A DNA stretch of 64,000 bases from Amycolatopsis sp. FDAARGOS 1241 (GTDB lineage: Bacteria; Actinomycetota; Actinomycetes; Mycobacteriales; Pseudonocardiaceae): contig NZ_CP069526.1 of assembly GCF_016889705.1 (NCBI RefSeq), positions 5,270,001-5,334,000 on the forward strand, given 5' to 3'. Below, piece after piece: positions 1-64,000 of the stretch. The position numbers and the translations under genes were made by a program. Under the pieces are notes generated by a model. That model ran no database searches. It saw only the letters and a program-made list of their open reading frames with translations, and was not told the origin of the DNA. The stretch's first letter is position 1; every line of letters starts with the position of its first letter.

Positions 1-1
1 G

Positions 2-1345
2 GATGAGTTCGTCGCGGCGATTACCGCGAGGCTCCCGCAGGTGCCGCGCTACCACCAGAAGATCCGCCGGGTGCCGTTCGACCTCGCACCGCCCGTGTGG
101 GTCGACGACGACGCGTTCCGGCCCGAGGACCACTTCGCGCGGCTGTCGGTGCCCTCACCCCACGACGACGCCGCGCTGTGCGAGCTCGTCACGCTGCTGA
201 TGGACGAACGGCTCGACCGGGATCGGCCGCTGTGGATGTTGTGGGTCATCGAAGGGCTCTCGGAGGGACGATGGGCAATCCTGTCCAAAGTCCACCACAG
301 CCTCACCGACGGCGTCTCCGCGACGGGGCTGCAGCGCGTTCTGTTCGGAGCGGCGGAACCGCCGGGGTTGCCTGCCGCACCGGTGCCGGATCCCGGCCGG
401 ACGCGGCTGCTCGTCTCCGCGCTCGGCGACCTCGTGAGCAGTCCCGTCACTGGGATCGGACACCTCGTCGGCAGCGTGTTACACCCCCGCGCCCTGGCCC
501 GCCGCACGACCGACGTCGTCCGAGGACTGGCCGCACTGTCGACAGCGCTCATGCCCGTCGCTCCGAGCTCGCTCAGCGGACCGCTCGGGCACCGGCGAGG
601 GTACGCGGTCGGTCAGGCCGCGCTCGCTGACATCGTCACCACGGCGAAAGCCTTCGACGTCACCGTCAACGACGTTCTGCTCGCCGCGGTCACCGGCGGG
701 TTGCGTGAGCTGCTCCTGCGCCGCGGCGAAGATCCGGCACCCGACAGCGTGCGCAGCCTCGTTCCGGTCTCGGTGCGCAACAGCGCTTCGGTATCCGAAG
801 TGGACAACCGGGTGTCGCTGCTGCTGCCGCTGCTTCCAGTCGATCTGCCCGATCCCGTGCACCGGCTCCTCCGCGTGCACCGGAGGGTCACGACGCTGAA
901 GGGCAATAAGGAGTCGGCCGCCGGTGAGTTCGTCACCGGCGCCGCCGGAACCGAACCGTTCGCCGCCTCCGCGTGGGTCATGCGGGCCGCGGCCAAACTC
1001 CCCCAGCGCAACATCGTGACCGTGACGACGAACGTCCCCGGCCCGCCGGAGCCTCTCAGCGTGGCCGGCCGCGAGGTGCTCGAGCTCTACCCGTACGTCC
1101 CGATCGCGCTGCGGTTGCGGACCGGCGTCGCGATGCTCACCTATCGGGACCGGGTCTTCTTCGGCGTGACCGCCGACCGCGCGACGGTGCCGGATGTCCG
1201 ATTCCTCGCGGAGACCGTCGTGGCCGAAGTCGCGGTGCTCAAGGCCGCTGCGGTCTCCTCGGCGAGGACCACACCAGATCCTCCGGATCCGGCAGGAGGC
1301 GCCGGTCGGTGGCGGGACAGAAGCGGAGCTGACCCGCGTCCCTGA
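2..1345 (+). CDS. Wax ester synthase / diacylglycerol acyltransferase (WS/DGAT), 5' end outside window
   Basis: Acyl-CoA-dependent acyltransferase making triacylglycerol or wax esters as storage lipid. The reading frame is already open at base 2, upstream of the first GTG at 41, and the residues there fit the family, so the start lies outside the window. About 447 residues are visible. The catalytic HHxxxDG motif is intact as HHSLTDG at 293-313, and the family's PVWVDD and RPLWMLWVIEG blocks precede it. The C-terminal tail is proline/arginine-rich. In Mycobacterium tuberculosis tgs1 is a DosR-regulon gene, which agrees with the neighbours here. Family certain; which acceptor it uses cannot be read from sequence. 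Confidence 0.9.
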   Translation, partial: DEFVAAITARLPQVPRYHQKIRRVPFDLAPPVWVDDDAFRPEDHFARLSVPSPHDDAALCELVTLLMDERLDRDRPLWMLWVIEGLSEGRWAILSKVHHSLTDGVSATGLQRVLFGAAEPPGLPAAPVPDPGRTRLLVSALGDLVSSPVTGIGHLVGSVLHPRALARRTTDVVRGLAALSTALMPVAPSSLSGPLGHRRGYAVGQAALADIVTTAKAFDVTVNDVLLAAVTGGLRELLLRRGEDPAPDSVRSLVPVSVRNSASVSEVDNRVSLLLPLLPVDLPDPVHRLLRVHRRVTTLKGNKESAAGEFVTGAAGTEPFAASAWVMRAAAKLPQRNIVTVTTNVPGPPEPLSVAGREVLELYPYVPIALRLRTGVAMLTYRDRVFFGVTADRATVPDVRFLAETVVAEVAVLKAAAVSSARTTPDPPDPAGGAGRWRDRSGADPRP

Positions 1346-1379
1346 ACGCACATGATGATCGCCTGCCGGGCACCGGACG

Positions 1380-1645
1380 GCGCCCATTGCCTGGATCGGG
1401 CAGCGTCCGACGGCGAGGTACCGGTCGAGGTCGAATTCCGGGTCCGTCGCCCACCACCGGCCACTGCGGCGCACGATCGGGCGCTGCAGGTAGACCGGGT
1501 ACCGGCTAGTAGCCGATCAGTGACGATGGCGCGCAGCCGCGCCGGATCCATGGGAGTGGCCGCCTGCAGGACGGAATGACCACCATCCGGTTCTCACTCC
1601 GGTCGAGCCGCAGCCACGGTTCGTCCTGGGCGGAGATTCCGAGTT
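1380..1645 (-). pseudogene. Remnant of a second WS/DGAT N-terminus
   Basis: The minus strand between the TAG synthase and GAPDH carries three short stretches that line up in order with a WS/DGAT N-terminus but lie in different frames: DEPWLRLDRSENRMVV, then MDPARLRAIVTDRLL, then GRWWATDPEFDLDRYLA. No start codon or catalytic motif remains. It is best read as a decayed paralogue of the upstream gene, in opposite orientation. The rest of the 1346-1868 gap holds no other gene that I recognise. Confidence 0.6.
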
Positions 1646-1768
1646 GGTGAGGCGCGGGCCATGGCCTGGCTTTCCCGGCGGTGGTCCGTGTCCTTGCCGC
1701 TCAGGGCCGGTTCCGGTCGAGCCGGTACGGAATTGGAGTTCCCGCTGGAGCGCAACTTCCGGCTCCGC

Positions 1769-1784
1769 GTGGACGAAGGTCCCC
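1769..1784 (-). promoter_or_regulatory. DosR-like box upstream of GAPDH
   Basis: Read on the minus strand it is GGGGACCTTCGTCCAC, an imperfect palindrome close to the mycobacterial DosR core GGGACTWWAGTCCC. It lies 85 bases before the GAPDH start. Its first 14 bases, GGGGACCTTCGTCC, recur before hsp20 at 16160-16173. Confidence 0.55.
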
Positions 1785-1868
1785 GCGGCAGCCCGCCAAC
1801 GTCCCTCGTCCGCACGCCCCACGTCGGAGCAGGGTGAATGGACAGGCTATCGCAGCAAAGGAGTCCTC

Positions 1869-2885
1869 ATGACCGTGCGAGTCGGCATCAACGGGTTCGG
1901 CCGGATCGGGCGTGACTTCGTGCGCCGCGTCCTCGAACAGCCGGACAGCCCGGTGGAGGTGGTGGCCGTCAACGACATCACCGACGCGGACACCCTCGCT
2001 CACCTGCTCGCGCACGACTCCACCTACGGTCCGCTGCGCGTGCCCGTGCAGGTAATCGATTCGGCTATCGAAGCCGGCGACCAGGTGCTGCAGGCGATCT
2101 CCGAACCCGAACCGGCGAACCTGCCGTGGGGCGAATTCGCGGTGGACGTCGTGCTCGAAGCAACCGGGCACTTCCGCACCCGAGACGCGGCCGCCGCGCA
2201 CCTGGCGGCGGGCGCCCGGAAGGTCATCATCTCCGCGCCTGGCAAGGGCGTGGACGCGACGATCGCGCTCGGCGTCAACGAAGGCACCTACGAACCCGTC
2301 GGACACCAGGTGATCTCCAACGCCTCGTGCACGACCAACTGCCTCGCCCCCATGGTGCGCGTGCTGCACGAAACGTTCGGAGTCCGGCGCGGGTTCTTGA
2401 CCACGATCCACAGTTACACCGGCGACCAGGCCCTTCTCGACCGCCCGCACAGGGACCTGCGCCGAGCTCGGTCGGCCGCGGTGAACCTGATCCCGACGAG
2501 CACCGGCGCTGCTCGCGCGATCGGCGACGTCATCCCCGCGTTGGCCGGACGGCTCGACGGCGTGGCCATTCGCGTACCGGTCGAGGACGGGTCGCTGACC
2601 GACCTCACCGTGGAACTGGAGAAGGACGTGACGCCAGACGAGGTCAACCGCGCGTTCGCGCAGGCCGCGGATGGATATCTCAAGGGAATCGTGCGCTACA
2701 CCGAAGCTCCGCTGGTGTCCCGCGACATCGTGGGTGATCCGGCCTCGTGCGTGTTCGACGCGAGCCTCACCAAGACCGACGGCCACACCGCGAAAATGTT
2801 CGGCTGGTACGACAACGAATGGGGCTATGCGTGCCGGACCGTCGAGCTCGTCGAGCTGGTGGGCCGTGAACTCGCCCGGCGCTGA
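1869..2885 (+). CDS. gap: Glyceraldehyde-3-phosphate dehydrogenase (GAPDH)
   Basis: Oxidises glyceraldehyde-3-phosphate to 1,3-bisphosphoglycerate with NAD(P) in glycolysis, in the cytosol. The start is the ATG preceded by AAAGGAG; the open frame extends further upstream but only this start begins with the Rossmann motif GINGFGRIGR. Length is 338 residues, normal for the family. The active-site block SNASCTTNC carries the catalytic cysteine at residue 154, and the C-terminal NEWGYACRTVEL block is intact. It sits in the hypoxia island behind a DosR-like box, so it may be a paralogue induced when ATP must come from fermentation. Confidence 0.95.
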   Translation: MTVRVGINGFGRIGRDFVRRVLEQPDSPVEVVAVNDITDADTLAHLLAHDSTYGPLRVPVQVIDSAIEAGDQVLQAISEPEPANLPWGEFAVDVVLEATGHFRTRDAAAAHLAAGARKVIISAPGKGVDATIALGVNEGTYEPVGHQVISNASCTTNCLAPMVRVLHETFGVRRGFLTTIHSYTGDQALLDRPHRDLRRARSAAVNLIPTSTGAARAIGDVIPALAGRLDGVAIRVPVEDGSLTDLTVELEKDVTPDEVNRAFAQAADGYLKGIVRYTEAPLVSRDIVGDPASCVFDASLTKTDGHTAKMFGWYDNEWGYACRTVELVELVGRELARR

Positions 2886-2936
2886 CCCGCGACCCGCCGT
2901 AGGTGGGCCGGCCTCTCCCCCACCGAACGTCGGGTC

Positions 2937-3149
2937 GTGGCCGGCGCCGTAGTGATCCAGATCGCTCTGACCGCGACGGCGTGGTGGGACCTCGCTCACC
3001 GGCGGGCGGATCAAGTCCGCGGGCCGAAAACCGTGTGGGCGGTGATAATCGTCGTCAACTTCGCCGGGCCACTCGCGTATTTCCGGTGGGGGCGACTGCG
3101 ATCCGGCTGCCAAGGACCCGTGGAACGAGGACCTTCGGCGCCAGAGTGA
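2937..3149 (+). CDS. Small PLD nuclease N-terminal (PLDN)-type membrane protein
   Basis: A 70-residue protein with two hydrophobic segments (about residues 3-17 and 32-49) separated by DLAHRRADQVRGPKTVW. The GPK-W and GPLAYF-WGRL signature belongs to the phospholipase D-nuclease N-terminal family, a short two-helix membrane module of unknown role. The GTG at 2937 is the only start available, but family-like sequence (RWAGLSPTERR) continues in frame upstream to the GAPDH stop with no ATG, GTG or TTG. The true start may have been lost, or a non-canonical codon is used. Confidence 0.55.
   Translation: MAGAVVIQIALTATAWWDLAHRRADQVRGPKTVWAVIIVVNFAGPLAYFRWGRLRSGCQGPVERGPSAPE
3127..3142 (+). promoter_or_regulatory. 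DosR-like box upstream of the DoxX-ADH operon
   Basis: GAGGACCTTCGGCGCC, 55 bases before the DoxX-like start. It agrees with the island consensus at most positions and overlaps the end of the preceding small gene. Confidence 0.5.
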
Positions 3150-3197
3150 TCCACCGCCGCACCCGACACTCGGGGTGAACCACGAAACGGAGGGATC

Positions 3198-3791
3198 ATG
3201 TCCATTACACCCGAGCACGACAAGCGTTCCGACGCCACGGTTCCCCTGCGGCGTGAACCCGAGCGGCGCGCATCGAGCCGAGCCCTCGGCGGCCGCGCAC
3301 TCGCTCTGCTCCGGATCGCCATGGGACTCGTGTTCCTGTGGGCCTTCGCCGACAAGCTGTTCGGTCTGGGGTACTCCACCACGGCCGCGGGCGCCTGGAT
3401 CCGCGGCGGCTCACCCACGCGAGGTTTCCTGGGCACCGTCGAGGTGGGTCCGCTCGCCTCGACGTTCCACGCCTGGGCGGGCGCGTGGTGGGCCGACTGG
3501 CTTTTCATGGCAGGGTTGCTCGGCATCGGCCTCGCTCTGGTGACCGGCGTGGCCCTGCGGATCGCCGCGACCACGGGCACGGTCGTGCTCCTGCTCATGT
3601 GGGCCGCCGAATGGCCACCCGCGCGCTTCACCAGCGTCGGCGAGGCGACGCACTCGACCCACCCGATCATCGACTACCACGTCATCTACGCACTCGTCCT
3701 CATCGCACTCGCCGCGACGCTCGCGGGCGACACCTGGGGTCTGGGCCGCCGCTGGGCCACGGTGACCGGCGACCGGGCGTGGCTGCGCTAA
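3198..3791 (+). CDS. DoxX-like integral membrane protein
   Basis: A 197-residue membrane protein with a charged N-terminus of about 35 residues followed by four hydrophobic segments (roughly 38-55, 95-118, 120-137 and 155-172). Layout and the LRIAMGLVFLWAFADKLFGLG opening helix resemble the DoxX/DoxD family, whose members include the quinone-reducing subunit of archaeal thiosulfate dehydrogenase. No catalytic residues are known that would fix a substrate. The start follows ACGGAGGGATC. The alcohol dehydrogenase starts 27 bases downstream, so the two are probably co-transcribed from the DosR-like box at 3127. Confidence 0.7.
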   Translation: MSITPEHDKRSDATVPLRREPERRASSRALGGRALALLRIAMGLVFLWAFADKLFGLGYSTTAAGAWIRGGSPTRGFLGTVEVGPLASTFHAWAGAWWADWLFMAGLLGIGLALVTGVALRIAATTGTVVLLLMWAAEWPPARFTSVGEATHSTHPIIDYHVIYALVLIALAATLAGDTWGLGRRWATVTGDRAWLR

Positions 3792-3818
3792 ACGTCCACA
3801 AGCGACCGAGGAGAAACC

Positions 3819-4856
3819 GTGAAAGCTCTCGTGTACGACGGTCCGGGCCGGCGAGCGTGGACCGAGCACCCCGATCCGGAGATCGCCGACGCCACCGACG
3901 CGGTGGTGCGGATCGACGCGGTCACGATCTGCGGTACCGACCTGCACATCCTCAAGGGTGACGTGCCGGAGGTGGAGCGCGGACGTGTCCTCGGCCACGA
4001 GGCCGTGGGCACCGTCCTGCGCACCGGTGGCTCCGTCACCACGGTGCGGCCGGGCGACCGCGTGCTCGTTTCGTGCATCAGCGCCTGCGGCCGCTGTGAA
4101 TACTGCCGGCGCGGGACCTACGGTCAGTGTCTCGGCGGAGGCGGCTGGATCCTCGGACACCTCGTCGACGGCGTCCAGGCGGAACTCGCGCGAATCCCGT
4201 TCGCCGACACCTCCACCTACCGGCTGCCCCCGTCGGTCGGCGACGAACCCACGCTGATGCTGGCGGACATCCTGCCCACGTCGTACGAAGTGGGTGTCCG
4301 CAACGGGCAGGTCAGCCCCGGCGACGTGGTGGTCATCGTCGGAGCCGGTCCCATCGGCCTGGCCGCGATCACCACCTCCAGGCTCTACAGCCCGTCGGCG
4401 ATCGTCGTCGTGGACACGGAAACGACCCGGCTGGCCCCGGCGAAGGATTTCGGCGCCGACGTCACGGTCCAGCCGGAGGAAGCGGCCGAGGCCGTGCGCG
4501 AGGCGAGCGGCGGGCTCGGCGCCGACGTGGTCGTGGCGGCGGTCGGTGTGCCGGAGACGTTCGAACTGTGCACGGAGCTCGTCCGCACCGGCGGGCACGT
4601 GGTGAACATCGGGGTGCACGGCAAGCCGGCCACCCTGCACCTCGAGCAGTTGTGGATCCGCGACGTCACCATCACGACCGGTCTCGTCGACACCTGGAGC
4701 ACCCCGACGCTGTTGCGCATGCTGGCCGCGGGTCGCCTCGACACGGGCCGGTTCGTCACCCACCGGTTCGGTCTATCCGAAATGGACGAAGCCTATGACG
4801 TCTTCGCGCACCCGCAGGACAGCGAGGCGTTGAAGGTAGCGCTGTTCCGCCAGTGA
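3819..4856 (+). CDS. Zinc-dependent alcohol dehydrogenase (MDR superfamily)
   Basis: A 345-residue cytosolic zinc alcohol dehydrogenase. The catalytic zinc ligands are visible as Cys38 (TICGTD) and the GHEAVG block with His60/Glu61. The structural zinc loop has four cysteines in CISACGRCEYCRRGTYGQC. The NAD(P)-binding motif is VIVGAGPIGLAA near residue 170. Start ATG follows GAGGAGAAACC. In an oxygen-limited cell it would recycle NADH by reducing an aldehyde; the real substrate is not determined. It is the second gene of the DoxX unit. Confidence 0.88.
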   Translation: MKALVYDGPGRRAWTEHPDPEIADATDAVVRIDAVTICGTDLHILKGDVPEVERGRVLGHEAVGTVLRTGGSVTTVRPGDRVLVSCISACGRCEYCRRGTYGQCLGGGGWILGHLVDGVQAELARIPFADTSTYRLPPSVGDEPTLMLADILPTSYEVGVRNGQVSPGDVVVIVGAGPIGLAAITTSRLYSPSAIVVVDTETTRLAPAKDFGADVTVQPEEAAEAVREASGGLGADVVVAAVGVPETFELCTELVRTGGHVVNIGVHGKPATLHLEQLWIRDVTITTGLVDTWSTPTLLRMLAAGRLDTGRFVTHRFGLSEMDEAYDVFAHPQDSEALKVALFRQ

Positions 4857-4869
4857 CCACTGTGTCGCC

Positions 4870-4910
4870 GCGGATCGGCCACCGCCCGGACAGGACGGCG
4901 GCCGATCCGC
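4870..4910. terminator. Hairpin between convergent genes
   Basis: An 11-base perfect inverted repeat, GCGGATCGGCC and GGCCGATCCGC, separated by 19 bases. It lies between the stops of the plus-strand alcohol dehydrogenase and the minus-strand CBS-BON gene and could end both transcripts. There is no T-tract, as is usual in actinomycetes. Confidence 0.55.
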
Positions 4911-4920
4911 TGGGTGTCGG

Positions 4921-5622
4921 TCAGGGCCGGTGGATCGACCTCCGCCCGAACCGGCCACCGGCGGGAGGCTCATCCGGGCGGAGGTCGCGGTCGTCGAGGT
5001 GGGCCTTCAGGTGCGAGCGGACTTCGACCACCCCGTCGACGCGGCGGACGAGCGCCTCGATCAGCCCGATCATGCTGTAACGCTCGACGGTGCCGCTGAT
5101 GGACACGATCCCGTCGTGCACCGCGACGTACAGCGACTGCGGGTCGATGCACATCTCCTCCGTGAGGACCTCGTCCCGGACTTCGTCGTAGATGTCCTTG
5201 TCGGGTCTCAGGAAGACTCGCACCAGGTCGGCTCGCGACACGATCCCGGCCAGCGCGCCGTCCGCGTCCACGACCGGAAGGCGGTGCACGCCATGGGATT
5301 CCATCAGTTGCGCGGCGCGCACCACGTCATCGTCCGCCCTGATGGTGACAGCCGGGCTGCTCATCAAGTCGGCGGCGAACACCGCTTCAGCCTTGCGCCG
5401 GGCCCGCCGCGCCCGCGGACCGAAGCCGCGGTGCTCGACTTCACGCTCGAGCAGGTCAGCGCGGGAGATGACACCAGCCACGTGACCGCGATCGTCCACG
5501 ACGGGCGTGCCGCCGACCCCACGTTCTTCGAGCAGCGCGGTCACCGCCTTGAAGGGTGTGCCGAGCGGAACGCTCGCCACGTCCGTCGTCATCACCGCGC
5601 TCACCGGGTGCTGTCCGGTCAT
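4921..5622 (-). CDS. Tandem CBS domain protein with C-terminal BON domain
   Basis: A 233-residue cytosolic protein. Two CBS motifs (about residues 8-62 and 85-140) form a Bateman module, which in relatives binds adenine nucleotides; both show the GVISRADL/GIVSRADL ending. A BON domain follows (about 150-215, with VHDGIVSISGTVERYSM), which often binds lipid or membrane. The first part resembles the DosR-regulon Hrp1 (Rv2626c), which lacks a BON domain. It is the last gene of a minus-strand run: PEP synthase, universal-stress protein, then this, with 24- and 10-base gaps. Confidence 0.85.
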   Translation of the reverse strand: MTGQHPVSAVMTTDVASVPLGTPFKAVTALLEERGVGGTPVVDDRGHVAGVISRADLLEREVEHRGFGPRARRARRKAEAVFAADLMSSPAVTIRADDDVVRAAQLMESHGVHRLPVVDADGALAGIVSRADLVRVFLRPDKDIYDEVRDEVLTEEMCIDPQSLYVAVHDGIVSISGTVERYSMIGLIEALVRRVDGVVEVRSHLKAHLDDRDLRPDEPPAGGRFGRRSIHRP

Positions 5623-5632
5623 CGTCTGCTCC

Positions 5633-6139
5633 TCACAACAGGGGGCCGGGCTGGTACGTGCCGGCCTCGTCCGCTTCCGGCACCGGGCCGCGTTCCTCAG
5701 CCGTGCGAACCGGCACGACCACGACCGGGCAGCGCGAATCCTTCAGGCAATACGCAGAGACGGATCCGACGAGCAGCCGCAGCAGCCGGCCGTGGCCGTG
5801 ACTGCCGACCACGAGCATCGCGGCGTTCTGCGACCTCCGCACGAGGGCCGGGCCGGGCGCGCCCTCGACCGTCTCCGCGCGCACGGGAACCGGTTCGACG
5901 CCGGCGAGCGCATCGGCCACGGCTTGCTCCAGCTGCTGCCGGTAGCGCTTCTCGATCTCCCGCCACGACCGGGTCGATGCCGATTCCAGGTCGGCCGTCG
6001 GATCGAACGTCCAGGCGCGCACGGCCACCACCTCGCGCCCGCTCACCTTCGCTTCGGACAGTGCCCAGCGCAGTGCCGCGGCGCTGCCGGCCGAGCCGTC
6101 GACTCCGACGACAATGACGTTTCCGTCCATGGTGGTCAC
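5633..6139 (-). CDS. Universal stress protein (single UspA domain)
   Basis: A 168-residue UspA-type protein. It opens with the VVGVDGSAGSAAALRWA block and has the ATP-binding signature G-x2-G-x9-GS as GSHGHGRLLRLLVGSVS near residues 113-129. An ATG at 6130 is an alternative start that removes three residues. The DosR regulon of M. tuberculosis is rich in Usp proteins of this kind. It sits between the PEP synthase and CBS-BON genes in one probable operon; the exact cellular target of Usp proteins is not known. Confidence 0.9.
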   Translation of the reverse strand: MTTMDGNVIVVGVDGSAGSAAALRWALSEAKVSGREVVAVRAWTFDPTADLESASTRSWREIEKRYRQQLEQAVADALAGVEPVPVRAETVEGAPGPALVRRSQNAAMLVVGSHGHGRLLRLLVGSVSAYCLKDSRCPVVVVPVRTAEERGPVPEADEAGTYQPGPLL

Positions 6140-6163
6140 GGATGTTCTCCTTTGCCCAACGGG

Positions 6164-8407
6164 TCAGCGGGCGTTGTCCAGCAGGAGGCGGCGTTCGGCG
6201 GCGGCGATCGCGTGCCGGGCGGCAGCGATCGCGTCGGAGTTGACCGAGATCGAAGTGATACCGGCCCGCACCAGGTGCTCGGTGAAAGCGGGGTTGGTCG
6301 AAGGCGCCTGCCCGCACAGCGACGAGGTGATGCCGTGCAGGTTCGCGGTGCGGACGATGGTCGTGATCGCGTCCAGCACGGCGGGGTCGGCTTCGTCGAA
6401 CAGCTCCGCGCACTCCGCCGAATCGCGGTCGACCCCCAGGACCAGCTGGGTGAGGTCGTTGCTGCCGATCGACACGCCGTCGATGCCGAGACCGACGTAC
6501 TCCGGCAGCCAGTGGACCACTGAGGGCACTTCCGCCATGATCCACTTGAGGAGGCCGCGCTGGCGGCCCAGCGGGCTGGCGTCCACCAGTTCGAGGCAGG
6601 CTTCGAGCTCCCACTTGGTGCGCACGAACGGGATCATCAGGTGCAGGTTCGGGGTGCGCTCGCGGACCCGCGCGAGTGTCTTCAGCTCGAGCGCGAAGAG
6701 ATCGGGTTCGCGGATGTACCGGTAGCAGCCGCGGTAGCCGATCATCGGGTTGCGTTCCTCTGGTTCGAACGCCTCCCCGCCGGTCAGGCCGCGGAACTCG
6801 TTCGTGCGCAGGTCAGTGGCGCGGTAGACCACCGGACGTGAGCCGAACGGGGACGTGATCGCGGTCAAGGAGTCGGCCATCGCGGTCACGAAGGACTCCT
6901 CCTCGCCCCGGGCCAGCAGGTCGCGCGGGTGCCGGCCACCGAGGGCCTCGGTGAGCAGGAATTCCGCACGCAGCAACCCGACCCCGTCCACGGCCCGTGC
7001 CGCTACTTCCGCGGCGTGCTCGGGCATCGCGAGGTTCACGTAGAGCCGGGTCCCGATCGTCTCCGGTGCGGTGGGAGCTGCCACCGGCGTCGCGCGAGCC
7101 GCCTCATGCACCACCGCACCGGCCCGCACTTCGCCCTTGGTCCCGTCGACTGTCACGAGCGTGCGGTCGGCGAGAACGCGGGTGGCATCGCCGGTTCCGA
7201 CCACGCACGGCACCCCCAGTTCCCGGGCGACCACGGCGGCGTGGCACGTCATCCCGCCGCCGTCGGTCACCAGCCCGCCCGCCCGGCGGATGGCCGGCAC
7301 CCAGTCCGGGTTTGTCATCGGCGCCACCAGCACCTCGCCCTCGCGCAGCTGCATGGCTTCCGCCGGGTCCCGCAGCACGCGGACGGCCCCACTCGCCGCG
7401 CCGGGCGACGCTGCCAGCCCCGTGACCAGCGCGCCCGGCTCCGCCTCGCGGTCCGGCGGCATGGTCGTGATCGGCCGCGACTGCACGAGCCACGTGCGGT
7501 GGTCCTCAATGGCGAATTCCACGTCCTGCGGCACGCCGTAGTGGTCTTCGACTCGCGAGGCCAGCCGCGCGAGCTCGAGCACCGTCGCGTCGTCCAGGAC
7601 CCGGCGACCGCCGGCCTGCGCAGTCAACGGCACCGTGACGTCACCGCCGCCGACCTCCGCGATGATCTTGAAGGACTGTGTGCCGACACGGGCGCTGAGC
7701 ACCCGCAAGTCCTGTTTGGCCACCACGTAGGTGTCGGGCTCGACGGCGCCGCTGACGATCGCCTCACCCTGGCCGAAGACCGCTTCGATCACCACCTGGT
7801 CGTGCGCGGCGGTCCGCGGATCCGCCGTGAAGATCACCCCCGCGCGATCGGCGGGGATCATCCGTTGCACAACCACTGCGATCGCCGGCTCCCCGGCGTA
7901 CCCACGGCTCGCGCGGTAGCTCACGACGCGCGGCGAGAACAGCGACGCCCAGCAGTCCACGACGCGCTGAGCCAGGCTCCGCTCGTCGACCACGTTGGTG
8001 AAGCTGGCGTTCATCCCGGCGAACGACGCCTCGGCACCGTCTTCCCCGGTCGCCGACGAGCGCACGGCTACCGTGGCTTGCCCGCCGAGCGCGCGGTACG
8101 CCTCGCCGACCGAGGCCGCGAGCTCGGCGGTCAGGCCGGCCGAGCGGACCAGGGCCTGCAGCCGCTCGCACGTTTCGGCGAGGGCCGTCGCGTCGTCCAC
8201 ATTCGTCAGAGCTTTGGCATGGGCGTCGGCGATCTCGGCGCGCACCCCGGCGGCCTCCAGTGCCGAGAAGTAGCCATCCCGGGTGATCACGAAGCCCTCC
8301 GGCACCGGGAACCCGGCGGCGATCAGCTCACCCAGGTTGGCACCCTTTCCGCCTGCGACCTCGGCGTCGGCGAGCCGTAGATCGGCGAGATTCGGTACGC
8401 AGTCCAT
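6164..8407 (-). CDS. ppsA: Phosphoenolpyruvate synthase / pyruvate, water dikinase
   Basis: Interconverts pyruvate + ATP and PEP + AMP + phosphate. At 747 residues it is close to the usual length. The open frame runs further upstream, but family sequence begins at the chosen ATG ([28 protein letters not shown]). Domains in order: ATP-grasp-like nucleotide-binding region (1-310), phosphohistidine domain with [12 protein letters not shown] (His389), and a PEP/pyruvate barrel ending with [12 protein letters not shown], which carries the conserved cysteine. A DosR-like box lies 76 bases upstream. PpsA is known from the DosR-type island of other actinomycetes; a PEP-balancing role under hypoxia is inference. 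Confidence 0.88.
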
Positions 8408-8482
8408 GAAGGTCCTCCCGAAGGTCGGACACGGCGTTCGCCCCGGCTCTCCCAGCCTGGTCGCCCCCCGGACACCCGCACC

Positions 8483-8498
8483 GGAGCACAAAGTCACC
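8483..8498 (+). promoter_or_regulatory. DosR-like box upstream of the PEP synthase operon
   Basis: GGAGCACAAAGTCACC, 13 of 16 bases identical to the site at 30143. It lies 76 bases upstream of the minus-strand PEP synthase and overlaps the last codons of the ATPase gene behind it. Confidence 0.5.
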
Positions 8499-11178
8499 GG
8501 GCGCGGGGCGGACGTCCCCGTGTCACCCACCGGAAGAGCTCGTCGGCGCCCCAGACGAGTACCGGCATCGGCAGCAGCATCGCGAGCGCCCACGCGGGCA
8601 GCGGCGCCATGCCGAAGACGTCCCTGATCCCCGGTGCGTAGATCAGCAGAGCGGCGAACAGCACCTCGAACACGAGGCCCCAGAGCAGCAGCCGGTTCGT
8701 GGTGAGGCCGACCTCTCGCAGCGGCACGCGTTCGGTCCGCGAAGCGAACGCCGTGCCGATCTGGCACGCCACGATCGCCGCGAAGCTCGCCGTGGTGGCC
8801 TGCAAGTACGCGTGGTGCAACGGCGCGCCCGCCGAGACGTCGGCTCCCGGCTGCCAGCCGGCGGTCCACAGCACCGCGAAGTACGCCGCCAGGACCAGGA
8901 TCCCCGACAGCAGGCCCATGATCGCCCACGCCCGAAGGAGCATCCGGCCGGTCACCACGCCTTCGCGCCGGTCCCGGGGCGGGCGCGCCATCAGTCCGGG
9001 CTCCGCCGGCTCGCGCCCCAGGGCGAGCGCCGGCAGCGTCTCCGTCCCCAGGTCGATCGCCAGGATCTGCAGCACGGTCAGCGGCAGCGGGACTGCCCCG
9101 CCGGAGATGGCGAAGATCAGGAACGGGAGTACCTCGGGTACCGCGTGGGCGAAGATGTACAGCACGAACTTGCGGACGTTGTCGAACACCCGCCGGCCCT
9201 CGCGCACCCCGGCCACAATGGTTGCGAAGTTGTCGTCGGTGAGCACGACCGTAGCCGCTTCCTTCGCCACATCGGTGCCACCGATACCCATCGCGACACC
9301 GATGTCGGCACGGCGCAGCGCGGGAGCGTCGTTCACCCCATCGCCGGTCATGGCGACGACCTGATCGCAGTGGCGCAGTGCATCGGCGATGCGCAGCTTG
9401 TCTTCCGGCGTCGCGCGGGAGAACACCACTTCGCCGCCCTTGAGGAGCGCTGCGTCGAGGTCGGGTTCCGGCATCTTCGCCAGGTCGCCGCCTTCGACGA
9501 CGCAGTCGGCGCCGATGCCGACGCGGCGGGCGATCTCAGCGGCGGTCAGGCCGTTGTCCCCGGTCACGACGTGGACCTTGATCCCCGCCGAGTGGCAGTC
9601 GGCCACCGCCGGGGCGACCTCGGGGCGCGGCGGATCGACGAGACCAGCGAACCCGACGAGGGTCAGCCCGCTTTCGGCTTCGCTGCGGCTCGCAGGGGCA
9701 GTGGGGACCACCCGGCGCGCGATCGCCAGCACGCGCAGCGCCCGCCGGGCCATGTCGTCGGCCTGGCCGGTCAGCTCAATCCGGCGCTGCGGGGTGATCA
9801 GCGCTTCGGTGCCGGATTCCGTCAGCTCCGTCGTGCACAGCGGGAGCACCTGCTCCGGAGCGCCCTTCGTAGCCACCACGAGCTCTTCGCCGAGAAGATC
9901 CACAGTGGACATTCGCTTGAGGCGGGGGTCGAACGGGTGCAGCACCCGGCGCGCCGCATCACGCGCGGCCGCCGAGACGTCCGCCCCGCGCTCGGCGGCG
10001 TACGACAGCAGTGCGAGCTCGGTCGGGTCCCCGGATCCGGTGGCGAGGTCCGCGGTGCTGCACCGCGCGAGCACTGCGACAGCCACGGGTTGTGCCGACG
10101 GTGCTCCGGACGGGTCCCGCAGTTCCTCGACCCGCATCGAGTTCCGGGTCAAGGTCCCTGTCTTGTCGGTGCAGATGACGGTGGTCGAGCCCAGCGTCTC
10201 CACCGCCGACAGCCGTTTGACCAGAGCGCCGGCCTTCGCCATCGACCGCACGCCCGCCGCCAGGGCCAGGGTGATCGTGGGCAGCAGTCCCTCGGGCACA
10301 TTGGCCACGAGGAGCCCGATGGCGAACACAAACGCGGCCGACCACGAAAGGCCCGCGACCACGCCGAGCGGCAGGAACCCCACACCAACAACCAGGGCGA
10401 CCCCGGCGATCAGCCAAGCGACCCGTCGCACTTGCCGCTCGAGCGGGCTCTCTTCGCGGCCGATGCGGGCCGACAGTGAAGCGATCCGGCCGATCTCGGT
10501 GTGCCGCCCGGTCGCGTGCACGACCGCGCGGGCGGCGCCTGCCACGCACACCGTGCCGCTGAACACCAGCACCGGTGAGTCGATCGGCCGCACAGCATCG
10601 TCTGCGGCATCGGCAGTACGAGTGACAGGAGCGGACTCACCGGTGAGCATCGAGGCGTCGACGTCGAGAGTCCCGTCGACGAGCCGGGCGTCCGCGGGAA
10701 CCCGATCCCCTTCGGCGAGCAGGACGACGTCGCCGCGGACCAGTTCACTCGCCGCCACGTGGGCGACGACCCCGTCACGTACCACCGAGGTGCGCTCCGG
10801 CAGGTACTCGCCCAGCGCCTCCACCGCGCGTTCGGCCTGTTGCTCCTGGTAGAACGCGAGCAGTCCGTTGAGGACGATCACTCCGACGATGGCCACGGCG
10901 AGGTTCGTCGTCCCCGCGAACCAGGCGAGGCCGGCGGCGACCCAGAGCAGCAGGGCCAGCGGGTGGCCGAACTGGCGCAGCAACTCGAGCGGCCATCGCG
11001 TACGCCCGCGACGCGGCAGCTCATTCGGTCCCTCCACCTGCAGCCTGCGCGCAGCTTCGCGGGCGGTGAGCCCGCCTGATGCAGATCGGAGGTCTCGCAG
11101 CAGCAGATCGACCGGCTCGCGGGCGTCGACGTCGGGAGCTTCGGGCTCCGCGCCTGACGGCCGGACGTGCGTGGTCAT
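8494..11178 (-). CDS. P-type cation ATPase, CtpF-like (P2-type)
   Basis: An 894-residue cation pump of the inner membrane. Motifs visible: actuator TGES (179-182), PEGL in transmembrane helix 4 ([13 protein letters not shown], residues 295-307), phosphorylation site DKTGTLT with Asp338, and the hinge [15 protein letters not shown]. The N-terminal cation-ATPase domain and C-terminal helices are present. PEGL-type pumps transport Ca2+ or other hard cations. M. tuberculosis CtpF (Rv1997) is a DosR-regulated homologue. Its ATG overlaps the stop of the upstream gene (ATGA), so translation is probably coupled; it ends the hsp20-acyl-CoA synthetase-ackA run. Confidence 0.9.
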
Positions 11179-11861
11179 CGCGGTCCTTCCGCCGGACCCG
11201 CGACGAGTACCACGGCCTGTGCGACGCTCGCGTGCCCCCCGATGATTGCTGAGCGGCTGAGGACTGCGGTCTTCAGCCCATGGGCTGCCGCGGCGAGGCG
11301 AAGGGTGTGGGTGACGGCACCGGCCAGGACCTGCTCGTCCGCGGTGTCGCGGTTCGTGAGCACCGGCAACCGGGAGCCGAAGCCCAGCGCCGCAGCGGGT
11401 TCCTCGGGTGGAAGCGGAACGACGCGAGTGCGAGGCCAGTCGTTCTCGCGCGCGAGAGCGGCGAGAACCTCCGCACCGACGGGCGCGGGTGTCTCCGGCC
11501 CAGACTCCGTCAACCGGCGCAGCGCCAGGTACCGGACCCAGTCGTGCTCCGTCGCCGGCGCCGGCTCCCGAACGCGCAGCACCGCTACGACGTCCGGCCG
11601 GTCCGGGTTGTGCGGGAAAAACATCCGGGAACGAGCGCCCAGGACCCGGAGCACCACCTTGGCAGTGGAGAGCGCGGCGCCGCATGCGCCGAGCGCCCGG
11701 TGCTCACCGCGGCCGTGCCGGGCCGGATTCAGCGCGACCGTGACCTCGTCCGGCCCCAGCTCGACGACGCACCGCGATGCCGGCAGCCGTGAGAGCGCGT
11801 CCACCAGCACGGCCCGGGTCGAGTGGTTCCAGTGAACCGCCGGTTCGGCCATGCTGGTCAT
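11175..11861 (-). CDS. Divergent Acg-like nitroreductase-fold protein, short
   Basis: A 228-residue protein related to the Acg (Rv2032) family. The stretch [19 protein letters not shown] matches the family's SCGAAL-NL block, and the following PDVVAVLRV and C-terminal [17 protein letters not shown] also align. It is about 100 residues shorter than the other copies and lacks the PSxHNTQPW flavin-binding start, so it may not bind FMN in the usual way. It overlaps both neighbours by four bases (acetate kinase upstream, ATPase downstream), indicating a tightly coupled operon. Function unknown. Confidence 0.6.
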
Positions 11862-12949
11862 CGCGGCACCCGTTCGCGCAGGATGGCTTCGGCGCCGCGG
11901 GCGAGCTCGAGTTCTTCCCGGGTCCGCACGATCAGCACGGGTGCCGCCGAGCCCGGCGCGCTGATGACCCGGTCGGCGTCGGTGCGCTCCAACGGGGCCA
12001 CGCGCAGGCCCAGTACGCCGAGACCGGCGGTGACAGCGGCAACCACCTCCGGCTGGTACTCGGCCACTCCGCCGGTGAACACGAGGGCATCGAGCCGATC
12101 GAGGTTCGTCGCCAGGGCGCCGATCTCCCGCCGCAGCCGGTGCACGTAGACCTCGACGGCCAGTTTCGCGTCCGGATCGCCGGCCGCGGCCGCGACCAGC
12201 GCCGAACCCAGATCACCGCTACCGCCGCACATGCCCGCGATCCCGGACCGCTGGTAGAGCGCCTCGCTCATCTCCTCCGGCCCCATCGGCGCCGTCTTCA
12301 TCACGTGCAGCAGCAGCCCCGGGTCGATCGAGCCCGATCGGGTGGCCATCGCAGGCCCCTCCAGCGGCGTGAACCCCATCGACGTGTCAGCGCTCGCGCC
12401 GTCACGCACGGCAGTGACCGACACGCCCGCGCCGACATGCGCACACACCAGCTGCAGATCCGTTGCCACCTTTCCCAGCAGGACCGCGGCGCGGCGCACC
12501 ACGTAACCGCACGACAAGCCGTGGAACCCGTAACGGCGCAACCGGCCCTGCCGCGTCCACGCACGCGGCAGCGGGTAATGCGCGGCGGCAGCGGGCAGGC
12601 CCGAGTGGAACGCGGTGTCAAAGCACGCCACCACCGGCACACCGGGCAACAGAGCCCGCACCGCGCGGGCCACCGACAACGACGCGGGCTGGTGCAGCGG
12701 CGCGAGCGGCACGAGCCGCTCCAGGTTCGCCAGCAGGTCGTCGGTCACCAGCGCCGGCGCCTTCTGCGAGCCGCCGTGGACGAAACGAACCGCGACCGCG
12801 TCCGGGCGCGCCCAGCGGTGCACCGCATCCAAGACCAGCCGCGGTTCGGTCAGCTGCCACGCCGTCCAACCCACGGCGATGCCGTCTTCGACCAAGGCGG
12901 CTTTCAGGTTCGACGAACCAGGATTAAGGGTCAGGACTCGCACGGTCAC
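11858..12949 (-). CDS. ackA: Acetate kinase
   Basis: Converts acetyl phosphate + ADP to acetate + ATP (or the reverse). The 363-residue protein has the N-terminal phosphate-binding LNPGSSNLKAAL, the VACFDTAFH signature, the YGFHGLSCGYV block and the VFTGGVAEYQPEV region. It is somewhat shorter than typical (about 400). Its position 12 bases behind an ADP-forming acyl-CoA synthetase rather than beside phosphotransacetylase is unusual: both enzymes can make ATP while releasing acetate, so the pair looks designed for fermentative energy conservation. Confidence 0.92.
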   Translation of the reverse strand: MTVRVLTLNPGSSNLKAALVEDGIAVGWTAWQLTEPRLVLDAVHRWARPDAVAVRFVHGGSQKAPALVTDDLLANLERLVPLAPLHQPASLSVARAVRALLPGVPVVACFDTAFHSGLPAAAAHYPLPRAWTRQGRLRRYGFHGLSCGYVVRRAAVLLGKVATDLQLVCAHVGAGVSVTAVRDGASADTSMGFTPLEGPAMATRSGSIDPGLLLHVMKTAPMGPEEMSEALYQRSGIAGMCGGSGDLGSALVAAAAGDPDAKLAVEVYVHRLRREIGALATNLDRLDALVFTGGVAEYQPEVVAAVTAGLGVLGLRVAPLERTDADRVISAPGSAAPVLIVRTREELELARGAEAILRERVPR

Positions 12950-12961
12950 TCCTCAGTCCGA

Positions 12962-15604
12962 TCAGCCCGGCAGGCGGCGGAGGAACGGATCAGCGCTCTC
13001 GCGGCGCGCCAGGCGCACGCGGACGTCGACGGCCACGCAACCAGCGGCGTGCGCTGCAAGGGGGTTGAGGTCCAGCTCGGCGAGCTCGGGAACCAGCACG
13101 GCCAATCGCGCGACCTCCAGCAGCACCTCACGCACAGCGGCCCGGTCGATCCCCGACGCCCACAACGCTTCCGACGACCGCAGGCCATCCAGCAGCAGGT
13201 CGGCGTCGGCGCCCGTCAGTGGCGCCAGGTGGGCAGTGTGATCGGCGACCAGATCAGCGTCGACGCCGCCAAGGCCGAACACCACGAGCGGGCCGAACAC
13301 CGGGTCCGATCGCACACCCACGAGGAGTTCGCGGCCGCAGTCGACCATGGGCTGGACCGCGACCCCTCGCAGAGCCGGGCCGAACCGGGCCTGCAGCAGC
13401 CGGTAGGCGTCTCGCGCCCCACCGGCGCCGTACACCTCGAGGAGGACGCCACCGCCCCGGGATTTGTGCTGGAGCCCTTGGGCATCGGCCTTGACTGCCA
13501 GTCGGCCCGCGAGGTCGCCTGCGACGCCGATCGCTTCCAGCTCGTCGCGGGCATAGCGCGTGGTGACGAGCGGGAGGCCGGCCAGCCGGAGCAGCTCGGA
13601 GGCGTCCGGTGGGGACAGCCAGCCGTCACCCTCGCCGGCGTGGTTCGCTGCGAAGGTCCGCAAGGCCGCAGCGTCGATGTCCGACAGCTCAGGCGCGTCG
13701 TCGCCGCGGTCGAGCCATTGCGCGTAGCGCGCGACCTTTCCCAAGACGGCTGCGGCGGCCGCCGGGTCGTCGTACGAGGCGGTCACTGGCGCACCGTCGT
13801 CGCCGACAGGAGCGACTCGCGCGCGTTGTTGACCGGGCTGGACGGCGAACACCGTCTTGCCTGTGCCTGGAACCACGTCGGCCACCACGGTCGCCGGATC
13901 ACCTACCGCCGTCGGGACCGTCGCCACGAGCACCGCGTCGACACCCTCGTCGGCCAGTACGGTTCGCAGAGCTTGGCCGAACGTGCCGGCCGGTGCCGCC
14001 GCCGTGGTGTCCACCGGGTTGTGCGGCGCAGCCTCCGCGGGGAGCAGCGCGCTCAACCGCTCCACCGTTCCAGCTGAAAAGCACGCCATCGTGAGGCCCT
14101 CGCGTTCGCACGCGTCGGCCGCGAGCACTCCGGCTCCCCCGGCGTTGCTCACCACCGCAACCCGCCGCCCGCGCGGCAACGGCTGCCACGACACTCCCGC
14201 GATCACATCGACCAATTCGGACACCGTGTCGACCGCGATGATCCCCGCCTGTTCGTAGAGCGCGTCCCGGGTCACCGCGGGCGTGGCGACGGCCGCGGTG
14301 TGCGAGGCGGCCGCCCGCTGGGCTGTGTCCCCGCTACCTGCGCGCACCGCCAGCACGGGGCGGGTGCGCGCCAACCGCGCGGCGAGCCGGCTGAACTTGC
14401 GCGGGTTGCCGAACGACTCCAAGTACAGCACCACGATCTGGGTTCGCCGGTCGCTCGCCCACCACAGCAGCAGATCGTTACCGCTCACGTCGTACTTGTC
14501 TCCTGTGGACACCAGCGCCGAGACCCCCAGCCCGAGCCCGGTCAGCGCTTCGGTGAGCGCGATGCCGACTCCGCCCGACTGGGTCGCGATCCCGATGCCA
14601 CCACGCAGCGGCGGCCGTTCGAGGAAAGTCACGTCGAGCGGACACGACGGCGCGGTCGAGACCACGCCCAGGCAGTTGGGCCCGACCAGACGCATCCCGT
14701 GTTCCCGCACGGCTTTGCGGACCCGTTCGCCGGCCGCGGTGCCGGTCAGGCCGGAGGTGATCATCACCACGGCGCGGACGCCGTGGGAACCGCACTCCTC
14801 GACCGCGTTCGCCGCAGCTTCAGCGGGCAGACAGACCACCGCCAGTTCCGGCACCACGCTCAACCCCGCGATCGAGGTGGCACAGCGGACTTCGAGGATT
14901 GACGACGCGTGTGGGTGAACGACCTCGACGTGCCCGGGATAACCGCTGCGTAGGAGGTTGGCGAGCACGGCGCGTCCGATCGAACCCGGTTGGCGCCCCA
15001 CCCCGATGACCACGATCGAGTCCGGGTTCAGGACGTGCGCGAGGCTCGCGGCCTCGGCGACCTCGTCGCGGTGTGCGACCGCGTCCGGGTAGTGGTCGGC
15101 GTCGAGCCACAGCGTCAGCGACCACTCGGCGCCGTCGCGGGCGACGCGGTAGGGCAAGCCCAGTTCGGAGAAGACTTTGATGACCTTCGCGTTTTCGGCG
15201 AGCACCTCCGCGACGAACCGGTCGATACCGGTGGCGTGCGCCGTCGCGGCGAGGTGTTCCAGCAGCAGGGTCGCGATCCCCTGCGCCCGGTGGGTCCCGT
15301 CGACCACCAGAGCGATCTCGGCCTCCGCTGAGCCAGGGCGCCGTTCGTAGTGGGCCACGCCCGCAAGCTCCGACCCGAGGAAGCACCCCAGCCCGGCGTG
15401 GGCCTCGCCCGGCTCTCCTGCGATGCGGCCCGCTAACCGGTCCATCGTGGACGGTAACGGGCCGAAGAAGCGGAAGTAGCGGTCGCGTTCGTCCAGCCGG
15501 GTGTGCAACGCCAGCACGGCGTCCGCGTCCCCCGGCCCCAGCGTCCGGACGACACCGACCTCACCGTCGGCCAGCAGCACCCTCGCGGGCAGGTCCGCGT
15601 TCAT
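12962..15604 (-). CDS. GNAT acetyltransferase fused to ADP-forming acyl-CoA synthetase
   Basis: An 880-residue fusion. Residues about 1-175 form a GNAT acetyltransferase (acetyl-CoA loop ALVVDGTHRAQGIATLLLEHL). A CoA-binding Rossmann domain follows (IVVIGVGRQPGSIGRAVLANLL), then a succinyl-CoA-ligase-like domain carrying the phosphohistidine block ASHTAAVA, and a C-terminal ATP-grasp domain (KADAQGLQHKSRGGG, VQPMVDCGREL). E. coli PatZ has the GNAT at the other end; the N-terminal order is known in actinomycetes. Either role is possible: lysine acetylation of metabolic enzymes, or acetyl-CoA + ADP + Pi to acetate + ATP. The adjacent ackA favours an energy role; intactness of both halves suggests both. 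Confidence 0.82.
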   Translation of the reverse strand: MNADLPARVLLADGEVGVVRTLGPGDADAVLALHTRLDERDRYFRFFGPLPSTMDRLAGRIAGEPGEAHAGLGCFLGSELAGVAHYERRPGSAEAEIALVVDGTHRAQGIATLLLEHLAATAHATGIDRFVAEVLAENAKVIKVFSELGLPYRVARDGAEWSLTLWLDADHYPDAVAHRDEVAEAASLAHVLNPDSIVVIGVGRQPGSIGRAVLANLLRSGYPGHVEVVHPHASSILEVRCATSIAGLSVVPELAVVCLPAEAAANAVEECGSHGVRAVVMITSGLTGTAAGERVRKAVREHGMRLVGPNCLGVVSTAPSCPLDVTFLERPPLRGGIGIATQSGGVGIALTEALTGLGLGVSALVSTGDKYDVSGNDLLLWWASDRRTQIVVLYLESFGNPRKFSRLAARLARTRPVLAVRAGSGDTAQRAAASHTAAVATPAVTRDALYEQAGIIAVDTVSELVDVIAGVSWQPLPRGRRVAVVSNAGGAGVLAADACEREGLTMACFSAGTVERLSALLPAEAAPHNPVDTTAAAPAGTFGQALRTVLADEGVDAVLVATVPTAVGDPATVVADVVPGTGKTVFAVQPGQQRARVAPVGDDGAPVTASYDDPAAAAAVLGKVARYAQWLDRGDDAPELSDIDAAALRTFAANHAGEGDGWLSPPDASELLRLAGLPLVTTRYARDELEAIGVAGDLAGRLAVKADAQGLQHKSRGGGVLLEVYGAGGARDAYRLLQARFGPALRGVAVQPMVDCGRELLVGVRSDPVFGPLVVFGLGGVDADLVADHTAHLAPLTGADADLLLDGLRSSEALWASGIDRAAVREVLLEVARLAVLVPELAELDLNPLAAHAAGCVAVDVRVRLARRESADPFLRRLPG

Positions 15605-15624
15605 GGCTCTCCTCGTGCACAGCC

Positions 15625-15656
15625 GTGGTGGGCGCGGCCGCGACCACGCCCACCAC
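15625..15656. terminator. Intercistronic hairpin between hsp20 and the acyl-CoA synthetase
   Basis: Perfect 10-base inverted repeat GTGGTGGGCG / CGCCCACCAC with a 12-base loop in the 60-base gap. It may partly terminate transcription or protect the hsp20 message, making hsp20 more abundant than the downstream genes. Confidence 0.45.
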
Positions 15657-15664
15657 CGGCGGCC

Positions 15665-16072
15665 TCAGGCCTTGTCGACGTGGATTTTTATTTGCTTCTC
15701 GTGCGGCCGCTCAGCCATCGGCATGGTGATCTCGAGGATGCCGTCGGCGTACTTGGCCTCCACCTTCGAGGCCTCGGCCCCAGCGGGCAGCGCCACGGTG
15801 CGGCTGAACTTCCCGTAGTAGAATTCGCTGTGCCCGCCGGTGGTCTCCTTCGCCTCGCGCTCAGCTTCGATGGTCAGCATCCCCTCGTGCGTCCTCACCG
15901 AGATGTGCTTGTCGGGCTCGAACCCGGGCAGCTCTGCGCGAATGGTGTATTTGCCCTCCTCAGTGGAATCCTCGATCCGCACCGGGTTGTGCTCCCCGAA
16001 CGGCCAGGGGTTGTCCAGCCAGGCGGCGATGCTCGGCAGCGTCATCCGGGAACCCGGCAGCAGTCCAGGCAT
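15665..16072 (-). CDS. Small heat-shock protein Hsp20 (alpha-crystallin type)
   Basis: A 135-residue cytosolic holdase. The alpha-crystallin domain runs from about residue 35 (IRAELPGFEPDKHISV) to the C-terminal GILEITMPM, which carries the G-x-L motif. The start is the ATG behind GAGAGGAGTGAGC; an upstream in-frame ATG exists but lacks a ribosome site. The family's best-known actinobacterial member is HspX/Acr (Rv2031c), the hallmark of the DosR regulon. A strong DosR-like box lies 86 bases upstream. It heads the longest minus-strand run of the island. Confidence 0.92.
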   Translation of the reverse strand: MPGLLPGSRMTLPSIAAWLDNPWPFGEHNPVRIEDSTEEGKYTIRAELPGFEPDKHISVRTHEGMLTIEAEREAKETTGGHSEFYYGKFSRTVALPAGAEASKVEAKYADGILEITMPMAERPHEKQIKIHVDKA

Positions 16073-16724
16073 GCTCACTCCTCTCTCCGTTTTCGGCTTC
16101 ACACTCAGGAAACTCCCGTACGCTCCTTCGGCGACGCGGCCGGACTACCCGAAGGGTCAGGACGAAGGTCCCCGCACCGGATGCAGGACGGTCAACTTTC
16201 GCGCTCCTCCCCCGCGGCACCACGGCAAGTTCACCGGCGATGGCCCGGGCCCACGCGCGGATCACCGGCCAGTCGCGGTTGTCCCCGTCTTTCACCCGCA
16301 GGGCAGCCACCACCGCCCGTTCGGGGAAGCGCAGCCGCGCGCGCTCGACCCGGCCACCGAAAAGCCGGTGCTCGCGGGCAGCCGTGTCGGTCAGCACATC
16401 CGAAACGTCGACGGGGTCCGAACCGGGCCGTCTCCGCTGACCCACCGGTCCGCTCGAAAAGAGCCACACAGGAAGCCGTCTCAGCTCGCCCTGGTGCTCG
16501 TGCGCAAGCCTCTGGGCGCTGTCGAGCCAGTGCCCGAGGTAGACGGCGCTACCGAGCACGACCGCGTCGTACCCCGCGAGCGACGTGACGTGCTCTGCGT
16601 CGACCACCTCCACCTGCGCCGCGACACCGGTTTCCTCCAACGTCATCGCAGCCGTGGCGGCGATCTGCTCGGCGATCTCCCTGGTGGCCCCGTGGCGGGT
16701 CGCCACCGCGACGAGGACCCTCAT
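15960..16724 (-). CDS. Flavodoxin-domain protein with abnormal C-terminal extension
   Basis: The first ~165 residues are a flavodoxin (FMN-binding) domain of the HemG-like class: start MRVLVAVATRHGATREIAEQIA with the FMN phosphate loop, then YDAVVLGSAVYLGHW and the closing helix WPVIRAWARAIAGEL. The frame then continues about 85 residues of low-complexity Arg/Glu-rich sequence through the hsp20 promoter and 113 bases into hsp20 in another frame. The natural stop was probably lost by a frameshift near 16220. An FMN electron carrier fits the oxygen-limited setting. Confidence 0.7.
   Translation of the reverse strand: MRVLVAVATRHGATREIAEQIAATAAMTLEETGVAAQVEVVDAEHVTSLAGYDAVVLGSAVYLGHWLDSAQRLAHEHQGELRRLPVWLFSSGPVGQRRRPGSDPVDVSDVLTDTAAREHRLFGGRVERARLRFPERAVVAALRVKDGDNRDWPVIRAWARAIAGELAVVPRGRSAKVDRPASGAGTFVLTLRVVRPRRRRSVREFPECEAENGERSEHAWTAAGFPDDAAEHRRLAGQPLAVRGAQPGADRGFH
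16158..16173 (-). promoter_or_regulatory. DosR-like box upstream of hsp20
   Basis: Minus-strand GGGGACCTTCGTCCTG, sharing its first 14 bases with the GAPDH site. It lies 86 bases upstream of the hsp20 start and inside the frame of the abnormal flavodoxin tail, which argues that the tail is not selected as protein. Confidence 0.6.
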
Positions 16725-16784
16725 GGCGGTACGCCTTTCGGTGAAGAACACCCACGGTGCTCGCCGCACCCTTCGCACGGGAGA

Positions 16785-16800
16785 GCAGGAAGTCCCTTCC
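16785..16800. promoter_or_regulatory. Possible DosR half-site between divergent flavodoxin and SRPBCC genes
   Basis: GCAGGAAGTCCCTTCC contains the half-site GGGACTTCC on the minus strand. The second half is weak. It is placed between two divergent genes, 62 bases from the flavodoxin start. Confidence 0.25.
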
Positions 16801-16897
16801 AGTGGTGACGAAATCGGGTCCGGCCAGACCTTCTGCTCCTGGCGGGCACGGGAAACGCCGTCCCAGCCTGGAATCAAGCCCGTCCGCAGGAGGCACC

Positions 16898-17524
16898 ATG
16901 ACCCAGCACCAGCCGCAGGCCCCCGACCTGCTCGGCGACCGCTTCGCTCCGCGCCCGCATTTCACGGTCGTGCGCCACGCGGTCATCGATGCACCGATCA
17001 AGGAAGCCTACGCGGCGGCCCGCGATCTTGACCTGACCGACATCCATCGTGGACTCTTCACGACGGCCGAACGGCTGCGCGAACTGCCCGCGCGCTGGCG
17101 TCGCGGCCGGCACGGCCCGCCCCGCCGGCCGACGCGCCTGACCATCGACGACCTCGACCGCGGATCGGACTGGACCCTGCTGGGCGAGCACCCCGGTACC
17201 GAATTCGCCGTCGGCGTGGCCGGCAAGTTCTGGCGCCCCGTCATCGCCTGGCGGCGGGTGGAGCCAGAGGATTTCGCGGAATTCGCGGAACCCGGTTACG
17301 GAAAGCTCGTGATCACTTTCGGAGTCCGGCCCTACGGCGCACACCGCAGTCTGCTGACGATCGACACCCGCGTGCAGCTGACCGACCCACCCAGCTGGCT
17401 GAAGTTCCGCCGGTACTGGCGCGTCGCGTACCCGTTCACCCAGGCCGCTCACTCGACGCTGGTACGCACGATCGCGCAGGACGCGCGCGAACGGAGCCTC
17501 GCCGCGTACAGCCGCACGGACTGA
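16898..17524 (+). CDS. SRPBCC (START-like) superfamily protein
   Basis: A 208-residue protein with the layout of a polyketide-cyclase/START-like ligand-binding fold: an early beta strand and helix (HAVIDAPIKEAYAAARDLDL), a central strand series (GTEFAVGVAGKFWRP, YGKLVITFGVRPYG, RSLLTIDTRVQLTD) and a long C-terminal helix. Start ATG follows GCAGGAGGCACC. Such proteins hold a lipid or other hydrophobic ligand in a helix-grip cavity; nothing here shows which. It is followed by a strong terminator. Confidence 0.6.
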   Translation: MTQHQPQAPDLLGDRFAPRPHFTVVRHAVIDAPIKEAYAAARDLDLTDIHRGLFTTAERLRELPARWRRGRHGPPRRPTRLTIDDLDRGSDWTLLGEHPGTEFAVGVAGKFWRPVIAWRRVEPEDFAEFAEPGYGKLVITFGVRPYGAHRSLLTIDTRVQLTDPPSWLKFRRYWRVAYPFTQAAHSTLVRTIAQDARERSLAAYSRTD

Positions 17525-17537
17525 GCTCGCCGCTCGG

Positions 17538-17569
17538 GCCGGTTCCCGCCGCGCCTGGCGGGAACCGGC
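17538..17569. terminator. Strong hairpin between convergent genes
   Basis: Perfect 13-base stem GCCGGTTCCCGCC / GGCGGGAACCGGC with a 6-base loop, placed between the stops of the plus-strand SRPBCC gene and the minus-strand 56-residue gene. Confidence 0.75.
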
Positions 17570-17582
17570 TCGCGCTCGCCCG

Positions 17583-17753
17583 TCACGTTCCGGGCCCGGG
17601 TGTCGGCTCTGGCGCCACGTCCTTCTCGTTCTCCTCGATCGCGCGCCGCTCGCTGACCCACAGGTAGCGGCGGATCGCCGCGCTGCGCCGGTCGCGGTCG
17701 GCGACATCATGGCGTGCCTCTTCCTCGATCTGCGCCTTCTCCTTCTCGTCCAT
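17583..17753 (-). CDS. Small charged protein, 56 residues
   Basis: Not recognised. It opens MDEKEKAQIEEEARHDVADR, is rich in Glu, Arg and Ala, is predicted helical and ends with a proline-rich TPGPGT tail. A good ribosome site (AGGAG, 6 bases before the ATG) and a terminator just after the stop support it as a real gene. It is divergent from the M50 protease gene, and the DosR-like box at 17850 lies 97 bases upstream, so it may be co-regulated. Confidence 0.6.
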   Translation of the reverse strand: MDEKEKAQIEEEARHDVADRDRRSAAIRRYLWVSERRAIEENEKDVAPEPTPGPGT

Positions 17754-17849
17754 GGGTTTCTCCTGCGCGGGGTTCCTCCTGCGCGTGGGCTGTCATCGAA
17801 GGTAGGTGCGAGGCCGCCCGGAGCACTGCTTACGGACGTCCGCGGGCCT

Positions 17850-17865
17850 GGTGCCTTTGGTCCCT
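17850..17865 (-). promoter_or_regulatory. DosR-like box between divergent small gene and M50 protease
   Basis: Minus-strand AGGGACCAAAGGCACC. It is 42 bases before the protease start and 97 bases before the divergent small gene. Confidence 0.55.
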
Positions 17866-17906
17866 GCCAGCGAGGTGATGCGGCCCTGCCGGCGTTCCGG
17901 CTATTG

Positions 17907-19070
17907 ATGCACACTCGGGCGATGACCCACGCGACGTTCCCGCTCGGACGGATCGTCGGCATCCGGATCGGCGCCCACTGGTCCGTGCTGATCATCGCGG
18001 TGCTGCTGGCGTACTTGCTGGCAACCAGCGTGCTCCCCGCCGGTGCCCCGGGCACGCCGCCCCCGCTGTGCTGGGCGGTCGCGACCGTCTGCGCGGTCCT
18101 GTTCCTCGCCTCGCTGCTCGCGCACGAGCTCTGCCACGCCTTCACCGCGCGGCGGTGCGGCCTGAAAGCCGAACGCATCACGCTCTGGCTGCTGGGCGGC
18201 GCCGCCGAGCTTCCCGAGGAACCGCGCACGCCCCGGGCCGCGCTGCTCGTCGCCGCGGCCGGCCCCGCCGCGAGCGTGGCCGTCGCCGGGGGCTTCCTCG
18301 GTGCCGCCGTGCTCGCGACCGGGGCCCTGCCACCGGTCGTCGTCGTGGCTCTCACCTGGCTCGGCTGGACGAACGCGGTCCTTGCGGCGTTCAACTTGTT
18401 GCCGGGCACGCCGCTGGACGGCGGCCGCATCGCCGAAGCCGTCGCCTGGAAGGTCACTGGCGACCGCGCCCGGGCGCGGCGGATCGCCGGCCGTGGCGGG
18501 CAACTCCTGGCGGCGGCGCTCGTCGGCACCGGAGTGTGGATATTCCTGACAACCGGATCGTTCGAAGGACTGTGGCTCGTGGCCATCGGCTGGTTCCTGA
18601 CGTTCGCCGTGCGCAACGAACTCGTGGCGGCGCCGCTTCGGGAGGCGGTTTCCCGAATCCGGCTTGCCGACGTCATGCGACCTTCCCCTGTTACGGCTCC
18701 AGGCTGGTACACGGTCCAAGGTTTCCTTGATCTCGCGGCGGAGCTGCCCGTTCGCACCTTCCCCGTCATGTCGTTCGACGGCCGGCCGGTCGGCGTCGTC
18801 AGCCTCGGGCGGCTTGCCCGCGTGCCTGAAACCGCCCGCACGTCCACCCGGCTCGAGTCGGTGTGCACGAAGCCCCCGGCGTGCTTCGCCGGACCACCGG
18901 AAACACCTGTGACGGAGGTGCTCGGCCGGACGGCGTTGAGGCCCGGACAGGACCTCGTGCTCGTCGTCGACCACGGCGCACTCGCCGGCGTCGTCGCGCC
19001 GGCTGACCTCGCCCGCGCGCTCGAACTCGCGGAGCTCGGTGTCCTTGTGCGCCGGCGTGCCGAACTCTGA
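17907..19070 (+). CDS. Site-2 protease family zinc metallopeptidase (M50), Rv2625c/Rip3-like
   Basis: A 387-residue integral membrane protease with about six hydrophobic segments. The HExxH zinc motif is AHELCHAF and the second ligand site is NLLPGTPLDGGR, both in membrane helices. The C-terminal part (after the ADVMRPSP block near residue 255) is a CBS-like pair. This matches Rv2625c (Rip3), a DosR-regulated site-2 protease of M. tuberculosis. Intramembrane proteases of this type release membrane-held regulators; the substrate is unknown. The ATG at 17922 is an equally likely start. Its stop is 4 bases from the stop of the convergent ATPase gene. Confidence 0.87.
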   Translation: MHTRAMTHATFPLGRIVGIRIGAHWSVLIIAVLLAYLLATSVLPAGAPGTPPPLCWAVATVCAVLFLASLLAHELCHAFTARRCGLKAERITLWLLGGAAELPEEPRTPRAALLVAAAGPAASVAVAGGFLGAAVLATGALPPVVVVALTWLGWTNAVLAAFNLLPGTPLDGGRIAEAVAWKVTGDRARARRIAGRGGQLLAAALVGTGVWIFLTTGSFEGLWLVAIGWFLTFAVRNELVAAPLREAVSRIRLADVMRPSPVTAPGWYTVQGFLDLAAELPVRTFPVMSFDGRPVGVVSLGRLARVPETARTSTRLESVCTKPPACFAGPPETPVTEVLGRTALRPGQDLVLVVDHGALAGVVAPADLARALELAELGVLVRRRAEL

Positions 19071-19074
19071 CCGC

Positions 19075-21387
19075 TCAGGAAACCGGCAGCGTGAAAAACG
19101 CTTCCTCCTCCTGGGTGAAATGCAGGGTCAGCACAGCATCGAGGCCATACAGCGTCGCGCGAAGGTCATCGACCTGGTCGGGCTGGATCAGCTCCGGCGA
19201 CTCCCGCAGGTGCCGGTCGAGCCGACGGGCGAGGCGAGCGATCTCCGTGTGGGCGCGGCTCATCGTCACCGTGCTTTGCTCTCCGCCGAGCGGCCCCACG
19301 AGCGCGGGGTACAGCTCGTGCTCCTCGGCGGCTTCGTGCGGCAGGATCTGCCGGAACAGGACCCCTCGCGCCGCCCGGACGGCGCGGTCGGCCTCAGCAG
19401 TGGGACCTTCGGCGAGCGCGTCGGCCGCCTGCCGGATCGCCAGCAGCGCCGGGCGCAATCGCTCGTGTTCCGTCTCGAACCGCTGCACCAGACGGGCGGG
19501 GGCGGGATCCGCGGCGCCAGGCACCCGTAGCGCGCGCAACGCGTTCACGATGACAGCGACGTCGATGGCCTCCTGCACGAGCGCACCCCAGACCGGTGGC
19601 AGCAGACCGAATGCCGCAGCCACCATCGCGACGAACGACAGCCCGATCCCCGCGATCGCGCTCTGCACGGCCAACCGACGCGAGCGGCGGGCGATCTCGG
19701 CGGCGTCGGCGAGCCGGGCCAGCCGGTCGTCGAGGATCACCGCATCGGCCGCCTGCGCCGCGGCGGTGGCTCCCCGCGACCCGAGCGCCACGCCCACATC
19801 GGCGGCCGCGAGCGCGGGAGCGTCGTTGATCCCGTCGCCGGTCATCACGGTCAGACCTGTCGCGTGGGCCGCGGCGACCGCTTGGAGCTTGTCCGCCGGA
19901 GTGGCCTCGGCGCGCACGTCGTCGAGTTCCAGGAGGGCGGCAACCTCCCGCGCGTTGTCGACCCGGTCGCCGGTGAGGAGCCGGATGGAGGTGATGCCCG
20001 CCCCGCGCAGCCGGCGCATGGTGCGGGCGGCGTCCGGTCTGATCCGGTCCTTCGCCAGGAGCGCCGCGATCGGCTCGCCGTCACGGTCCACCCACAGCAC
20101 CGTCGCCAGGTCCAGCCGGCCGCGGCGAGCGGCGCTTCCCGCCCACGCCGGCACCGCCCGTCCGGACGGCCACCGGCCCACGCGCACACGGTGACCATCG
20201 ATCCGCCCGGACACCCCGGCGCCCGGCTCTTCCCGAACGTCGGCCGCGGGCAGCCGTTCGACACCGGCGGTCTCGGCGGCCCGGACCGCAGCCGCGGCGA
20301 GGACGTGCGGAGAGTAGAACTCGACGCTGGCCGCCAGCCGCAGCGCCTCGTCTGCCCCGACGCCCGGCGCGCAGATCACATCGGCGACGTCCGGGCGCCC
20401 GGCAGTGATCGTGCCGGTCTTGTCCAGCAACAGCACGCGCGCCCGACCGAGCAACTCCAAAGCGGCACCGTCCTTCACCACGACACCCGCCCGGCTCGCC
20501 CGCGACATCCCCGCGGTCACAGCGATCGGCACCGCCAGCAGCAACGGACACGGAGTCGCGGTCACCAGCACAGCGACGGCGCGGTCGGCCACACCGGTGA
20601 GCAGCCAGGCCAGGCCCGCGAGCACCAGCGCGGCCGGCAGGAACCACACCGCGGCTCGGTCGGCGAGCCGGGCGACCGGCGCCGTGTGCGCGGCCGCCGA
20701 CTCCGCCAGCCGCACCACCCCGGCGTACGTGCTGTCGCTCGCGCTCGCCGTGGCCTTGACCCCCACTGCGGCTCCGGCGTTGACGACTCCACTGTGGACG
20801 GTGTCACCCGCCGGCCGGGAGACGGGCAACGGCTCCCCCGTGAGGGCGGACTCGTCGAACAGCCCGTCCTCCGGCAGTTCCCCGTCCACGGGCACGACCT
20901 CGCCGGGCAGTACGACGACCTCGTCCCCCGTCCGCACTTGGCCCACGGGAACCGACCTGAATCCCGAACCGGCCCGCAGGTGAGCGGTGCGCGGGGCGCG
21001 GTCGAGCAGCGCCGTGAGATCACGTCCGGCGCGGCGCTGGGCCCCGGATTCGAGCACCCGCCCGGTCGCGACCATCACCGCGACCACCGCGCCGGCCAGG
21101 TATTCCCCCACTGCGAGGGTCGACCCCAGCGCCAGCACCGCCAGCGAGTCGGCGCCCCAGCGCCGGGCCCGTAGGTCCCGCACCACCCACCAGGCGGTCG
21201 GCGCCAGGGCAACCGCGGTGGCCGCAGCCCAGCACGCGCCGGAACCTGCGGTGCCGGTCACCCAGAGGACGCCACCGGCCAGCAGCAGCGCAGCCACGGC
21301 GACGAGAAATGCCGATTCGCGCAACCACCACGGCCAGACCCGGCCGCTCCGTCCTACGGATGTGTGCTCCACGGTGGACCAGCTCAA
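19075..21387 (-). CDS. P1B-type metal ATPase with C-terminal hemerythrin domain (P1B-5/Nia-like)
   Basis: A 770-residue pump. Motifs: TGEP (184-187), membrane metal site TPCP (278-281), phosphorylation DKTGT with Asp322, and MTGDGINDAPALAAADV. After about residue 625 comes a hemerythrin-like HHE domain with the iron-binding pattern H-x-E-R (ETEHERL), PHEAAEEHELYP, RAHTEI and LHFTQEEE. TPCP plus a C-terminal hemerythrin is the known signature of the P1B-5 group, including the Ni/Fe exporter Nia of Sinorhizobium. A di-iron domain could gate metal export by O2 or iron, which suits a hypoxia island. The start appears to be TTG overlapping the upstream TGA. Confidence 0.85.
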   Translation of the reverse strand: MSWSTVEHTSVGRSGRVWPWWLRESAFLVAVAALLLAGGVLWVTGTAGSGACWAAATAVALAPTAWWVVRDLRARRWGADSLAVLALGSTLAVGEYLAGAVVAVMVATGRVLESGAQRRAGRDLTALLDRAPRTAHLRAGSGFRSVPVGQVRTGDEVVVLPGEVVPVDGELPEDGLFDESALTGEPLPVSRPAGDTVHSGVVNAGAAVGVKATASASDSTYAGVVRLAESAAAHTAPVARLADRAAVWFLPAALVLAGLAWLLTGVADRAVAVLVTATPCPLLLAVPIAVTAGMSRASRAGVVVKDGAALELLGRARVLLLDKTGTITAGRPDVADVICAPGVGADEALRLAASVEFYSPHVLAAAAVRAAETAGVERLPAADVREEPGAGVSGRIDGHRVRVGRWPSGRAVPAWAGSAARRGRLDLATVLWVDRDGEPIAALLAKDRIRPDAARTMRRLRGAGITSIRLLTGDRVDNAREVAALLELDDVRAEATPADKLQAVAAAHATGLTVMTGDGINDAPALAAADVGVALGSRGATAAAQAADAVILDDRLARLADAAEIARRSRRLAVQSAIAGIGLSFVAMVAAAFGLLPPVWGALVQEAIDVAVIVNALRALRVPGAADPAPARLVQRFETEHERLRPALLAIRQAADALAEGPTAEADRAVRAARGVLFRQILPHEAAEEHELYPALVGPLGGEQSTVTMSRAHTEIARLARRLDRHLRESPELIQPDQVDDLRATLYGLDAVLTLHFTQEEEAFFTLPVS

Positions 21388-21680
21388 TCCGCGAGCAGCA
21401 CCGCTCCGCTGGTGCCCCAGCCGGAGGCCAGGTCTGCCACGGCCCGCGGTGTGTCGGCCAGGGAGCAGGACACCGCGCGGACCTGCAGGTGGTGCTCGCA
21501 GGCAGCGCAGAGGAACTCACGTGTGTCGGCTCTGGTGTCCGCGGTGACGCTGCGCACCTGGAGTTCCTGCAACAAGTGGCCCGGAGCCGGCTCCGGCCCG
21601 GTGCCAGGTTCCCAGCGCGGTGGACCGGTCGCCGTGGGTCCCGCCGAGCGGATTCGCCAGGCCCACACCTTCTCCGTCAT
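21384..21680 (-). CDS. Small protein, 98 residues, upstream of the P1B ATPase
   Basis: Not assigned to a family. Start chosen at the ATG behind ACAGGAGTGGTG; longer in-frame starts lack a ribosome site. The middle has FLCAACEHHLQV, a Cys-x2-Cys followed by two His, which could bind a metal. The C-terminus is Ala/Gly-rich. The stop overlaps the ATPase start (TTGA), so translation is likely coupled. A metal-sensing or metal-delivery role for the pump is a guess from the Cys/His cluster and position only. Confidence 0.6.
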   Translation of the reverse strand: MTEKVWAWRIRSAGPTATGPPRWEPGTGPEPAPGHLLQELQVRSVTADTRADTREFLCAACEHHLQVRAVSCSLADTPRAVADLASGWGTSGAVLLAD

Positions 21681-21972
21681 CACCACTCCTGTCCGCAGCG
21701 GGCTTTCAGGATCGGCGCGGAGCACGCGTCGCCACGATGTCCGCAGGTCACGCTGTCCGGGGACGTTCGGCACTTCCGGCGGGAAGCCCTCGCCGGAGAG
21801 CCGTGTCGAGGTGAGCACTCGAGTCCGGAATCACCGGGAGTGGACTGTGGCTACCGCGCGACCGGCGGCTGCGGGCGGGTGCCGACGTCGTGCGCCGCCG
21901 GTGCGAACCGACGCCGGGACCACCTCGGCCCGATTTCTGACCGGAGCTCCGGCACGGACTGATCTGCCTCCC

Positions 21973-21996
21973 GAAGTCCCACCACCCCGGGACTTC
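21973..21996. promoter_or_regulatory. GAAGTCCC-N8-GGGACTTC inverted repeat upstream of tandem Usp
   Basis: Two perfect 8-base arms, GAAGTCCC at 21973-21980 and GGGACTTC at 21989-21996, with an 8-base spacer, 43 bases before the Usp start. Each arm equals a mycobacterial DosR half-site (GGGACTT), but the arms face outward, unlike the standard box. It lies in the divergent promoter region shared with the ATPase unit. Confidence 0.45.
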
Positions 21997-22038
21997 CGGC
22001 CGCAGCGGCGGGCCAGCCCTGCTTTCTACGCTCGACGG

Positions 22039-22881
22039 GTGACTCCCCCTCTTCCGGCTCCCGCGCCGATCATCGCGGGCGTCGACGGTTCGGCGGAGGC
22101 AGTCGACGCTGTCCGCTGGGCCGCGCGCGCCGCGGTCCGCCACGACGTACCGCTGGAGCTCGTCCACGCGACGTCGTTTCCGGACCTCCTGGTCGGCGGT
22201 GTCGTGCCCCCGACAGAGGAGGCGAAGGTCCTCCTCCGCCGGCACGGCCGGCACCTGCTGCGCGCGGCACACGAAGTGGCGCGTGGAGCCGGCGCAGCGG
22301 ACGTGCGGGAACGGCTCGACCCCGATCGTCCTGCGCCGGCGTTGCTGGACCTCGCGGGGCAAGCCTCGGCCGTGGTCGTCGGCCACGGCCAGGGCCGGTT
22401 CGGCTCCCTGCTCGCCGGCTCGGTCGCCATGGCGCTGGCAGCCCACGCGCCCCGCCCGGTCGTAGTGGCGCGCGGAGACTTGTGGGACGTGCCGGCCGCT
22501 GCCGGACCGGTGGTCGCCGGAATCGACGGCGGCCCGGACACGGTCGCGGTCGTCGCAGCCGCCTTCACCGAAGCAGCCTCCCTCGGTGCGGCATTGCTGG
22601 TGCTGCACGCGAAGAACGACCCCGACGTCGGTGAAACAGCCTCGGCGCTCGACGAGGTCTTGGAAGAGCCGAGCCGCCACCACCCCGATGTTCTCGTCGA
22701 ACACACGGTGGTCGGCGGCCGGCCCCGCCACGAACTGCTCGAACGCAGCGCCAACGCACAGCTCATCGTCCTGGGCCGCCGCGGCCGCGGCGGTTTCCCC
22801 GGTCTGCTGCTCGGCTCGACGGTCCAGGCCCTCGTGCACCACGCCGCTTCCCCGGTGCTGGTCACCCACGCCGGTGTGTGA
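22039..22881 (+). CDS. Tandem universal stress protein (two UspA domains)
   Basis: A 280-residue protein with two UspA folds. Domain 1 opens with IIAGVDGSAEAVDAVRWAA and has GHGQGRFGSLLAGSVAMAL; domain 2 opens with VVAGIDGGPDTVAVVAAA and has GRRGRGGFPGLLLGSTVQAL, so both keep the ATP-binding G-x2-G-x9-G(S/T) motif. The GTG start is chosen because the family sequence begins there. Tandem Usp proteins such as Rv1996 and Rv2623 belong to the M. tuberculosis DosR regulon; Rv2623 binds ATP and slows growth. Confidence 0.9.
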   Translation: MTPPLPAPAPIIAGVDGSAEAVDAVRWAARAAVRHDVPLELVHATSFPDLLVGGVVPPTEEAKVLLRRHGRHLLRAAHEVARGAGAADVRERLDPDRPAPALLDLAGQASAVVVGHGQGRFGSLLAGSVAMALAAHAPRPVVVARGDLWDVPAAAGPVVAGIDGGPDTVAVVAAAFTEAASLGAALLVLHAKNDPDVGETASALDEVLEEPSRHHPDVLVEHTVVGGRPRHELLERSANAQLIVLGRRGRGGFPGLLLGSTVQALVHHAASPVLVTHAGV

Positions 22882-23002
22882 CCTCGAAGATCCTTCCTTC
22901 AGCAGCCGCAATCGGCGTCACCGGGTCACGGCGCGGCATACGTGGGCTCCACCGTGCCGACGTGCGCCCGGGACTGGGGGGAGGCGAAGTTCCCTCGGCC
23001 CC

Positions 23003-23018
23003 GGCGACGTTCGGCCCC
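23003..23018 (-). promoter_or_regulatory. DosR-like box upstream of a broken transporter gene
   Basis: Minus-strand GGGGCCGAACGTCGCC, 13 of 16 bases identical to the site at 30143. It sits 62 bases before the transporter pseudogene. The stretch 22882-23080 holds no gene. Confidence 0.45.
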
Positions 23019-23080
23019 TCGCGAGGGCGCACGCGTGGGCCATGGTGACCCGGTGCGCACCTCGACCACTGGTCGCTCGC

Positions 23081-23560
23081 GATGAGTCCGCAGCTGGGCA
23101 TCGCGGTGGGGTTCGGAGCGGCCAGTGCCGCCGCCGCGCTCGACGGCATCGCGACACTGCTCGAATCTTGCGCGGCACGCACGACTGGCCAGCGGCGCGC
23201 CGCCGGGCGGTGCGGTACAGCGTCGGCCTGACGGTCGGCTTCCTGGGCTGGGCCATGACGGTCATCGCGCTGCGGTTCCTGCCGGTGTTCGCGGTGCAAG
23301 CCGTGCTCGGTACGCAGATCGCGATCACAACCGTCCTTGCCCGTCGCCGTTCCCCACCTCCGTACAAGCACGCGGCCTCGTCGCAATCGGCTGCGTCGCC
23401 GGCGGCCTCGGCCTGATCGCCGCCGGGGCGACCACCCGGACAGGGCCGGTCGCCCCGGAACCGGTCGTGCTCGGGGTGCTGGCGGTCCTCGCCGTGGGGC
23501 TCGGGGTGGCCGCGCTGACGCGCGAAGGCGCAGTGCCCCGGGCCATCGTCGCCCACCTCG
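23081..23560 (+). pseudogene. Frameshifted DMT-type membrane transporter
   Basis: Three frames must be joined to read one membrane protein: MSPQLGIAVGFGAASAAAAL, then RYSVGLTVGFLGWAMTVIALRFLPVFAVQAVL in a second frame, then ARGLVAIGCVAGGLGLIAAG in a third. The order and the ALRFLPVFAVQ block match actinobacterial drug/metabolite-type membrane proteins. The 3' end runs into the truncated end of the convergent NAPRTase gene, so a deletion has joined the two. Confidence 0.6.
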
Positions 23561-24285
23561 ATCGCGCGGGCGATCCCCTTCACCGGATCGTAGGTGTCAA
23601 CCAGGAGCACGGGCGCAGCCGGGAAACCTTCAACGAACGCGCGGAACGCGTCACGTTCGGGCCGGAACGCCTGGATGTATGAGTGGGCGACCGTGCCGGC
23701 GGCGCGCAGGCCGTAGCGCGCGGACCCTTCGACGTTGCTGGTGCGGCCGAATCCGGCGATCGCCGTCAGCCTCGCCGCGGCCAACGCAGCGTCACACCCG
23801 TGCGCACGCCGCGCCGAGAAATCGACCAGTTCGGCGTGCGGAGCAGCGAGCCGGCACCGGGCGGCCTTCGTGGCGACGGCGGTCGCGAACGTGACGAAAT
23901 TCAGCAGCATCGTCTCCACTAGCTGCGCCTCCGGCAACGGCGCAGTGACCTCCAGCAGCGGCTCCGCCGCGAAGACCACCCGGCCTTCGGGGACCGCGCG
24001 GACGTCGCCGGTGAATCGGAGCCGGGACAGCGCCTCGACGTCGGCTGCCGATAACCCGAGCCCCTGTCCCGGATACGCCAGCTCCTCGGGCTCGAACCGG
24101 CAGTCCTGCAGCGGGTCGAGGCAATTCGTGAGCCCGGCCGCAACCGAGAACCCCCGATCCCGCGGCAGGTCACGGACGAACAGGCTGAACGTGGCCGGGC
24201 CGGTCATGCCGCGACGCAAGTAGCTCGCGGCCATCCGGATCTCGTAGAGGTCCGTGCGCGACACGTTCACCCAGTCCACCTCCAC
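23545..24285 (-). pseudogene. pncB: Nicotinate phosphoribosyltransferase, C-terminally truncated (pncB2-like)
   Basis: The first ~245 residues are a clear nicotinate phosphoribosyltransferase (NAD salvage; nicotinate + PRPP + ATP): SRTDLYEIRMAASYLRRGM, FVRDLPRDRGFSVAAGL, ELVDFSARRAHG and LLVDTYDPVKGIARAIEV. Family homology stops there, before the LDSGD region needed for catalysis, and the frame then runs antisense through the transporter remnant. The usual length is about 440. PncB2 (Rv0573c) is a DosR-regulon gene in M. tuberculosis. The start is GTG, divergent from the glycosyltransferase. Confidence 0.75.
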
Positions 24286-24435
24286 GAAATCGTTCGCGAC
24301 CCCGAAGCTACGAGTGCCCTCGCGCGGCTCCGGAGAGTCGCACGGCCTTCGTCGCGACGACGATGGTCACCGTCGCGCGGCAGCAGAGGGCTTTCGCCTC
24401 TTTCCGCGGCGCGGCAAGCACCGATTGGCTGGACG

Positions 24436-24451
24436 TGGGACCAACGACGAG
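24436..24451 (+). promoter_or_regulatory. Weak DosR-like box upstream of the glycosyltransferase
   Basis: TGGGACCAACGACGAG, with a good left half (GGGACC) and a poor right half. It is only 12 bases before the start, overlapping the ribosome site, so it may act on the divergent NAPRTase gene or not at all. Confidence 0.3.
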
Positions 24452-24462
24452 AGGTGCATCCG

Positions 24463-25881
24463 ATGCAGACCGTGGACACCGGTGACCTGGCGCTCGACAC
24501 CTACCGCACCGTCGCGCCGGAATGGATCCTCGATTCGCTGGCCTCCGTAGCGGAACACCTACGGGGGGCGCGTGTGCTCCACCTGAGCGCCACGCCCTAC
24601 GGCGGCGGGGTGTCGGAACTCCTGCGGTCGGTCGTCCCGCTCTACAACGACCTCGGCCTGCACACGGAGTGGCAGATCATCAACGGCGACCCCGCCTTCT
24701 TCGCCGCCACCAAAAAACTCCACAACGCACTGCAAGGCGCACCGGATCCGCTGACCGCCGCCGAACGAGCTGTCTACGAGGAAACCACCCGACGCAACGC
24801 CACCGACCTCGGCGAGGCTCCCGACTTCTCGTCGTGGGATTTCGTCTTCGTCCACGACCCGCAACCGGCCGCCTTGCGGTCGTTCGTGCGCAGCTCGCGA
24901 GCCCGCTGGATTTGGCGCTGCCACATCGACACCTCGCAACCGCACCCCGAAACGTGGGGATACCTCGAGAAGTTCATCGCCCCCTACGACTCGACGGTGT
25001 TCACGCTCGCGGAGTTCGTCCCGCCGTCGCTGTCCGGTGACCGCGTCGACGTCATCCCGCCGGCCATCGACCCACTGAGCCCGAAGAACATGTCGCTCGA
25101 CGAACGCACCGCGCACGCGGTCCTGAACTGGATCGGTATCGAGCCCGCGCAGCCGCTGGTCACCCAGGTCTCCCGCTTCGACCCGTGGAAAGACCCACTC
25201 GGCGTGATCGAAGCGTACCGGCTGGTCCGCGACGAGGTCCCGAACCTGCAGCTCGCCTTGGTGGGTTCCATGGCGCTCGACGACCCGGAGGCCTGGGAGG
25301 TCTACCGCACGATCAGCGACGCGACCCGGACCGATGGCGGCGTCCACGTGTTCACGAACCTCACCGGCGTCGGCAACATCGAAGTCAACGCCTTCCAGCG
25401 CACGTCGGCGGTGATGGTGCAGAAGTCCATCCGCGAAGGGTTCGGCCTGGTCGTCTCCGAAGCCTTGTGGAAGAGCACACCCGTCGTGGCGGGCCGAGCC
25501 GGCGGGATCCCCCTGCAAGTCGCCGACGACTCGGGCGGAGTGCTGGTCGACTCCACGGAAAACTGCGCGAAGGCGCTGGCCGAGCTGCTGACCGACCACG
25601 CCCGGTCCGCCGCACTGGCCGCCGCCGGCCACGAACGGGTCCGCCGCCACTTCCTCATACCCCGCCTCGTGCTCGACGAGCTGACCCTGCTCGATGGCCT
25701 CGCCCACGGCGACCAGCCCGGTGCCTTGATGACCCGCGGCGGGCACCGGGACCCGATCTGCGGACTGTCCACGACACCCGGCGACGAATCCTTCACCGCG
25801 CTGCGCGACGGCGTGCTCCACCGGTTCTGCTCGCAGTCGTGCCGCACCGCGTACCTCGAATCCGGGGGGCCGAACCGATGA
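24463..25881 (+). CDS. TreT-like GT4 glycosyltransferase with C-terminal YHS domain
   Basis: A 472-residue GT-B glycosyltransferase. The N-terminus (VLHLSATPYGGGVSELLRS) and the donor-site block IREGFGLVVSEALWKSTPVV match trehalose glycosyltransferring synthase TreT, which joins NDP-glucose and glucose to trehalose. The last ~45 residues are a YHS-type metal-binding domain (RDPICGL...RFCSQSCRTAY), not part of standard TreT. Start ATG at 24463 is chosen because GAGAGG lies 8 bases before it; a GTG nine bases upstream is too close. It overlaps the next gene by four bases. A stress-trehalose role fits the island; the YHS part is unexplained. Confidence 0.8.
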   Translation: MQTVDTGDLALDTYRTVAPEWILDSLASVAEHLRGARVLHLSATPYGGGVSELLRSVVPLYNDLGLHTEWQIINGDPAFFAATKKLHNALQGAPDPLTAAERAVYEETTRRNATDLGEAPDFSSWDFVFVHDPQPAALRSFVRSSRARWIWRCHIDTSQPHPETWGYLEKFIAPYDSTVFTLAEFVPPSLSGDRVDVIPPAIDPLSPKNMSLDERTAHAVLNWIGIEPAQPLVTQVSRFDPWKDPLGVIEAYRLVRDEVPNLQLALVGSMALDDPEAWEVYRTISDATRTDGGVHVFTNLTGVGNIEVNAFQRTSAVMVQKSIREGFGLVVSEALWKSTPVVAGRAGGIPLQVADDSGGVLVDSTENCAKALAELLTDHARSAALAAAGHERVRRHFLIPRLVLDELTLLDGLAHGDQPGALMTRGGHRDPICGLSTTPGDESFTALRDGVLHRFCSQSCRTAYLESGGPNR

Positions 25882-26804
25882 CCGTGAAACCGTGGCACGG
25901 AGGCGAACTCCGCCGCGACGCCGAAACACACGGGTGGTCGATCCTGGCCGCCGGCCGGGCGGCCCGGCCGCACGTGCCGGCCCGCACCGGCTGCCCCCTC
26001 TGCCCCGGCCCGGGCGAAGACACCCCCGCCGAAACCTGGCGGCTCGCCGGCGATGACGGCTGGCGCGTGCGTGCGGTGCACAACCGGTACGCGCTGTCCG
26101 ACCGGCACGAGGTGGTCATCGAATCACCGCGCCACGACTGGGATCCGGCGACCGCTGCGGTGTCCGAAGTGGCCGATGTGCTGACGGCCTGGCAGGTGCG
26201 GCATCGCGCGCTGCGAGCCGACGCGGCCCAAGTCGCCGTCTTCCGCAACTACGGCACGGCCGCGGGAATCTCGCTGTCACACCCGCACTCCCAGGTGGCC
26301 GGCCTGCCGGTTCTGTCGCCGGCCACCCGCCGCGGGCTTGAGATCGCCCGCGAACACCACGCCACGACCGGCCGGTGTCTCGCGAACGACGAGCTCAAAG
26401 CCGAGCTCACGACCGGCACCAGGATCGTCTACGCCGACGAGCACGTCATCGCGTACACCCCCTTCGCACCGACCGCCGACTGTGAACTGAGGTTGACCCT
26501 GCGTGAGCCGCGAGCGGACTTCGCAGCCGCGCCACGCCACAGCGTCGAGGAGCTGGCCCGGTGCTTGCGCGCCGTCCTGGCGGCACTGCGGGCCGAATTC
26601 GACGATCCCGCCTACAACCTGGTCGTGCACACCGCGCCGACCGGATTCGAGGACGCCCCATTCCTCGGGTGGGGCCTGCAGCTGGTGCCCCGGCTGGCGA
26701 TCGCAGCCGGGCTGGAACTCGCGACGGGGATCCCCGTCGTCACCGTAGCCCCGGAACGGTCCGCGGCGCGGCTGCGCAACCGTCTCGCCGCCGCTGCAGT
26801 GTGA
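25878..26804 (+). CDS. Galactose-1-phosphate uridylyltransferase-like (HIT superfamily) protein
   Basis: A 308-residue GalT-type nucleotidyltransferase. The catalytic HxHxQ block is SHPHSQVAG, and the N-terminal zinc-type CPLCPG pair is present. The C-terminal half carries YNLVVHTAP, as in GalT/ADP-glucose phosphorylase proteins. The ATGA overlap with the TreT-like gene suggests they work on the same sugar nucleotide: the GalT-like enzyme could form or break down NDP-glucose used by the glycosyltransferase. True GalT would need a galactose operon, which is absent. Confidence 0.75.
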   Translation: MTVKPWHGGELRRDAETHGWSILAAGRAARPHVPARTGCPLCPGPGEDTPAETWRLAGDDGWRVRAVHNRYALSDRHEVVIESPRHDWDPATAAVSEVADVLTAWQVRHRALRADAAQVAVFRNYGTAAGISLSHPHSQVAGLPVLSPATRRGLEIAREHHATTGRCLANDELKAELTTGTRIVYADEHVIAYTPFAPTADCELRLTLREPRADFAAAPRHSVEELARCLRAVLAALRAEFDDPAYNLVVHTAPTGFEDAPFLGWGLQLVPRLAIAAGLELATGIPVVTVAPERSAARLRNRLAAAAV

Positions 26805-26831
26805 GCCCGAGCAGCCGCGGAGGCCGACCGC

Positions 26832-27431
26832 TCAGGAATGCGCCCGCTTCGCCAGCTCCGCGTACCACTCCTGCTGCCACTTGCGACCGCGACGACGGTT
26901 GAGTGCGAACACCGAGGTCCCATAGGCCAGTGCCAGGGCCAAGCACGTCACGAAGTACAGGCCCACCGCGGCGGCGACCGCGTTGACCACGGCGGCAGCG
27001 GAGGACAACGGCGCGGCGACGACCGCCCCAGAGCCGTCGACCCAGATCTGAACCTGATCACCGCGATGAGTGCCCGCGTCCGCCTTCACCTGTCCGGTGT
27101 GGCGCGTCCCGTCGGGACCGGGCCACGTCGCGTCGGTCGGCCTCGGGACACCGACCTCGCCGCTGCGGCCCGTGACGGAGACCGGCGGCCCGTCGGCGAG
27201 CAGCGTCGCGATCGCCGGCCGATCTTCGGCGAGCTCCCGGACAGACTGCTGCTTCTGCGCGGCGTACACCGCCGACCCGGCCGCCGCGGAGAACGGGATC
27301 GCGACCAACGCCACCACAATCACCACCAGCACAAGCCCGGCCTGCACGCGGTCCGAGGTCCGCGCAATCGAGCCTCGGCCGGGAATGAGCAGGTGCCGCC
27401 ACCGCAGCAAGCGATTCGCCGACGGAGCCAT
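26832..27431 (-). CDS. Rv1733c-family two-helix membrane protein
   Basis: A 199-residue protein with two transmembrane helices (about residues 31-55 and 145-172) flanking an extracytoplasmic loop containing HTGQVKADAGTHRGDQVQIWVD. Layout and the basic N-terminus (RLLRWRHLLIPGRGSIARTSDRVQ) match Rv1733c, a DosR-regulon membrane protein and known T-cell antigen of unknown function. It diverges from the CBS gene, with a DosR-like box between them. Confidence 0.82.
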   Translation of the reverse strand: MAPSANRLLRWRHLLIPGRGSIARTSDRVQAGLVLVVIVVALVAIPFSAAAGSAVYAAQKQQSVRELAEDRPAIATLLADGPPVSVTGRSGEVGVPRPTDATWPGPDGTRHTGQVKADAGTHRGDQVQIWVDGSGAVVAAPLSSAAAVVNAVAAAVGLYFVTCLALALAYGTSVFALNRRRGRKWQQEWYAELAKRAHS

Positions 27432-27566
27432 GTCTCACACCTTCCCTTCCCCGGGACGGGTTTTCGCCCACCAGCATGGAACGGGCACCGGCCGGACCGA
27501 AGAGGCCTTGTGCCCGCGACGAGCGGGCCGCGGGTCCCCGCCACTCGACCGTGCTGCCCGACGCGC

Positions 27567-27582
27567 GAGGACCAAAGACCCT
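27567..27582 (+). promoter_or_regulatory. DosR-like box between Rv1733c-like and CBS genes
   Basis: GAGGACCAAAGACCCT, 59 bases before the CBS gene and 135 bases before the divergent Rv1733c-like gene. Confidence 0.55.
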
Positions 27583-27641
27583 TGGCCGGCCGGCGAGCCA
27601 CCGGTCAAGGTCGGACCGGACGAGGACGAACGGAGACCGCC

Positions 27642-28062
27642 GTGCAGACGCGCGACATCATGACCACGCCGGTCATCGCGGTGACCCCGTCCACTTCACT
27701 CGCGGAAGCCGCAGGCGTGATGACCGAACGCGGCTTCACCACGATGCCCGTCGTCGACCACACGGGCAAGCTCGTCGGCCTGGTCACCGAAGCCGACGTC
27801 GCGCAGGCCGGTCTGCCCGGCGCGGCGGGGGAAAACCGGCGACCAGGACGGCGGCGCCATGTTCAGCGGCCACGGCACGGTCGCCGCGGTGATGCGCACC
27901 CCGGCCGTTGCCGTGCCGGGTGACCTCGACCCGGCCGAGCTCACCCGCTGCATGAACGACACCGGTGTGCGCGCGCTGCCCGTGGTGGATGAAGGCGCCC
28001 TGGTCGGCATCGTGACCTTGCAGGACGTGCTCCGAACACTGCCAGCGTCAGGACCGTCCTGA
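27642..28062 (+). pseudogene. Two-CBS-domain protein (Hrp1-like) split by one frameshift
   Basis: Frame one starts at GTG 27642 (QTRDIMTTPVIAV) and encodes CBS domain 1 up to LVTEADVAQAGLPGAAG. CBS domain 2 (MRTPAVAVPGDLD to GIVTLQDVL) continues in the next frame. The total, 421 bases, is 140 codons plus one base, matching the ~143-residue Hrp1 (Rv2626c) of the DosR regulon. The shift maps to the GGGGGAAAA run at 27827-27835, a typical place for a sequencing error or slippage, so the gene may be intact in the organism. Confidence 0.75.
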
Positions 28063-28070
28063 AAGGTCGG

Positions 28071-29048
28071 TCACCGCAGCGGCGCATCGCGCACCGTCGT
28101 CACCTCGGCCACCGGCCGGCGAGAGGTCGTCCGGACCGGCAGGCCGTGACCGATGCGCACCAAGGTGTGGGGTTGCCCGACACCCCGGAACAGCTCCAGC
28201 AGCGGCCCGCGGGTACCGGGTGTCTCGAACGCCTGGGACACGCACGACGTGGCCAGACCGTCGGCGGTTGCGGCCAACAGCACCCGTTGCAGGGCGAGGC
28301 CGGCCCGCACGTCCGCGGCCGGGCCGTGGTCGCGGGTCAGCACGACGGCCAGAGACGGGTCCTGCTCGAACGGCCGGGACGGGAGGGCGGAGTTCTCATG
28401 GGAAGACCGCAACGGCAGCACCGTGGGCATCTCCGGCGGCGGTCCGAAGGCGACCGTAGGCACCCCATCCGGGCTCTCCGGTGCACGACCGGTCCAGTGA
28501 GCGGACTCGGTCCGGAACGCCGCGTCGGCGGCCTGCACCGCCTCGGCCCGCCGGACGAGCGTAGTCACCTTCGCGTAGCGGTCCGACCCGTCGAGGAACA
28601 CCAGCAGTCCCCCTGCCGCCAGCGCCGCCGACTGCAGCCGGGACCGCGCAGGGCCCGAAACCGGGCGCGCGGAGAAGGGGCGGCGGTTCGTGTGCCGGCG
28701 GAAAATCGCCTCCGCCAGCCGCCGGTCGGACGCCGATGATCCGCAGTCCCCGTCGATGCGGATCACGGCGAGCAGATCGCATTCGGCCGGGTCGGGCAGG
28801 ACTCGCGCGGCGGCGCTGAACCCATTGACCCGCAGCATGAGGACGAGGTTGTACACGGCTGCTCCGCAGGACAGCCGCGCCTCACGCGCAGCGGGGTCGG
28901 CGACCGTCAACACCCGGTTCCGGTCGAGCCACACCTCGATCTGCGGGCCGTCCACGACGAACCGCCATGGCTGGGTGTTGTGCGGCGACGGGGCGCGTAC
29001 CGCCGCGGCAAGCGCTTGTTCCACGGCGGAGGGGAGGGCAGCGCTCAT
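28071..29048 (-). CDS. Acg-family nitroreductase-like protein (copy 2)
   Basis: A 325-residue member of the Acg/Rv2032 family, nitroreductase-fold proteins that hold FMN behind a lid. It has PSPHNTQPWRF near residue 19, LSCGAAVYNL near 60 and RRHTNRRPF near 115. M. tuberculosis Acg, Rv3127 and Rv3131 are DosR-regulon genes; their reaction is unknown, and flavin sequestration has been proposed. It overlaps the preceding paralogue by four bases, so the two are translated together. It is convergent with the CBS gene 8 bases away. Confidence 0.88.
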   Translation of the reverse strand: MSAALPSAVEQALAAAVRAPSPHNTQPWRFVVDGPQIEVWLDRNRVLTVADPAAREARLSCGAAVYNLVLMLRVNGFSAAARVLPDPAECDLLAVIRIDGDCGSSASDRRLAEAIFRRHTNRRPFSARPVSGPARSRLQSAALAAGGLLVFLDGSDRYAKVTTLVRRAEAVQAADAAFRTESAHWTGRAPESPDGVPTVAFGPPPEMPTVLPLRSSHENSALPSRPFEQDPSLAVVLTRDHGPAADVRAGLALQRVLLAATADGLATSCVSQAFETPGTRGPLLELFRGVGQPHTLVRIGHGLPVRTTSRRPVAEVTTVRDAPLR

Positions 29049-30073
29049 AAGGTGCTCCTCGGCGGGTCGTCGGGTTCGGCCCCCGTGCCGGGAAAGTCAC
29101 CCGGCAGCAGATCGGTCAGGGGACGGCGGGGTAGAGGGGGCACCGGGTCGGCCGGGTGGCTGAAGCGGAAGATCGCCTGCGGACGGCCAGGCAACTCCAG
29201 TCGCTCGGCGAGCAGCTCGCGGAAGCCGAGCAGGTGCAACGGCTGGGTGAGGACCGAGCCCACCAGACCGCGGGCGGCGGCTTCCACCCAGGTCCGTTCG
29301 ACCGCAGCCCCTGCGGCCAGGTGCTCAGGCCTGGTGTCCCGGTCGGTGCAGAACACGAGAAAGCGCCCGGGTCGGAGCCGTTTGGTCACCCGCGCGTCGT
29401 CGGGTACTGGCGTGTCCGGCCGCACGAGACCCGCGGCCGGCAGCGCTTCATCGCTCAACGACCCTTCGGGCACACCGTCTTCAGCGCCCAGGCCGTGGAA
29501 GCCGCACGTGTGGGCGATCCACATCCACAGCTCACGCTGGTACGCCGGGTCGGCACGGAACACGCGAGTGGCGAAGCCGAGCATCTCGCCCAGCGCATCG
29601 AGGTGGCCGGGCACAACGGCGCGCACACCCGGCTCGCCAGCGGCCGCCGCCACAGCGGAACAGTCTACTTCGGACACTTCATTCCCGGCGAACCACCGGC
29701 GGTGGCTCCTTCGGCGACTAATGGCGTGGTAGCGCACGAGCTCGACGGAGTCCGGGCTCGCACCCGGGTCGGCGCGCACGGTCGCGACGACCGCGCCTGT
29801 GCGGGGAAACGAGGTCGTGCCGCACCGCCGGAGCACGCGAGCAGCCGGCTGCAAGTGCGCGAGCGCAGCGCCGCATGACATGGTGCGGTCGCGGCCGTCC
29901 GGGTCGTGCCTGGGTAGCCAGATTTCCGTGCGCTCAACGAGGTCGGCGTCGGAGTAGTGAATGCGCAGGCGCCACGGCTGCGTGTTGTGCACGGACGGGG
30001 CCCGGCTCACCGCGCGTGCGAGCACAGCGATCTCGGAAGGGGCGAGGGCCACCGCCGACGGCGAGGTCGTCAT
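29045..30073 (-). CDS. Acg-family nitroreductase-like protein (copy 3)
   Basis: A 342-residue paralogue with PSVHNTQPWRL near residue 27, SCGAALAHLQPAARVLRR and ISRRRSHRRWF. The start is the ATG behind GCAGGAGTGAAG; a much longer upstream open frame lacks family similarity. First gene of a two-gene unit with the copy at 28071, transcribed from the divergent region with the box at 30143. It has the extended C-terminus with VLTQPLHLLGFRELLAERL. Confidence 0.88.
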   Translation of the reverse strand: MTTSPSAVALAPSEIAVLARAVSRAPSVHNTQPWRLRIHYSDADLVERTEIWLPRHDPDGRDRTMSCGAALAHLQPAARVLRRCGTTSFPRTGAVVATVRADPGASPDSVELVRYHAISRRRSHRRWFAGNEVSEVDCSAVAAAAGEPGVRAVVPGHLDALGEMLGFATRVFRADPAYQRELWMWIAHTCGFHGLGAEDGVPEGSLSDEALPAAGLVRPDTPVPDDARVTKRLRPGRFLVFCTDRDTRPEHLAAGAAVERTWVEAAARGLVGSVLTQPLHLLGFRELLAERLELPGRPQAIFRFSHPADPVPPLPRRPLTDLLPGDFPGTGAEPDDPPRSTL

Positions 30074-30142
30074 CTTCACTCCTGCACCCGGAGACGAGCA
30101 CTCCGGCGCATTCCATGCTCGCCGCGGCCACAGTTCGCCGCT

Positions 30143-30158
30143 GGGGCCCAAAGTCCCC
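30143..30158 (+). promoter_or_regulatory. DosR-like box between divergent Acg and Usp genes
   Basis: GGGGCCCAAAGTCCCC, the best palindrome in the set. It is 70 bases before the Acg unit and 80 bases before the Usp gene, placed to serve both. Confidence 0.65.
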
Positions 30159-30237
30159 GCCGCCACGGCGGACGGCCCTAGCCGCCGGGCGCCGCATGCA
30201 CCGACGCTCGACCGGTCATCGACGAAAGGCGAATGCG

Positions 30238-30717
30238 ATGGGTTCCGCAACCTCGGCCGCCGGCCGCTTGATCGTCGTCGGCTTCGACGGCTCTCGCTCC
30301 AGCGACGCGGCGCTGCGCTGGGTGCTCGGCGTCGCCGCCCAGCCTGGGGACGCAGTGCACGCCGTGATGGTGCTGCCCACCGAAACCCTGCTACCCGGTA
30401 CGTCGTGGGCGCTGCAGCCGCACGGCCGCCGCCCTGCCGGATCCTACTCACCGCACGAACACATCGCGAACATTCGCGCGGAGTTCGCGGAAGCGTCACC
30501 CGTTACGATCTCGACTCCACAAGGCCATCCGGCCACCGAGCTGATCACCGCGTCCACTGACGCCGACCTCCTCGTCGTCGGTGCCCGCGGTGCGGGGCGG
30601 ACACGCGAGCTCCTGCTGGGCAGCGTCTCACGGGAGTGCGTGCGCTACTCCCGCTGCCCCGTCGTGGTCGTCACGCCCGAAGCCGCCCGCCGCCTCGTCC
30701 CCACCCCGACGGGTTGA
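30238..30717 (+). CDS. Universal stress protein (single domain)
   Basis: A 159-residue UspA-type protein. It opens with LIVVGFDGSRSSDAALRWVL and closes with the ATP-binding block GARGAGRTRELLLGSVSREC. A GAAAGG stretch 5-10 bases before the ATG supports the start. Divergent from the Acg pair over a DosR-like box. Confidence 0.88.
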   Translation: MGSATSAAGRLIVVGFDGSRSSDAALRWVLGVAAQPGDAVHAVMVLPTETLLPGTSWALQPHGRRPAGSYSPHEHIANIRAEFAEASPVTISTPQGHPATELITASTDADLLVVGARGAGRTRELLLGSVSRECVRYSRCPVVVVTPEAARRLVPTPTG

Positions 30718-30729
30718 GTCACGGCCACG

Positions 30730-31140
30730 GAACGGCCGCCGACGAGGATGGGCGTAATTTCCTCCCGCAGCAACGGTTCCTCGTCGTCGCTGATCAAGCC
30801 CAGCGGCCCGTGGTCCTCCGGCGAGTGCCCGATACGCTCCGCACGACGGCGCGTTTGATGCCGACGTAGACGACTGCGCGAGGTCACAGGCGCCGCCGAG
30901 CACGCCCAGTGCGCCGTCGCGAGCCTCGCCGAGACCGACTGCGGCCTGGGCCTGCACGATCCGCCGCAGCGGGGCGTCCAGCTCGAGCCCTGACGCGACG
31001 ACCAGCACCGCCTCAAGCAGACCGTCCATCGTGCCTCGAGTGCCGATCAAGGCCTCGATGCGGTTCCGCAGGTCCCGGAGGGAACCACGCAACTTCAGTT
31101 GCGAGCAGTTCCGGACATGCGGCCGGCGTCGTGACCGACC
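30730..31140 (-). pseudogene. Remnant of a second DosS/DevS-like sensor (GAF-A region)
   Basis: Minus-strand sequence includes LRDLRNRIEALIGTRGTMDG, LLEAVLVVASGLELDAPLRRIV and ALGVLG, then in another frame RIGHSPEDHGPLGLI. These match in order the N-terminus and first GAF domain of DevS (LVEAMLVVTAGLDLEATLRAIV ... RIGHLPKGLGVIGLLI). No kinase domain follows. It is a decayed relative of the sensor at 32291 and lies 1.2 kb from it. Confidence 0.65.
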
Positions 31141-31175
31141 TCGTGCCCTCCCCGTCATCTGCGACATTTCGGAAG

Positions 31176-31191
31176 AAATGACTTTCGCCTC
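31176..31191 (+). promoter_or_regulatory. Weak DosR-like site upstream of Acg copy 4
   Basis: AAATGACTTTCGCCTC contains GACTTT and a degenerate right half, 85 bases before the gene. Weak on its own. Confidence 0.2.
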
Positions 31192-31276
31192 TGTAGTCCT
31201 TTCCAGAGTCCGCGCAAGCTGGACTCCGGACAGAAACGCATCACGAGTTTGCCGCTTCCCGCGGCTCGGGAGACCG

Positions 31277-32263
31277 ATGAATTTTCACGTGGCTCCGGCC
31301 GGACGGCTCAGCGCCGATCAGGTCACCTCGGTGATTCGCGCAGCCACGCTCGCACCCTCCACCCACAACACCCAACCGTGGCTGTTCACCACCGACCGCG
31401 ATGCGATCGAGCTCTACGCCGACCCTGATCGCGTGTTGCCGGCCGCCGACCCCGATCGGCGCGAACTCCTGCTCTCCTGCGGAGCCGCACTGGTGAACCT
31501 GCGCATCGCAATCCGCGCCCTCGGCGTGCACCCAGCCACGACGCTGTTCCCCCGGCGCGACGAACCCGACTTGCTCGCCGCCGTCCTGCCCACCACAGCA
31601 GCCCCGGTCGATGCCCGGTCGGTCGTGCTGGCCCACGCGATCCCGCGCCGGCACACCAATCGCACCCCGTTCACCGCGAAAGCGGTTCCTCAGGAGATCG
31701 TCGGCCTGGTCCGTCACGCAGCGGAAGCGGAAGCGGTCTGGTTGCCGCGCCTGGACGAGGAACAACTCGCCGGACTCCGCGAACTGGTTCACGAAAGTCA
31801 CCTCGTCCAGTCGGCCGATCCGGCGTTCCTCGCCGAATGGCAGCGGTGGACCGGCCGCGCGCCCACCAGCCGGGACGGCGTGCCCTTCGCGGCCGGCGGT
31901 ACCGCGGCGGACGACGACTCCTGGGTCCTGCGAGACTTCGGAGAGCGCGCCACCCCAGTCACTTCGGCGAGCCCGCCTCTGGTGGTCGTGATCGGTTCCT
32001 TCGGCGACACGCCTGCCGATCGGCTGCGCGCGGGCCAGGCGATGCAGCGGGTGCTGCTGACCGCCACTGCGCATGGTCTCGACGCCTCGTTCATCTCCCA
32101 GCCGGTCGAGGTCCGTGCGACCCGACTCCGGCTCCGGCGTCTGCTCGGAGACGGGCTGTGGCCCCAGATCGTGCTACGCCTCGGTTACGGCGAGCCCGTG
32201 GCGTGGACTCCGCGACGGACACTCGGCGACGTGCTCGTCGACCGGTCGTCGCTGTTCGCTTGA
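31277..32263 (+). CDS. Acg-family nitroreductase-like protein (copy 4)
   Basis: A 328-residue paralogue with PSTHNTQPWLF near residue 28, LLSCGAALVNLRIAIRAL and IPRRHTNRTPF. The open frame extends upstream, but family sequence starts at this ATG. It stands alone on the plus strand between the two sensor sequences and is convergent with the sensor at 32291. Confidence 0.87.
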   Translation: MNFHVAPAGRLSADQVTSVIRAATLAPSTHNTQPWLFTTDRDAIELYADPDRVLPAADPDRRELLLSCGAALVNLRIAIRALGVHPATTLFPRRDEPDLLAAVLPTTAAPVDARSVVLAHAIPRRHTNRTPFTAKAVPQEIVGLVRHAAEAEAVWLPRLDEEQLAGLRELVHESHLVQSADPAFLAEWQRWTGRAPTSRDGVPFAAGGTAADDDSWVLRDFGERATPVTSASPPLVVVIGSFGDTPADRLRAGQAMQRVLLTATAHGLDASFISQPVEVRATRLRLRRLLGDGLWPQIVLRLGYGEPVAWTPRRTLGDVLVDRSSLFA

Positions 32264-32290
32264 CGGCTAAACCGGTTTGTTGCGAGCGTT

Positions 32291-34055
32291 TCAGCTGGGT
32301 ACCGACCAGGTAAGCCGGGTCTTCCCGGATGCACGCTCGACGGTCAGCGCGCCGCCGCGTTCCCTTGCCTTCTGCCCCAACGCGGCCAGCTCCGGTGCCG
32401 CCGCCCGCGCCAGATCCCCCTTGCCGTCACACTGCACGACCGCCGTGAGCCGGTGCGGAGCTGCGCTGATTTCCACGTCCACCGCCGTGGCCGCGGCGTG
32501 AGCGGCGACGAGCCGCAGCGCCTCTCCGACGAACGGGTCCACCGCGTCCGCTGGGTGGGTGTCCAGCTTGCCCGTGAAGCGGGTGGCCGGAACCAGCCCC
32601 AGCGTCGGCGCTGCTTCCAGACAGCACGCGCAGCACCTCGTCGCGAAGCGGCACCCGCCGGACCGGGGCCACGTCGTCAAGCCGGAACACGGTTGCCTGC
32701 ACGTGGTCGATGATGTCGTCCAGGCCGGCGATCGATTCGCGCAGCCGGGCCGCGACGAACGGGGACTTCGCCAGCCCCAGCGTGGTCTGCAACGACAGGC
32801 TCTCGGCATACAGGCGCTGCACGATCTCGCCGTGCAGTTCGGCCGCAATCCGGTCGCGTTCGTCATGCAGGGCGTTCAGCTGCTGCTCTGCCCTCGCCTG
32901 CGCCAATTCGACCGCCACCGCGGCCTGATCCGCGAACCCGGCGGCCATCTTCAGATCCTCGTCGGTGAACGGCGGCCGGCCAGCCCGGCGCGCGGCGGTC
33001 AGCACCCCGGTCACCCGACCGTGGCTGGTCAACGGCACCGCGAGCACCGCATCGATGTCCAGCTCGACCACCGGTACGCGGCCCAGCCGTTCCCGCTCCT
33101 TCGGCCAGGAACCCACCCTTGGTCTCCCGGTCGCCATCACCGTGCCGGCCATCGTGGCCTCGGCGGGGATGAGCACGCCGAGCAACGCCTCCGCTTCGAG
33201 GCCCACCGCGCGGTCCACCCGCAGCAAGTTCGCGTCGCCGCTTGGACGGATGATCGTGACCAGATCCGCGGCCGCCAATTCCCGCATGTGGCTCGCGACG
33301 AGATCCAGCGGGCTTCCCTGGTCGGGCGACAGCAACTCACGGGCTATCGCGCCCGACGCACGGAGCCAGGCCTGCCGGCTCTGCGCGGTTTCGTACAACC
33401 GCGCGTTCTCGATGGCGCCGCCGGCCGCGGCAGCCAGCGCGAGGGCAAGCTGCTCGTCCTCAGCGCCGAACCGGCCCCGGGTCCCGTCGCACAGGTACAG
33501 GTTGCCGAAAACGCTGTCCCGCACCCGGATCGGCACGCCGAGGAAGCTCTCCATCGGCGGGTGTCCCGGCGGGAACCCGATGGACCGCAGGTCGTCCTGG
33601 AGCCGGGTCAGCCGGATCGGCCGCGGGTCATCGATCAGCGCGCCGAGCAGACCTAGGCCCTCGGGCAGGTGCCCGATCCGGGTGATCGCGTCCGCACCCA
33701 TGCCACCGTGCACGAACTCCGTCAGCCGTCCGTCCGCGCCGATCACCCCCAGCGCCGCGTACCGCGCGCCGATCAGTTCGCGGGCGACGTCGACGATCCG
33801 CCGCAGCAGCGCCGGGAGGGCGAGGTCACTGGTGATCATCTGCGTCGCTCGCAGCAGGCTTCTCAGACGGCCCTGGGTACCGATGACTTCCTGGGCGCGT
33901 TCGACCAACTGGCCCAGCAACTGGTCCAGCTCCAGCCGGGGCTGGTCGGGAAACGTCACCCGGCCTGACTCGGCTTCGTCGTGCTCGCTCACCCCGGCTC
34001 CCGCTTCTGGAAAGCCCTCGTCGGTCGAAACCGCGAAGCGCCCCAGTGTCGTCAC
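32291..34055 (-). pseudogene. DosS/DevS-like haem GAF sensor kinase, one frameshift, degenerate ATPase domain
   Basis: Two GAF domains (about residues 75-215 and 230-380), then a HisKA_3 dimerisation region with the phospho-acceptor in AAELHGEIVQRLYAESLSLQ. The DosS haem ligand block GFPPYHPPM is conserved as GFPPGHPPM, His165, so the first GAF probably binds haem. A one-base insertion near 32626 splits off the last ~110 residues, which resume as EAAPTLGLVPATRF and end LTWSVPS. Even rejoined, the ATPase region lacks the N-box asparagine (GEALRLVAAHA for REAVSNAVRHA) and a DNGRG box. It may sense gas without being a normal kinase. No response regulator lies next to it. Confidence 0.8.
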
Positions 34056-34106
34056 ATCTGTGGGAAAACGTCAACCCCGGCGCCCTCCAGACTCAACGCC
34101 GCTGGA

Positions 34107-35276
34107 TCAACGTGTGGAGTTGCGGTGCACGTTGTTCGGGCGACCAAGTCGTCGTAATGCATTGGCCAGGTGGGACGTGTGTGATCGCTCGCCCACCACG
34201 TGATCGCAATACCCCGCACCTGCGCTGAGGTACATCATGTCGACGAGGTCGTTGTTCCGCCGACGAATGCTGCCGTTCGACAGTTTCTCGTGGAGGACTT
34301 CTCGAAACAAGCCGAGCGCAGGCATGTGCGAGACGTCCCCTTCGCTGTGGTCGAGGTACCAGTCAGACATCTGTTCGGGCGTGATACCGACTTGGGCGGA
34401 CGCCGCCGCGAGTTCACCGCCGAGGTCCGCCAGGAATTTCACATGCGTCCGACGGCGCTTCAGCTCGCTACCGCTCGGGTTGTCTCGCAGGAACTCGGTG
34501 AACCGTTGCAAGTCGGCCGTCCATCCGTCGACCGGTTTCATGGCAACGTGCTCACCGTCGAGCATCGTGTCGACGATGCCACTGATGCAGGTGAGGGCGT
34601 GGATAACCCACCGCAGCTCGGGCGGCAGGTCCGTCGGGACTGCAGGCAGGCGCATCTGCGCCCCCGCGTGAACGGCGTTGGGCTCGAGCGTGACGGCGGC
34701 CGGCGGCAAGAGGCAGCGGGCGAGGTATCGGGTCGTGAGGCCCTGGCGCAGTTCGAAGCGACGAAGATCCACCGGGTCGCGAAGCTGCCACCACGCTGAC
34801 AGCTGCACGATCGTCAGCGCGCGCCGGTACCTCTGCTCCGCGTCGCCCTGTTTGCAGGTTTCGGCCATGTGCGCCGAGCACATCGGAAGGATCACCTCGC
34901 CGCGACGTGCCAGCTCGATCAGCCGCAGAGCGGCGGCCTGCTCGCGCTCGTTGGGCACCCGATCAGGTTGGTGGATCGCGTTGGCCAGCCTGCTCCAGTC
35001 CTTCTGGTCGAGGTAGATCGTTGTCCGCCCCTTCACCGGGGCGAATTCGACGGCTGAAGGAAGCTCCACGACGATGTTATGCCCACGCGTGGTTTGGAGG
35101 TGCAACTGCCGTGACTGCGGGAGGTGCGTCGACGAGATGATGGCGCTGGTCACCTGGAAGCCCTCGCGGCCGATCGACGCTGAGACGACCCGCCCGTCGG
35201 TGAAGACGACCGACATGGCCCCGTCACGGTCGATGCGGAGGGCAGACATGCCGTCGAACACCGATGCGGTCACCAC
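34107..35276 (-). CDS. PIN-like domain protein
   Basis: A 389-residue protein. After ~90 residues of beta-rich N-terminal sequence it has IYLDQKDWSRLANA, a typical first acidic strand of a PIN-fold nuclease. The C-terminal NNDLVDMMYLSAGAGYCDHVV looks like the paired acidic strand-helix of the same fold. PIN proteins are RNases, often toxins, but no antitoxin gene is adjacent and the length exceeds that of VapC toxins. The start is GTG. Outside the DosR-type gene set; base composition is slightly lower in GC than its neighbours. Confidence 0.55.
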   Translation of the reverse strand: MVTASVFDGMSALRIDRDGAMSVVFTDGRVVSASIGREGFQVTSAIISSTHLPQSRQLHLQTTRGHNIVVELPSAVEFAPVKGRTTIYLDQKDWSRLANAIHQPDRVPNEREQAAALRLIELARRGEVILPMCSAHMAETCKQGDAEQRYRRALTIVQLSAWWQLRDPVDLRRFELRQGLTTRYLARCLLPPAAVTLEPNAVHAGAQMRLPAVPTDLPPELRWVIHALTCISGIVDTMLDGEHVAMKPVDGWTADLQRFTEFLRDNPSGSELKRRRTHVKFLADLGGELAAASAQVGITPEQMSDWYLDHSEGDVSHMPALGLFREVLHEKLSNGSIRRRNNDLVDMMYLSAGAGYCDHVVGERSHTSHLANALRRLGRPNNVHRNSTR

Positions 35277-35399
35277 GTCCCGATCTTGTCCGAGCGGTCG
35301 ACGAAAAGCGCCACACAGCTCACAGCGGGGACCGTACCGCGAGCCACCGACACTTCACGGCGCTGTGCTCGGCTGACCCATTTCCACTCCCGCACCTCC

Positions 35400-35560
35400 G
35401 GCAGATCCTCACCGTGCTCGGTGATCCACCGCCCAAGGAGCTCGTGTTCGACCAGTGGTTACCGCACACCCGCAGCGGCAAAGTGATGCGCCGCCTGCTC
35501 AAAGCCAGGGAGCTTGGACTCCCCGAGGGCGACGTGTCCACCTTGGAGGTCCGGGGATGA
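35400..35560 (+). pseudogene. C-terminal fragment of AMP-forming acetyl-CoA synthetase
   Basis: The last ~45 residues match the end of acetyl/propionyl-CoA synthetases: KELVFDQWLPHTRSGKVMRR followed by LLKARELGLPEGDVSTLE. The lysine of SGK is the catalytic, acetylatable residue. Everything upstream is lost. It overlaps the start of the PDH E1 fragment. Confidence 0.7.
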
Positions 35561-35690
35561 GCAGGCGACAGTCCGCGCAGAGCACTCGCGCGAAGCACCG
35601 CACGGAATTGCTGCGGCAGATGATCCGGATCCGGCGGTTCGAAGAACGCTGCATCGAGCTGTAGAGCACGGCGCGGATCCGCGGTTTCAT
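35557..35690 (+). pseudogene. N-terminal fragment of pyruvate dehydrogenase E1 alpha
   Basis: MSRRQSAQSTRAKHRTELLR followed by QMIRIRRFEERCIEL is the usual E1-alpha opening. A TAG (tyrosine codon position) follows at once, then STARIRGFM, the next family block, in the same frame. The sequence then leaves the family. Only ~45 codons remain. Confidence 0.65.
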
Positions 35691-35734
35691 GCAATCGTCC
35701 GGTGTACCTCGAGATGGCCGGAAACCTACGGCCC

Positions 35735-35967
35735 CCACGCAGCCCCACATCGACGACCAGGCGACCGTCGACGCATTCGCCCTCTGCGGTGGCGTCGACG
35801 TGCTGGTCCCCGAAGACTGGCGCGTCCAGGTCGGCGGGCTGCCGATCCTCGGCGGTTACGAGGACAGGACCGCCGACGGCGGAGCACTGCCGGACAACGC
35901 CCCCGTGCTGAAGGTCAACGCCACGACCCTGCTCGGCGGGGTCAAGGTCGCGCACGAACCGAGCTGA
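35735..35967 (+). pseudogene. C-terminal fragment resembling LiaF-type membrane-stress proteins
   Basis: In frame after the E1 fragment: ALCGGVDVLVPEDWRVQVGG, LPILGGYEDRT and APVLKVNATTLLGGVKV. The repeated GGVDV-VPE and FGG-like blocks fit the C-terminal domain of LiaF/DUF1707-type cell-wall-stress proteins. Its own N-terminus is missing. Confidence 0.5.
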
Positions 35968-35976
35968 GCGCGGCGG

Positions 35977-36972
35977 TCAGCTCTCGACGTGGTGCACGAG
36001 CTCTTCGGTGGCCCGCCGCACCCGCGGCGGCTCCGGGCCCGCGCTGTGCCCGATCCGCATGAGCACCTGCGGCACCCCGATCAGCGCGAGATCTTCCGCG
36101 AGTTTCGTGCGCACCGCGTCAACGTGCAGGGGCTGGGTCAGCACGGCCCCCGCCAGGCCGAGGTCCACGGCCGTGAGCCACGCGCGTTCCAAAGCGTACC
36201 CGGCCTGGAGGTGGTCGCGGCGGGTGTCGCCGAGCGTGACAAGGACGAGCAGCGCACCGGCCGCGAGGCGCGCTTCGATTTCGGTCCAGTGCGGGACCTC
36301 GGTCGCCCGGTGGACCAGCCCCGCCCACGGCACCGCCCCGGCCGGGATGCGACCAGCGGGAATGCCGACGCCGTGGCGATGAGCAGGCTCGTCCCGGATC
36401 GTCCACAACGACAACTCGCGCTGGTACCCACTGTCGCGTTGGAACTTCTCCGCCGCGATGTGCAGCAGCTTGGCGACGGCCGCGAGGTCTGCCTCACCGG
36501 CGACCAGCCGGGCATCGACACCCCTCGTTCTGGCGGCCGATACGACCTGCCGGGCAGCGCTGTCGCGCACCGGTTGCAGGCCGAACGGCTTCCGGTGGCT
36601 CGCCCGGTGGGCGATCGCGCGGTGCAGCCGGACCTCTTCGTGCCTTGGCGCGGACAACCGCCGGGCATCGACCTGCGCGACCATTTCGGACCAGCTTTCC
36701 TTGGGCAGGAGGGTGACGTCGGCGGCCCGGCCCAGCGTCCGCACCGCCAGCTCCAGGTTCGCGACGGCTGCGCCGCACGACACGGATCGGTCCCGGCCGT
36801 CCGGGTCGTGGTGCGGCAGGACGAGATCACGCCGTTCACGCAGCCACGCCTGTCCCGGCGCGAGGTCCAGCAGCCACGGCTGGAGGTTGTGCACGGACGG
36901 TGCGCCGAGCACGGCGCGGGCGAGGTGCTCGGTCTCGGCGGCCGTCCAGGCCCCGGTTCGCACGGCGGTCAC
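35977..36972 (-). CDS. Acg-family nitroreductase-like protein (copy 5)
   Basis: A 331-residue paralogue with PSVHNLQPWLL near residue 25 (HNTQPW changed to HNLQPW), VSCGAAVANLELAVRTLG and AHRASHRKPF. The start is GTG overlapping the stop of the upstream DUF6292 gene (GTGA), so the two are coupled. The coupled gene may give a clue to Acg function. No convincing DosR-like box was found upstream of this unit. Confidence 0.85.
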   Translation of the reverse strand: MTAVRTGAWTAAETEHLARAVLGAPSVHNLQPWLLDLAPGQAWLRERRDLVLPHHDPDGRDRSVSCGAAVANLELAVRTLGRAADVTLLPKESWSEMVAQVDARRLSAPRHEEVRLHRAIAHRASHRKPFGLQPVRDSAARQVVSAARTRGVDARLVAGEADLAAVAKLLHIAAEKFQRDSGYQRELSLWTIRDEPAHRHGVGIPAGRIPAGAVPWAGLVHRATEVPHWTEIEARLAAGALLVLVTLGDTRRDHLQAGYALERAWLTAVDLGLAGAVLTQPLHVDAVRTKLAEDLALIGVPQVLMRIGHSAGPEPPRVRRATEELVHHVES

Positions 36973-37430
36973 CTCTTCCTGCCGAGCCGGCCCGCGCCCG
37001 CGGCCCACAGGTCGCGGCGGTAACGCTGCAGGCGCCCGAGCAAGTCGTCCTCCGGACAGCCGAGTTCAGGCGGAACGGTGAGGACCGGCCTGGCGCCCCC
37101 GGCAAGCGCATCGAGGAACCGCGACAGCTGCGCCGGCTCCGGTACCAGCGCTCCGCCGACGTAGGCGACCACGAGGAGGTCCTCCCCGGAGTGGGTCTCG
37201 ATGGCTACAGACCAGCCGTGCCGCTCATCCCACAACAGCGCTACGTCCCGCTCCGGGTGACGCGGCAGGCGCATCTCCAGCGCGATGTACACCGACGCTG
37301 ACGGGTCCACATCGGTGGTGCACGACTCCTCGCCCACCCCCACCGCGGCGCTCACCTCGGCCACGTAGCCCGACAGCGCGCACAGGAACGCGTATTCCCG
37401 ATCCTGATCGCTGGTGAGGGTGCGGGTCAC
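36969..37430 (-). CDS. DUF6292-family protein
   Basis: A 153-residue protein resembling the DUF6292 group common in Pseudonocardiales: YVAEVSAAVGVGEESCTTD, SVYIALEMRLPRHPERDVAL and LLWDERHGWSVAIET. Start GTG at 37430 is chosen because GGAGG lies 9 bases upstream; an ATG at 37457 lacks a ribosome site. No catalytic motif is visible and the function is unknown. Confidence 0.6.
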   Translation of the reverse strand: MTRTLTSDQDREYAFLCALSGYVAEVSAAVGVGEESCTTDVDPSASVYIALEMRLPRHPERDVALLWDERHGWSVAIETHSGEDLLVVAYVGGALVPEPAQLSRFLDALAGGARPVLTVPPELGCPEDDLLGRLQRYRRDLWAAGAGRLGRKR

Positions 37431-37779
37431 GGCGTCGTTCCTCCGTCCGTCCCCCATTTCTGTCCGATGTGCTCGGGCAGGGCCGCCATCCGCCCCTATT
37501 GCCGGTCCGCCTCGTCCCCAGCACACCTCGCCCGACCGGTGCGCCGCTGCGGCCGGACGGCCCGCGTCCGGGTGACGAACGGCCTCAGCGGCATCCGGCG
37601 AGACGGCGTGGCGGCGCCGAAAACCACGGGGAGCAGCGCCAGGACGATGAGATGTTCCCCGTTCAGTAGTTGTGCAGTAGCACCACTAGCAAGCTAGGCC
37701 GCGACGAGTCACCGCGCACCGGGCTGAGGACCACGGACCCGGAACGGATAGGCGGTCGGGGCACTGACGTAGGACCCGG
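37431..37779. other. Intergenic, no gene recognised
   Basis: Short open frames only, none with a ribosome site or known similarity. It separates the end of the Acg/DUF6292 unit from the nested insertion elements. Confidence 0.5.
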
Positions 37780-38012
37780 GCAAAAAGGCCTAGGTGTATT
37801 TGGCCATCAGGTTGGTGGTAGCCGGCTGGTGGGTGTGGGTGTCCGCCGAATGCGCTGTGGCGGCGTTGAGTGTTGTAGTACCCGAGCCAGGGTGCAAGGG
37901 CGGCGGTGCGTTCGGTGTTGCTGGTGAGGACCTCCGGTAGGCCATTCGGTTGCAGGGTGCGGTTGAGGCGCTCGATGCTCCTATATAGGCCGCTGTCGGA
38001 GGCGGGTTGAGC
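37780..38012 (-). pseudogene. IS481 transposase, C-terminal piece (cut off by IS110)
   Basis: Minus strand reads IERLNRTLQPNGLPEV, LTSNTERTAALAPWLGYYNT and QRRHSAFGGHP, the end of an IS481-family DDE transposase. A frameshift precedes the last residues. It fits directly onto the piece ending RPYRPQTNGKV at 39331-40111. Confidence 0.8.
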
Positions 38013-39330
38013 GTGGCCGTGGATGGTCGGGGAAGGTTGGCGTAGATTTCGCGGGCGATGTAGCGCTTCAAGCAGCGGATGATCTCGCGTTTGCTCAGGC
38101 CTTCTGCGGTGCGCCGTTCGACGTAGTGGCGGGTTGGTTGGTGACGACGCATCCGGACGATGGTGACGATGTAGAGGGCGCTGGTTTGCGCCGCGGTCGC
38201 CGCCGCGGCTGAGCCGGTGTCGGCCGGTCGGGCGACCGCTGCTGGCGGGTTGGGGCGCGACGCCGCAGAGCTTGGCGAAGGCGGCTTCGTTGCGGATGCG
38301 TTCGGCGTTGTCGCCGGCGGTGACGAGGAACTGGCCGGCGATCTCGACGCCGACGCCGTGCAGTTCGACCAGTTCGGGGGCCGCTGCGTGGACGAGGGCC
38401 TCGATCTGCTTGTTGAGGGCCTTGATCTCATCATCGAGCCGCTTCCAGCGGTGCGCCAGGTCCCGTAGGGCGCCCTTGACTCCGGCTGTCAATAGCCGGC
38501 CTGGGTCGGTTGCCAGGCCGAGCAGGTCCTCCTTCTCCGGCCGCAGCCGCAGGCATCGGTTGACCAGTGTCTTCTTGCTCAGCACGACGAGTTCGTCGCG
38601 CAGGGGTGAGGGTGACCCGATCATGACGCCCCACAGCGTGTTGAAGGTGTTGGTGCGTGCGTTGACTGCGCTGGAACCTCACCCGCAGGGTTCGGATGAC
38701 CTCGATCAGGCCGGACTTGGCTTTGGGAATGGCGGTCGATGTCTGGCCGAGGATGGCTCGGGCGATCTGCTCGGCATCGAGCCGGTCGGACTTGCCATCC
38801 ATGTGCCGTGCAGTCTGTTGGGCCGGTTGACCTCGACCACGCGAATCTCCCGGGCGGTAAAGAAGCGGGTCGGAGCCGCGCCGAAGGATCCGGTGCTCTC
38901 GACTCCGATCGTGACTACTTCGCCGTGTTCCTCAACCCATGCCAGAAGTCGGCGTAGCCGCGGTCATTGGCGGGGACCTCCCGATGGCCCAATAGGCGGC
39001 CCTGGCCATCGGTCGCAGCCGCGTAGTGGGTGTTCTTGCGGGTGTCGACGCCGCCGATCACGGCAACAGCTGCTGGTTCGATAGCCGTCTGGGTGGTCAT
39101 GCCGGATGTGCTCCTCCGCCGGGGCTGATCTGACGGATGGAGCGAACCGGCCGGGCGGGCGACAAGCCTGTGACGGGGGTTTCTCACAAGCTCCTATCAG
39201 GTCAGTTCCGCCTGGCCGGTGCGCACCACGGCGCTGCAGCGAAGCCGGCCGACGAATCGAACGCAGGACACCACCATCGGTCGGTCATACCTCGGCCGGG
39301 GTCAGACCGGCCCCGACGCAGCGCCAGCAC
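38013..39330 (-). mobile_element. IS110-family element, frameshifted, inserted in an IS481 element
   Basis: The transposase start is MTTQTAIEPAAVAVIGGVDT near 39100 with the first DEDD aspartate. Later pieces in other frames include MDGKSDRLDAEQIARAIL, AAPELVELHGVGVEIAGQFL and KREIIRCLKRYIAREIY, the known IS110/IS116 order. At least two frameshifts break the gene. The exact ends are uncertain by tens of bases; limits here are where IS481 similarity stops. Confidence 0.75.
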
Positions 39331-40111
39331 AAGTCTTCACACACTTTGCCGTTGGTCTGTGGGCGGTAGGGCCGGGTACGTTTGTGGATGATCTCCGCGT
39401 CGCGCAGCGTGTTGCGACACAGGCGTGAGCGGTAGGCCCAGGCATTGTCGGTGAGCACTCGTTCGATGGGGATGCCCAGGCTGGTGAACCAGGAGTGAGC
39501 GCGACGCAGGAATGTTGCGCAGGTCGCGGCGGTCTCGTCGGACAGGGTTTCGGTGTAGGCCAGGCGCGAGTGGTCGTCGAGAGCGGTGTGGAGGAAGGCG
39601 TATCCCATGCCGTTGCGGTTGCGGCGTCTCTCGACGCGTCCGCGGGTCCTGTGCCCGCCGCCGTCGGGGTTCGCCCGAGCTTTTTCACATCGAAGTGGAC
39701 GAGTTCCCCGGGACGGGCTCGTTCGTAGCGGCGCACGGGTTCACCGATGGCGCGGTCGCAGGCGGCCAGGGACGGCATGCCGTGACGGCGTAGCACCGCG
39801 TGTGCAGTCGAGATCGCGATCCCGGTGCGCATGGCCCGCCGAGCCAGCCCGATCTTGTGCTCGCGCCGCAACGCCACGACCTGGCTCTCGATGAGGTCAG
39901 GAGTCCGATTCGGGCTGCGGTGCGGCCGACTGGAGCGGTCGACCATTCCTTCTGGCCCGCTCGTGCGGTAACGCTCGGCCCAGCGCGACGCTGTGGTGTG
40001 CGAGACCTGGAACCGCTCAGCCGCCCGCCGCAACGGCCAACCCTGCTCGACGACACACCGGGCAAGCCGCACCCTGCCAGTCGGCGTCAACCGGGCATTA
40101 CCGTGGACCAT
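39331..40111 (-). pseudogene. IS481 transposase, N-terminal piece
   Basis: Starts MVHGNARLTPTGRVRLARCV with a helix-turn-helix (GWPLRRAAERFQVSHTTASRW), continues to GELVHFDVKKLGR, shifts frame near 39620, then reads YAFLHTALDDHSRLAYTE and VLTDNAWAYRSR before stopping at NGKV where IS110 begins. The DDE aspartates in FDVKK and LTDNA are visible. Confidence 0.82.
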
Positions 40112-40193
40112 GAGGACCTCCGGGAGTCGGTGCAGGTTGTGGTGATCCACACCGAAACCCGAGGTCCTCACCCATATCAAGATCATCACAGCC

Positions 40194-40490
40194 GTGTCGT
40201 CACGTCACCAACTCGCCCGGACAACACACCTAGCCACCCAACTCGAAGGAAGGAGTGCCGCCATCGCACACATCGCAGGAGGCGCCCGCGTTCGACTGGA
40301 ACGCACCTGGCACGACGAGAAACGCACCGGCGGCCAAGACGGCCACGTCGAAGGCACCGTCGCCGAGTACACCGATCTCCGCGACGGGACAGGGACGCTG
40401 CTGCTCACCGATGTACCCGACGCCATGGGCGGCTACTGGCGTGCGCCGTGCTCCGATCCGGACCAGACCACCACCCTCGACGTACTCTGA
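40194..40490 (+). CDS. Hypothetical protein, possibly starting at a rare ATC codon
   Basis: Not recognised. The frame encodes AHIAGGARVRLERTWHDEKR, then GHVEGTVAEYTDLRDGTGTL and ends TTTLDVL. The first ATG-type start at 40194 lies next to the IS481 start and has no ribosome site. A perfect AAGGAAGGAG at 40246-40255 sits 7 bases before an ATC at 40263 in this frame, so the gene may begin there, or an ATG has mutated. A strong terminator follows at 40618. Confidence 0.4.
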   Translation: MSSRHQLARTTHLATQLEGRSAAIAHIAGGARVRLERTWHDEKRTGGQDGHVEGTVAEYTDLRDGTGTLLLTDVPDAMGGYWRAPCSDPDQTTTLDVL

Positions 40491-40617
40491 TCGGTCCGGA
40501 TCGGCCTCTGCAATGCTACGTCTGCTCAGGTCCGTTCACCTGGCCGTCGTGTGGAGCCGGTGACGAAACCCGGCGACGGCATCCTGACGATCGACCACGC
40601 CTGGATAAGACCGCGGG

Positions 40618-40652
40618 CCGGTGGGCCACACCATCGCGGTGTGGCCCACCGG
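40618..40652. terminator. Rho-independent-type terminator
   Basis: Stem CCGGTGGGCCACACC / GGTGTGGCCCACCGG (15 bases, perfect) with loop ATCGC, followed by GCCTTTTCGTTTC. It is the best classical terminator in the window. The surrounding 40491-40836 holds no recognisable gene; a GAACGTACGTTC palindrome lies at 40810-40821. Confidence 0.8.
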
Positions 40653-40836
40653 GCCTTTTCGTTTCAAGCGCTCCCGGCCATCGTCTGGGCAGCCCCACGA
40701 CAAGGGCGCCCGCGGCGACGAGCTGTGCATTCGCAGACCCGCATCACTCTGATAAGTGGGTTCTCGGCGCATCCCGGCAGCTCCCGAACTGGACCGCCAC
40801 AATGATGGAGAACGTACGTTCTCTACACTCGCGTGC

Positions 40837-41283
40837 ATGGCAGCCGCACCCGGTGCCGGGGCTCCCCGGTACACCTCCTATCAGTCTGTACAGGCGTACA
40901 ACTCGGCGTTCCCGAACGCGCAGATGCCGACCCGCGCCGGCGATCGCAACGCCCTTCGCAGCTTCACCCGCGCCGGCGCCGGGCTGGAGGACGACCTGAC
41001 CGGCAGCGGCGTCAACCACACCCTCGACTTCCTTCCCGGTGGTGCGCCGGAGCCGGGTGATGCGGAGCCCGGCGGCCCCGACCGTGTCGGCACGGTCGTC
41101 GCGTCCCGCTGGGGTAACGGCCCCTACCTCGCGCTGGCGGACAAGGTCTCTCTCCGAGCCGCATGGAAGGCCATCATCATTGCCTGGCCCGACCGCCTGT
41201 CGGCCGCGGTCGACGCGTTGCGCCCCGTGATCGACGCGGGACAATCCCCCGCGCAAAGCGAGACGCCGACGCACTTCGCCTAG
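40837..41283 (+). CDS. Hypothetical protein
   Basis: A 148-residue protein with no family I can name. It opens MAAAPGAGAPRYTSYQSVQA, has RAGDRNALRSFTRAGAGLED, then VGTVVASRWGNGPYLALADK and a C-terminal helix AAWKAIIIAWPDRLSAAVDA. Soluble by appearance. A GTG at 40833 is an alternative start. The 12-base palindrome GAACGTACGTTC 16 bases upstream could be an operator. Confidence 0.45.
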   Translation: MAAAPGAGAPRYTSYQSVQAYNSAFPNAQMPTRAGDRNALRSFTRAGAGLEDDLTGSGVNHTLDFLPGGAPEPGDAEPGGPDRVGTVVASRWGNGPYLALADKVSLRAAWKAIIIAWPDRLSAAVDALRPVIDAGQSPAQSETPTHFA

Positions 41284-41346
41284 CTTGACCGACGCCAGGC
41301 ACTCACGACGTCCGCGATCGTCACCGACGCTTGGTCCACATCGTCT

Positions 41347-41847
41347 TCATCGGCTTCGCTGCCGTCGGTCCATGGCGCATTTCTGGTGCCCTTTTGACCA
41401 TCGACGTTCAGGAACGAACTCGCAGTTATGGGCAGGCCAGTCAGATTCGGCCCGCCGCGCTACCGGCATGGTCCGTCGTTCAGCCCACGGCGGCTTGAAC
41501 GAGACGTAACCGAGCAGCGCGGCGCCGAGGCCTGCGATGGCGCTGACCATGACGTTGGCCGCAGCATAGAAGTAGCTTTTTTGTTCGACGAGGCGGAAGG
41601 TTTCGTAGCTGTACGTGCTGTAGGTGGTCAGCACGCCACAGAAGCCGGTGCCGAGGAGAGCGACCAACGATGCAGGTATTGCCGGGCCCGCTCCGGCAAG
41701 GCCGCCGAGGATCAGGCAGCCAACGAGGTTGAGGGTGAAGGTGCCCCAGGGAAAGAGGCTGTCGTGGCAGGCTTGCACCAAGCGGTCGGTGATGTACCGC
41801 ATGGGCGCGCCGACCATGGCACCGACAAAGATGAGCGCTTTGGTCAT
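41347..41847 (-). CDS. crcB: CrcB/FluC fluoride channel
   Basis: A membrane fluoride channel; two subunits assemble into an exporter of F-. Family blocks: GAMVGAPMRYITDRL, FPWGTFTLNLVGCLILG and GFCGVLTTYSTYSYE, the last carrying the phenylalanine/tyrosine track. Four helices end near residue 120. The C-terminus then runs ~45 residues of charged sequence, longer than the usual ~125, perhaps by loss of the normal stop. It overlaps the DUF190 gene upstream by four bases. Confidence 0.85.
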   Translation of the reverse strand: MTKALIFVGAMVGAPMRYITDRLVQACHDSLFPWGTFTLNLVGCLILGGLAGAGPAIPASLVALLGTGFCGVLTTYSTYSYETFRLVEQKSYFYAAANVMVSAIAGLGAALLGYVSFKPPWAERRTMPVARRAESDWPAHNCEFVPERRWSKGHQKCAMDRRQRSR

Positions 41848-42246
41848 AACACTTGTTTTCCGCGGTAGCGCAGGCTTTCGACCTCGTCGATCAGCACGGT
41901 GCCTTCGCTGACCAGTTCATCGAGTTCGGGCAGGAACGCACGAATGCGATCTTCCGTATCGACGGTGATCACGACGACGGGCAGGCTCTCGGCCAGGTCG
42001 AGGATGCGGTCGGCGTGGATGACCCAGGAGGTGCCGTAGCCTTCGCTGCCGCGCAACACTGTGGCGCCTGCCAGACCCGCTTCCTGAAGCCCGTTTGACG
42101 ATCTCACGGAAGAGCGGTTGGTGGTGCCACATGTCGTCTTCGTCGATGAAGATCGCGAGTCTCAGTGCGTGTCCGAGTGGCTCCGTGTCATCCTGCCCTG
42201 TTCCCAGCGCCGCTCGAGCTGCTAACTCGTCGGGTGAGCCGACCAC
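41844..42246 (-). pseudogene. DUF190 protein, frameshifted
   Basis: Frame one reads ALRLAIFIDEDDMWHHQPLFREIVKRA; after one extra base near 42090 the frame continues QEAGLAGATVLRGSEGYGTS, LPVVVITVDTEDRIRAFLPE and LIDEVESLRY. Together this is a complete DUF190 protein, a small PII-like fold often paired with CrcB. A sequencing error is possible. Confidence 0.75.
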
Positions 42247-42583
42247 CCGCGATGACGGCGAGCATGGCGGAGATCAGGATGCCAGCGAGGTAGACGAAAG
42301 CCGGGCTCACCGTTCCGGCTGCAGCAGTCTCCGGGTTTCGGCCGCGTACGTAGAGAACGTGGTAAACCCTGGCGACGCCCACACCGAGGAACGGCCGCAC
42401 GAGGCGGTGCGCCACCCAAACCTCGGCGATCAGCACCATGAGGACATCGATCAGAAAGCAACCAACCACGTTGGTGACGAACGTGCCCCACGGGAAGCGT
42501 CGCGGTTGCGTGGGCAGCCGTTCAGCGAGACCGTAACGCGAAACCGCTCCGACGCCACCGCCGACGGCAATCACGACAAGCAC
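42188..42583 (-). pseudogene. crcB: Second CrcB/FluC subunit with compensating frameshifts
   Basis: The frame opens VVIAVGGGVGAVSRYGLAER and FPWGTFVTNVVGCFLIDVLM, reaches RPFLGVGV, then the key signature GFTTFSTYAAETRRLLQ is found only in the next frame, and the last helix (AFVYLAGILISAMLAVIAGG) is back in the first. Two shifts about 60 bases apart remove the F- pathway residues. Either a decayed subunit or two sequence errors. CrcB proteins commonly come in adjacent pairs like this. Confidence 0.7.
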
Positions 42584-43097
42584 CGCACCATGTGTGCGAG
42601 CGACTTCGCGCCGCTGGGACGGGGCTCGGAGATCGAAAAGCGGATCGATCGCTCAGTTTGGTCGACGTCGCCGCTCACACAAGCCTCCTACTTGAGCCTG
42701 ACAACCGCACTGGTCAAGTAGGGACTATTGGCGGCGCGGACCCCGCGGTTGTTCCAGAAACCTGAGCGGCGAGCCCCACGCCGCACTCCGCACAATAACC
42801 AGATGTTGATCGCGGCGCTGCGAGCTGCGCCTAGCGTCACTCCTCGTGGCGGGTTCAGTACGCCCGGTTGGCGAAACGCCTCCAGCGGCGGCGCACTCCG
42901 GCAGTGCAACGTCCGTTCTGTGCGACCGCTTGCACCGAGGGTGTCGCGGGCGCCGACCTTGTGGATCAGTCGGTGGGGCTGGTCTACGCGTCGAACTCTC
43001 CTGCGCCGCCGGGTTGATGTTGCTGTCGTGGTTCGCTACCGCCGCACCACGCGAAGCACCGTAGAAGGCAGACTGACGACAGCTCGGGTGATGGGCG
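42584..43097. other. Intergenic within the fluoride cassette, no gene recognised
   Basis: Open frames on both strands are Arg/Ser-rich shadows without ribosome sites or known similarity. It separates crcB from the first DUF190 gene and may be what remains of a deleted gene. Confidence 0.45.
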
Positions 43098-43460
43098 TCA
43101 CCTGCTCGACCACCAGTGCAGCTTGCGCTCGGGCCGGGTACAGCGGACTCTCTCGACATCGTCGAGCGTAATTGGCCCATTGACGGCGAGCCCGTCCAGC
43201 TGCGGCAGAAAGCCGCGGATGCGGTCCTCGGCGTCGGCGATCGTGATGAGTAGCGGCAGGTCGTTGCTGTGCCTGAACGGGTGCATGGTGTGGATCTGGG
43301 AGGAGGCGCCGTAGCCTTCGATACCGCGGATGACGGTGGCTCCGGCCAGTCCTGCCTGATGGGCGCGGCGCACGATCTCTGCGTAGAGGGACTTGTGGTG
43401 CCACCGGTCGCCCTCGCCGAGGTAAATCGACAACCGGAGCGCCCGTCGGGAAGTCTTCAC
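43098..43460 (-). CDS. DUF190 protein
   Basis: A 120-residue DUF190 protein: ALRLSIYLGEGDRWHHKSLY, AGLAGATVIRGIEGYGAS, LLITIADAEDRIRGFLPQL. The GTG start has AGGAGG 8 bases upstream. The fold resembles PII-type nucleotide sensors; genes of this family often accompany crcB. It is the first gene behind the fluoride riboswitch. Confidence 0.85.
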   Translation of the reverse strand: MKTSRRALRLSIYLGEGDRWHHKSLYAEIVRRAHQAGLAGATVIRGIEGYGASSQIHTMHPFRHSNDLPLLITIADAEDRIRGFLPQLDGLAVNGPITLDDVERVRCTRPERKLHWWSSR

Positions 43461-43489
43461 TTGGTGAACCTCCTGGTCGCGAGGGCACG

Positions 43490-43562
43490 CGCCGACCAGA
43501 ACCCATCAGCTTCCAGGGGAGCGGTTCGGGCTGGCAGCCCTGGCGGGGATCCATCACCACGC
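43490..43562 (-). ncRNA. Probable fluoride riboswitch (crcB motif)
   Basis: The minus strand between 43562 and 43490 reads GGTGATGGATCCCCGCC, then a GGGCTGCCAGCCC hairpin, GAACCGC, and GCTGATGGGTTCTGG. These are the ordered conserved segments of the fluoride riboswitch (GGnGAUGG, ACCGC, GCUGAUG). It ends about 30 bases before the start of a DUF190 gene that leads to crcB. Fluoride would be expected to turn on the genes downstream. Confidence 0.75.
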
Positions 43563-43579
43563 TCAGTACATCGCCTGTG

Positions 43580-44219
43580 AACGCCGCGGGTCAAGGGAGC
43601 GGGCGGGCGTTGACACACGCCCTCATCGGAGAGTGGCCAAGCTGGCCCGTAGGCGATGTCGCGGCGTCAGCGGCTGTTGAACAATCGACGTCGTTGCGCA
43701 TGCACGCAGTAAGCTGCTCTCGGGTGCTTTCGCGCCCGGCGGTGGGGCTCGCCGGACCCAAACCGCGGCTACGGCCGCCAACAGTCCCTACCTGGCTCAC
43801 GATCTCAGCGATCACAGGTAGGAGTGCGGTCGATGCCCCGTCTGAACCTTCCACTCCGGGCGTGCCGGTATGCCCCCGGATCAACCCGCCAGCGTCGACG
43901 GGACCACACGAGAACGGGTGGTCACACCGGCGCCGCTGCAACTGACTATGAGGAACACAGCGGGCATCGTTGTCAAAGCTGCTCACGACAGCGCCCTGGT
44001 CGCTTCCACGCCGACAGTTCGCTCGCCCTCACCCGTGTGTGTGGTCGGCTCGCCGGCAGTCGGATCCGCTGTTGGGGATCTCGACCCGCTGCTCGTTCAT
44101 GGTGGTTGCATCATCGTCGCGTTTGGTCGGTGGGCCGTCGCCGCACACAACTGGAGCGTCGACAATCCCGCATGTTGTTTCACGTAATCCAACGTGCCCG
44201 ACTCGAGGTGGCACACATC
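43580..44219. other. Long non-coding stretch
   Basis: No gene seen. Open frames have no ribosome site and no recognisable product. It lies between the riboswitch promoter region and a DUF3040 gene. Confidence 0.45.
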
Positions 44220-44510
44220 GTGGGGATAGATGACTACGAGAAGAAAACGCTGAATGACATAGAGCGACAGCTGACGCGCGAGAGTCCCCGGCTGGAACAG
44301 AGTTTCGCCGAATTCCGGCCGATCCCGAGCGCCGTTGCGTCCACTGGGCCCAGCGTGCTGACGCTGCTGGCTACCGGCCTGCTGGCCATGGTGGCCGGCG
44401 TGGAGCTGAGTTCACCGGTCATGATCATCACCGGCACGCTCATGACCACCGTCGTGCCCGCCGTGCTCGAGTGGATTCTCGACCGCCGCCGCCAACCGCC
44501 CCACCGTTAA
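44220..44510 (+). CDS. DUF3040 membrane protein
   Basis: A 96-residue protein starting at a GTG with GAGGTGG upstream. The N-terminus DDYEKKTLNDIERQLTRESP is the DUF3040 signature. A hydrophobic hairpin (about residues 45-85, VLTLLATGLLAMVAGVEL and VMIITGTLMTTVV) suggests two membrane helices. Function unknown. Longer in-frame starts exist but add sequence not seen in the family. Confidence 0.65.
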   Translation: MGIDDYEKKTLNDIERQLTRESPRLEQSFAEFRPIPSAVASTGPSVLTLLATGLLAMVAGVELSSPVMIITGTLMTTVVPAVLEWILDRRRQPPHR

Positions 44511-44548
44511 CCGCTCCGACGTGTCGCACCCGAAAAGTGCGGTGCTTA

Positions 44549-45416
44549 GAGCGTGTCTCGTTTGGATCTTTCCCGCTGGGCTGCAATGATCTTGTACCGT
44601 GATCGACTCGCTGTCGCAACGGCTGGTGCCCGATGACTTGTGGGCGTTGGTGGAACCGCTGGTCCCGCCGGCAAAGGAGCGTCCGCAGGGTGGTGGTCGT
44701 GCGCGGACTGATCCGCGGGCGGTGTTCACGGCGATCGTGTTCGTGTTGACCAGTGGTTGTGCGTGGCGGCACCTGCCGCCCTCGTTCGGGGTATCGGTGC
44801 CCACGGCGCACCGGACGTTCACCGAATGGACCGAGGCCGGGCTGTGGCGGCAGTTGCATCAGGCAGTGCTGGACGAACTGGGCGGCCGGGGTTTGATCGA
44901 CTGGTCTCGCGCGGTCCTCGACGGAGCATCCGTCAGGGCCAAAAGGGGGGCGGTCTGACCGGTCCGAGCCCGGTCGACCGCGGCAAACCGGGCTCGAAGA
45001 TCCACGTACTGTCCGACGGGGCCGGGCTGCCCCTGACCGTCGCGATCTCCGCGGCCAACACTCACGACAGCCACGCGCTCAGACCTCTGGTCAACGCGCT
45101 GCCGCCGATCCGATCGCGCCGCGGACCGCGGCGCCGGAAACCGGCCAAACTCCACTCCGACAAGGCCTACGACATCCCCGCCCTGCGCGCCTGGCTGCGC
45201 CAGCGCGGGATCGTCCCGCGCATCGCCCGCAAGGGCATCGAATCCGCCGAGAAACTCGGCAAACACCGGTGGGTGATCGAACGGTCCATCGCCTGGCTGA
45301 CCGGCTACCGGCGACTGACCATCCGCTACGAACGCAAAGCCGGCCACTACCTCGCCTTCCTCACCCTCGCCGCCACCATCACCTGCCACAAGAAACTCGC
45401 CAAATGAGACAAGCTC
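44549..45416 (+). mobile_element. IS5-family insertion sequence, copy A
   Basis: 868-base element. Terminal repeats GAGCGTGTCTCGTTTGG and, inverted, GAGCTTGTCTCATTTGG differ at two positions. Flanked by the direct repeat TTA (44546-44548 and 45417-45419), fitting the 3-base target of the IS427 group. Almost identical to the element at 56838-57705. Confidence 0.9.
44599..45407 (+). CDS. IS5-family transposase made by -1 frameshift (copy A)
   Basis: OrfA (GTG 44599) runs to a stop at 44958; OrfB continues in the -1 frame to 45407. The slip site is AAAAGGGGGG at 44941-44950. The joined protein has the DDE residues in VLDGASV, HSDKAYDI and WVIERSIAWL. OrfA carries the N-terminal DUF4096-type domain (VPDDLWALVEPLVPP). 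Confidence 0.88.
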
Positions 45417-45573
45417 TTAGCAACCGCTCGACTTGTCGGCGCAGCGCACCCCCGCCTGTGGCTGCTCCGGTGTAGTCGTCGACGCCGGCACCGCGGCCGT
45501 CGGCATCGGATCGCGATCGACTTCAGCACCCAGCCAGGCACACGTTGGTCGTCGCTACGAACGCGTGCCGAGC

Positions 45574-46085
45574 TCAACACCGACCAGTGCGACCCCGCTG
45601 TCCACCCGGGACGAAGCTGGTGCGGTGTGCAGTCGTCAGGACGGCTGCGGCGAACGCCCAACCGGCGAGCACGTCGCTGGGCCAAGGCACCCCCGGTACC
45701 AAGCGGCTGAGCCCGACCACGCCGGCCACCGACCAGGCCACTCTCCGCCGCAATCTGGGTAGCAGGGCGCTGGTGGCGAGCCCTGCGCCCAGCGTTGCCA
45801 ACGTGGTGTGCTGAGACGGCCAACTCGGGCCTGACCACGGCGCGCCAGAGCCGCTCGGGCGGGCGCGGCCGGTTGATCGGCTCCGCCGGCGCGGCGCCCC
45901 GCGGTGGCGACGGTCAGCGCGCCGATCGCGCGCAGCGAGCATGCCCAGCTTCGAGACCGGATCGCAGCAGCCAGGGCCGAGACACCCACCGCTGTCCACA
46001 CCACCGGAGTAGCACCGGCAAGCGTCACGGCGTGTGCGATCGGTACCAGGTCGTCGGGGGCGTGCCGGTGCACCCAGTCCACCAT
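45574..46085 (-). pseudogene. PAP2-family phosphatase, frameshifted
   Basis: The N-terminal helices (VDWVHRHAPDDLVPIAHAVT, VSALAAAIRSRSW) are in one frame, and the catalytic half (SWPSQHTTLATLGAGLATS, LSRLVPGVPWPSDVLAGWAF) in another after a shift near 45900. The usual SxPSGH is SWPSQH, and the distal motif S-R-P-G-V-P-W-P-S-D lacks the usual histidine, so activity is doubtful even if rejoined. The stretch 45417-45573 holds no gene. Confidence 0.6.
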
Positions 46086-46120
46086 CTGGCCCCCGGGATA
46101 CCGGCTCAGTCGGCCGCTTC

Positions 46121-46873
46121 CTACCCAGCTGCGCCGAGCCCGCTGGCCAAGTCCAGCGCCAGGACCCGGTCGACGTGCAGAAACGTCTCGAACTTCGCCC
46201 CAGGCGGCACGACGTCGTCGTCTTCCAGCTCGACGAGCCTCGTGATCACGCCCGCGATGTCGAGGTTGGCGTCGAACGCGGCCGTGCAGTCGGCGACGAC
46301 ATCGCGGGGCATCGGCGCCGAGGGCTGATCACCCCATTGAGCGATCCGCCGTCGCCACCGCCGGATCGTCGCCTGGGCGTGTTCCAGCGTCGCGGCGGTC
46401 AGCGACACCGGCCGGTCATAGCGCACGCCGATCAGGGCGAACCGGACCGCGAGATCCTCCCCGGCGTCCGGCGTGTCGTGATGTGGCGTACGCACCGGCC
46501 CGATCGACAACCGGACAGCTGCGGCCTGGTGCTGGGTGACCGCGGCGGCGTCAGCACCGGTGACGCAGATCTCCAGTGCGCGGGCAGGCGCGGCGTCGTC
46601 CGGCGTGGGCGCCGCGATCCAGAACCTGCCGAGCTGGCGGGCAAGCGCTGCGGACATGTCCGGGTCGGCTCGGTCGAGACCGGCCAGAGTGACGAAGACC
46701 TGCATCCCGTGCAGCTCCTCCAGCACCCGCCGCAGGAGGTCACCGGTCAGCAGAACCCGAGCCGTATCGAGCGAGTCCGGACGGCCGGACACGACCGCGC
46801 GCACGCGCACGACACCGCCGCTGCGCCGCCCGATCACCACGGCGCGTCCGGTAGGCGCGTCGACCAACTGCAT
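46121..46873 (-). CDS. Cysteinyl-tRNA-synthetase-like protein without catalytic motifs
   Basis: A 250-residue protein. The C-terminal half resembles the helical region after the active site of CysRS/MshC: FALIGVRYDRPVSLTAATLE, HAQATIRRWRRRIAQW and the end GAKFETFLHVDRVLALDL. The N-terminal half has DLLRRVLEELHGMQVFVTLA, reminiscent of the CysRS Rossmann region, but HIGH and KMSKS signatures are absent. It cannot activate an amino acid. It could be a shrunken paralogue binding tRNA or a CysRS partner; this is a guess. An overlapping small gene lies upstream. Confidence 0.45.
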   Translation of the reverse strand: MQLVDAPTGRAVVIGRRSGGVVRVRAVVSGRPDSLDTARVLLTGDLLRRVLEELHGMQVFVTLAGLDRADPDMSAALARQLGRFWIAAPTPDDAAPARALEICVTGADAAAVTQHQAAAVRLSIGPVRTPHHDTPDAGEDLAVRFALIGVRYDRPVSLTAATLEHAQATIRRWRRRIAQWGDQPSAPMPRDVVADCTAAFDANLDIAGVITRLVELEDDDVVPPGAKFETFLHVDRVLALDLASGLGAAG

Positions 46874-47082
46874 GACGATCCTCTATTCGCCGTCGCAGGT
46901 ACCGCGGTAAACGAGCCGGGACACCACCTGGCGAGGGCGGTGCCGCCCACCTCTACGAGATAGGTGATCGCAGTCGCCAATAGCTCTGCGCAGGCCTCGC
47001 ACCAGAGACCGGCCTGGGCGTCCAGGACCACGATGCGCAGGCACACCGGGCCCGCGGACAAACCGGACTCGACCTCGCTCAC
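46834..47082 (-). CDS. Small protein upstream of the CysRS-like gene
   Basis: 82 residues, GTG start, not recognised. CLRIVVLDAQAGLWCEACAE holds a Cys-x2-Cys pair. The last 15 residues overlap the start of the CysRS-like gene in another frame. Position suggests one transcript. Confidence 0.4.
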   Translation of the reverse strand: MSEVESGLSAGPVCLRIVVLDAQAGLWCEACAELLATAITYLVEVGGTALARWCPGSFTAVPATANRGSSCSWSTRLPDAPW

Positions 47083-47397
47083 GCGCGCCTCCTCCCGTCC
47101 GGGACAGAGGCCATCAGCGAAAAAGCTCCACGGTTGCGGCGAGCCTCATCGCCACGTCCACTATCGCGCCGGCAACCCGCCTACGACAAGACCACCGACT
47201 AGACCGTCGACGCTACAATCCCAAGCAGGTGATGGGGCTCACCGAAATCGCGGAGATGCCGCTAACGGCCCCTGACGACAGCGTGTGGGAGTCGGCATTG
47301 TTGTGGTCAGTGCATGCCGGCAAACGAGGCCGCCACCGGCGCCCCGGTCCGCCCGTGCACGATGACCTCGTCCGTCGCGAGTTCACCGCCCAGCGGC

Positions 47398-47570
47398 CGG
47401 CAGGCAGAAACTGAAGCTCGGGTCCCGTCGACAGGTGCGGCCGGCCCGGCAGATCTACGACGAACTCGGCGATGACGGCAAACGCCGCTAAACCGACGCC
47501 CATATCGCCGCCGAGTTCGGCGTCACCCGCCCCGCCACCTACCGACACCTGGGCAAGACCCTCGACACCA
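47398..47570 (+). pseudogene. Site-specific recombinase C-terminal fragment
   Basis: LKLGSRRQVRPARQIYDELG, then after a stop codon HIAAEFGVTRPATYRHLGK: the helix-turn-helix end of serine resolvase/invertase proteins. The catalytic domain is absent. The rest of 47083-47804 has no recognised gene. Confidence 0.55.
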
Positions 47571-47804
47571 CCCCAACGTCCGCCACGTCGTATCAAGCGA
47601 CGACGCGCGGAGCGGAGAAGCCCGGTGCGGCCGCCTGCCCAACCGCGAGCCGCAGCAGCCGCCGCGTTGCCGCCGAAGGCGGACCTGCCCCAGTGCGGGT
47701 CGGCCGCGGACGTCCCGGCCGAAGCCCGTCGGCTGCCCGAAAGGTCACTGATACCGGTCCGCGCCGGCCTTTCGCCGGGCCCTGACAGGCCTCAGGCTGG
47801 TCGC

Positions 47805-48251
47805 ATGACCGTCGCGGAGCCCTTGACCGGGCTGGATTTCCTGAGGGCGATGGTCGACGGGCGGAGCCCCCAAGCGGCGATCTGCCGGACGCTGGGGTTC
47901 GCGCTCGTCGACGCGACGGCGGAGGCAGCCGTGTTCGAAGGGATGGCGGGTGAGCACCTATACAACCCGATGAACACGGTGAACGGCGGGTTTCTCGCCA
48001 CGCTGCTCGACGCCGCCACGGCATCCGCCGTGATCGCGCGGCTGCCGGCGGGGGTGGCGACGACCACTGCGCAGCTGAACGTGAACTTCGTCCGGCCGGT
48101 GTCAGCCCGCAGCGGGTTGTTGCGCGCCACGGGGACCGTCGTCCACATCGGACGCACGATGGCCACCGCGGAGGGTCGGGTGGAGGGCGTCGACGGCAAG
48201 CTCTACGCCCACGGTACGGCCACGTGCGCGGTGTTCCCCGCAGCGGCGTGA
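47805..48251 (+). CDS. PaaI-type hotdog thioesterase
   Basis: A 148-residue hotdog-fold protein. NPMNTVNGGFLATLLDAATA is the family's catalytic helix region (usual HGG changed to NGG), followed by TTAQLNVNFVRPVSARSGLL and the closing strand KLYAHGTATCAVF. Such enzymes hydrolyse acyl- or aryl-CoA. The ATG start agrees with family alignments; longer frames upstream are Pro/Ala-rich. No operon partner. Confidence 0.78.
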   Translation: MTVAEPLTGLDFLRAMVDGRSPQAAICRTLGFALVDATAEAAVFEGMAGEHLYNPMNTVNGGFLATLLDAATASAVIARLPAGVATTTAQLNVNFVRPVSARSGLLRATGTVVHIGRTMATAEGRVEGVDGKLYAHGTATCAVFPAAA

Positions 48252-48289
48252 CGGACGATCTTGTCGCGCCGCTACTTCGACGCTGCTCA

Positions 48290-48702
48290 GCCGCCCGCTG
48301 CTCATCGACCGTGAGCTGACGTCGCGGGCCGCCCGCTACACCTATCTGCACTCCGCCGTCGACGGCTACTCACGCCTGGCCGACACCGAAGCCCTGCCCG
48401 ACGAAACCGCCCGAATCGCGATCGGGTTCACCCACCGCCCCCGGGCGTTCTTCGCCCGCCACGTCATCACCCACATCCACCGCCTCGTCACCGACAACGG
48501 CGCCTGCCACCGCGCGAACGACTTCGCCACCGTGCTACGCGGCGCCCGACACCAACGGATCACGCCCTACACCCCGCGTCACAACGGCAAGATCGAACGC
48601 TACAACCGGATCCTGGCCGAAGAGTTCCTCTACGCCCACGTCTGGACCAGCGAAGCCCATCGCCCCACGGCCCTGACCGTCTGGAACGTGCATTACAACT
48701 GA
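48290..48702 (+). pseudogene. IS481-family transposase C-terminal fragment
   Basis: One open frame reads YTYLHSAVDGYSRLADTEAL, LVTDNGACHRANDFATVL, YTPRHNGKIERYNRILAEEF and ends WNVHYN. This is the catalytic core end of an IS481 transposase, lacking its N-terminus. Confidence 0.75.
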
Positions 48703-48920
48703 CGTGATGGCATGGGCCCGGGCCTCGGTGCTGCAGTCTGAGGTCAAGGGATCGTGGCCGGGTTTGCTCGACTACAACCTGCCGTCGAAGGTTGGCTCAA
48801 TGGTAGCTTGCGCCCGCCGCGATCCCGCTGCGCGGAGTGGCTCAAGAGAGGTCTGCAACGCCGGACGTCAGTCTGCCCTCCTCGCTTCTTTCCGTTTCAG
48901 CGAAGGGAAATCTGGTTGGC
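48703..48920 (+). other. IS110 left non-coding end, candidate bridge RNA region
   Basis: About 200 bases between the IS481 fragment and the IS110 transposase start, without a gene. In IS110 elements such as IS621 this side encodes the bridge RNA. Length fits; I did not establish a fold or guide loops. Confidence 0.35.
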
Positions 48921-49961
48921 ATGGACCGTGACGTCGTCATCGGCATCGACCCACACAAGACCAGCTGGTATGCAGTAGTGGTCGACAGCCGACACCAGCT
49001 GCTCGAAGAACTCAGGGTGCCGGCAAGCCGAGCCGGCTACCGTGAACTACATCGCCTGGCCCGACGTTGGCCGGGCATCCGCTGGGCGATCGAGGGCAGC
49101 AGCGGCCTGAGCCGGCCGTTGACCCAGCGATCGATCGACGACGACATCGCCGTCCTGGACGTGCCGTCCAAACTCAGCAGCCGGGTGCGCCAACTGGCCA
49201 CCGGGCACGGCCGCAAGACCGACCAGGTCGACGCCCGCTCAGTCGCGGTCGCCGCGCTCACCGGCGCCGACCGACAGCATCGTCAGGACGACCACGCCGA
49301 AACCCTGCGGCTGCTCACTGAACACCGAGATGAGCCCGTCCGACGCCGCACCCAGGTCATCAATCGGCTGCATGTCCTCCTGTCGCATTTGCTTGACGGT
49401 GGAGCACCTGCATCGTTGACGGCCGACCGCGCCGCTGCGCTGCTCGGCCGGATCCGCCGGGCCCGTGGGGCACGAGCCACCCGACGGACCCTCGCGGTCG
49501 ACTTGGTCGCCGAAGTCCGCCATCTCGACAAGAAGATCGCCACCGCAGATCAACGAGTGGCAGACGCCGTAGCCGAGACCGACCCAGCGTTGTTGCAGTT
49601 ACCCGGAGTCGGCCCCATCCTGACCGCGCGCATCATCGGTCGTGTCGGATCGCTCGACCGGTTTCCCAGCGCCAACCACTTCGCGTCCTACTGCGGCACC
49701 GCGCCCATCGAGGTGTCCTCCGGCGATGTCAGACGCCACCGACTATCCCGCTGCGGAGACCGGCAGCTCAACCACGCAGTGCATCTCATCGCCCTCAGCC
49801 AGGTCCGCTGCCACGCCCCAGCAAGGACCTACTACCAGCGCAAACGCGCAGACGGCAAAGGACACCGCGAAGCCATGCGCTGCCTCAAACGGCGGCTTGC
49901 CTCTGTCATCTATCGCTACCTCACAGCCGACCAACGGGCCGCAACACCAGCCGCGGCTTGA
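48921..49961 (+). CDS. IS110-family transposase, intact
   Basis: A 346-residue DEDD transposase. The RuvC-like domain opens VVIGIDPHKTSWYAVVVDS and includes GRKTDQVDARSVAVAAL. The C-terminal Tnp domain has LLQLPGVGPILTARIIGRVG, the conserved serine region SYCGTAPIEVSSGD and the RCLKRRLASVIYRYL ending. All blocks are in one frame, so the element may still be active, unlike the broken relative at 38013. Confidence 0.9.
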   Translation: MDRDVVIGIDPHKTSWYAVVVDSRHQLLEELRVPASRAGYRELHRLARRWPGIRWAIEGSSGLSRPLTQRSIDDDIAVLDVPSKLSSRVRQLATGHGRKTDQVDARSVAVAALTGADRQHRQDDHAETLRLLTEHRDEPVRRRTQVINRLHVLLSHLLDGGAPASLTADRAAALLGRIRRARGARATRRTLAVDLVAEVRHLDKKIATADQRVADAVAETDPALLQLPGVGPILTARIIGRVGSLDRFPSANHFASYCGTAPIEVSSGDVRRHRLSRCGDRQLNHAVHLIALSQVRCHAPARTYYQRKRADGKGHREAMRCLKRRLASVIYRYLTADQRAATPAAA

Positions 49962-50058
49962 CAGAGAGGAGCTACCATCGACCACACACCGCCGCCGGAG
50001 ACCAGCCACCGGTCACCCGGCTCCACACCGGCGTCACCAACGTCAGGGCCTCATACAA

Positions 50059-51750
50059 CTAGACGTCATCGGGCACAGGACGCTGTTCACTGACCGACTG
50101 GCGGGCGACGGCTAGCAGTGCGGCGTGGTGGACCAGCTTGGCCCGAGCACGGCCGGTCCGTTTGCCCTCGTTGAGCTCGTGCTCGTCGATTGCTTTCCAC
50201 GCTCGAATGTCGAAAGCAGCAGGCAATTCCAACGGGGTCTCCAAAAGTTTGGCGTTTGGCTCGATCAAGACGTCAGCGAGGAAGTCCTCCACGAGGCATG
50301 CCACGGTCTGCTTCGCGCAGTACTTATTCGTGCCGATGACGCCGGACGGGCCGCGCTTGATCCAGCCCGTCACATAGGTGCCCGTCACACGCTTACCGGA
50401 CTCGAAGTCGATGACTCGTCCGCTACGATTCGGGATCGTTCCGCGGCGCGCGTCGAACGGAACGGATCCAAGTGGGTTGCCTCGGAAGCCGACCGATCGG
50501 ATGACCAGCCCACATTCAAGCTGGTCGAACTCGTCCGTCGGGACGGTTCGGACGCCTGAGCCATCGGCAACCAGCGTGTTGCGCACTAGACGGATCCCAC
50601 TCACCTTATCTTGGCCGAGCAGTCCCTCGGGCGATGCACAGAAGCGAAACACGACCCGCCGTTCATGACCGGGTGGGCGTCCCGTGAGTTCGGACAAGCG
50701 AGCTACCTTCTGCGCGGACGCGAAGTCCAAGTGACGATTGGTGTACTGGATGCTGTCGAGCCCTGCGGGGTCGACGACGACGTCAAGTTCGGGCACGCTG
50801 AGCAACCCCAACAACTCGCCGTTCGTGAAGGCCGCCTCGGCCGGGCCGCGACGTCCGACGATGACGACCTCGCGGATGCGGCTGGTCGACAGTAGTTCGA
50901 CTGCGTGCCGAGCGATGTCGGTGCGGGCCAAGCGGGCCGGGCTGTTAAGCAGTACACGTGCGATATCGATGGCAACGTTGCCGTTGCCGATCACGACCGC
51001 ACGATCGGCCGACAAGTCGAAGTCCCGGTCGGCGTAGTCAGGATGTCCGTTGTACCAGGAGACGAATTCGGTGGCTGAGTGGCTGCCCGGTAGGTCCTCG
51101 CCGGGGATGCCCATGGTCCGAGGTTCCATCGCCCCGATCGCGTAGATGACGGCGTGGTAGTGCTCGGACAGTTGCTCGGGCGAGACGTCACGCCCGACCT
51201 CGACATTGAGCCATAGCCGAAATCTCGGGTCTTGAGTCATCCGCTCGAAGCCGTCCACGACCTTCTTCGTCGCCAGATGATCGGGTGCCACGCCGAATCG
51301 AACGAGGCCCCACGGCGTCATCAGACGTTCGAACATGTCGACACGCACCGACACGTCTCGACGCGAGAGGAGTTCCTCGGCCGCGTAGCAGCCGGCTGGT
51401 CCTGATCCGATGATGGCAACTCGGAGTTCTCGCGTCGTGGCCGTCGCAGGGATCCGTGGTTCTGAAGCGATTGGAGCCGGTTCTGCTACTTGCGGCCGAC
51501 GCTCATGGTACGCCGCGTTGAGCTCAGCGAAGACGAGTTCGCCAGGCGTCAGGGCGAAGTCCGGACGGATTGCATCTACCGGGCACGCAACCTGACAGGA
51601 TCCGCAGTCGATGCACATCTCAGGATCGATATAGAGCATTTCCGTCGTCGCGTAGGACGGGTCGTCTGGCCGCGGGTGAATGCAGTCAACTGGGCATGCG
51701 GAAACGCACGCAGCGTCGTTGCAGCAATGCTGGAGAATGACGTATGACAC
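50059..51750 (-). CDS. Ferredoxin-NADP+ reductase with N-terminal ferredoxin (FprB-like)
   Basis: A 563-residue fusion. Residues 1-75 are a two-cluster ferredoxin (HCCNDAACVSACPVDC and CIDCGSCQVACP). From ~108 comes an adrenodoxin-reductase-type flavoprotein: FAD motif AIIGSGPAGCYAAEELL, ERLMTPWGLVRFGVAPDH, NADP motif VVIGNGNVAIDIARVLL, and GWIKRGPSGVIGTNK near the end. It moves electrons between NADP(H) and ferredoxin. It lies 50 bases downstream of the molybdopterin oxidoreductase and is probably its redox partner. Closest in layout to M. tuberculosis FprB. Confidence 0.88.
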   Translation of the reverse strand: MSYVILQHCCNDAACVSACPVDCIHPRPDDPSYATTEMLYIDPEMCIDCGSCQVACPVDAIRPDFALTPGELVFAELNAAYHERRPQVAEPAPIASEPRIPATATTRELRVAIIGSGPAGCYAAEELLSRRDVSVRVDMFERLMTPWGLVRFGVAPDHLATKKVVDGFERMTQDPRFRLWLNVEVGRDVSPEQLSEHYHAVIYAIGAMEPRTMGIPGEDLPGSHSATEFVSWYNGHPDYADRDFDLSADRAVVIGNGNVAIDIARVLLNSPARLARTDIARHAVELLSTSRIREVVIVGRRGPAEAAFTNGELLGLLSVPELDVVVDPAGLDSIQYTNRHLDFASAQKVARLSELTGRPPGHERRVVFRFCASPEGLLGQDKVSGIRLVRNTLVADGSGVRTVPTDEFDQLECGLVIRSVGFRGNPLGSVPFDARRGTIPNRSGRVIDFESGKRVTGTYVTGWIKRGPSGVIGTNKYCAKQTVACLVEDFLADVLIEPNAKLLETPLELPAAFDIRAWKAIDEHELNEGKRTGRARAKLVHHAALLAVARQSVSEQRPVPDDV

Positions 51751-51800
51751 AGGTGTTTCCGCTCTCCGATATATGCGTCCAGATCCGGCGAAATCGCCAA

Positions 51801-53981
51801 TTAACTCGAGTGTTTCTCAACAGCACGAATTCGAATAGGGACGTTGCTCATGAGCGGTTGCCCCGAATATGGATCGAAGAAGTCAGTCGTGCTGAGCAGC
51901 CGAGCGACGCTGCTTCCGATCTCGCGGACGCGCGCGTCGTCCAGCGGCGTCCCTCCGAAACCGAACGCCATCGAGACAGTCCCCTCACGAAGGTCGCGAT
52001 CGACGTCCACGATGGCGCGAATTACTCCGTGCGCAGACTCGATCGCGACCTCATCACCTTTGGCCAGGTCCAACGCCGCAAAATCGTTCGCGCTCAGGAA
52101 GGCCGAGTTGACGGGGGGATACCCGTCAGCGCAGTGAGCGTTGTACGAGGAGTTCACCACGTGCATCAGCCGGCGGTTGATGAGCCGGAAGGGGTAGGTA
52201 GTATCTGCCGGCTCATCGGAAGTCGGCGCATGCGCGGCGAGGTCACGCAACATATCGAGATTGCCGACATCCAGCCGACCCGTCCAGCCGGGCTCCTTCG
52301 GCTCGACGACGACGGGTGGATCGGCGGGGAAGAACGCGCCGTGCGGGTGACGTTTCAGCTCCTCGAGCGTCACCCGAGAGCCCTGTGACAGCGTCGTCAC
52401 CAGTTCGTCCGGCGTCGGGGTACGCTGCATATCGAGCGCCACCTTCTCCCCGCCTGCCGTGGTGACGGTCAGAGAGAGGCCCATGCGCCGCGCCAAGCCA
52501 TAAAAGACTTCCCAGTCCTCGACGACCTCCGAGCCGGCCGGCGGCTCCACGATCGGGTCGCTGTACTGCGCGTAGTCCGCGGGGAAGCCATAGCCTGTCG
52601 CGTAGATGCTGCTCGACCCTTCGATCTTGAGAGTGTGACCAGCCATTTCAGGGCTCATCCGTGGCGCGATCACATAGTCGGCCCAGACGGCCGTCTGAGA
52701 CAAGAACGGATCGATCTGGACGAGCAGGTCGAGGTTTCGCATCGCGTCGATTGTCTGCAACTGGTCGGGAAACGCAGCTACCGGATTGCCGCCGCAACTC
52801 AACAGAGCACGGACTCGACCTGGCCCGTCGAGCAGGATCTCCTCGGCGAGAGTTGCACTCGGCATGCCAGCGGACGTGAGCCCGAGCCCCCGGAGACGCG
52901 ATGGCTCCCCGTAACCGTAGGCCGGCGCAGGATCAGCCGCCTGCGCACGGGGTATCTTGGCCGCGGTGAGCACGCCGAGGTGATCGATAGTTTCGCCCGC
53001 CTTGAGCCAGTGGCCGCAGATTGTGTCCAGGCAAAGAGTCAGGTACTCCAGCAGGGTGCCATGTCCGGCGAAGTGCGGGCCCGTCCCAGCGACGGCGTAG
53101 CCGCGGCCGGCGTGTCCGAAGATCCGGGCAGCCCGAACGAGATCGTGCGCCGAGATCCCAGCGTGCGCGGCGACAGTCCCGACGTCGAACGGACGCACGG
53201 CTGCGGCGAGTTCGTCAACGTTTCGCACGTCCTCGTCTGTGAACCTCTTGTCGTAAAGCCCTTCCTGCAGAATCACCTTGATCATTGCAGCCACGATCGG
53301 GATATCGTGCCCGGGCCGAGGCTGCAAGTGGAGCGTGGCGCGCTTCGCAACGTCCGAGCGTCGAGGGTCGATGACGATCAATTCGGTGCCGGATCGAAGC
53401 CGCTCGTTCAGCCAGTTCGCGGGATGGCCGTTCGGAAGCCCGCCGTTGCCGTTCACGAACGGGTTGATCCCCAGCATCATGATCACCCGCGGGTCGGAGA
53501 AGCCCTGCGGTGGCGCCATCCACCGGCCTAGCATCGCCCAGGCGATGGGCCGCCCAGGCTTGTCGACTGACAAAGCACCGAAGTTCATCGGCGTCCCGAG
53601 CGCGTTGGCGAAAGCCTTCATGAGTGGGCCAGCCGGGATGTTCTGCATCTGCGTGCCGTAATAAGTAGCGATCGAACGCGGGCCGTGTTCCTCGCAGATC
53701 GCTTGCAGACGTCGTGCGATCTCATCCAAGGCACGCCCGAAGGGGATCGGCTCGTAATGACCGGCCGGATTACGCTTGAGTGAGCGCAAGAGGCGGTTCG
53801 GGCCGTTGATAATTTCGGGCATGGCCCGGCCCTTTAGGCAGGTGTAGCCCGCAAACAGAGGGTTATCAGGATCTCCCGCTATCGAGACCAGCCGCCCGTC
53901 TACGACCTCGGCGATAATCGGGCAGCCCTTATTGCAAACCCGACACACCGAATGCCGAAAATCGGCCCCTTCGCCCACCAT
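51801..53981 (-). CDS. Molybdopterin oxidoreductase (DMSO reductase family) with 4Fe-4S domain
   Basis: A 726-residue bis-MGD enzyme. The N-terminal cluster motif is C13-x2-C16-x3-C20-x27-C48. The molybdopterin domain includes GINPFVNGNGGLPNGHPANW and IDPRRSDVAKRATLHL; the C-terminal dinucleotide-binding domain has GTVSMAFGFGG. At the usual metal-ligand position the sequence is LSVDKPGRP, with no Cys or Sec, so Asp may be the ligand. No signal peptide: cytoplasmic. Substrate unknown. It is followed by the ferredoxin-NADP reductase, so reducing power probably flows to or from NADP(H). No cofactor or membrane subunit genes are nearby. Confidence 0.85.
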   Translation of the reverse strand: MVGEGADFRHSVCRVCNKGCPIIAEVVDGRLVSIAGDPDNPLFAGYTCLKGRAMPEIINGPNRLLRSLKRNPAGHYEPIPFGRALDEIARRLQAICEEHGPRSIATYYGTQMQNIPAGPLMKAFANALGTPMNFGALSVDKPGRPIAWAMLGRWMAPPQGFSDPRVIMMLGINPFVNGNGGLPNGHPANWLNERLRSGTELIVIDPRRSDVAKRATLHLQPRPGHDIPIVAAMIKVILQEGLYDKRFTDEDVRNVDELAAAVRPFDVGTVAAHAGISAHDLVRAARIFGHAGRGYAVAGTGPHFAGHGTLLEYLTLCLDTICGHWLKAGETIDHLGVLTAAKIPRAQAADPAPAYGYGEPSRLRGLGLTSAGMPSATLAEEILLDGPGRVRALLSCGGNPVAAFPDQLQTIDAMRNLDLLVQIDPFLSQTAVWADYVIAPRMSPEMAGHTLKIEGSSSIYATGYGFPADYAQYSDPIVEPPAGSEVVEDWEVFYGLARRMGLSLTVTTAGGEKVALDMQRTPTPDELVTTLSQGSRVTLEELKRHPHGAFFPADPPVVVEPKEPGWTGRLDVGNLDMLRDLAAHAPTSDEPADTTYPFRLINRRLMHVVNSSYNAHCADGYPPVNSAFLSANDFAALDLAKGDEVAIESAHGVIRAIVDVDRDLREGTVSMAFGFGGTPLDDARVREIGSSVARLLSTTDFFDPYSGQPLMSNVPIRIRAVEKHSS

Positions 53982-54002
53982 TTAGCCGACTCTAGCGGCA
54001 TC

Positions 54003-54416
54003 CTACACCTCAGTCAATACGTGCGTTGACGACCGGCTTGCGCGGACCCTGCGTCCAGAAGAGTCGTCGCGGAGCTGGTCGGTGATCAGCGGAAGTCCCC
54101 AACGGATCGCGAGGACAGTCTCGGCAGCGGCGAAGTGAGACTTCGCGTACTCGTCGCGGTGCCACTGGGTGGCCTGCGTGATCGCGCCCTCGGCCCGCCG
54201 CGTCGCCTCGGCGATGCAGGCCGCCAGACGAGGCTGCGAGACGCGTCGTTCCTCGGCCAGTTGGCGGCGGGCCTCGGCCGTACGTTCCGCGCCGGCCCGA
54301 GCCTCGGCAGCCTGCAGGGTCTCTTGTTCGAGCTCCTGGCGCAACTGCTGGATCTCCGCGGCGACGGACCGCTCGGCCTGGGCGTGGCGCGACCGGGCCT
54401 TTTTTCCGCGGGTCAC
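54003..54416 (-). CDS. Coiled-coil protein
   Basis: A 137-residue protein starting at a GTG, with a long Glu/Ala/Arg-rich heptad region (residues 13-95: SVAAEIQQLRQELEQETLQA and onward). Function unknown. A short frame ending DDVRAALEAFVTAVNSEDEE overlaps its start (GTGA), so an upstream gene probably existed. Similar in style to the next entry. Confidence 0.45.
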   Translation of the reverse strand: MTRGKKARSRHAQAERSVAAEIQQLRQELEQETLQAAEARAGAERTAEARRQLAEERRVSQPRLAACIAEATRRAEGAITQATQWHRDEYAKSHFAAAETVLAIRWGLPLITDQLRDDSSGRRVRASRSSTHVLTEV

Positions 54417-54545
54417 GACAAGACCTCCTCGTCTTCACTGTTCACCGCGGTCACGAAGGCCTCCAGCGCGGCCCGGACGTCGTCGTAGAACACGCGCTGC
54501 GCCGCGTGCACGCGGACGTGGATCGCCCTCCCCCAGCTCGGCGAC

Positions 54546-54764
54546 CTAGACCCGGATCAGCAGCCGCGATACCGCGACCATGAGCTCGTCGGCATCCACG
54601 CCGGCGCGGTCGATCTTGCGCCGGGCGCGGTCCATCTCCACCGACATCTCCGCATCACGATCGCGCCGGGTCTGGGCGATCTCGGCCTGCAGCCGACCCA
54701 GCTGGCGAGCTTGCTGTTCGTCGGCTTCACGCCGCGCGCGCAGTGCCTGCAGGTCGCGGCGCAA
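54546..54764 (-). CDS. Small coiled-coil protein
   Basis: 72 residues, nearly all predicted coiled coil (MRRDLQALRARREADEQQAR, then LQAEIAQTRRDRDAEMSVEM). No family recognised. It probably belongs to the same transcript as the coiled-coil gene at 54003. Confidence 0.4.
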   Translation of the reverse strand: MRRDLQALRARREADEQQARQLGRLQAEIAQTRRDRDAEMSVEMDRARRKIDRAGVDADELMVAVSRLLIRV

Positions 54765-55369
54765 CGCGTCACGTTCGGTGATGCCCCCGTCCTCACCTGC
54801 ACCACCGTGCCAGACAACTCCGCGCGGGGATCATGAACTGATCCGGGCACGCGGCCAGGTTCATACGATCAGCGCACACGGGACAAGGGCGTAACCCACC
54901 ACGGCAGGCCCTCGCGGGTCTCAGTGACGAACGTGTACCGCCAGGTCCCGAACTTGACTCTGTCGCGGACGAACCGGGGCCTGGTCAGACTTCATCGTCC
55001 TTGCCAAGACGGTGTCCACTGGGTCGTCGATGGCCAGTCGGACCGGGGAAGCGCTCCACACCGATGGGCTCGACAACCGGCGTGCGAGCACTTCTTAACG
55101 CTGTTGCGTTCGATCCACACACTGCTGCTGGGTTTCGCGGTGGTGGCCCTTCACCAACGGTGGTCGGACAGGCCGCCCTGCTCTTCCGCCGGATGTTGCG
55201 CGCAACCTCCGACGGAAGAGCCTCAAGCGATCGCCCCGGCAACCTCAGCAGCACGACCGGCCCGGGAACCGCCCGAACCGACCGTTCGAAGCCGCCGCAA
55301 CAGACTTGATCCGCGTGTCGGATCGGTCCTACTCTTCAGCGTCGATGACTGCCGAGGAGGACCAAACCA
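54765..55369. other. Intergenic, no gene recognised
   Basis: No open frame with a ribosome site or family resemblance. The stretch just before 55370 (CGAGGAGGACC) is the ribosome site of the aminopeptidase. Confidence 0.45.
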
Positions 55370-56797
55370 ATGCGAGTCGCCAACCGTAGCCGTGGCCGCT
55401 TGTTGACCATCTCCGGCGCACTGGCCGCCGGTCTGCTGGCCGCGACGAGCCCGCCGGCGGATGCGGCGCCGGCACGAGCACCCCTGTACTCCCCTGGTGC
55501 TCCAGGCGCCGGGGATCCGTATTTCCCCGACATGGGCAACGGCGGCTACGACGTCAGTCACTACGACATCCGGCTGGCGTTCGACCCCGAAACCAAAGCA
55601 ATCAACGCGACCACGACGATCCTCGCCACGGCCACACAGGATCTCTCCCGCTTCGACCTGGACTTCCAGAGACCGCTGAACATCAGCAGCCTCTCGGTGG
55701 ACGGCCGAAACGCCACCTACAGCCGCAGCGGTGCCCAGGAGTTGGTGATCACCCCGCCGCACGGTCTACGGAAGGGCAGCTCGTTCGTCGTCTCGGTGAG
55801 CTACGCCGGCGTCCCGCAGAAGATCGACGACCCCGCGCTGGGCGTCTCCGGCTGGGTCGCCACCAAGGACGGCGCGGTCGCGCTCAACCAGCCGATCGGT
55901 GCGGCGACCTACTACCCGGTGAACGACACCACCGACGACAAGGCGACCTACACCCAGACCATCACCGTCCCCACCGGACTCACGGTGCTGGCCAACGGCG
56001 AACCCGGGCCCACCACCACGCACGATCACCAGACCACCTTCCGCTGGACCATGACCCAGCCGATGGCCAGCGAGCTGAGCATGCTCGCGATCGGCAACTA
56101 CGACGTCACCCGCGGCGTGGCGGCCGGCGGCCTGCCGAACATCACCGCGATCGGCAAGTCGATCGACACCAAACCCGGTCAGGGCAAGGTGTTCAACGAG
56201 ACCACGGCGCAGGTCATCCAATGGGAATCCTCGATGTACGGGCGGTACCCGTTCGACTCGACCGGCGGCATCCTCGCCGACGTCGGCGTCCACTACGCCC
56301 TCGAGACGCAGAGCCGGCCGGTCTACGACCAGAGGACCAGCGAGGTCGACGGCGACCTGCTCGCCCACGAACTCGGCCACCAGTGGTTCGGCGACAGCCT
56401 CACTCCGGTGCACTGGTCGGACATCTGGCTCAACGAGGGCTTCGCGACCTACTCGGAGTGGCTGTACCAGGAGAAATTCAACAACGTCCCCGTGCAGCAG
56501 ACCTTCGCGCAGGCCTACGCCGACGAGAAGGACTGGAGCGGCGAAGTCGCCGACCCCGGACGCGATCACATCTTCGACGACCTCGTCTACAACCGCGGCG
56601 CGATGGCACTGCAGGCGCTGCGCATGAAGATCGGCGACCGCGCCTTCTTCGAAGTGCTCACGCAGTGGCCGACCGCTCACCGATACGGCAACGTCTCGAC
56701 GCGGCAATTCATCCAGTTCGTCGAGCAACTGACCCACCGCAACCTCGACTCGTTCTTCCAGGCCTGGCTCTACCAAGCGGGCAAGCCGGCACTCTGA
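55370..56797 (+). CDS. Secreted M1-family zinc aminopeptidase
   Basis: A 475-residue exported peptidase. A signal peptide is evident: basic RVANRSRGR, hydrophobic LLTISGALAAGLLAA, cleavage near ADAAPA. The zinc site HExxH-x18-E is His333, His337 and Glu356 in HELGHQWFG and NEGFATY. The GAMEN exopeptidase motif is not seen as such; the nearby ADVGVHYALETQ takes its place. Typical of actinobacterial extracellular M1 proteins. The start has GAGGAGG 10 bases upstream. It ends 40 bases before IS5 copy B. Confidence 0.9.
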   Translation: MRVANRSRGRLLTISGALAAGLLAATSPPADAAPARAPLYSPGAPGAGDPYFPDMGNGGYDVSHYDIRLAFDPETKAINATTTILATATQDLSRFDLDFQRPLNISSLSVDGRNATYSRSGAQELVITPPHGLRKGSSFVVSVSYAGVPQKIDDPALGVSGWVATKDGAVALNQPIGAATYYPVNDTTDDKATYTQTITVPTGLTVLANGEPGPTTTHDHQTTFRWTMTQPMASELSMLAIGNYDVTRGVAAGGLPNITAIGKSIDTKPGQGKVFNETTAQVIQWESSMYGRYPFDSTGGILADVGVHYALETQSRPVYDQRTSEVDGDLLAHELGHQWFGDSLTPVHWSDIWLNEGFATYSEWLYQEKFNNVPVQQTFAQAYADEKDWSGEVADPGRDHIFDDLVYNRGAMALQALRMKIGDRAFFEVLTQWPTAHRYGNVSTRQFIQFVEQLTHRNLDSFFQAWLYQAGKPAL

Positions 56798-56837
56798 CCA
56801 CGCCATGGACTACACCGACCGCGTCACGCTCGCCTAA

Positions 56838-57705
56838 GAGCGTGTCTCGTTTGGATCTTTCCCGCTGGGCTGCAATGATCTTGTACCGTGATCGACTCGC
56901 TGTCGCAACGGCTGGTGCCCGATGACTTGTGGGCGTTGGTGGAACCGCTGGTCCCGCCGGCAAAGGAGCGTCCGCAGGGTGGTGGTCGTGCGCGGACTGA
57001 TCCGCGGGCGGTGTTCACGGCGATCGTGTTCGTGTTGACCAGTGGTTGTGCGTGGCGGCACCTGCCGCCCTCGTTCGGGGTATCGGTGCCCACGGCGCAC
57101 CGGACGTTCACCGAATGGACCGAGGCCGGGCTGTGGCGGCAGTTGCATCAGGCAGTGCTGGACGAACTGGGCGGCCGGGGTTTGATCGACTGGTCTCGCG
57201 CGGTCCTCGACGGAGCATCCGTCAGGGCCAAAAGGGGGGCGGTCTGACCGGTCCGAGCCCGGTCGACCGCGGCAAACCGGGCTCGAAGATCCACGTACTG
57301 TCCGACGGGGCCGGGCTGCCCCTGACCGTCGCGATCTCCGCGGCCAACACTCACGACAGCCACGCGCTCAGACCTCTGGTCAACGCGCTGCCGCCGATCC
57401 GATCGCGCCGCGGACCGCGGCGCCGGAAACCGGCCAAACTCCACGCCGACAAGGCCTACGACATCCGCGCCCTGCGCGCCTGGCTGCGCCAGCGCGGGAT
57501 CGTCCCGCGCATCGCCCGCAAGGGCATCGAATCCGCCGAGAAACTCGGCAAACACCGGTGGGTGATCGAACGGTCCATCGCCTGGCTGACCGGCTACCGG
57601 CGACTGACCATCCGCTACGAACGCAAAGCCGGCCACTACCTCGGCTTCCTCACCCTCGCCGCCACCATCACCTGCCACAAGAAACTCGCCAAATGAGACA
57701 AGCTC
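56838..57705 (+). mobile_element. IS5-family insertion sequence, copy B
   Basis: 868 bases, same termini and length as copy A with only a few base differences (for example HADKAYDIRALR for HSDKAYDIPALR). Flanked by its own direct repeat TAA (56835-56837 and 57706-57708), showing an independent insertion. Confidence 0.9.
56888..57696 (+). CDS. IS5-family transposase made by -1 frameshift (copy B)
   Basis: OrfA from GTG 56888 to 57247 and OrfB in the -1 frame to 57696, slip site AAAAGGGGGG at 57230-57239. DDE residues as in copy A. Confidence 0.88.
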
Positions 57706-57767
57706 TAAGGGATGTCTCATAACCCGGGGTCGGGCTGGCTGGGTCAGTAGTTGATCCGGTCGGTGTG

Positions 57768-58300
57768 GTGCAGGTGATCACAACGTCGCGGCCGGAGTGG
57801 ATTGCCCCGTTCACCGGGCGGGAACCGGCTCAGCTCCGCAAGCCGATACGGCTGGTCGCCAAGCGGGGCGGAAACGAGATCGCGGACGGACGGCCGGGCC
57901 GGCAGTGGGCATTGCCCCTGGCAGACCGGGTTCTGCTGGTCGCGACCTATTGGCGGACGAACCTGACCATGCGCCAGATCGGCCCGCTGTTCGGGCATCG
58001 CACTCCGCCGCGCACCGGGGGAAGCGACACGATCGACTCACTGCTGGCGCCTGGCCCCGGTCCGCACACGCCGGATCGATGCGGTCGCGGTCGTCGACGG
58101 CACTCTGGCCCCGACCCGCGATCACCGGCTGACCACCCCGTCGAAGAACTACCGCTACCCCACCACCGTGCAGGTCGCCATCGACGCCACGCCGAGACCA
58201 GATTCATGATCGCCACCGGCAATCCGCAACCGGGCAGCCGCAACGACTGCACCGCCTACCACGACCGACGTCGGCTGGGAACAGACCAAGAACACCACCG
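57768..58300 (+). pseudogene. Decayed DDE transposase of a different IS5-like type
   Basis: Pieces in three frames read RPEWIAPFTGREPAQLRKPI, VLLVATYWRTNLTMRQIGPL, then IDAVAVVDGTLAPTRDHRLT and TTVQVAIDATPRP. The order, with VVDGTLAP holding the first aspartate, is that of a DDE_Tnp_4-type transposase. The GGGATGTCTCATAACCC start at 57709 may be its terminal repeat. Confidence 0.6.
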
Positions 58301-58489
58301 TCGCCTGGGGTCATGGCGTGCGCGCGACGTGGCTGCTGATCATCCAGCCCGGCGTCACCGCCGCCGACGAGCAGCCGCTGCCGCGCACCTTCCGCCGCCG
58401 GGCCGAGCCGAGGGCTACAACCCGAACGCCGTGCGCGTCCTGCGGATCCACGATCGCGCCGACACCCCGCAGCGCGAGCAGCACGCCGA

Positions 58490-58675
58490 ACGCAGCAGTG
58501 GTACGTCGTCGTCAACGACGAGGAGCAGTACTCCATCTGGCCCGCGGGCCGCGAGGTGCCGGCCGGCTGGCGGTCCGTGAGCGAGGCGGGCGAGAAGGAC
58601 GCGTGCCTCGGCTACATCGACCGCACCTGGGTCGACATGCGACCGCTGAGCCTGCGGCAGGCGATGGCCCGGTAG
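58490..58675 (+). pseudogene. MbtH-like protein, N-terminus missing
   Basis: [40 protein letters not shown] and [15 protein letters not shown] are the full MbtH core, including its three conserved tryptophans. No ATG or GTG lies in the right place upstream, so the start is lost. MbtH proteins activate NRPS adenylation domains. No NRPS lies in the window. Confidence 0.75.
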
Positions 58676-58709
58676 GACTGACGCGGCACCGGACTAGGAA
58701 GGGACGCAC

Positions 58710-60119
58710 CTGTCCGATCGGGAACCGGATCCGACAGGCCCGGCGCTGACCGGCAGGCTCGCGGCAGGTCCGAACGAGATCCTCCACCGGGAGGTCCTCG
58801 AACCGCAGTTCCGGTACGAGGTGGCGAACCTGCTGCCCGGCTACGTCGCCATCGAGCAAGTGCTGGTGCTGGAGTACGCCCGAATGGGACTGATCTCCGA
58901 CGACGAGCGTCGCGCGCTGGGCGCGGCGCCGCCCACGGTCACCGCCGACGCCGTGGCACCCGAGCCGGAGGAGAATTTCTCCGACATCGCGTTCGCCCTC
59001 GAACGGCACGTCGGAGCCGCGCTGCCCGCCCCCGTCACCGCCTGGCACGTGAACCGCAACCGCAACGACTGCAGGCGACCGCCCAGGTGATGTTCGCCCG
59101 CGACCAGGTCCTGGAGATCGTGGGCTTCTGCTGGCCACGGAAGCCGCCGTCCGAAGCCTGGCAGCCCGCACGACGGACCTGCCGATGCCCGGCTACCCCC
59201 ACCTGCAGGCCGCTCAGCTCATCACGCCCGGCTTCTACCTCACCGCTGCCTCCCAGCAGCTCCTGCACAGTGCGGGAGCACCTACGACGGTATCGACGGG
59301 TGCCCGCTCGGCGCCGGCGCCATGTCGGGGCAGGAGCTCGCCTGGGACCTGCCGCGAATGGCGGCACTGCTCGGTTTCCAGCGGCCGTGCGCGCACGCGC
59401 TGTCCGCCGTGGCCGGCCGCGGCTGGGCGGCGGAGGTCACCGCGGAGCTGTCGCTGACCGGGAGCGCGCTGAGCCGGTTCGTCACCGACCTGATGACGTG
59501 GGGTGGGCAGGAATACGGCTTCATCGAGCTGCCGGACGAGCTCTCCGGCATCTCCTCGGCGATGCCGCAGAAGAAGAACTACCCGGTGCTGGAACGGATC
59601 CGTGGGATGACCGCCCACCTGAGCGGCTACCGCTTCGACGTGCTGCTGGCGCAACCCGCCACCCCGTTCGCCAACATGGTGGAAGTGTCCGAGGAGGCCG
59701 ACCGGCACGTGGCCACGGCACTGGCGACGGCGTCGACGATGCTGCGGCTGCTCACGTTCGTGGTCGAGAACCTCCAGTTCCGGGCGGAGCCGATGCGCGC
59801 GGCCTGCGCCCGGGAGTTCATGGGCGGCTTCACCCTCGCCAACCGGCTCTGCCTGCGCGACGCCATCCCCTGGCGGGAAGCCCAGGTGGTCGCCGGTAGG
59901 TACATTGTGGACGCACTCGACCGCGGCCTCGCGCCCGCCGACATCGATCCCGCGGCCCAGGCCAAGGTCGCTGCCGAACGGGGTGGCCGGTCACCGATCC
60001 GTGCCCGGACCCTGGCCGGAGTCTTCGACGTGGATGCCGCTCTGCACGAGAAGATCACCCCTGGCTCCACGGCGAGCGACGCGGTGAAGGCCGTTTTCTC
60101 CTCGAGCAGGAAGCCGTGA
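58710..60119 (+). pseudogene. Argininosuccinate-lyase-like enzyme with several frameshifts
   Basis: Family sequence starts at a CTG (LSDREPDPTGPALTGRLAAG) behind AGGAAGGGA, suggesting a mutated ATG. Frames change after WHVNRNRND (59070), within the ATEAAVRSLA region (59130) and near 59280. From 59322 one clean frame carries the fumarase-superfamily signature SSAMPQKKNYPVLERIRG and an intact C-terminus. ArgH-like lyases of secondary metabolism split N-substituted aspartates to fumarate. A 30-codon GTG frame overlaps the stop (60116-60208). Beside MbtH and an SbnA-like piece it looks like a relic of diamino-acid synthesis. Confidence 0.7.
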
Positions 60120-60269
60120 GCGAACGGCTCACCGCTCGCCGCGAAGCCCACCTCGCCAGGGTCGGCGGCGCGCTGAGGCGGCTCGCTGATCTCGTGACCG
60201 CGTCCTGATGCCGACCCTGGGAAATGCCCCCACCACAACGCCCCTCAAGCGAGCAGAGGAAAGAAGCCG

Positions 60270-60630
60270 ATGCTTTTCTCCGGCATGATCGACGCCATTG
60301 GGCACACCCCCTGGGTCCGGTTGGACCTGCCGACGGCCCCCGGGGTCGAGGTCTACGCGAAACTGGAGCTGCAGAACCCGTTCGGGATGAAGGATCGCGT
60401 CGCGCGGAAGATCATCCTCGAAGCCAAGCGGACCGGGATGCTCGCCGATGGCGCGCACATCGTGGAGAGCTCGTCCGGGACGATGGCGCTCGGGGTCCTC
60501 CTCGTCGGTACCTCCCTCGGGCACCCCGTGCACATCGTCACCGACCCGCGCATCGACGAGATCACCCTGGCCAAGCTGCGCAGCCTCGGCGCCGAGGTGG
60601 ACGTGGTGCCGAAGATGACGGCGCACGGCT
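60270..60630 (+). pseudogene. Cysteine-synthase-like (SbnA-type) PLP enzyme, N-terminal fragment
   Basis: MLFSGMIDAIGHTPWVRLDL opens a fold-type II PLP enzyme. The PLP lysine block is LELQNPFGMKDRVA and the phosphate/substrate loop VESSSGTMALGV. It ends at KLRSLGAEVDVVPKMTAHGWQGA, roughly 120 of ~330 residues, and is joined to a peptidase fragment. Confidence 0.75.
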
Positions 60631-60631
60631 G

Positions 60632-60782
60632 GCAAGGTGCCCTATGTGGACGGAGTGGAGAACCCCACGGAGAACTTCGGCGACATCGGTCGGGAGCTGG
60701 TCCGAGACCGTCTCTCCGACAGCGAGATCGCGCCGTGCTGGGCGCCGACATCCAGCGGGTGATGAAGGAAGTCGGAGCATGA
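60632..60782 (+). pseudogene. C-terminal fragment of an M19 membrane dipeptidase-type protein
   Basis: In one frame VPYVDGVENPTENFGDIGRE, LVRDRLSDSEIA, then in the next VLGADIQRVMKEVGA. This matches the end of renal-dipeptidase-family proteins (YPDGLENP..., SDEDI..ILGGN..RV). A deletion fused it behind the SbnA-like piece. Confidence 0.5.
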
Positions 60783-60785
60783 CCG

Positions 60786-60813
60786 CTGCGCCCGGCCGGA
60801 TCGCCGGGCGCAG
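60786..60813. terminator. Hairpin between convergent genes
   Basis: Perfect 11-base stem CTGCGCCCGGC / GCCGGGCGCAG, 6-base loop, between the dipeptidase relic and the end of ilvD. Confidence 0.6.
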
Positions 60814-60824
60814 TCCTGACTGAG

Positions 60825-62522
60825 TTACCCGCAGACAGCGCCCTGGGAGGCCGAGCCGACGAGCCTGGAGTACTTGGCCAGCACGCCGCGAGTGTAGCGG
60901 GCGGGCAGTGGCGTCCAGCCCGCGCGGCGGGCCGCCAGCTCGGCGGCATCCACGCCGAGGTCCAGCATGCCGGTCGCGACGTCGAGGGTGACGGGATCGC
61001 CATCGCGGACGAAGGCGATCGGCCCGCCGTCGGCTGCCTCCGGGGCGACATGGCCGACGCACAAGCCAGTCGTGCCACCGGAGAAACGGCCGTCGGTGAG
61101 CAGCAGGACGTCCTTGCCGAGCCCCGCGCCCTTGATCGCCGCGGTGATGGCGAGCATCTCCCGCATCCCCGGCCCGCCCTTGGGGCCCTCATAGCGGATC
61201 ACGACGACGTCGCCCGCGATGATCGTGCCGTCCTCCAGCGCGTCCATCGCGGCGCGTTCGCGATCGAACACCCGGGCGGTGCCGGTGAACACGTCCGAGT
61301 CGAAACCGGCGGACTTCACGACCGCGCCGTCCGGCGCCAGGGAACCACGCAGGATCGTGATTCCGCCGGTCGGGTGGATCGGCGAGGCCATCGCGCGCAG
61401 CACCGTGCCGTCCGGGTCCGGCGGCGCGACCTCGGCCAGGTTCTCGGCGACCGTGCACCCGGTCACGGTCAGGCAATCGCCGTGCAGAAGATCCGCTTCC
61501 AGCAACGCTTTCATCACCACGGGCACGCCGCCGATGCGGTCGACGTCGGTCATCACATGCCGTCCGAACGGTTTCACGTCGGCCAGGTGCGGCACCCGCG
61601 CACCGATCCGCGTGAAGTCGTCCAGGCTGAGCGGTACCTCCGCCTCGTGCGCGATGGCGAGCAGGTGCAGCACCGCGTTGGTGGAACCGCCGAACGCCAT
61701 CACCACGGCAATCGCGTTCTCGAACGCCTTTCGGGTCATGATCTGCCGAGCGGTGATCCCCTTGCGCAGCATCTCGACCACCGCCTGACCGGACCGCCGC
61801 GCGAACCCGTCACGCCGCCGGTCCGTCGCCGGCGGAGCCGCGCTGCCGGGCAGCGACATACCCAGTGCCTCGGCCGCACTGGCCATCGTGTTCGCCGTGT
61901 ACATCCCGCCACAGGCGCCTTCGCCGGGGCAGATGGCGCGCTCGATCAGTCCGACGTCCGCGCGGCTCATCAGGCCCCTGGCGCAGGCACCGACTGCCTC
62001 GAACGCGTCGATGATCGTGACTTCGCGCTCGCCGCCGTCCGACAGCCTGACCCGGCCGGGCAGGATCGAACCGGCATAGAGGAACACGCTGGCGAGGTCG
62101 AGCCGGGCGGCCGCCATCAGCATTCCGGGCAGCGACTTGTCACAGCCGGCCAGCAGCACCGAGCCGTCCAGCCGCTCAGCCTGCATCACGGTCTCCACAC
62201 TGTCCGCGATCACCTCACGCGACACCAGGGAGAAGTGCATGCCCTCGTGGCCCATCGAGATACCATCGGACACCGAGATCGTGCCGAACTCCAGCGGGTA
62301 GCCACCCGCGGCGTGCACGCCGTCCTTGCTTGCCTTCGCCAGCCGGTCCAGTGACAGGTTGCACGGCGTGATCTCGTTCCACGAAGAAGCGACACCGATC
62401 TGGGGCTTCACCCAGTCGTCGTCACCCATGCCCACGGCCCGCAGCATCCCGCGCGAGGCGGTGCGCTCCAGGCCGTCCGTGACGTCGCGACTGCGCGGCT
62501 TGATGTCCGGAGTCTCGTCCAT
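60825..62522 (-). CDS. ilvD: Dihydroxy-acid dehydratase
   Basis: A 565-residue dehydratase of branched-chain amino acid synthesis (2,3-dihydroxy-isovalerate to 2-oxoisovalerate), cytosolic, with an Fe-S cluster. Conserved blocks: [17 protein letters not shown], the cluster cysteine regions [13 protein letters not shown] and [14 protein letters not shown], and [15 protein letters not shown]. Full length and uninterrupted, in contrast to the relics on both sides. It stands alone, so it may be a second copy apart from the ilv operon. Confidence 0.93.
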
Positions 62523-62589
62523 GAACGGAGCCTAGCGGTCCACTGCCACGAGGAGTACCAAAGACTTGTCACGGATGACAAACCATTCC

Positions 62590-62784
62590 GGCTTATCCGC
62601 GGGGCGCTGCCGCATATGTACAAGCAGGGCTGGGGACGCATCGTCAACATCTCTTCGGTGCGCGATCAAGCGGTTCATGGAACCGGATGAGATCGCCGAA
62701 CTGGTCCTGTACCTGATTGGCCCGCAGGCTTCGTTCATCACTGGCGCCTCGCTGTCCATCGACGGCGGATGGACCGCGCACTGA
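62590..62784 (+). pseudogene. Short-chain dehydrogenase fragment with internal deletion
   Basis: IRGALPHMYKQGWGRIVNIS is the middle of an SDR (3-hydroxybutyrate-dehydrogenase type), and after a shift RFMEPDEIAELVLYLIGPQA with ITGASLSIDGGWTAH is its C-terminus. The catalytic Tyr-x3-Lys segment between them is gone. Confidence 0.7.
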
Positions 62785-62881
62785 CAAGGCGAGTACGCCG
62801 ATCCGAACACCATCGAGGATGGAAAACGCGCTCATGAACGCGGCGGCCCGCGCGGTGCTGGCCTCGTGGATGCTGCCGGTG

Positions 62882-64000
62882 TGAGGTTCCCCCGTTCGGC
62901 CGGAGAGCGAATTATCTGGTTCCGGCGGGGACGGGTTGATGGTAGCTGGCCTCGTACTCGGCGGGCGAGCGCCAGCCCAGCTTCTTCTGTATCCGCTGGG
63001 TGTTGTACACCCATCGATGTAGGCGAACAGGGCGTTCTCGGCTTCTTCCCTTGTCCGCCAACTGGTTCGATAGACCAACTCGGTCTTGAGCGTGGAGAAG
63101 AAGTTCTCCATCAACGCGTTGTCGTAACTGTCGCCGACCGTTCCCATCGACTGCGCGATCCCGTTGTCCGCCAACCGATTCGAGAACCGGAACGCCGTAT
63201 AGGTCGATCCTCTGTCCGAATGGTGGACCAACTGGCCCTCCCGGACCTGCCGTGACCACACCGCATACTCCAGCGCGCCGAGCACCAGCTCGGTGTCGCA
63301 GCGATCCGAGCACTTCCAGCCCACGATCCGGTTGGAGAACGCATCCCGGACCGCAGCGAGCCAAAACACCCCCTGACCAGTGACAATCCGGGTCGCGTCG
63401 GCCACCCACAACCGATTCGGCTCGACCGCGGTGAAGTCCCGGTTGACCAGATCCGGCGCCGGCGTGGCCCGCCGATCCTGCCGGGTGGAGCCGACCCGCC
63501 ACTTCTTGCGCAGGAACGCGCCCTGCAACCCGGCCTGGCGCCTCAACCGCTCCACCCGCTTGCGGCCCACCGCGATGCCCCGGCGGCGCAGCATCGCGTG
63601 CACCCGCGGCGCACCGTAGGTACCGCCCGAGCAGGTGTGAATCTCGACGATCTCGGCCAGCAGGCCGTCGTCGGCCGCCCGCCGGGCCGAGGGCTGTTTC
63701 GCCTGCTTGAGCCACCCGTAGAAGGTCGAGGACGCGATGCCCAAGACCCGTAGGACGAGACCGACCGGGTGCTGCGGGTGTTCGTGCACGAACCGCAGGA
63801 TCACCTCCGGTCTGGCCGATCTCGGAGGCGAAATACGCACTCGCATCACGCAGCACGGCGTTGATCCGCTCCAGCTCCGCGACCCGCCTGCGCAGCTGCT
63901 TGTTCTCCTCGAGCATCTCGCTGGTCGGCCGGTCGGCCCGCTCGCCGCGGTCGGCTTCGTCCTGGCGGATCCAGTTCCGCAACGCCTCGTGATGCACACC
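62882..64000 (-). mobile_element. IS3-family element, runs off the window
   Basis: OrfA's C-terminal part (LEENKQLRRRVAELERINAV) enters from the right edge; OrfB follows in another frame with EVILRFVHEHPQHPVGL, GGTYGAPRVHAMLRRRGI, DATRIVTGQGVFW, HHSDRGSTYTAFRFSN and SYDNALMENFFSTLK, holding the DDE residues. The final segment (YNTQRIQKKLGWRSPAEYEA) is reached only by a frame change near 63020, with the stop at 62912. One terminus lies near 62882 (GAGGTTCCCCCG). Confidence 0.85.

Follow-up and report, generated by a model that had tools for sequence, protein, structure and literature searches.

The DNA analyzed here (the window, 64,000 nucleotides of Amycolatopsis sp. FDAARGOS 1241) contains homologues of hspX, Usp, acg, ctpF, Rv1733c, hrp1, pncB2 and tgs1, in support of the original prediction of a DosR-type regulon, together with an M50/CBS protein where a Rv2625c-type homologue had been claimed. 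Of the Rv-number equivalences used for island genes, Rv1733c and Rv3131 are NCBIfam names. Nine 16-base boxes had been predicted upstream of these genes, and all nine 16-mers are found verbatim, starting at 1769(-), 3127(+), 8483(+), 16158(-), 17850(-), 23003(-), 24436(+), 27567(+) and 30143(+). The motif learned de novo from the islands of relatives, with host-genome DNA excluded, is RGGGMCSWWSGKCCCY (log-likelihood 163, versus 81 in a random intergenic control that was run with fewer seeds). The palindromic matrix was drawn from 64 intergenic regions in the islands of seven relatives, and scores were set against 559,580 background positions (28 stretches of 20 kb from the same genome), counting those that score equally well or better. 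The features are as follows.

1769-1784, minus strand: DosR box ~85 bp before the GAPDH gene (1869-2885, plus); score 13.5, 1/559,580 background
3127-3142, plus strand: predicted site, a candidate, before a DoxX-like gene (3198-3791, plus); score 6.7, 199 background positions, region p 0.086
4921-16045, minus strand: head-to-tail gene run led by hspX, genes overlapping or at most 86 bp apart
8483-8519: pair of weaker boxes with 21-bp spacing, 8483-8498 (score 10.4) and 8504-8519 (score 8.4)
16158-16173, minus strand: DosR box ~120 bp before hspX
16782-16797, plus strand: extra box before ORF 16898-17524 (plus); score 12.4
17850-17865, minus strand: DosR box; the gene behind it (17907-19070, plus) encodes the M50 peptidase/CBS protein, presumably Rv2625c-like; score 15.7, 0/559,580
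21759-21774, plus strand: strong box, newly found; score 15.1
22918-24285, minus strand: nicotinate phosphoribosyltransferase (pncB2-like), containing the predicted site 23003
24436-24451, plus strand: predicted site, unsupported, between pncB2 and a TreT-like gene; score 1.3
27567-27582, plus strand: DosR box; score 15.6, 0/559,580
27642-28041, plus strand: hrp1-like CBS pair, frameshifted (tblastn matches 27642-27821 and 27838-28041 in different frames)
30143-30158, plus strand: DosR box between divergent acg (29045-30079, minus) and Usp (30238-30717, plus) genes; score 16.0, 0/559,580
31177-31192, plus strand: extra weaker box ~90 bp before an acg gene (31277-32263, plus); score 11.0, region p 0.017
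32297-34055, minus strand: copy of a DosS-like GAF-GAF putative pseudokinase, 78% identical to Kin1 beside dosR
37549-37586: two boxes with 22-bp spacing, the weaker at 37549-37564 and the other at 37571-37586, preceding a DUF6292-acg gene (37457-35977, minus)

Five of the nine predicted boxes (1769, 16158, 17850, 27567 and 30143) are strong, with scores of 13.5-16.0 and 0-1 equal or better background positions; the site at 8483 is moderate (23 positions), and that at 3127 stays a candidate under the relatives' matrix. The remaining two are unsupported. Site 23003 (score 8.3, 89 background positions) lies in the body of the ORF at 22918-24285, and so is not an upstream site, while site 24436 is equalled or bettered at 1748 background positions. 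Four boxes lie beyond the original list, at 21759, 16782, 31177 and 37571. The assignment of genes to boxes stood only in part: site 1769 lies after tgs1 and before the GAPDH gene, and ctpF has no box of its own, sitting instead in the hspX-led run.

This run, which is likely to be one transcription unit, reads hspX, GNAT-acetate:CoA ligase (ADP-forming type), acetate kinase, an acg-like fragment, a CtpF-type ATPase, PEP synthase/PPDK, Usp and CBS-BON, and its order is the same in relative G010, with one extra small ORF call. The 8483/8504 pair lies at the CtpF-PEP synthase junction, over the 3′ end of the CtpF gene, and is possibly an internal promoter; in G010 there is no gap at this junction. 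Box placement before hspX is conserved: of the 30 hspX promoters in the genus, that of the host among them, 27 carry a box when scored with a matrix that omits hspX's own site, and 22 of these 27 boxes are centered 120-127 bp from the start. A conserved TTCGGGYARTCCGGCC element ~22 bp downstream of the 16158 box forms a weak second box, and a weak partner also lies 22 bp upstream of the 1769 box.

Other boxes recur in relatives. For example, GAPDH homologues in G003 and G021 bear boxes, DoxX homologues in G007 and G013 have a box 76 and 91 bp upstream, and the 27567 box, flanked by a divergent Rv1733c-family gene (26832-27431, minus; NF050032) and the hrp1-like two-CBS gene, has the same arrangement and spacing in G003. 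The 21759 box coincides with the 5′ end of a weak ORF (21384-21818, minus) and precedes a P-type ATPase-hemerythrin gene (19075-21297, minus); in G010, a box lies 52 bp upstream of the homologue of this gene. At the far end, the relatives' matrix gives the 37571 box a score of 11.9 (region p 0.023) and the 37549 box 5.6, and a matrix of OsdR sites gives this region p 0.012. Three island genes contain frameshift-like breaks (the pncB2-like gene, where homology ends at residue ~246, the CBS gene and the kinase gene), so the island may be decaying, or these may be assembly errors.

At a matrix score of 8, boxes occur in 9 of 17 promoter-bearing intergenic regions at 1-38 kb versus 8 of 249 in the background (Fisher p = 2.9e-8), and not, as the refuting outcome proposed with the original prediction would have it, equally often in random intergenic DNA. 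The rest of the window, beyond 38 kb, has a box at this score in 0 of 16 regions; over the five thresholds tried (6-10), p ranged from 1.9e-8 to 1.9e-6, with 2 of 16 regions in the rest of the window at the lowest. A matrix from the mycobacterial consensus gave region p values of 0.0131 or lower for the same five strong-site regions, and one from published OsdR sites (Table 1, 25 sites) gave a modest enrichment and recovered part of the sites. The matrix built from the nine predicted sites is circular and served just to list candidates, and per-genus motif fits, being overfitted for small genera, were left aside except for those of Mycobacteriaceae and Nocardia. In the stretches of the seven relatives, a matrix of the five strong window sites finds 72 matches versus 17 expected, 46 of them intergenic, though intergenic regions make up 6-12% of that DNA. 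Judged on these sequence comparisons, the DosR boxes before regulon genes are present beyond chance.

Genome-wide, the string itself shows no excess: a loose pattern, which left the two most conserved positions free, gave 137 matches versus 178 for the reversed control, and the strict palindrome was rarer than its control in the 9.8 Mb (8 versus 17); a first exact pattern (5 versus 26) was too odd to inform. The 30143 box is one of these eight strict palindromes, three of which belong to the island or the dosR locus (P = 1.1e-5, with the 58 kb concerned delimited after seeing them). Across the genus, the host genome among them, the spacing between boxes peaks sharply at 22 bp, as it does in Nocardia and Mycobacteriaceae; three islands of other genera (G020, G021 and G024; 23 strong boxes) show no such peak. 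The peak matches the paired boxes of a DosR regulon, for which one M. tuberculosis study describes primary and secondary boxes (PMC3029386); cooperative binding is putative, and the pairing is a useful search feature.

Genes, boxes, pairing, conservation and the regulator with its recognition helix, all read from sequence, indicate that the DosR-type regulon of Amycolatopsis sp. FDAARGOS 1241 is real. We put at about 0.86 the probability that the first ~38 kb of the window, with ~6 kb leftward, make up the effector island of a DosR-type regulon for hypoxia/dormancy, with dosR in trans. As predicted, the regulator is outside the window: the DosR orthologue (G000:C1:3592919-3593557) is encoded 1.7 Mb from the island, flanked by the genes for Kin1 and Kin2, and boxes are found at this locus too. 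The dosR gene itself is not directly preceded by a strong box; the closest one stands before a CBS-BON gene two genes ahead.

Both flanking proteins are DosS-like GAF-GAF proteins with the heme His. Kin2 keeps the heme-GAF His, H-box, N-box and G1 Asp, as expected of a DosS/DosT-type kinase. Kin1, encoded directly upstream of dosR, belongs to a DosS-like clade in which the heme-GAF His is present in 18 of 18 genus members and in the window copy; the N-box Asn and G1 Asp are each found in 0 of 18, versus 76 and 79 of 80 other DosS-like kinases. The alternative that survives best, and that we consider unlikely, is that proteins of the Kin1 type are normal, active histidine kinases whose ATP-binding domain is unusual: it would fit the phospho-acceptor His, which 17 of the 18 genus members and 28 of the 36 database matches retain, and the purifying selection on DHp+CA (dN/dS 0.19-0.45 in seven pairs), but N-box Asn and G1 Asp are also missing from all database matches (0 of 36 each), the H+1 acid is present in only 1 of 18 and 1 of 36, Gln replaces the acceptor His in 8 of 36, and Pfam finds no HATPase domain in host Kin1.

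Since the clade keeps the heme His while lacking the N-box Asn and G1 Asp, we infer a conserved heme-sensing pseudokinase, apparently new, at dosR and in the window; most likely, Kin1 and the window copy would modulate DosR or Kin2 rather than phosphorylate. The window copy loses its frame near 32615, with the C-terminal part in another frame, a loss that precedes the N-box Asn and G1 Asp. It is not a simple recent copy of host Kin1, as it groups instead with a G076 protein (support 100/97). We lean slightly towards a DosR switch that, in part of Amycolatopsis, would have two heme-based sensors, one of them a canonical kinase and the other a conserved pseudokinase derived from DosS. The gene for the latter often lies directly upstream of dosR, and the protein would keep its heme pocket but have lost ATP binding and, in some cases, the phospho-acceptor His. 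Such a protein may signal oxygen, NO or CO through protein contact; it could, for instance, hold Kin2 in heterodimers, sequester or stabilize DosR~P, or serve as a ligand-gated phosphatase. If true, the dormancy pathway would sense gases in a second way, and the testable question arises of why two DosS-like sensors are kept, one without catalysis. Kin1 is distinguished from the Caulobacter pseudokinase (DivL) by its heme-GAF input, DosS family membership and position adjoining DosR, its partner being putative. The Caulobacter protein is described as a histidine kinase with its catalytic domain repurposed to sense a response regulator (PMC4211667). In the open-access literature covered, we found no DosR system of Amycolatopsis and no DosS pseudokinase.

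Our search for the predicted NarL-type regulator with a DosR-like recognition helix (90 GerE matches in the genome; 150 of 190 candidates scored) identified host DosR, with receiver (PF00072) and GerE (PF00196) domains and an E value of 1e-96 against the DevR structure 3c3w, the next match being at 4e-38. Its recognition helix, FLAEKTVKNYVSRLLAKL, is identical to that of 3c3w; the 18-residue string is the same in 32 of 34 Mycobacteriaceae and 12 of 23 Nocardia loci, and the core LAEKTVKNY occurs in 34 of 34 and 22 of 23. A DosR paralogue at 8984796 (58% identical) exists, and the G007 island carries two extra DosR-like regulators, yet we find it quite improbable that this paralogue or another NarL/LuxR-family regulator reads the boxes, given the DevR helix and the boxes around the dosR locus. 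Moreover, hspX occurs only alongside a close DosR orthologue in 80 genus genomes: DosR is present (E <= 1e-90) in 63 of them, and these 63 include every one of the 31 with hspX (E <= 1e-25; Fisher 6.4e-5, a statistic that ignores kinship of the genomes) and 32 that lack it.

The original prediction also held that the core is a box variant of this lineage's own, with one T-to-C change at base six of its 14-base core. This claim fell. With the position blind in the matrix, 101 Mycobacteriaceae sites have C 0.34, T 0.30, G 0.20 and A 0.16, and therefore C for T is no lineage difference; every group counted is degenerate at this position: the 68 Nocardia sites have C 0.40, G 0.35, T 0.15 and A 0.10, the 29 genus-mate sites C 0.45, G 0.33 and T 0.22, and the window's 13 sites G 0.58, C 0.31 and T 0.12. 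A host regulator evolved to read GGGACC rather than GGGACT half-sites would suit the C in one half of many window sites and the scarcity of T there, but it is very unlikely in view of this degeneracy, of G being commoner than C in the window, and of a helix identical to DevR's. C is also already present in published sites: the OsdR sites hold GGGACCTTCG and the S. coelicolor Table 1 contains AGGGACCTTCGGCCCC (PMC5069765), and a weak mycobacterial consensus has Y here (PMC6448022). Bases flanking the box center thus vary freely while the recognition helix stays fixed.

Least credible of all is that the box likeness reflects GC-rich chance and selective reading, for although two of the nine sites fail, one is no more than a candidate and the string lacks genome-wide excess, this is opposed by the region enrichment, de novo discovery in other genomes, the conserved place before hspX and the 22-bp pairing, and is already contradicted for the five strong sites.

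For the DosR-type regulon, the steps of hypoxia, phosphorylation, binding and activation that we infer would run as follows. Once O2 leaves the heme of Kin2, the canonical sensor, this kinase would autophosphorylate and pass the phosphate to DosR; DosR~P would occupy a strong box and then, cooperatively, a weaker box 22 bp away, switching on the hspX-led and other units. Products would include the small heat-shock protein, Usp, Acg nitroreductases, CBS proteins and P-type ATPases and, for energy metabolism, acetate kinase, ADP-forming acetate:CoA ligase, PEP synthase and GAPDH, with Kin1 most likely acting as a heme-sensing modulator of DosR or Kin2 that has no phosphorylating role.

The DosR regulon of M. 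tuberculosis includes hspX, Usp, acg, ctpF, Rv1733c, hrp1, pncB2 and tgs1, gene types that are all shared here, as are an orthologous regulator and its identical recognition helix, which brings the dormancy circuit of tuberculosis, DNA code included, into a genus of antibiotic-producing soil bacteria in which its dissection is safe. Unlike in M. tuberculosis, the Amycolatopsis regulator is unlinked from the main island, hspX heads a run that also includes acetate kinase, acetate:CoA ligase and PEP synthase, and of the two sensors next to dosR one appears to have no catalytic activity. The OsdKR regulon of S. coelicolor (SCO0167-SCO0219) is likewise an island with Usp, PPDK, nitroreductase and alcohol dehydrogenase genes and boxes with GGGACCTTCG, whereas OsdR is encoded within its island, in an osdR-osdK operon with a single kinase, and has the consensus AGGGCCGATCGGCCCT (PMC5069765).

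All nine 16-base strings that the original prediction named as DosR-type boxes are found in the window, which we placed at 5,270,001-5,334,000 of contig C1 of the 9.8-Mb genome. Using our own codon model for gene calls, with labels from Pfam and NCBIfam, we selected regions of seven relatives via an hspX homologue, called their genes and matched these against the window proteins. In the 64 intergenic regions preceding matched genes, all from the relatives and none from the window's genome, an EM search for palindromic 16-mers returned RGGGMCSWWSGKCCCY at a log-likelihood of 163 (runner-up motif, 72), and a control search on 64 random intergenic regions reached at best 81 (150 seeds vs 250). 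The matrix from the relatives scored five of the nine sites at 13.5 or higher, and four boxes additional to the nine lie outside called genes or at their edges.

Sites in the window and their matrix scores
Predicted sites, each with 0-1 equal matches in 559,580 background positions:
1769, score 13.5
16158, score 14.8
17850, score 15.7
27567, score 15.6
30143, score 16.0
Other predicted sites:
8483, score 10.4
23003, score 8.3
3127, score 6.7
24436, score 1.3
Additional boxes:
21759, score 15.1
16782, score 12.4
37571, score 11.9
31177, score 11.0

The tgs1 gene body holds further matches scoring 11-13 with the same matrix, at 200 and 264. Compared with other intergenic regions of this genome, those of the island are enriched in boxes: at a score of 8, boxes occur in 9 of 17 island regions vs 8 of 249 background regions (p=2.9e-8); of the 16 intergenic regions in the rest of the window, 0 have one. 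In the reverse test, a matrix from the five window sites alone yielded 72 matches across the stretches taken from the seven relatives vs 17 expected from the background of the window's own genome, and 46 of these 72 are intergenic, intergenic DNA making up 6-12% of those stretches. Some results favored the prediction less: a matrix from published OsdR sites gave modest signals only. Genome-wide, a loose and poorly chosen pattern showed no excess over its control, and the strict palindrome was rarer than its reversed control (8 vs 17), with 3 of the 8 falling within either the island or the dosR locus.

The layout of these promoters is also conserved. With a matrix built without hspX's own site, a box at region p<0.05 is present in 27 of 30 genus hspX promoters (the window's genome and 29 others), centred 120-127 bp before the start in 22 of the 27, and ~22 bp downstream comes a conserved TTCGGGYARTCCGGCC element that looks like a weak box. 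In genus islands (53 strong boxes), the mean matrix score around a strong box peaks at exactly 22 bp, where 19% of partners score at least 4 vs at most 3% elsewhere in the range of 14-45 bp. The peak recurs in Nocardia (17%, 105 boxes) and, at 21-23 bp, in Mycobacteriaceae (13% at 22 bp, 140 boxes), and neither group contributed to learning the matrix; 23 boxes from islands of three further genera showed no pairing peak, with 2% at 22 and 5% at 23. In the window, the best partner in a search over 18-32 bp was 21-23 bp away for 8 of 10 sites examined and scores above zero in 6 of those 8, the top pairs being 8483/8504 and 37549/37571. This pairing agrees with the description of primary and secondary sites bound cooperatively by DevR (PMC3029386).

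What did not hold is the idea of a box variant of the island's own, with a private C in place of T in the DosR core, since C is also common in Mycobacteriaceae, Nocardia and genus mates. We left this position blind in the matrix and counted its letters in sites above a fixed score.

Letters at the T-to-C position
Mycobacteriaceae near dosR, 101 sites: C 0.34, T 0.30, G 0.20, A 0.16
Nocardia, 68 sites: C 0.40, G 0.35, T 0.15, A 0.10
Genus-mate islands, 29 sites: C 0.45, G 0.33, T 0.22
Window, 13 sites: G 0.58, C 0.31, T 0.12

By these counts T is scarcer in the window, yet C is no private letter. AGGGACCTTCGGCCCC and CGGGACCTTCGGCCCT are among the OsdR sites already published (PMC5069765), and a weak mycobacterial consensus is given with Y at this position (PMC6448022).

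The regulator was expected outside the window, as a NarL-type protein with a DosR-like helix, and we located a DosR orthologue at 3,592,919-3,593,557 (1e-96 to DevR), picked among at least 90 GerE matches (150 of 190 candidates scored). Its helix string FLAEKTVKNYVSRLLAKL is identical to that of the DevR structure 3c3w and recurs at 32 of 34 loci from Mycobacteriaceae and at 12 of 23 from Nocardia; its core, LAEKTVKNY, occurs in 74 of 80 named loci, AEKTVKNY being one of six peptides by which these loci were found. The nearest named relatives of this DosR are Amycolatopsis proteins (84-89%), which points to an Amycolatopsis as the source of the window. The dosR locus reads acg, Usp, Usp, an unmatched gene, CBS-BON, Kin1, DosR, acg (opposite strand), Kin2, acg, acg and CBS (opposite strand), with boxes before several genes. 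Between 27.6 and 34 kb, the window contains paralogues of genes at this locus (acg 70-77%, CBS 63%, kinase 78%) and no DosR. In this genome dosR and hspX are 1.7 Mb apart; in four relatives (G013, where DosR was missed by our gene calls and recovered by a separate search, G020, G021 and G024) 9-15 kb separate the hspX homologue (36-51%) from a DosR-like regulator (55-77%). Across 80 genus genomes, hspX (E<=1e-25) is present in 31 and DosR (E<=1e-90) in 63, and all 31 fall among the 63 (p=6.4e-5, related genomes being treated as independent, as in several of our counts). At a further degenerate dosR-type locus (G000:C1:3284000-3287000, L174), pieces resembling acg and a kinase accompany a short DosR-like ORF (75% identical, ~76 residues), and position 23510 of the joined stretch carries a strong box. 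The genus mate G007 has, in addition to the DosR orthologue, two extra DosR-like regulators encoded in its island (64-65%; G007:C67:289661 and 315610; L161, L162), each adjoining acg and a Kin2-like kinase.

Of the two DosS-like GAF-GAF proteins beside dosR, Kin2 is a canonical kinase, and Kin1 has an intact ORF with a degenerate kinase core. The window copy (32427-34055), 78% identical to Kin1, keeps the heme-GAF histidine, loses its frame near 32615 and has its remaining kinase core in a different frame. All 18 members of the genus Kin1 clade keep the heme His, and 17 keep the phospho-acceptor His; the acid that follows it is present in 1, and the N-box Asn and the G1 Asp in 0 each. The corresponding counts are 78, 79, 79, 76 and 79 in 80 other DosS-like rows, which comprise 65 from named DosR loci, 12 genus matches and this genome's Kin2 three times, and include L298 (a protein 52% identical, also without the Asn); the window copy is in neither group. 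Among the best 8000 database candidates by shared words, 36 matches (including Kin1) reach at least 47% over the catalytic part, with Asn and G1 Asp in 0 and Gln at the phospho-acceptor position in 8; every organism-named one is Amycolatopsis, and the closest among the matches listed is from Amycolatopsis sp. NPDC051903 (94% over the catalytic part). With the window copy left out, Asn is present in 59 of 65 further matches, and 4 of the 6 exceptions look like the Kin1 clade, one labelled Streptomyces.

A tree built on residues 1-390 (60 rows, including 28 drawn at random from the named ones) groups the Kin1 clade at 91/82, or 99/98 with L298, and pairs the window copy with a G076 protein at 100/97. 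Over seven pairs, dN/dS is 0.19-0.45 for the kinase part vs 0.14-0.27 for the GAF part; the former is looser, yet constrained. Of the 18 genomes whose Kin1 reaches at least 60% identity, 9 have it immediately before dosR in the same orientation (gaps of 93-300 bp) and 8 others within 10 kb on the same strand; in G003 it instead lies 231 bp before hspX. Kin1, a probable pseudokinase, most likely acts by contact, as a Caulobacter pseudokinase is reported to do.

Boxes, pairing, genes, regulator and sensors can be read from sequence, and the steps that would join them follow DosR/DevR and OsdR work: hypoxia or NO would act at the heme of a sensor, Kin2 would phosphorylate DosR, and DosR would bind paired boxes cooperatively and activate the regulon units. 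The hspX-led run unites a small heat-shock protein, acetate kinase, a Ca-type ATPase, PEP synthase and a GNAT-fused ADP-forming acetate:CoA ligase, and this gene content suggests survival on substrate-level phosphorylation once respiration stops.

The fused ligase (12962-15604, minus strand), whose acetyltransferase is Pat-like, adjoins the acetate kinase. At 19075-21297 (minus strand) lies a P-type ATPase of the heavy-metal family that carries a hemerythrin domain at its C terminus and has homologues in the islands of G003, G007 and G010; such fusions are already known, and the occurrence within a DosR island is noteworthy. Frameshift-like breaks affect three island genes within ~11 kb (22918-24285, pncB2-like; 27642-28041, hrp1-like CBS; 32297-34055, kinase), reflecting either decay or assembly error. 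The island continues left of the window (G000:C1:5264300-5270000; L060 14327-19870) with a Usp pair, an AAA-domain protein, an acg-like nitroreductase and an AMIN-like protein, and with the box GGGGACATTCGTCCCC and two more at 97810/97825 of the joined left flank.
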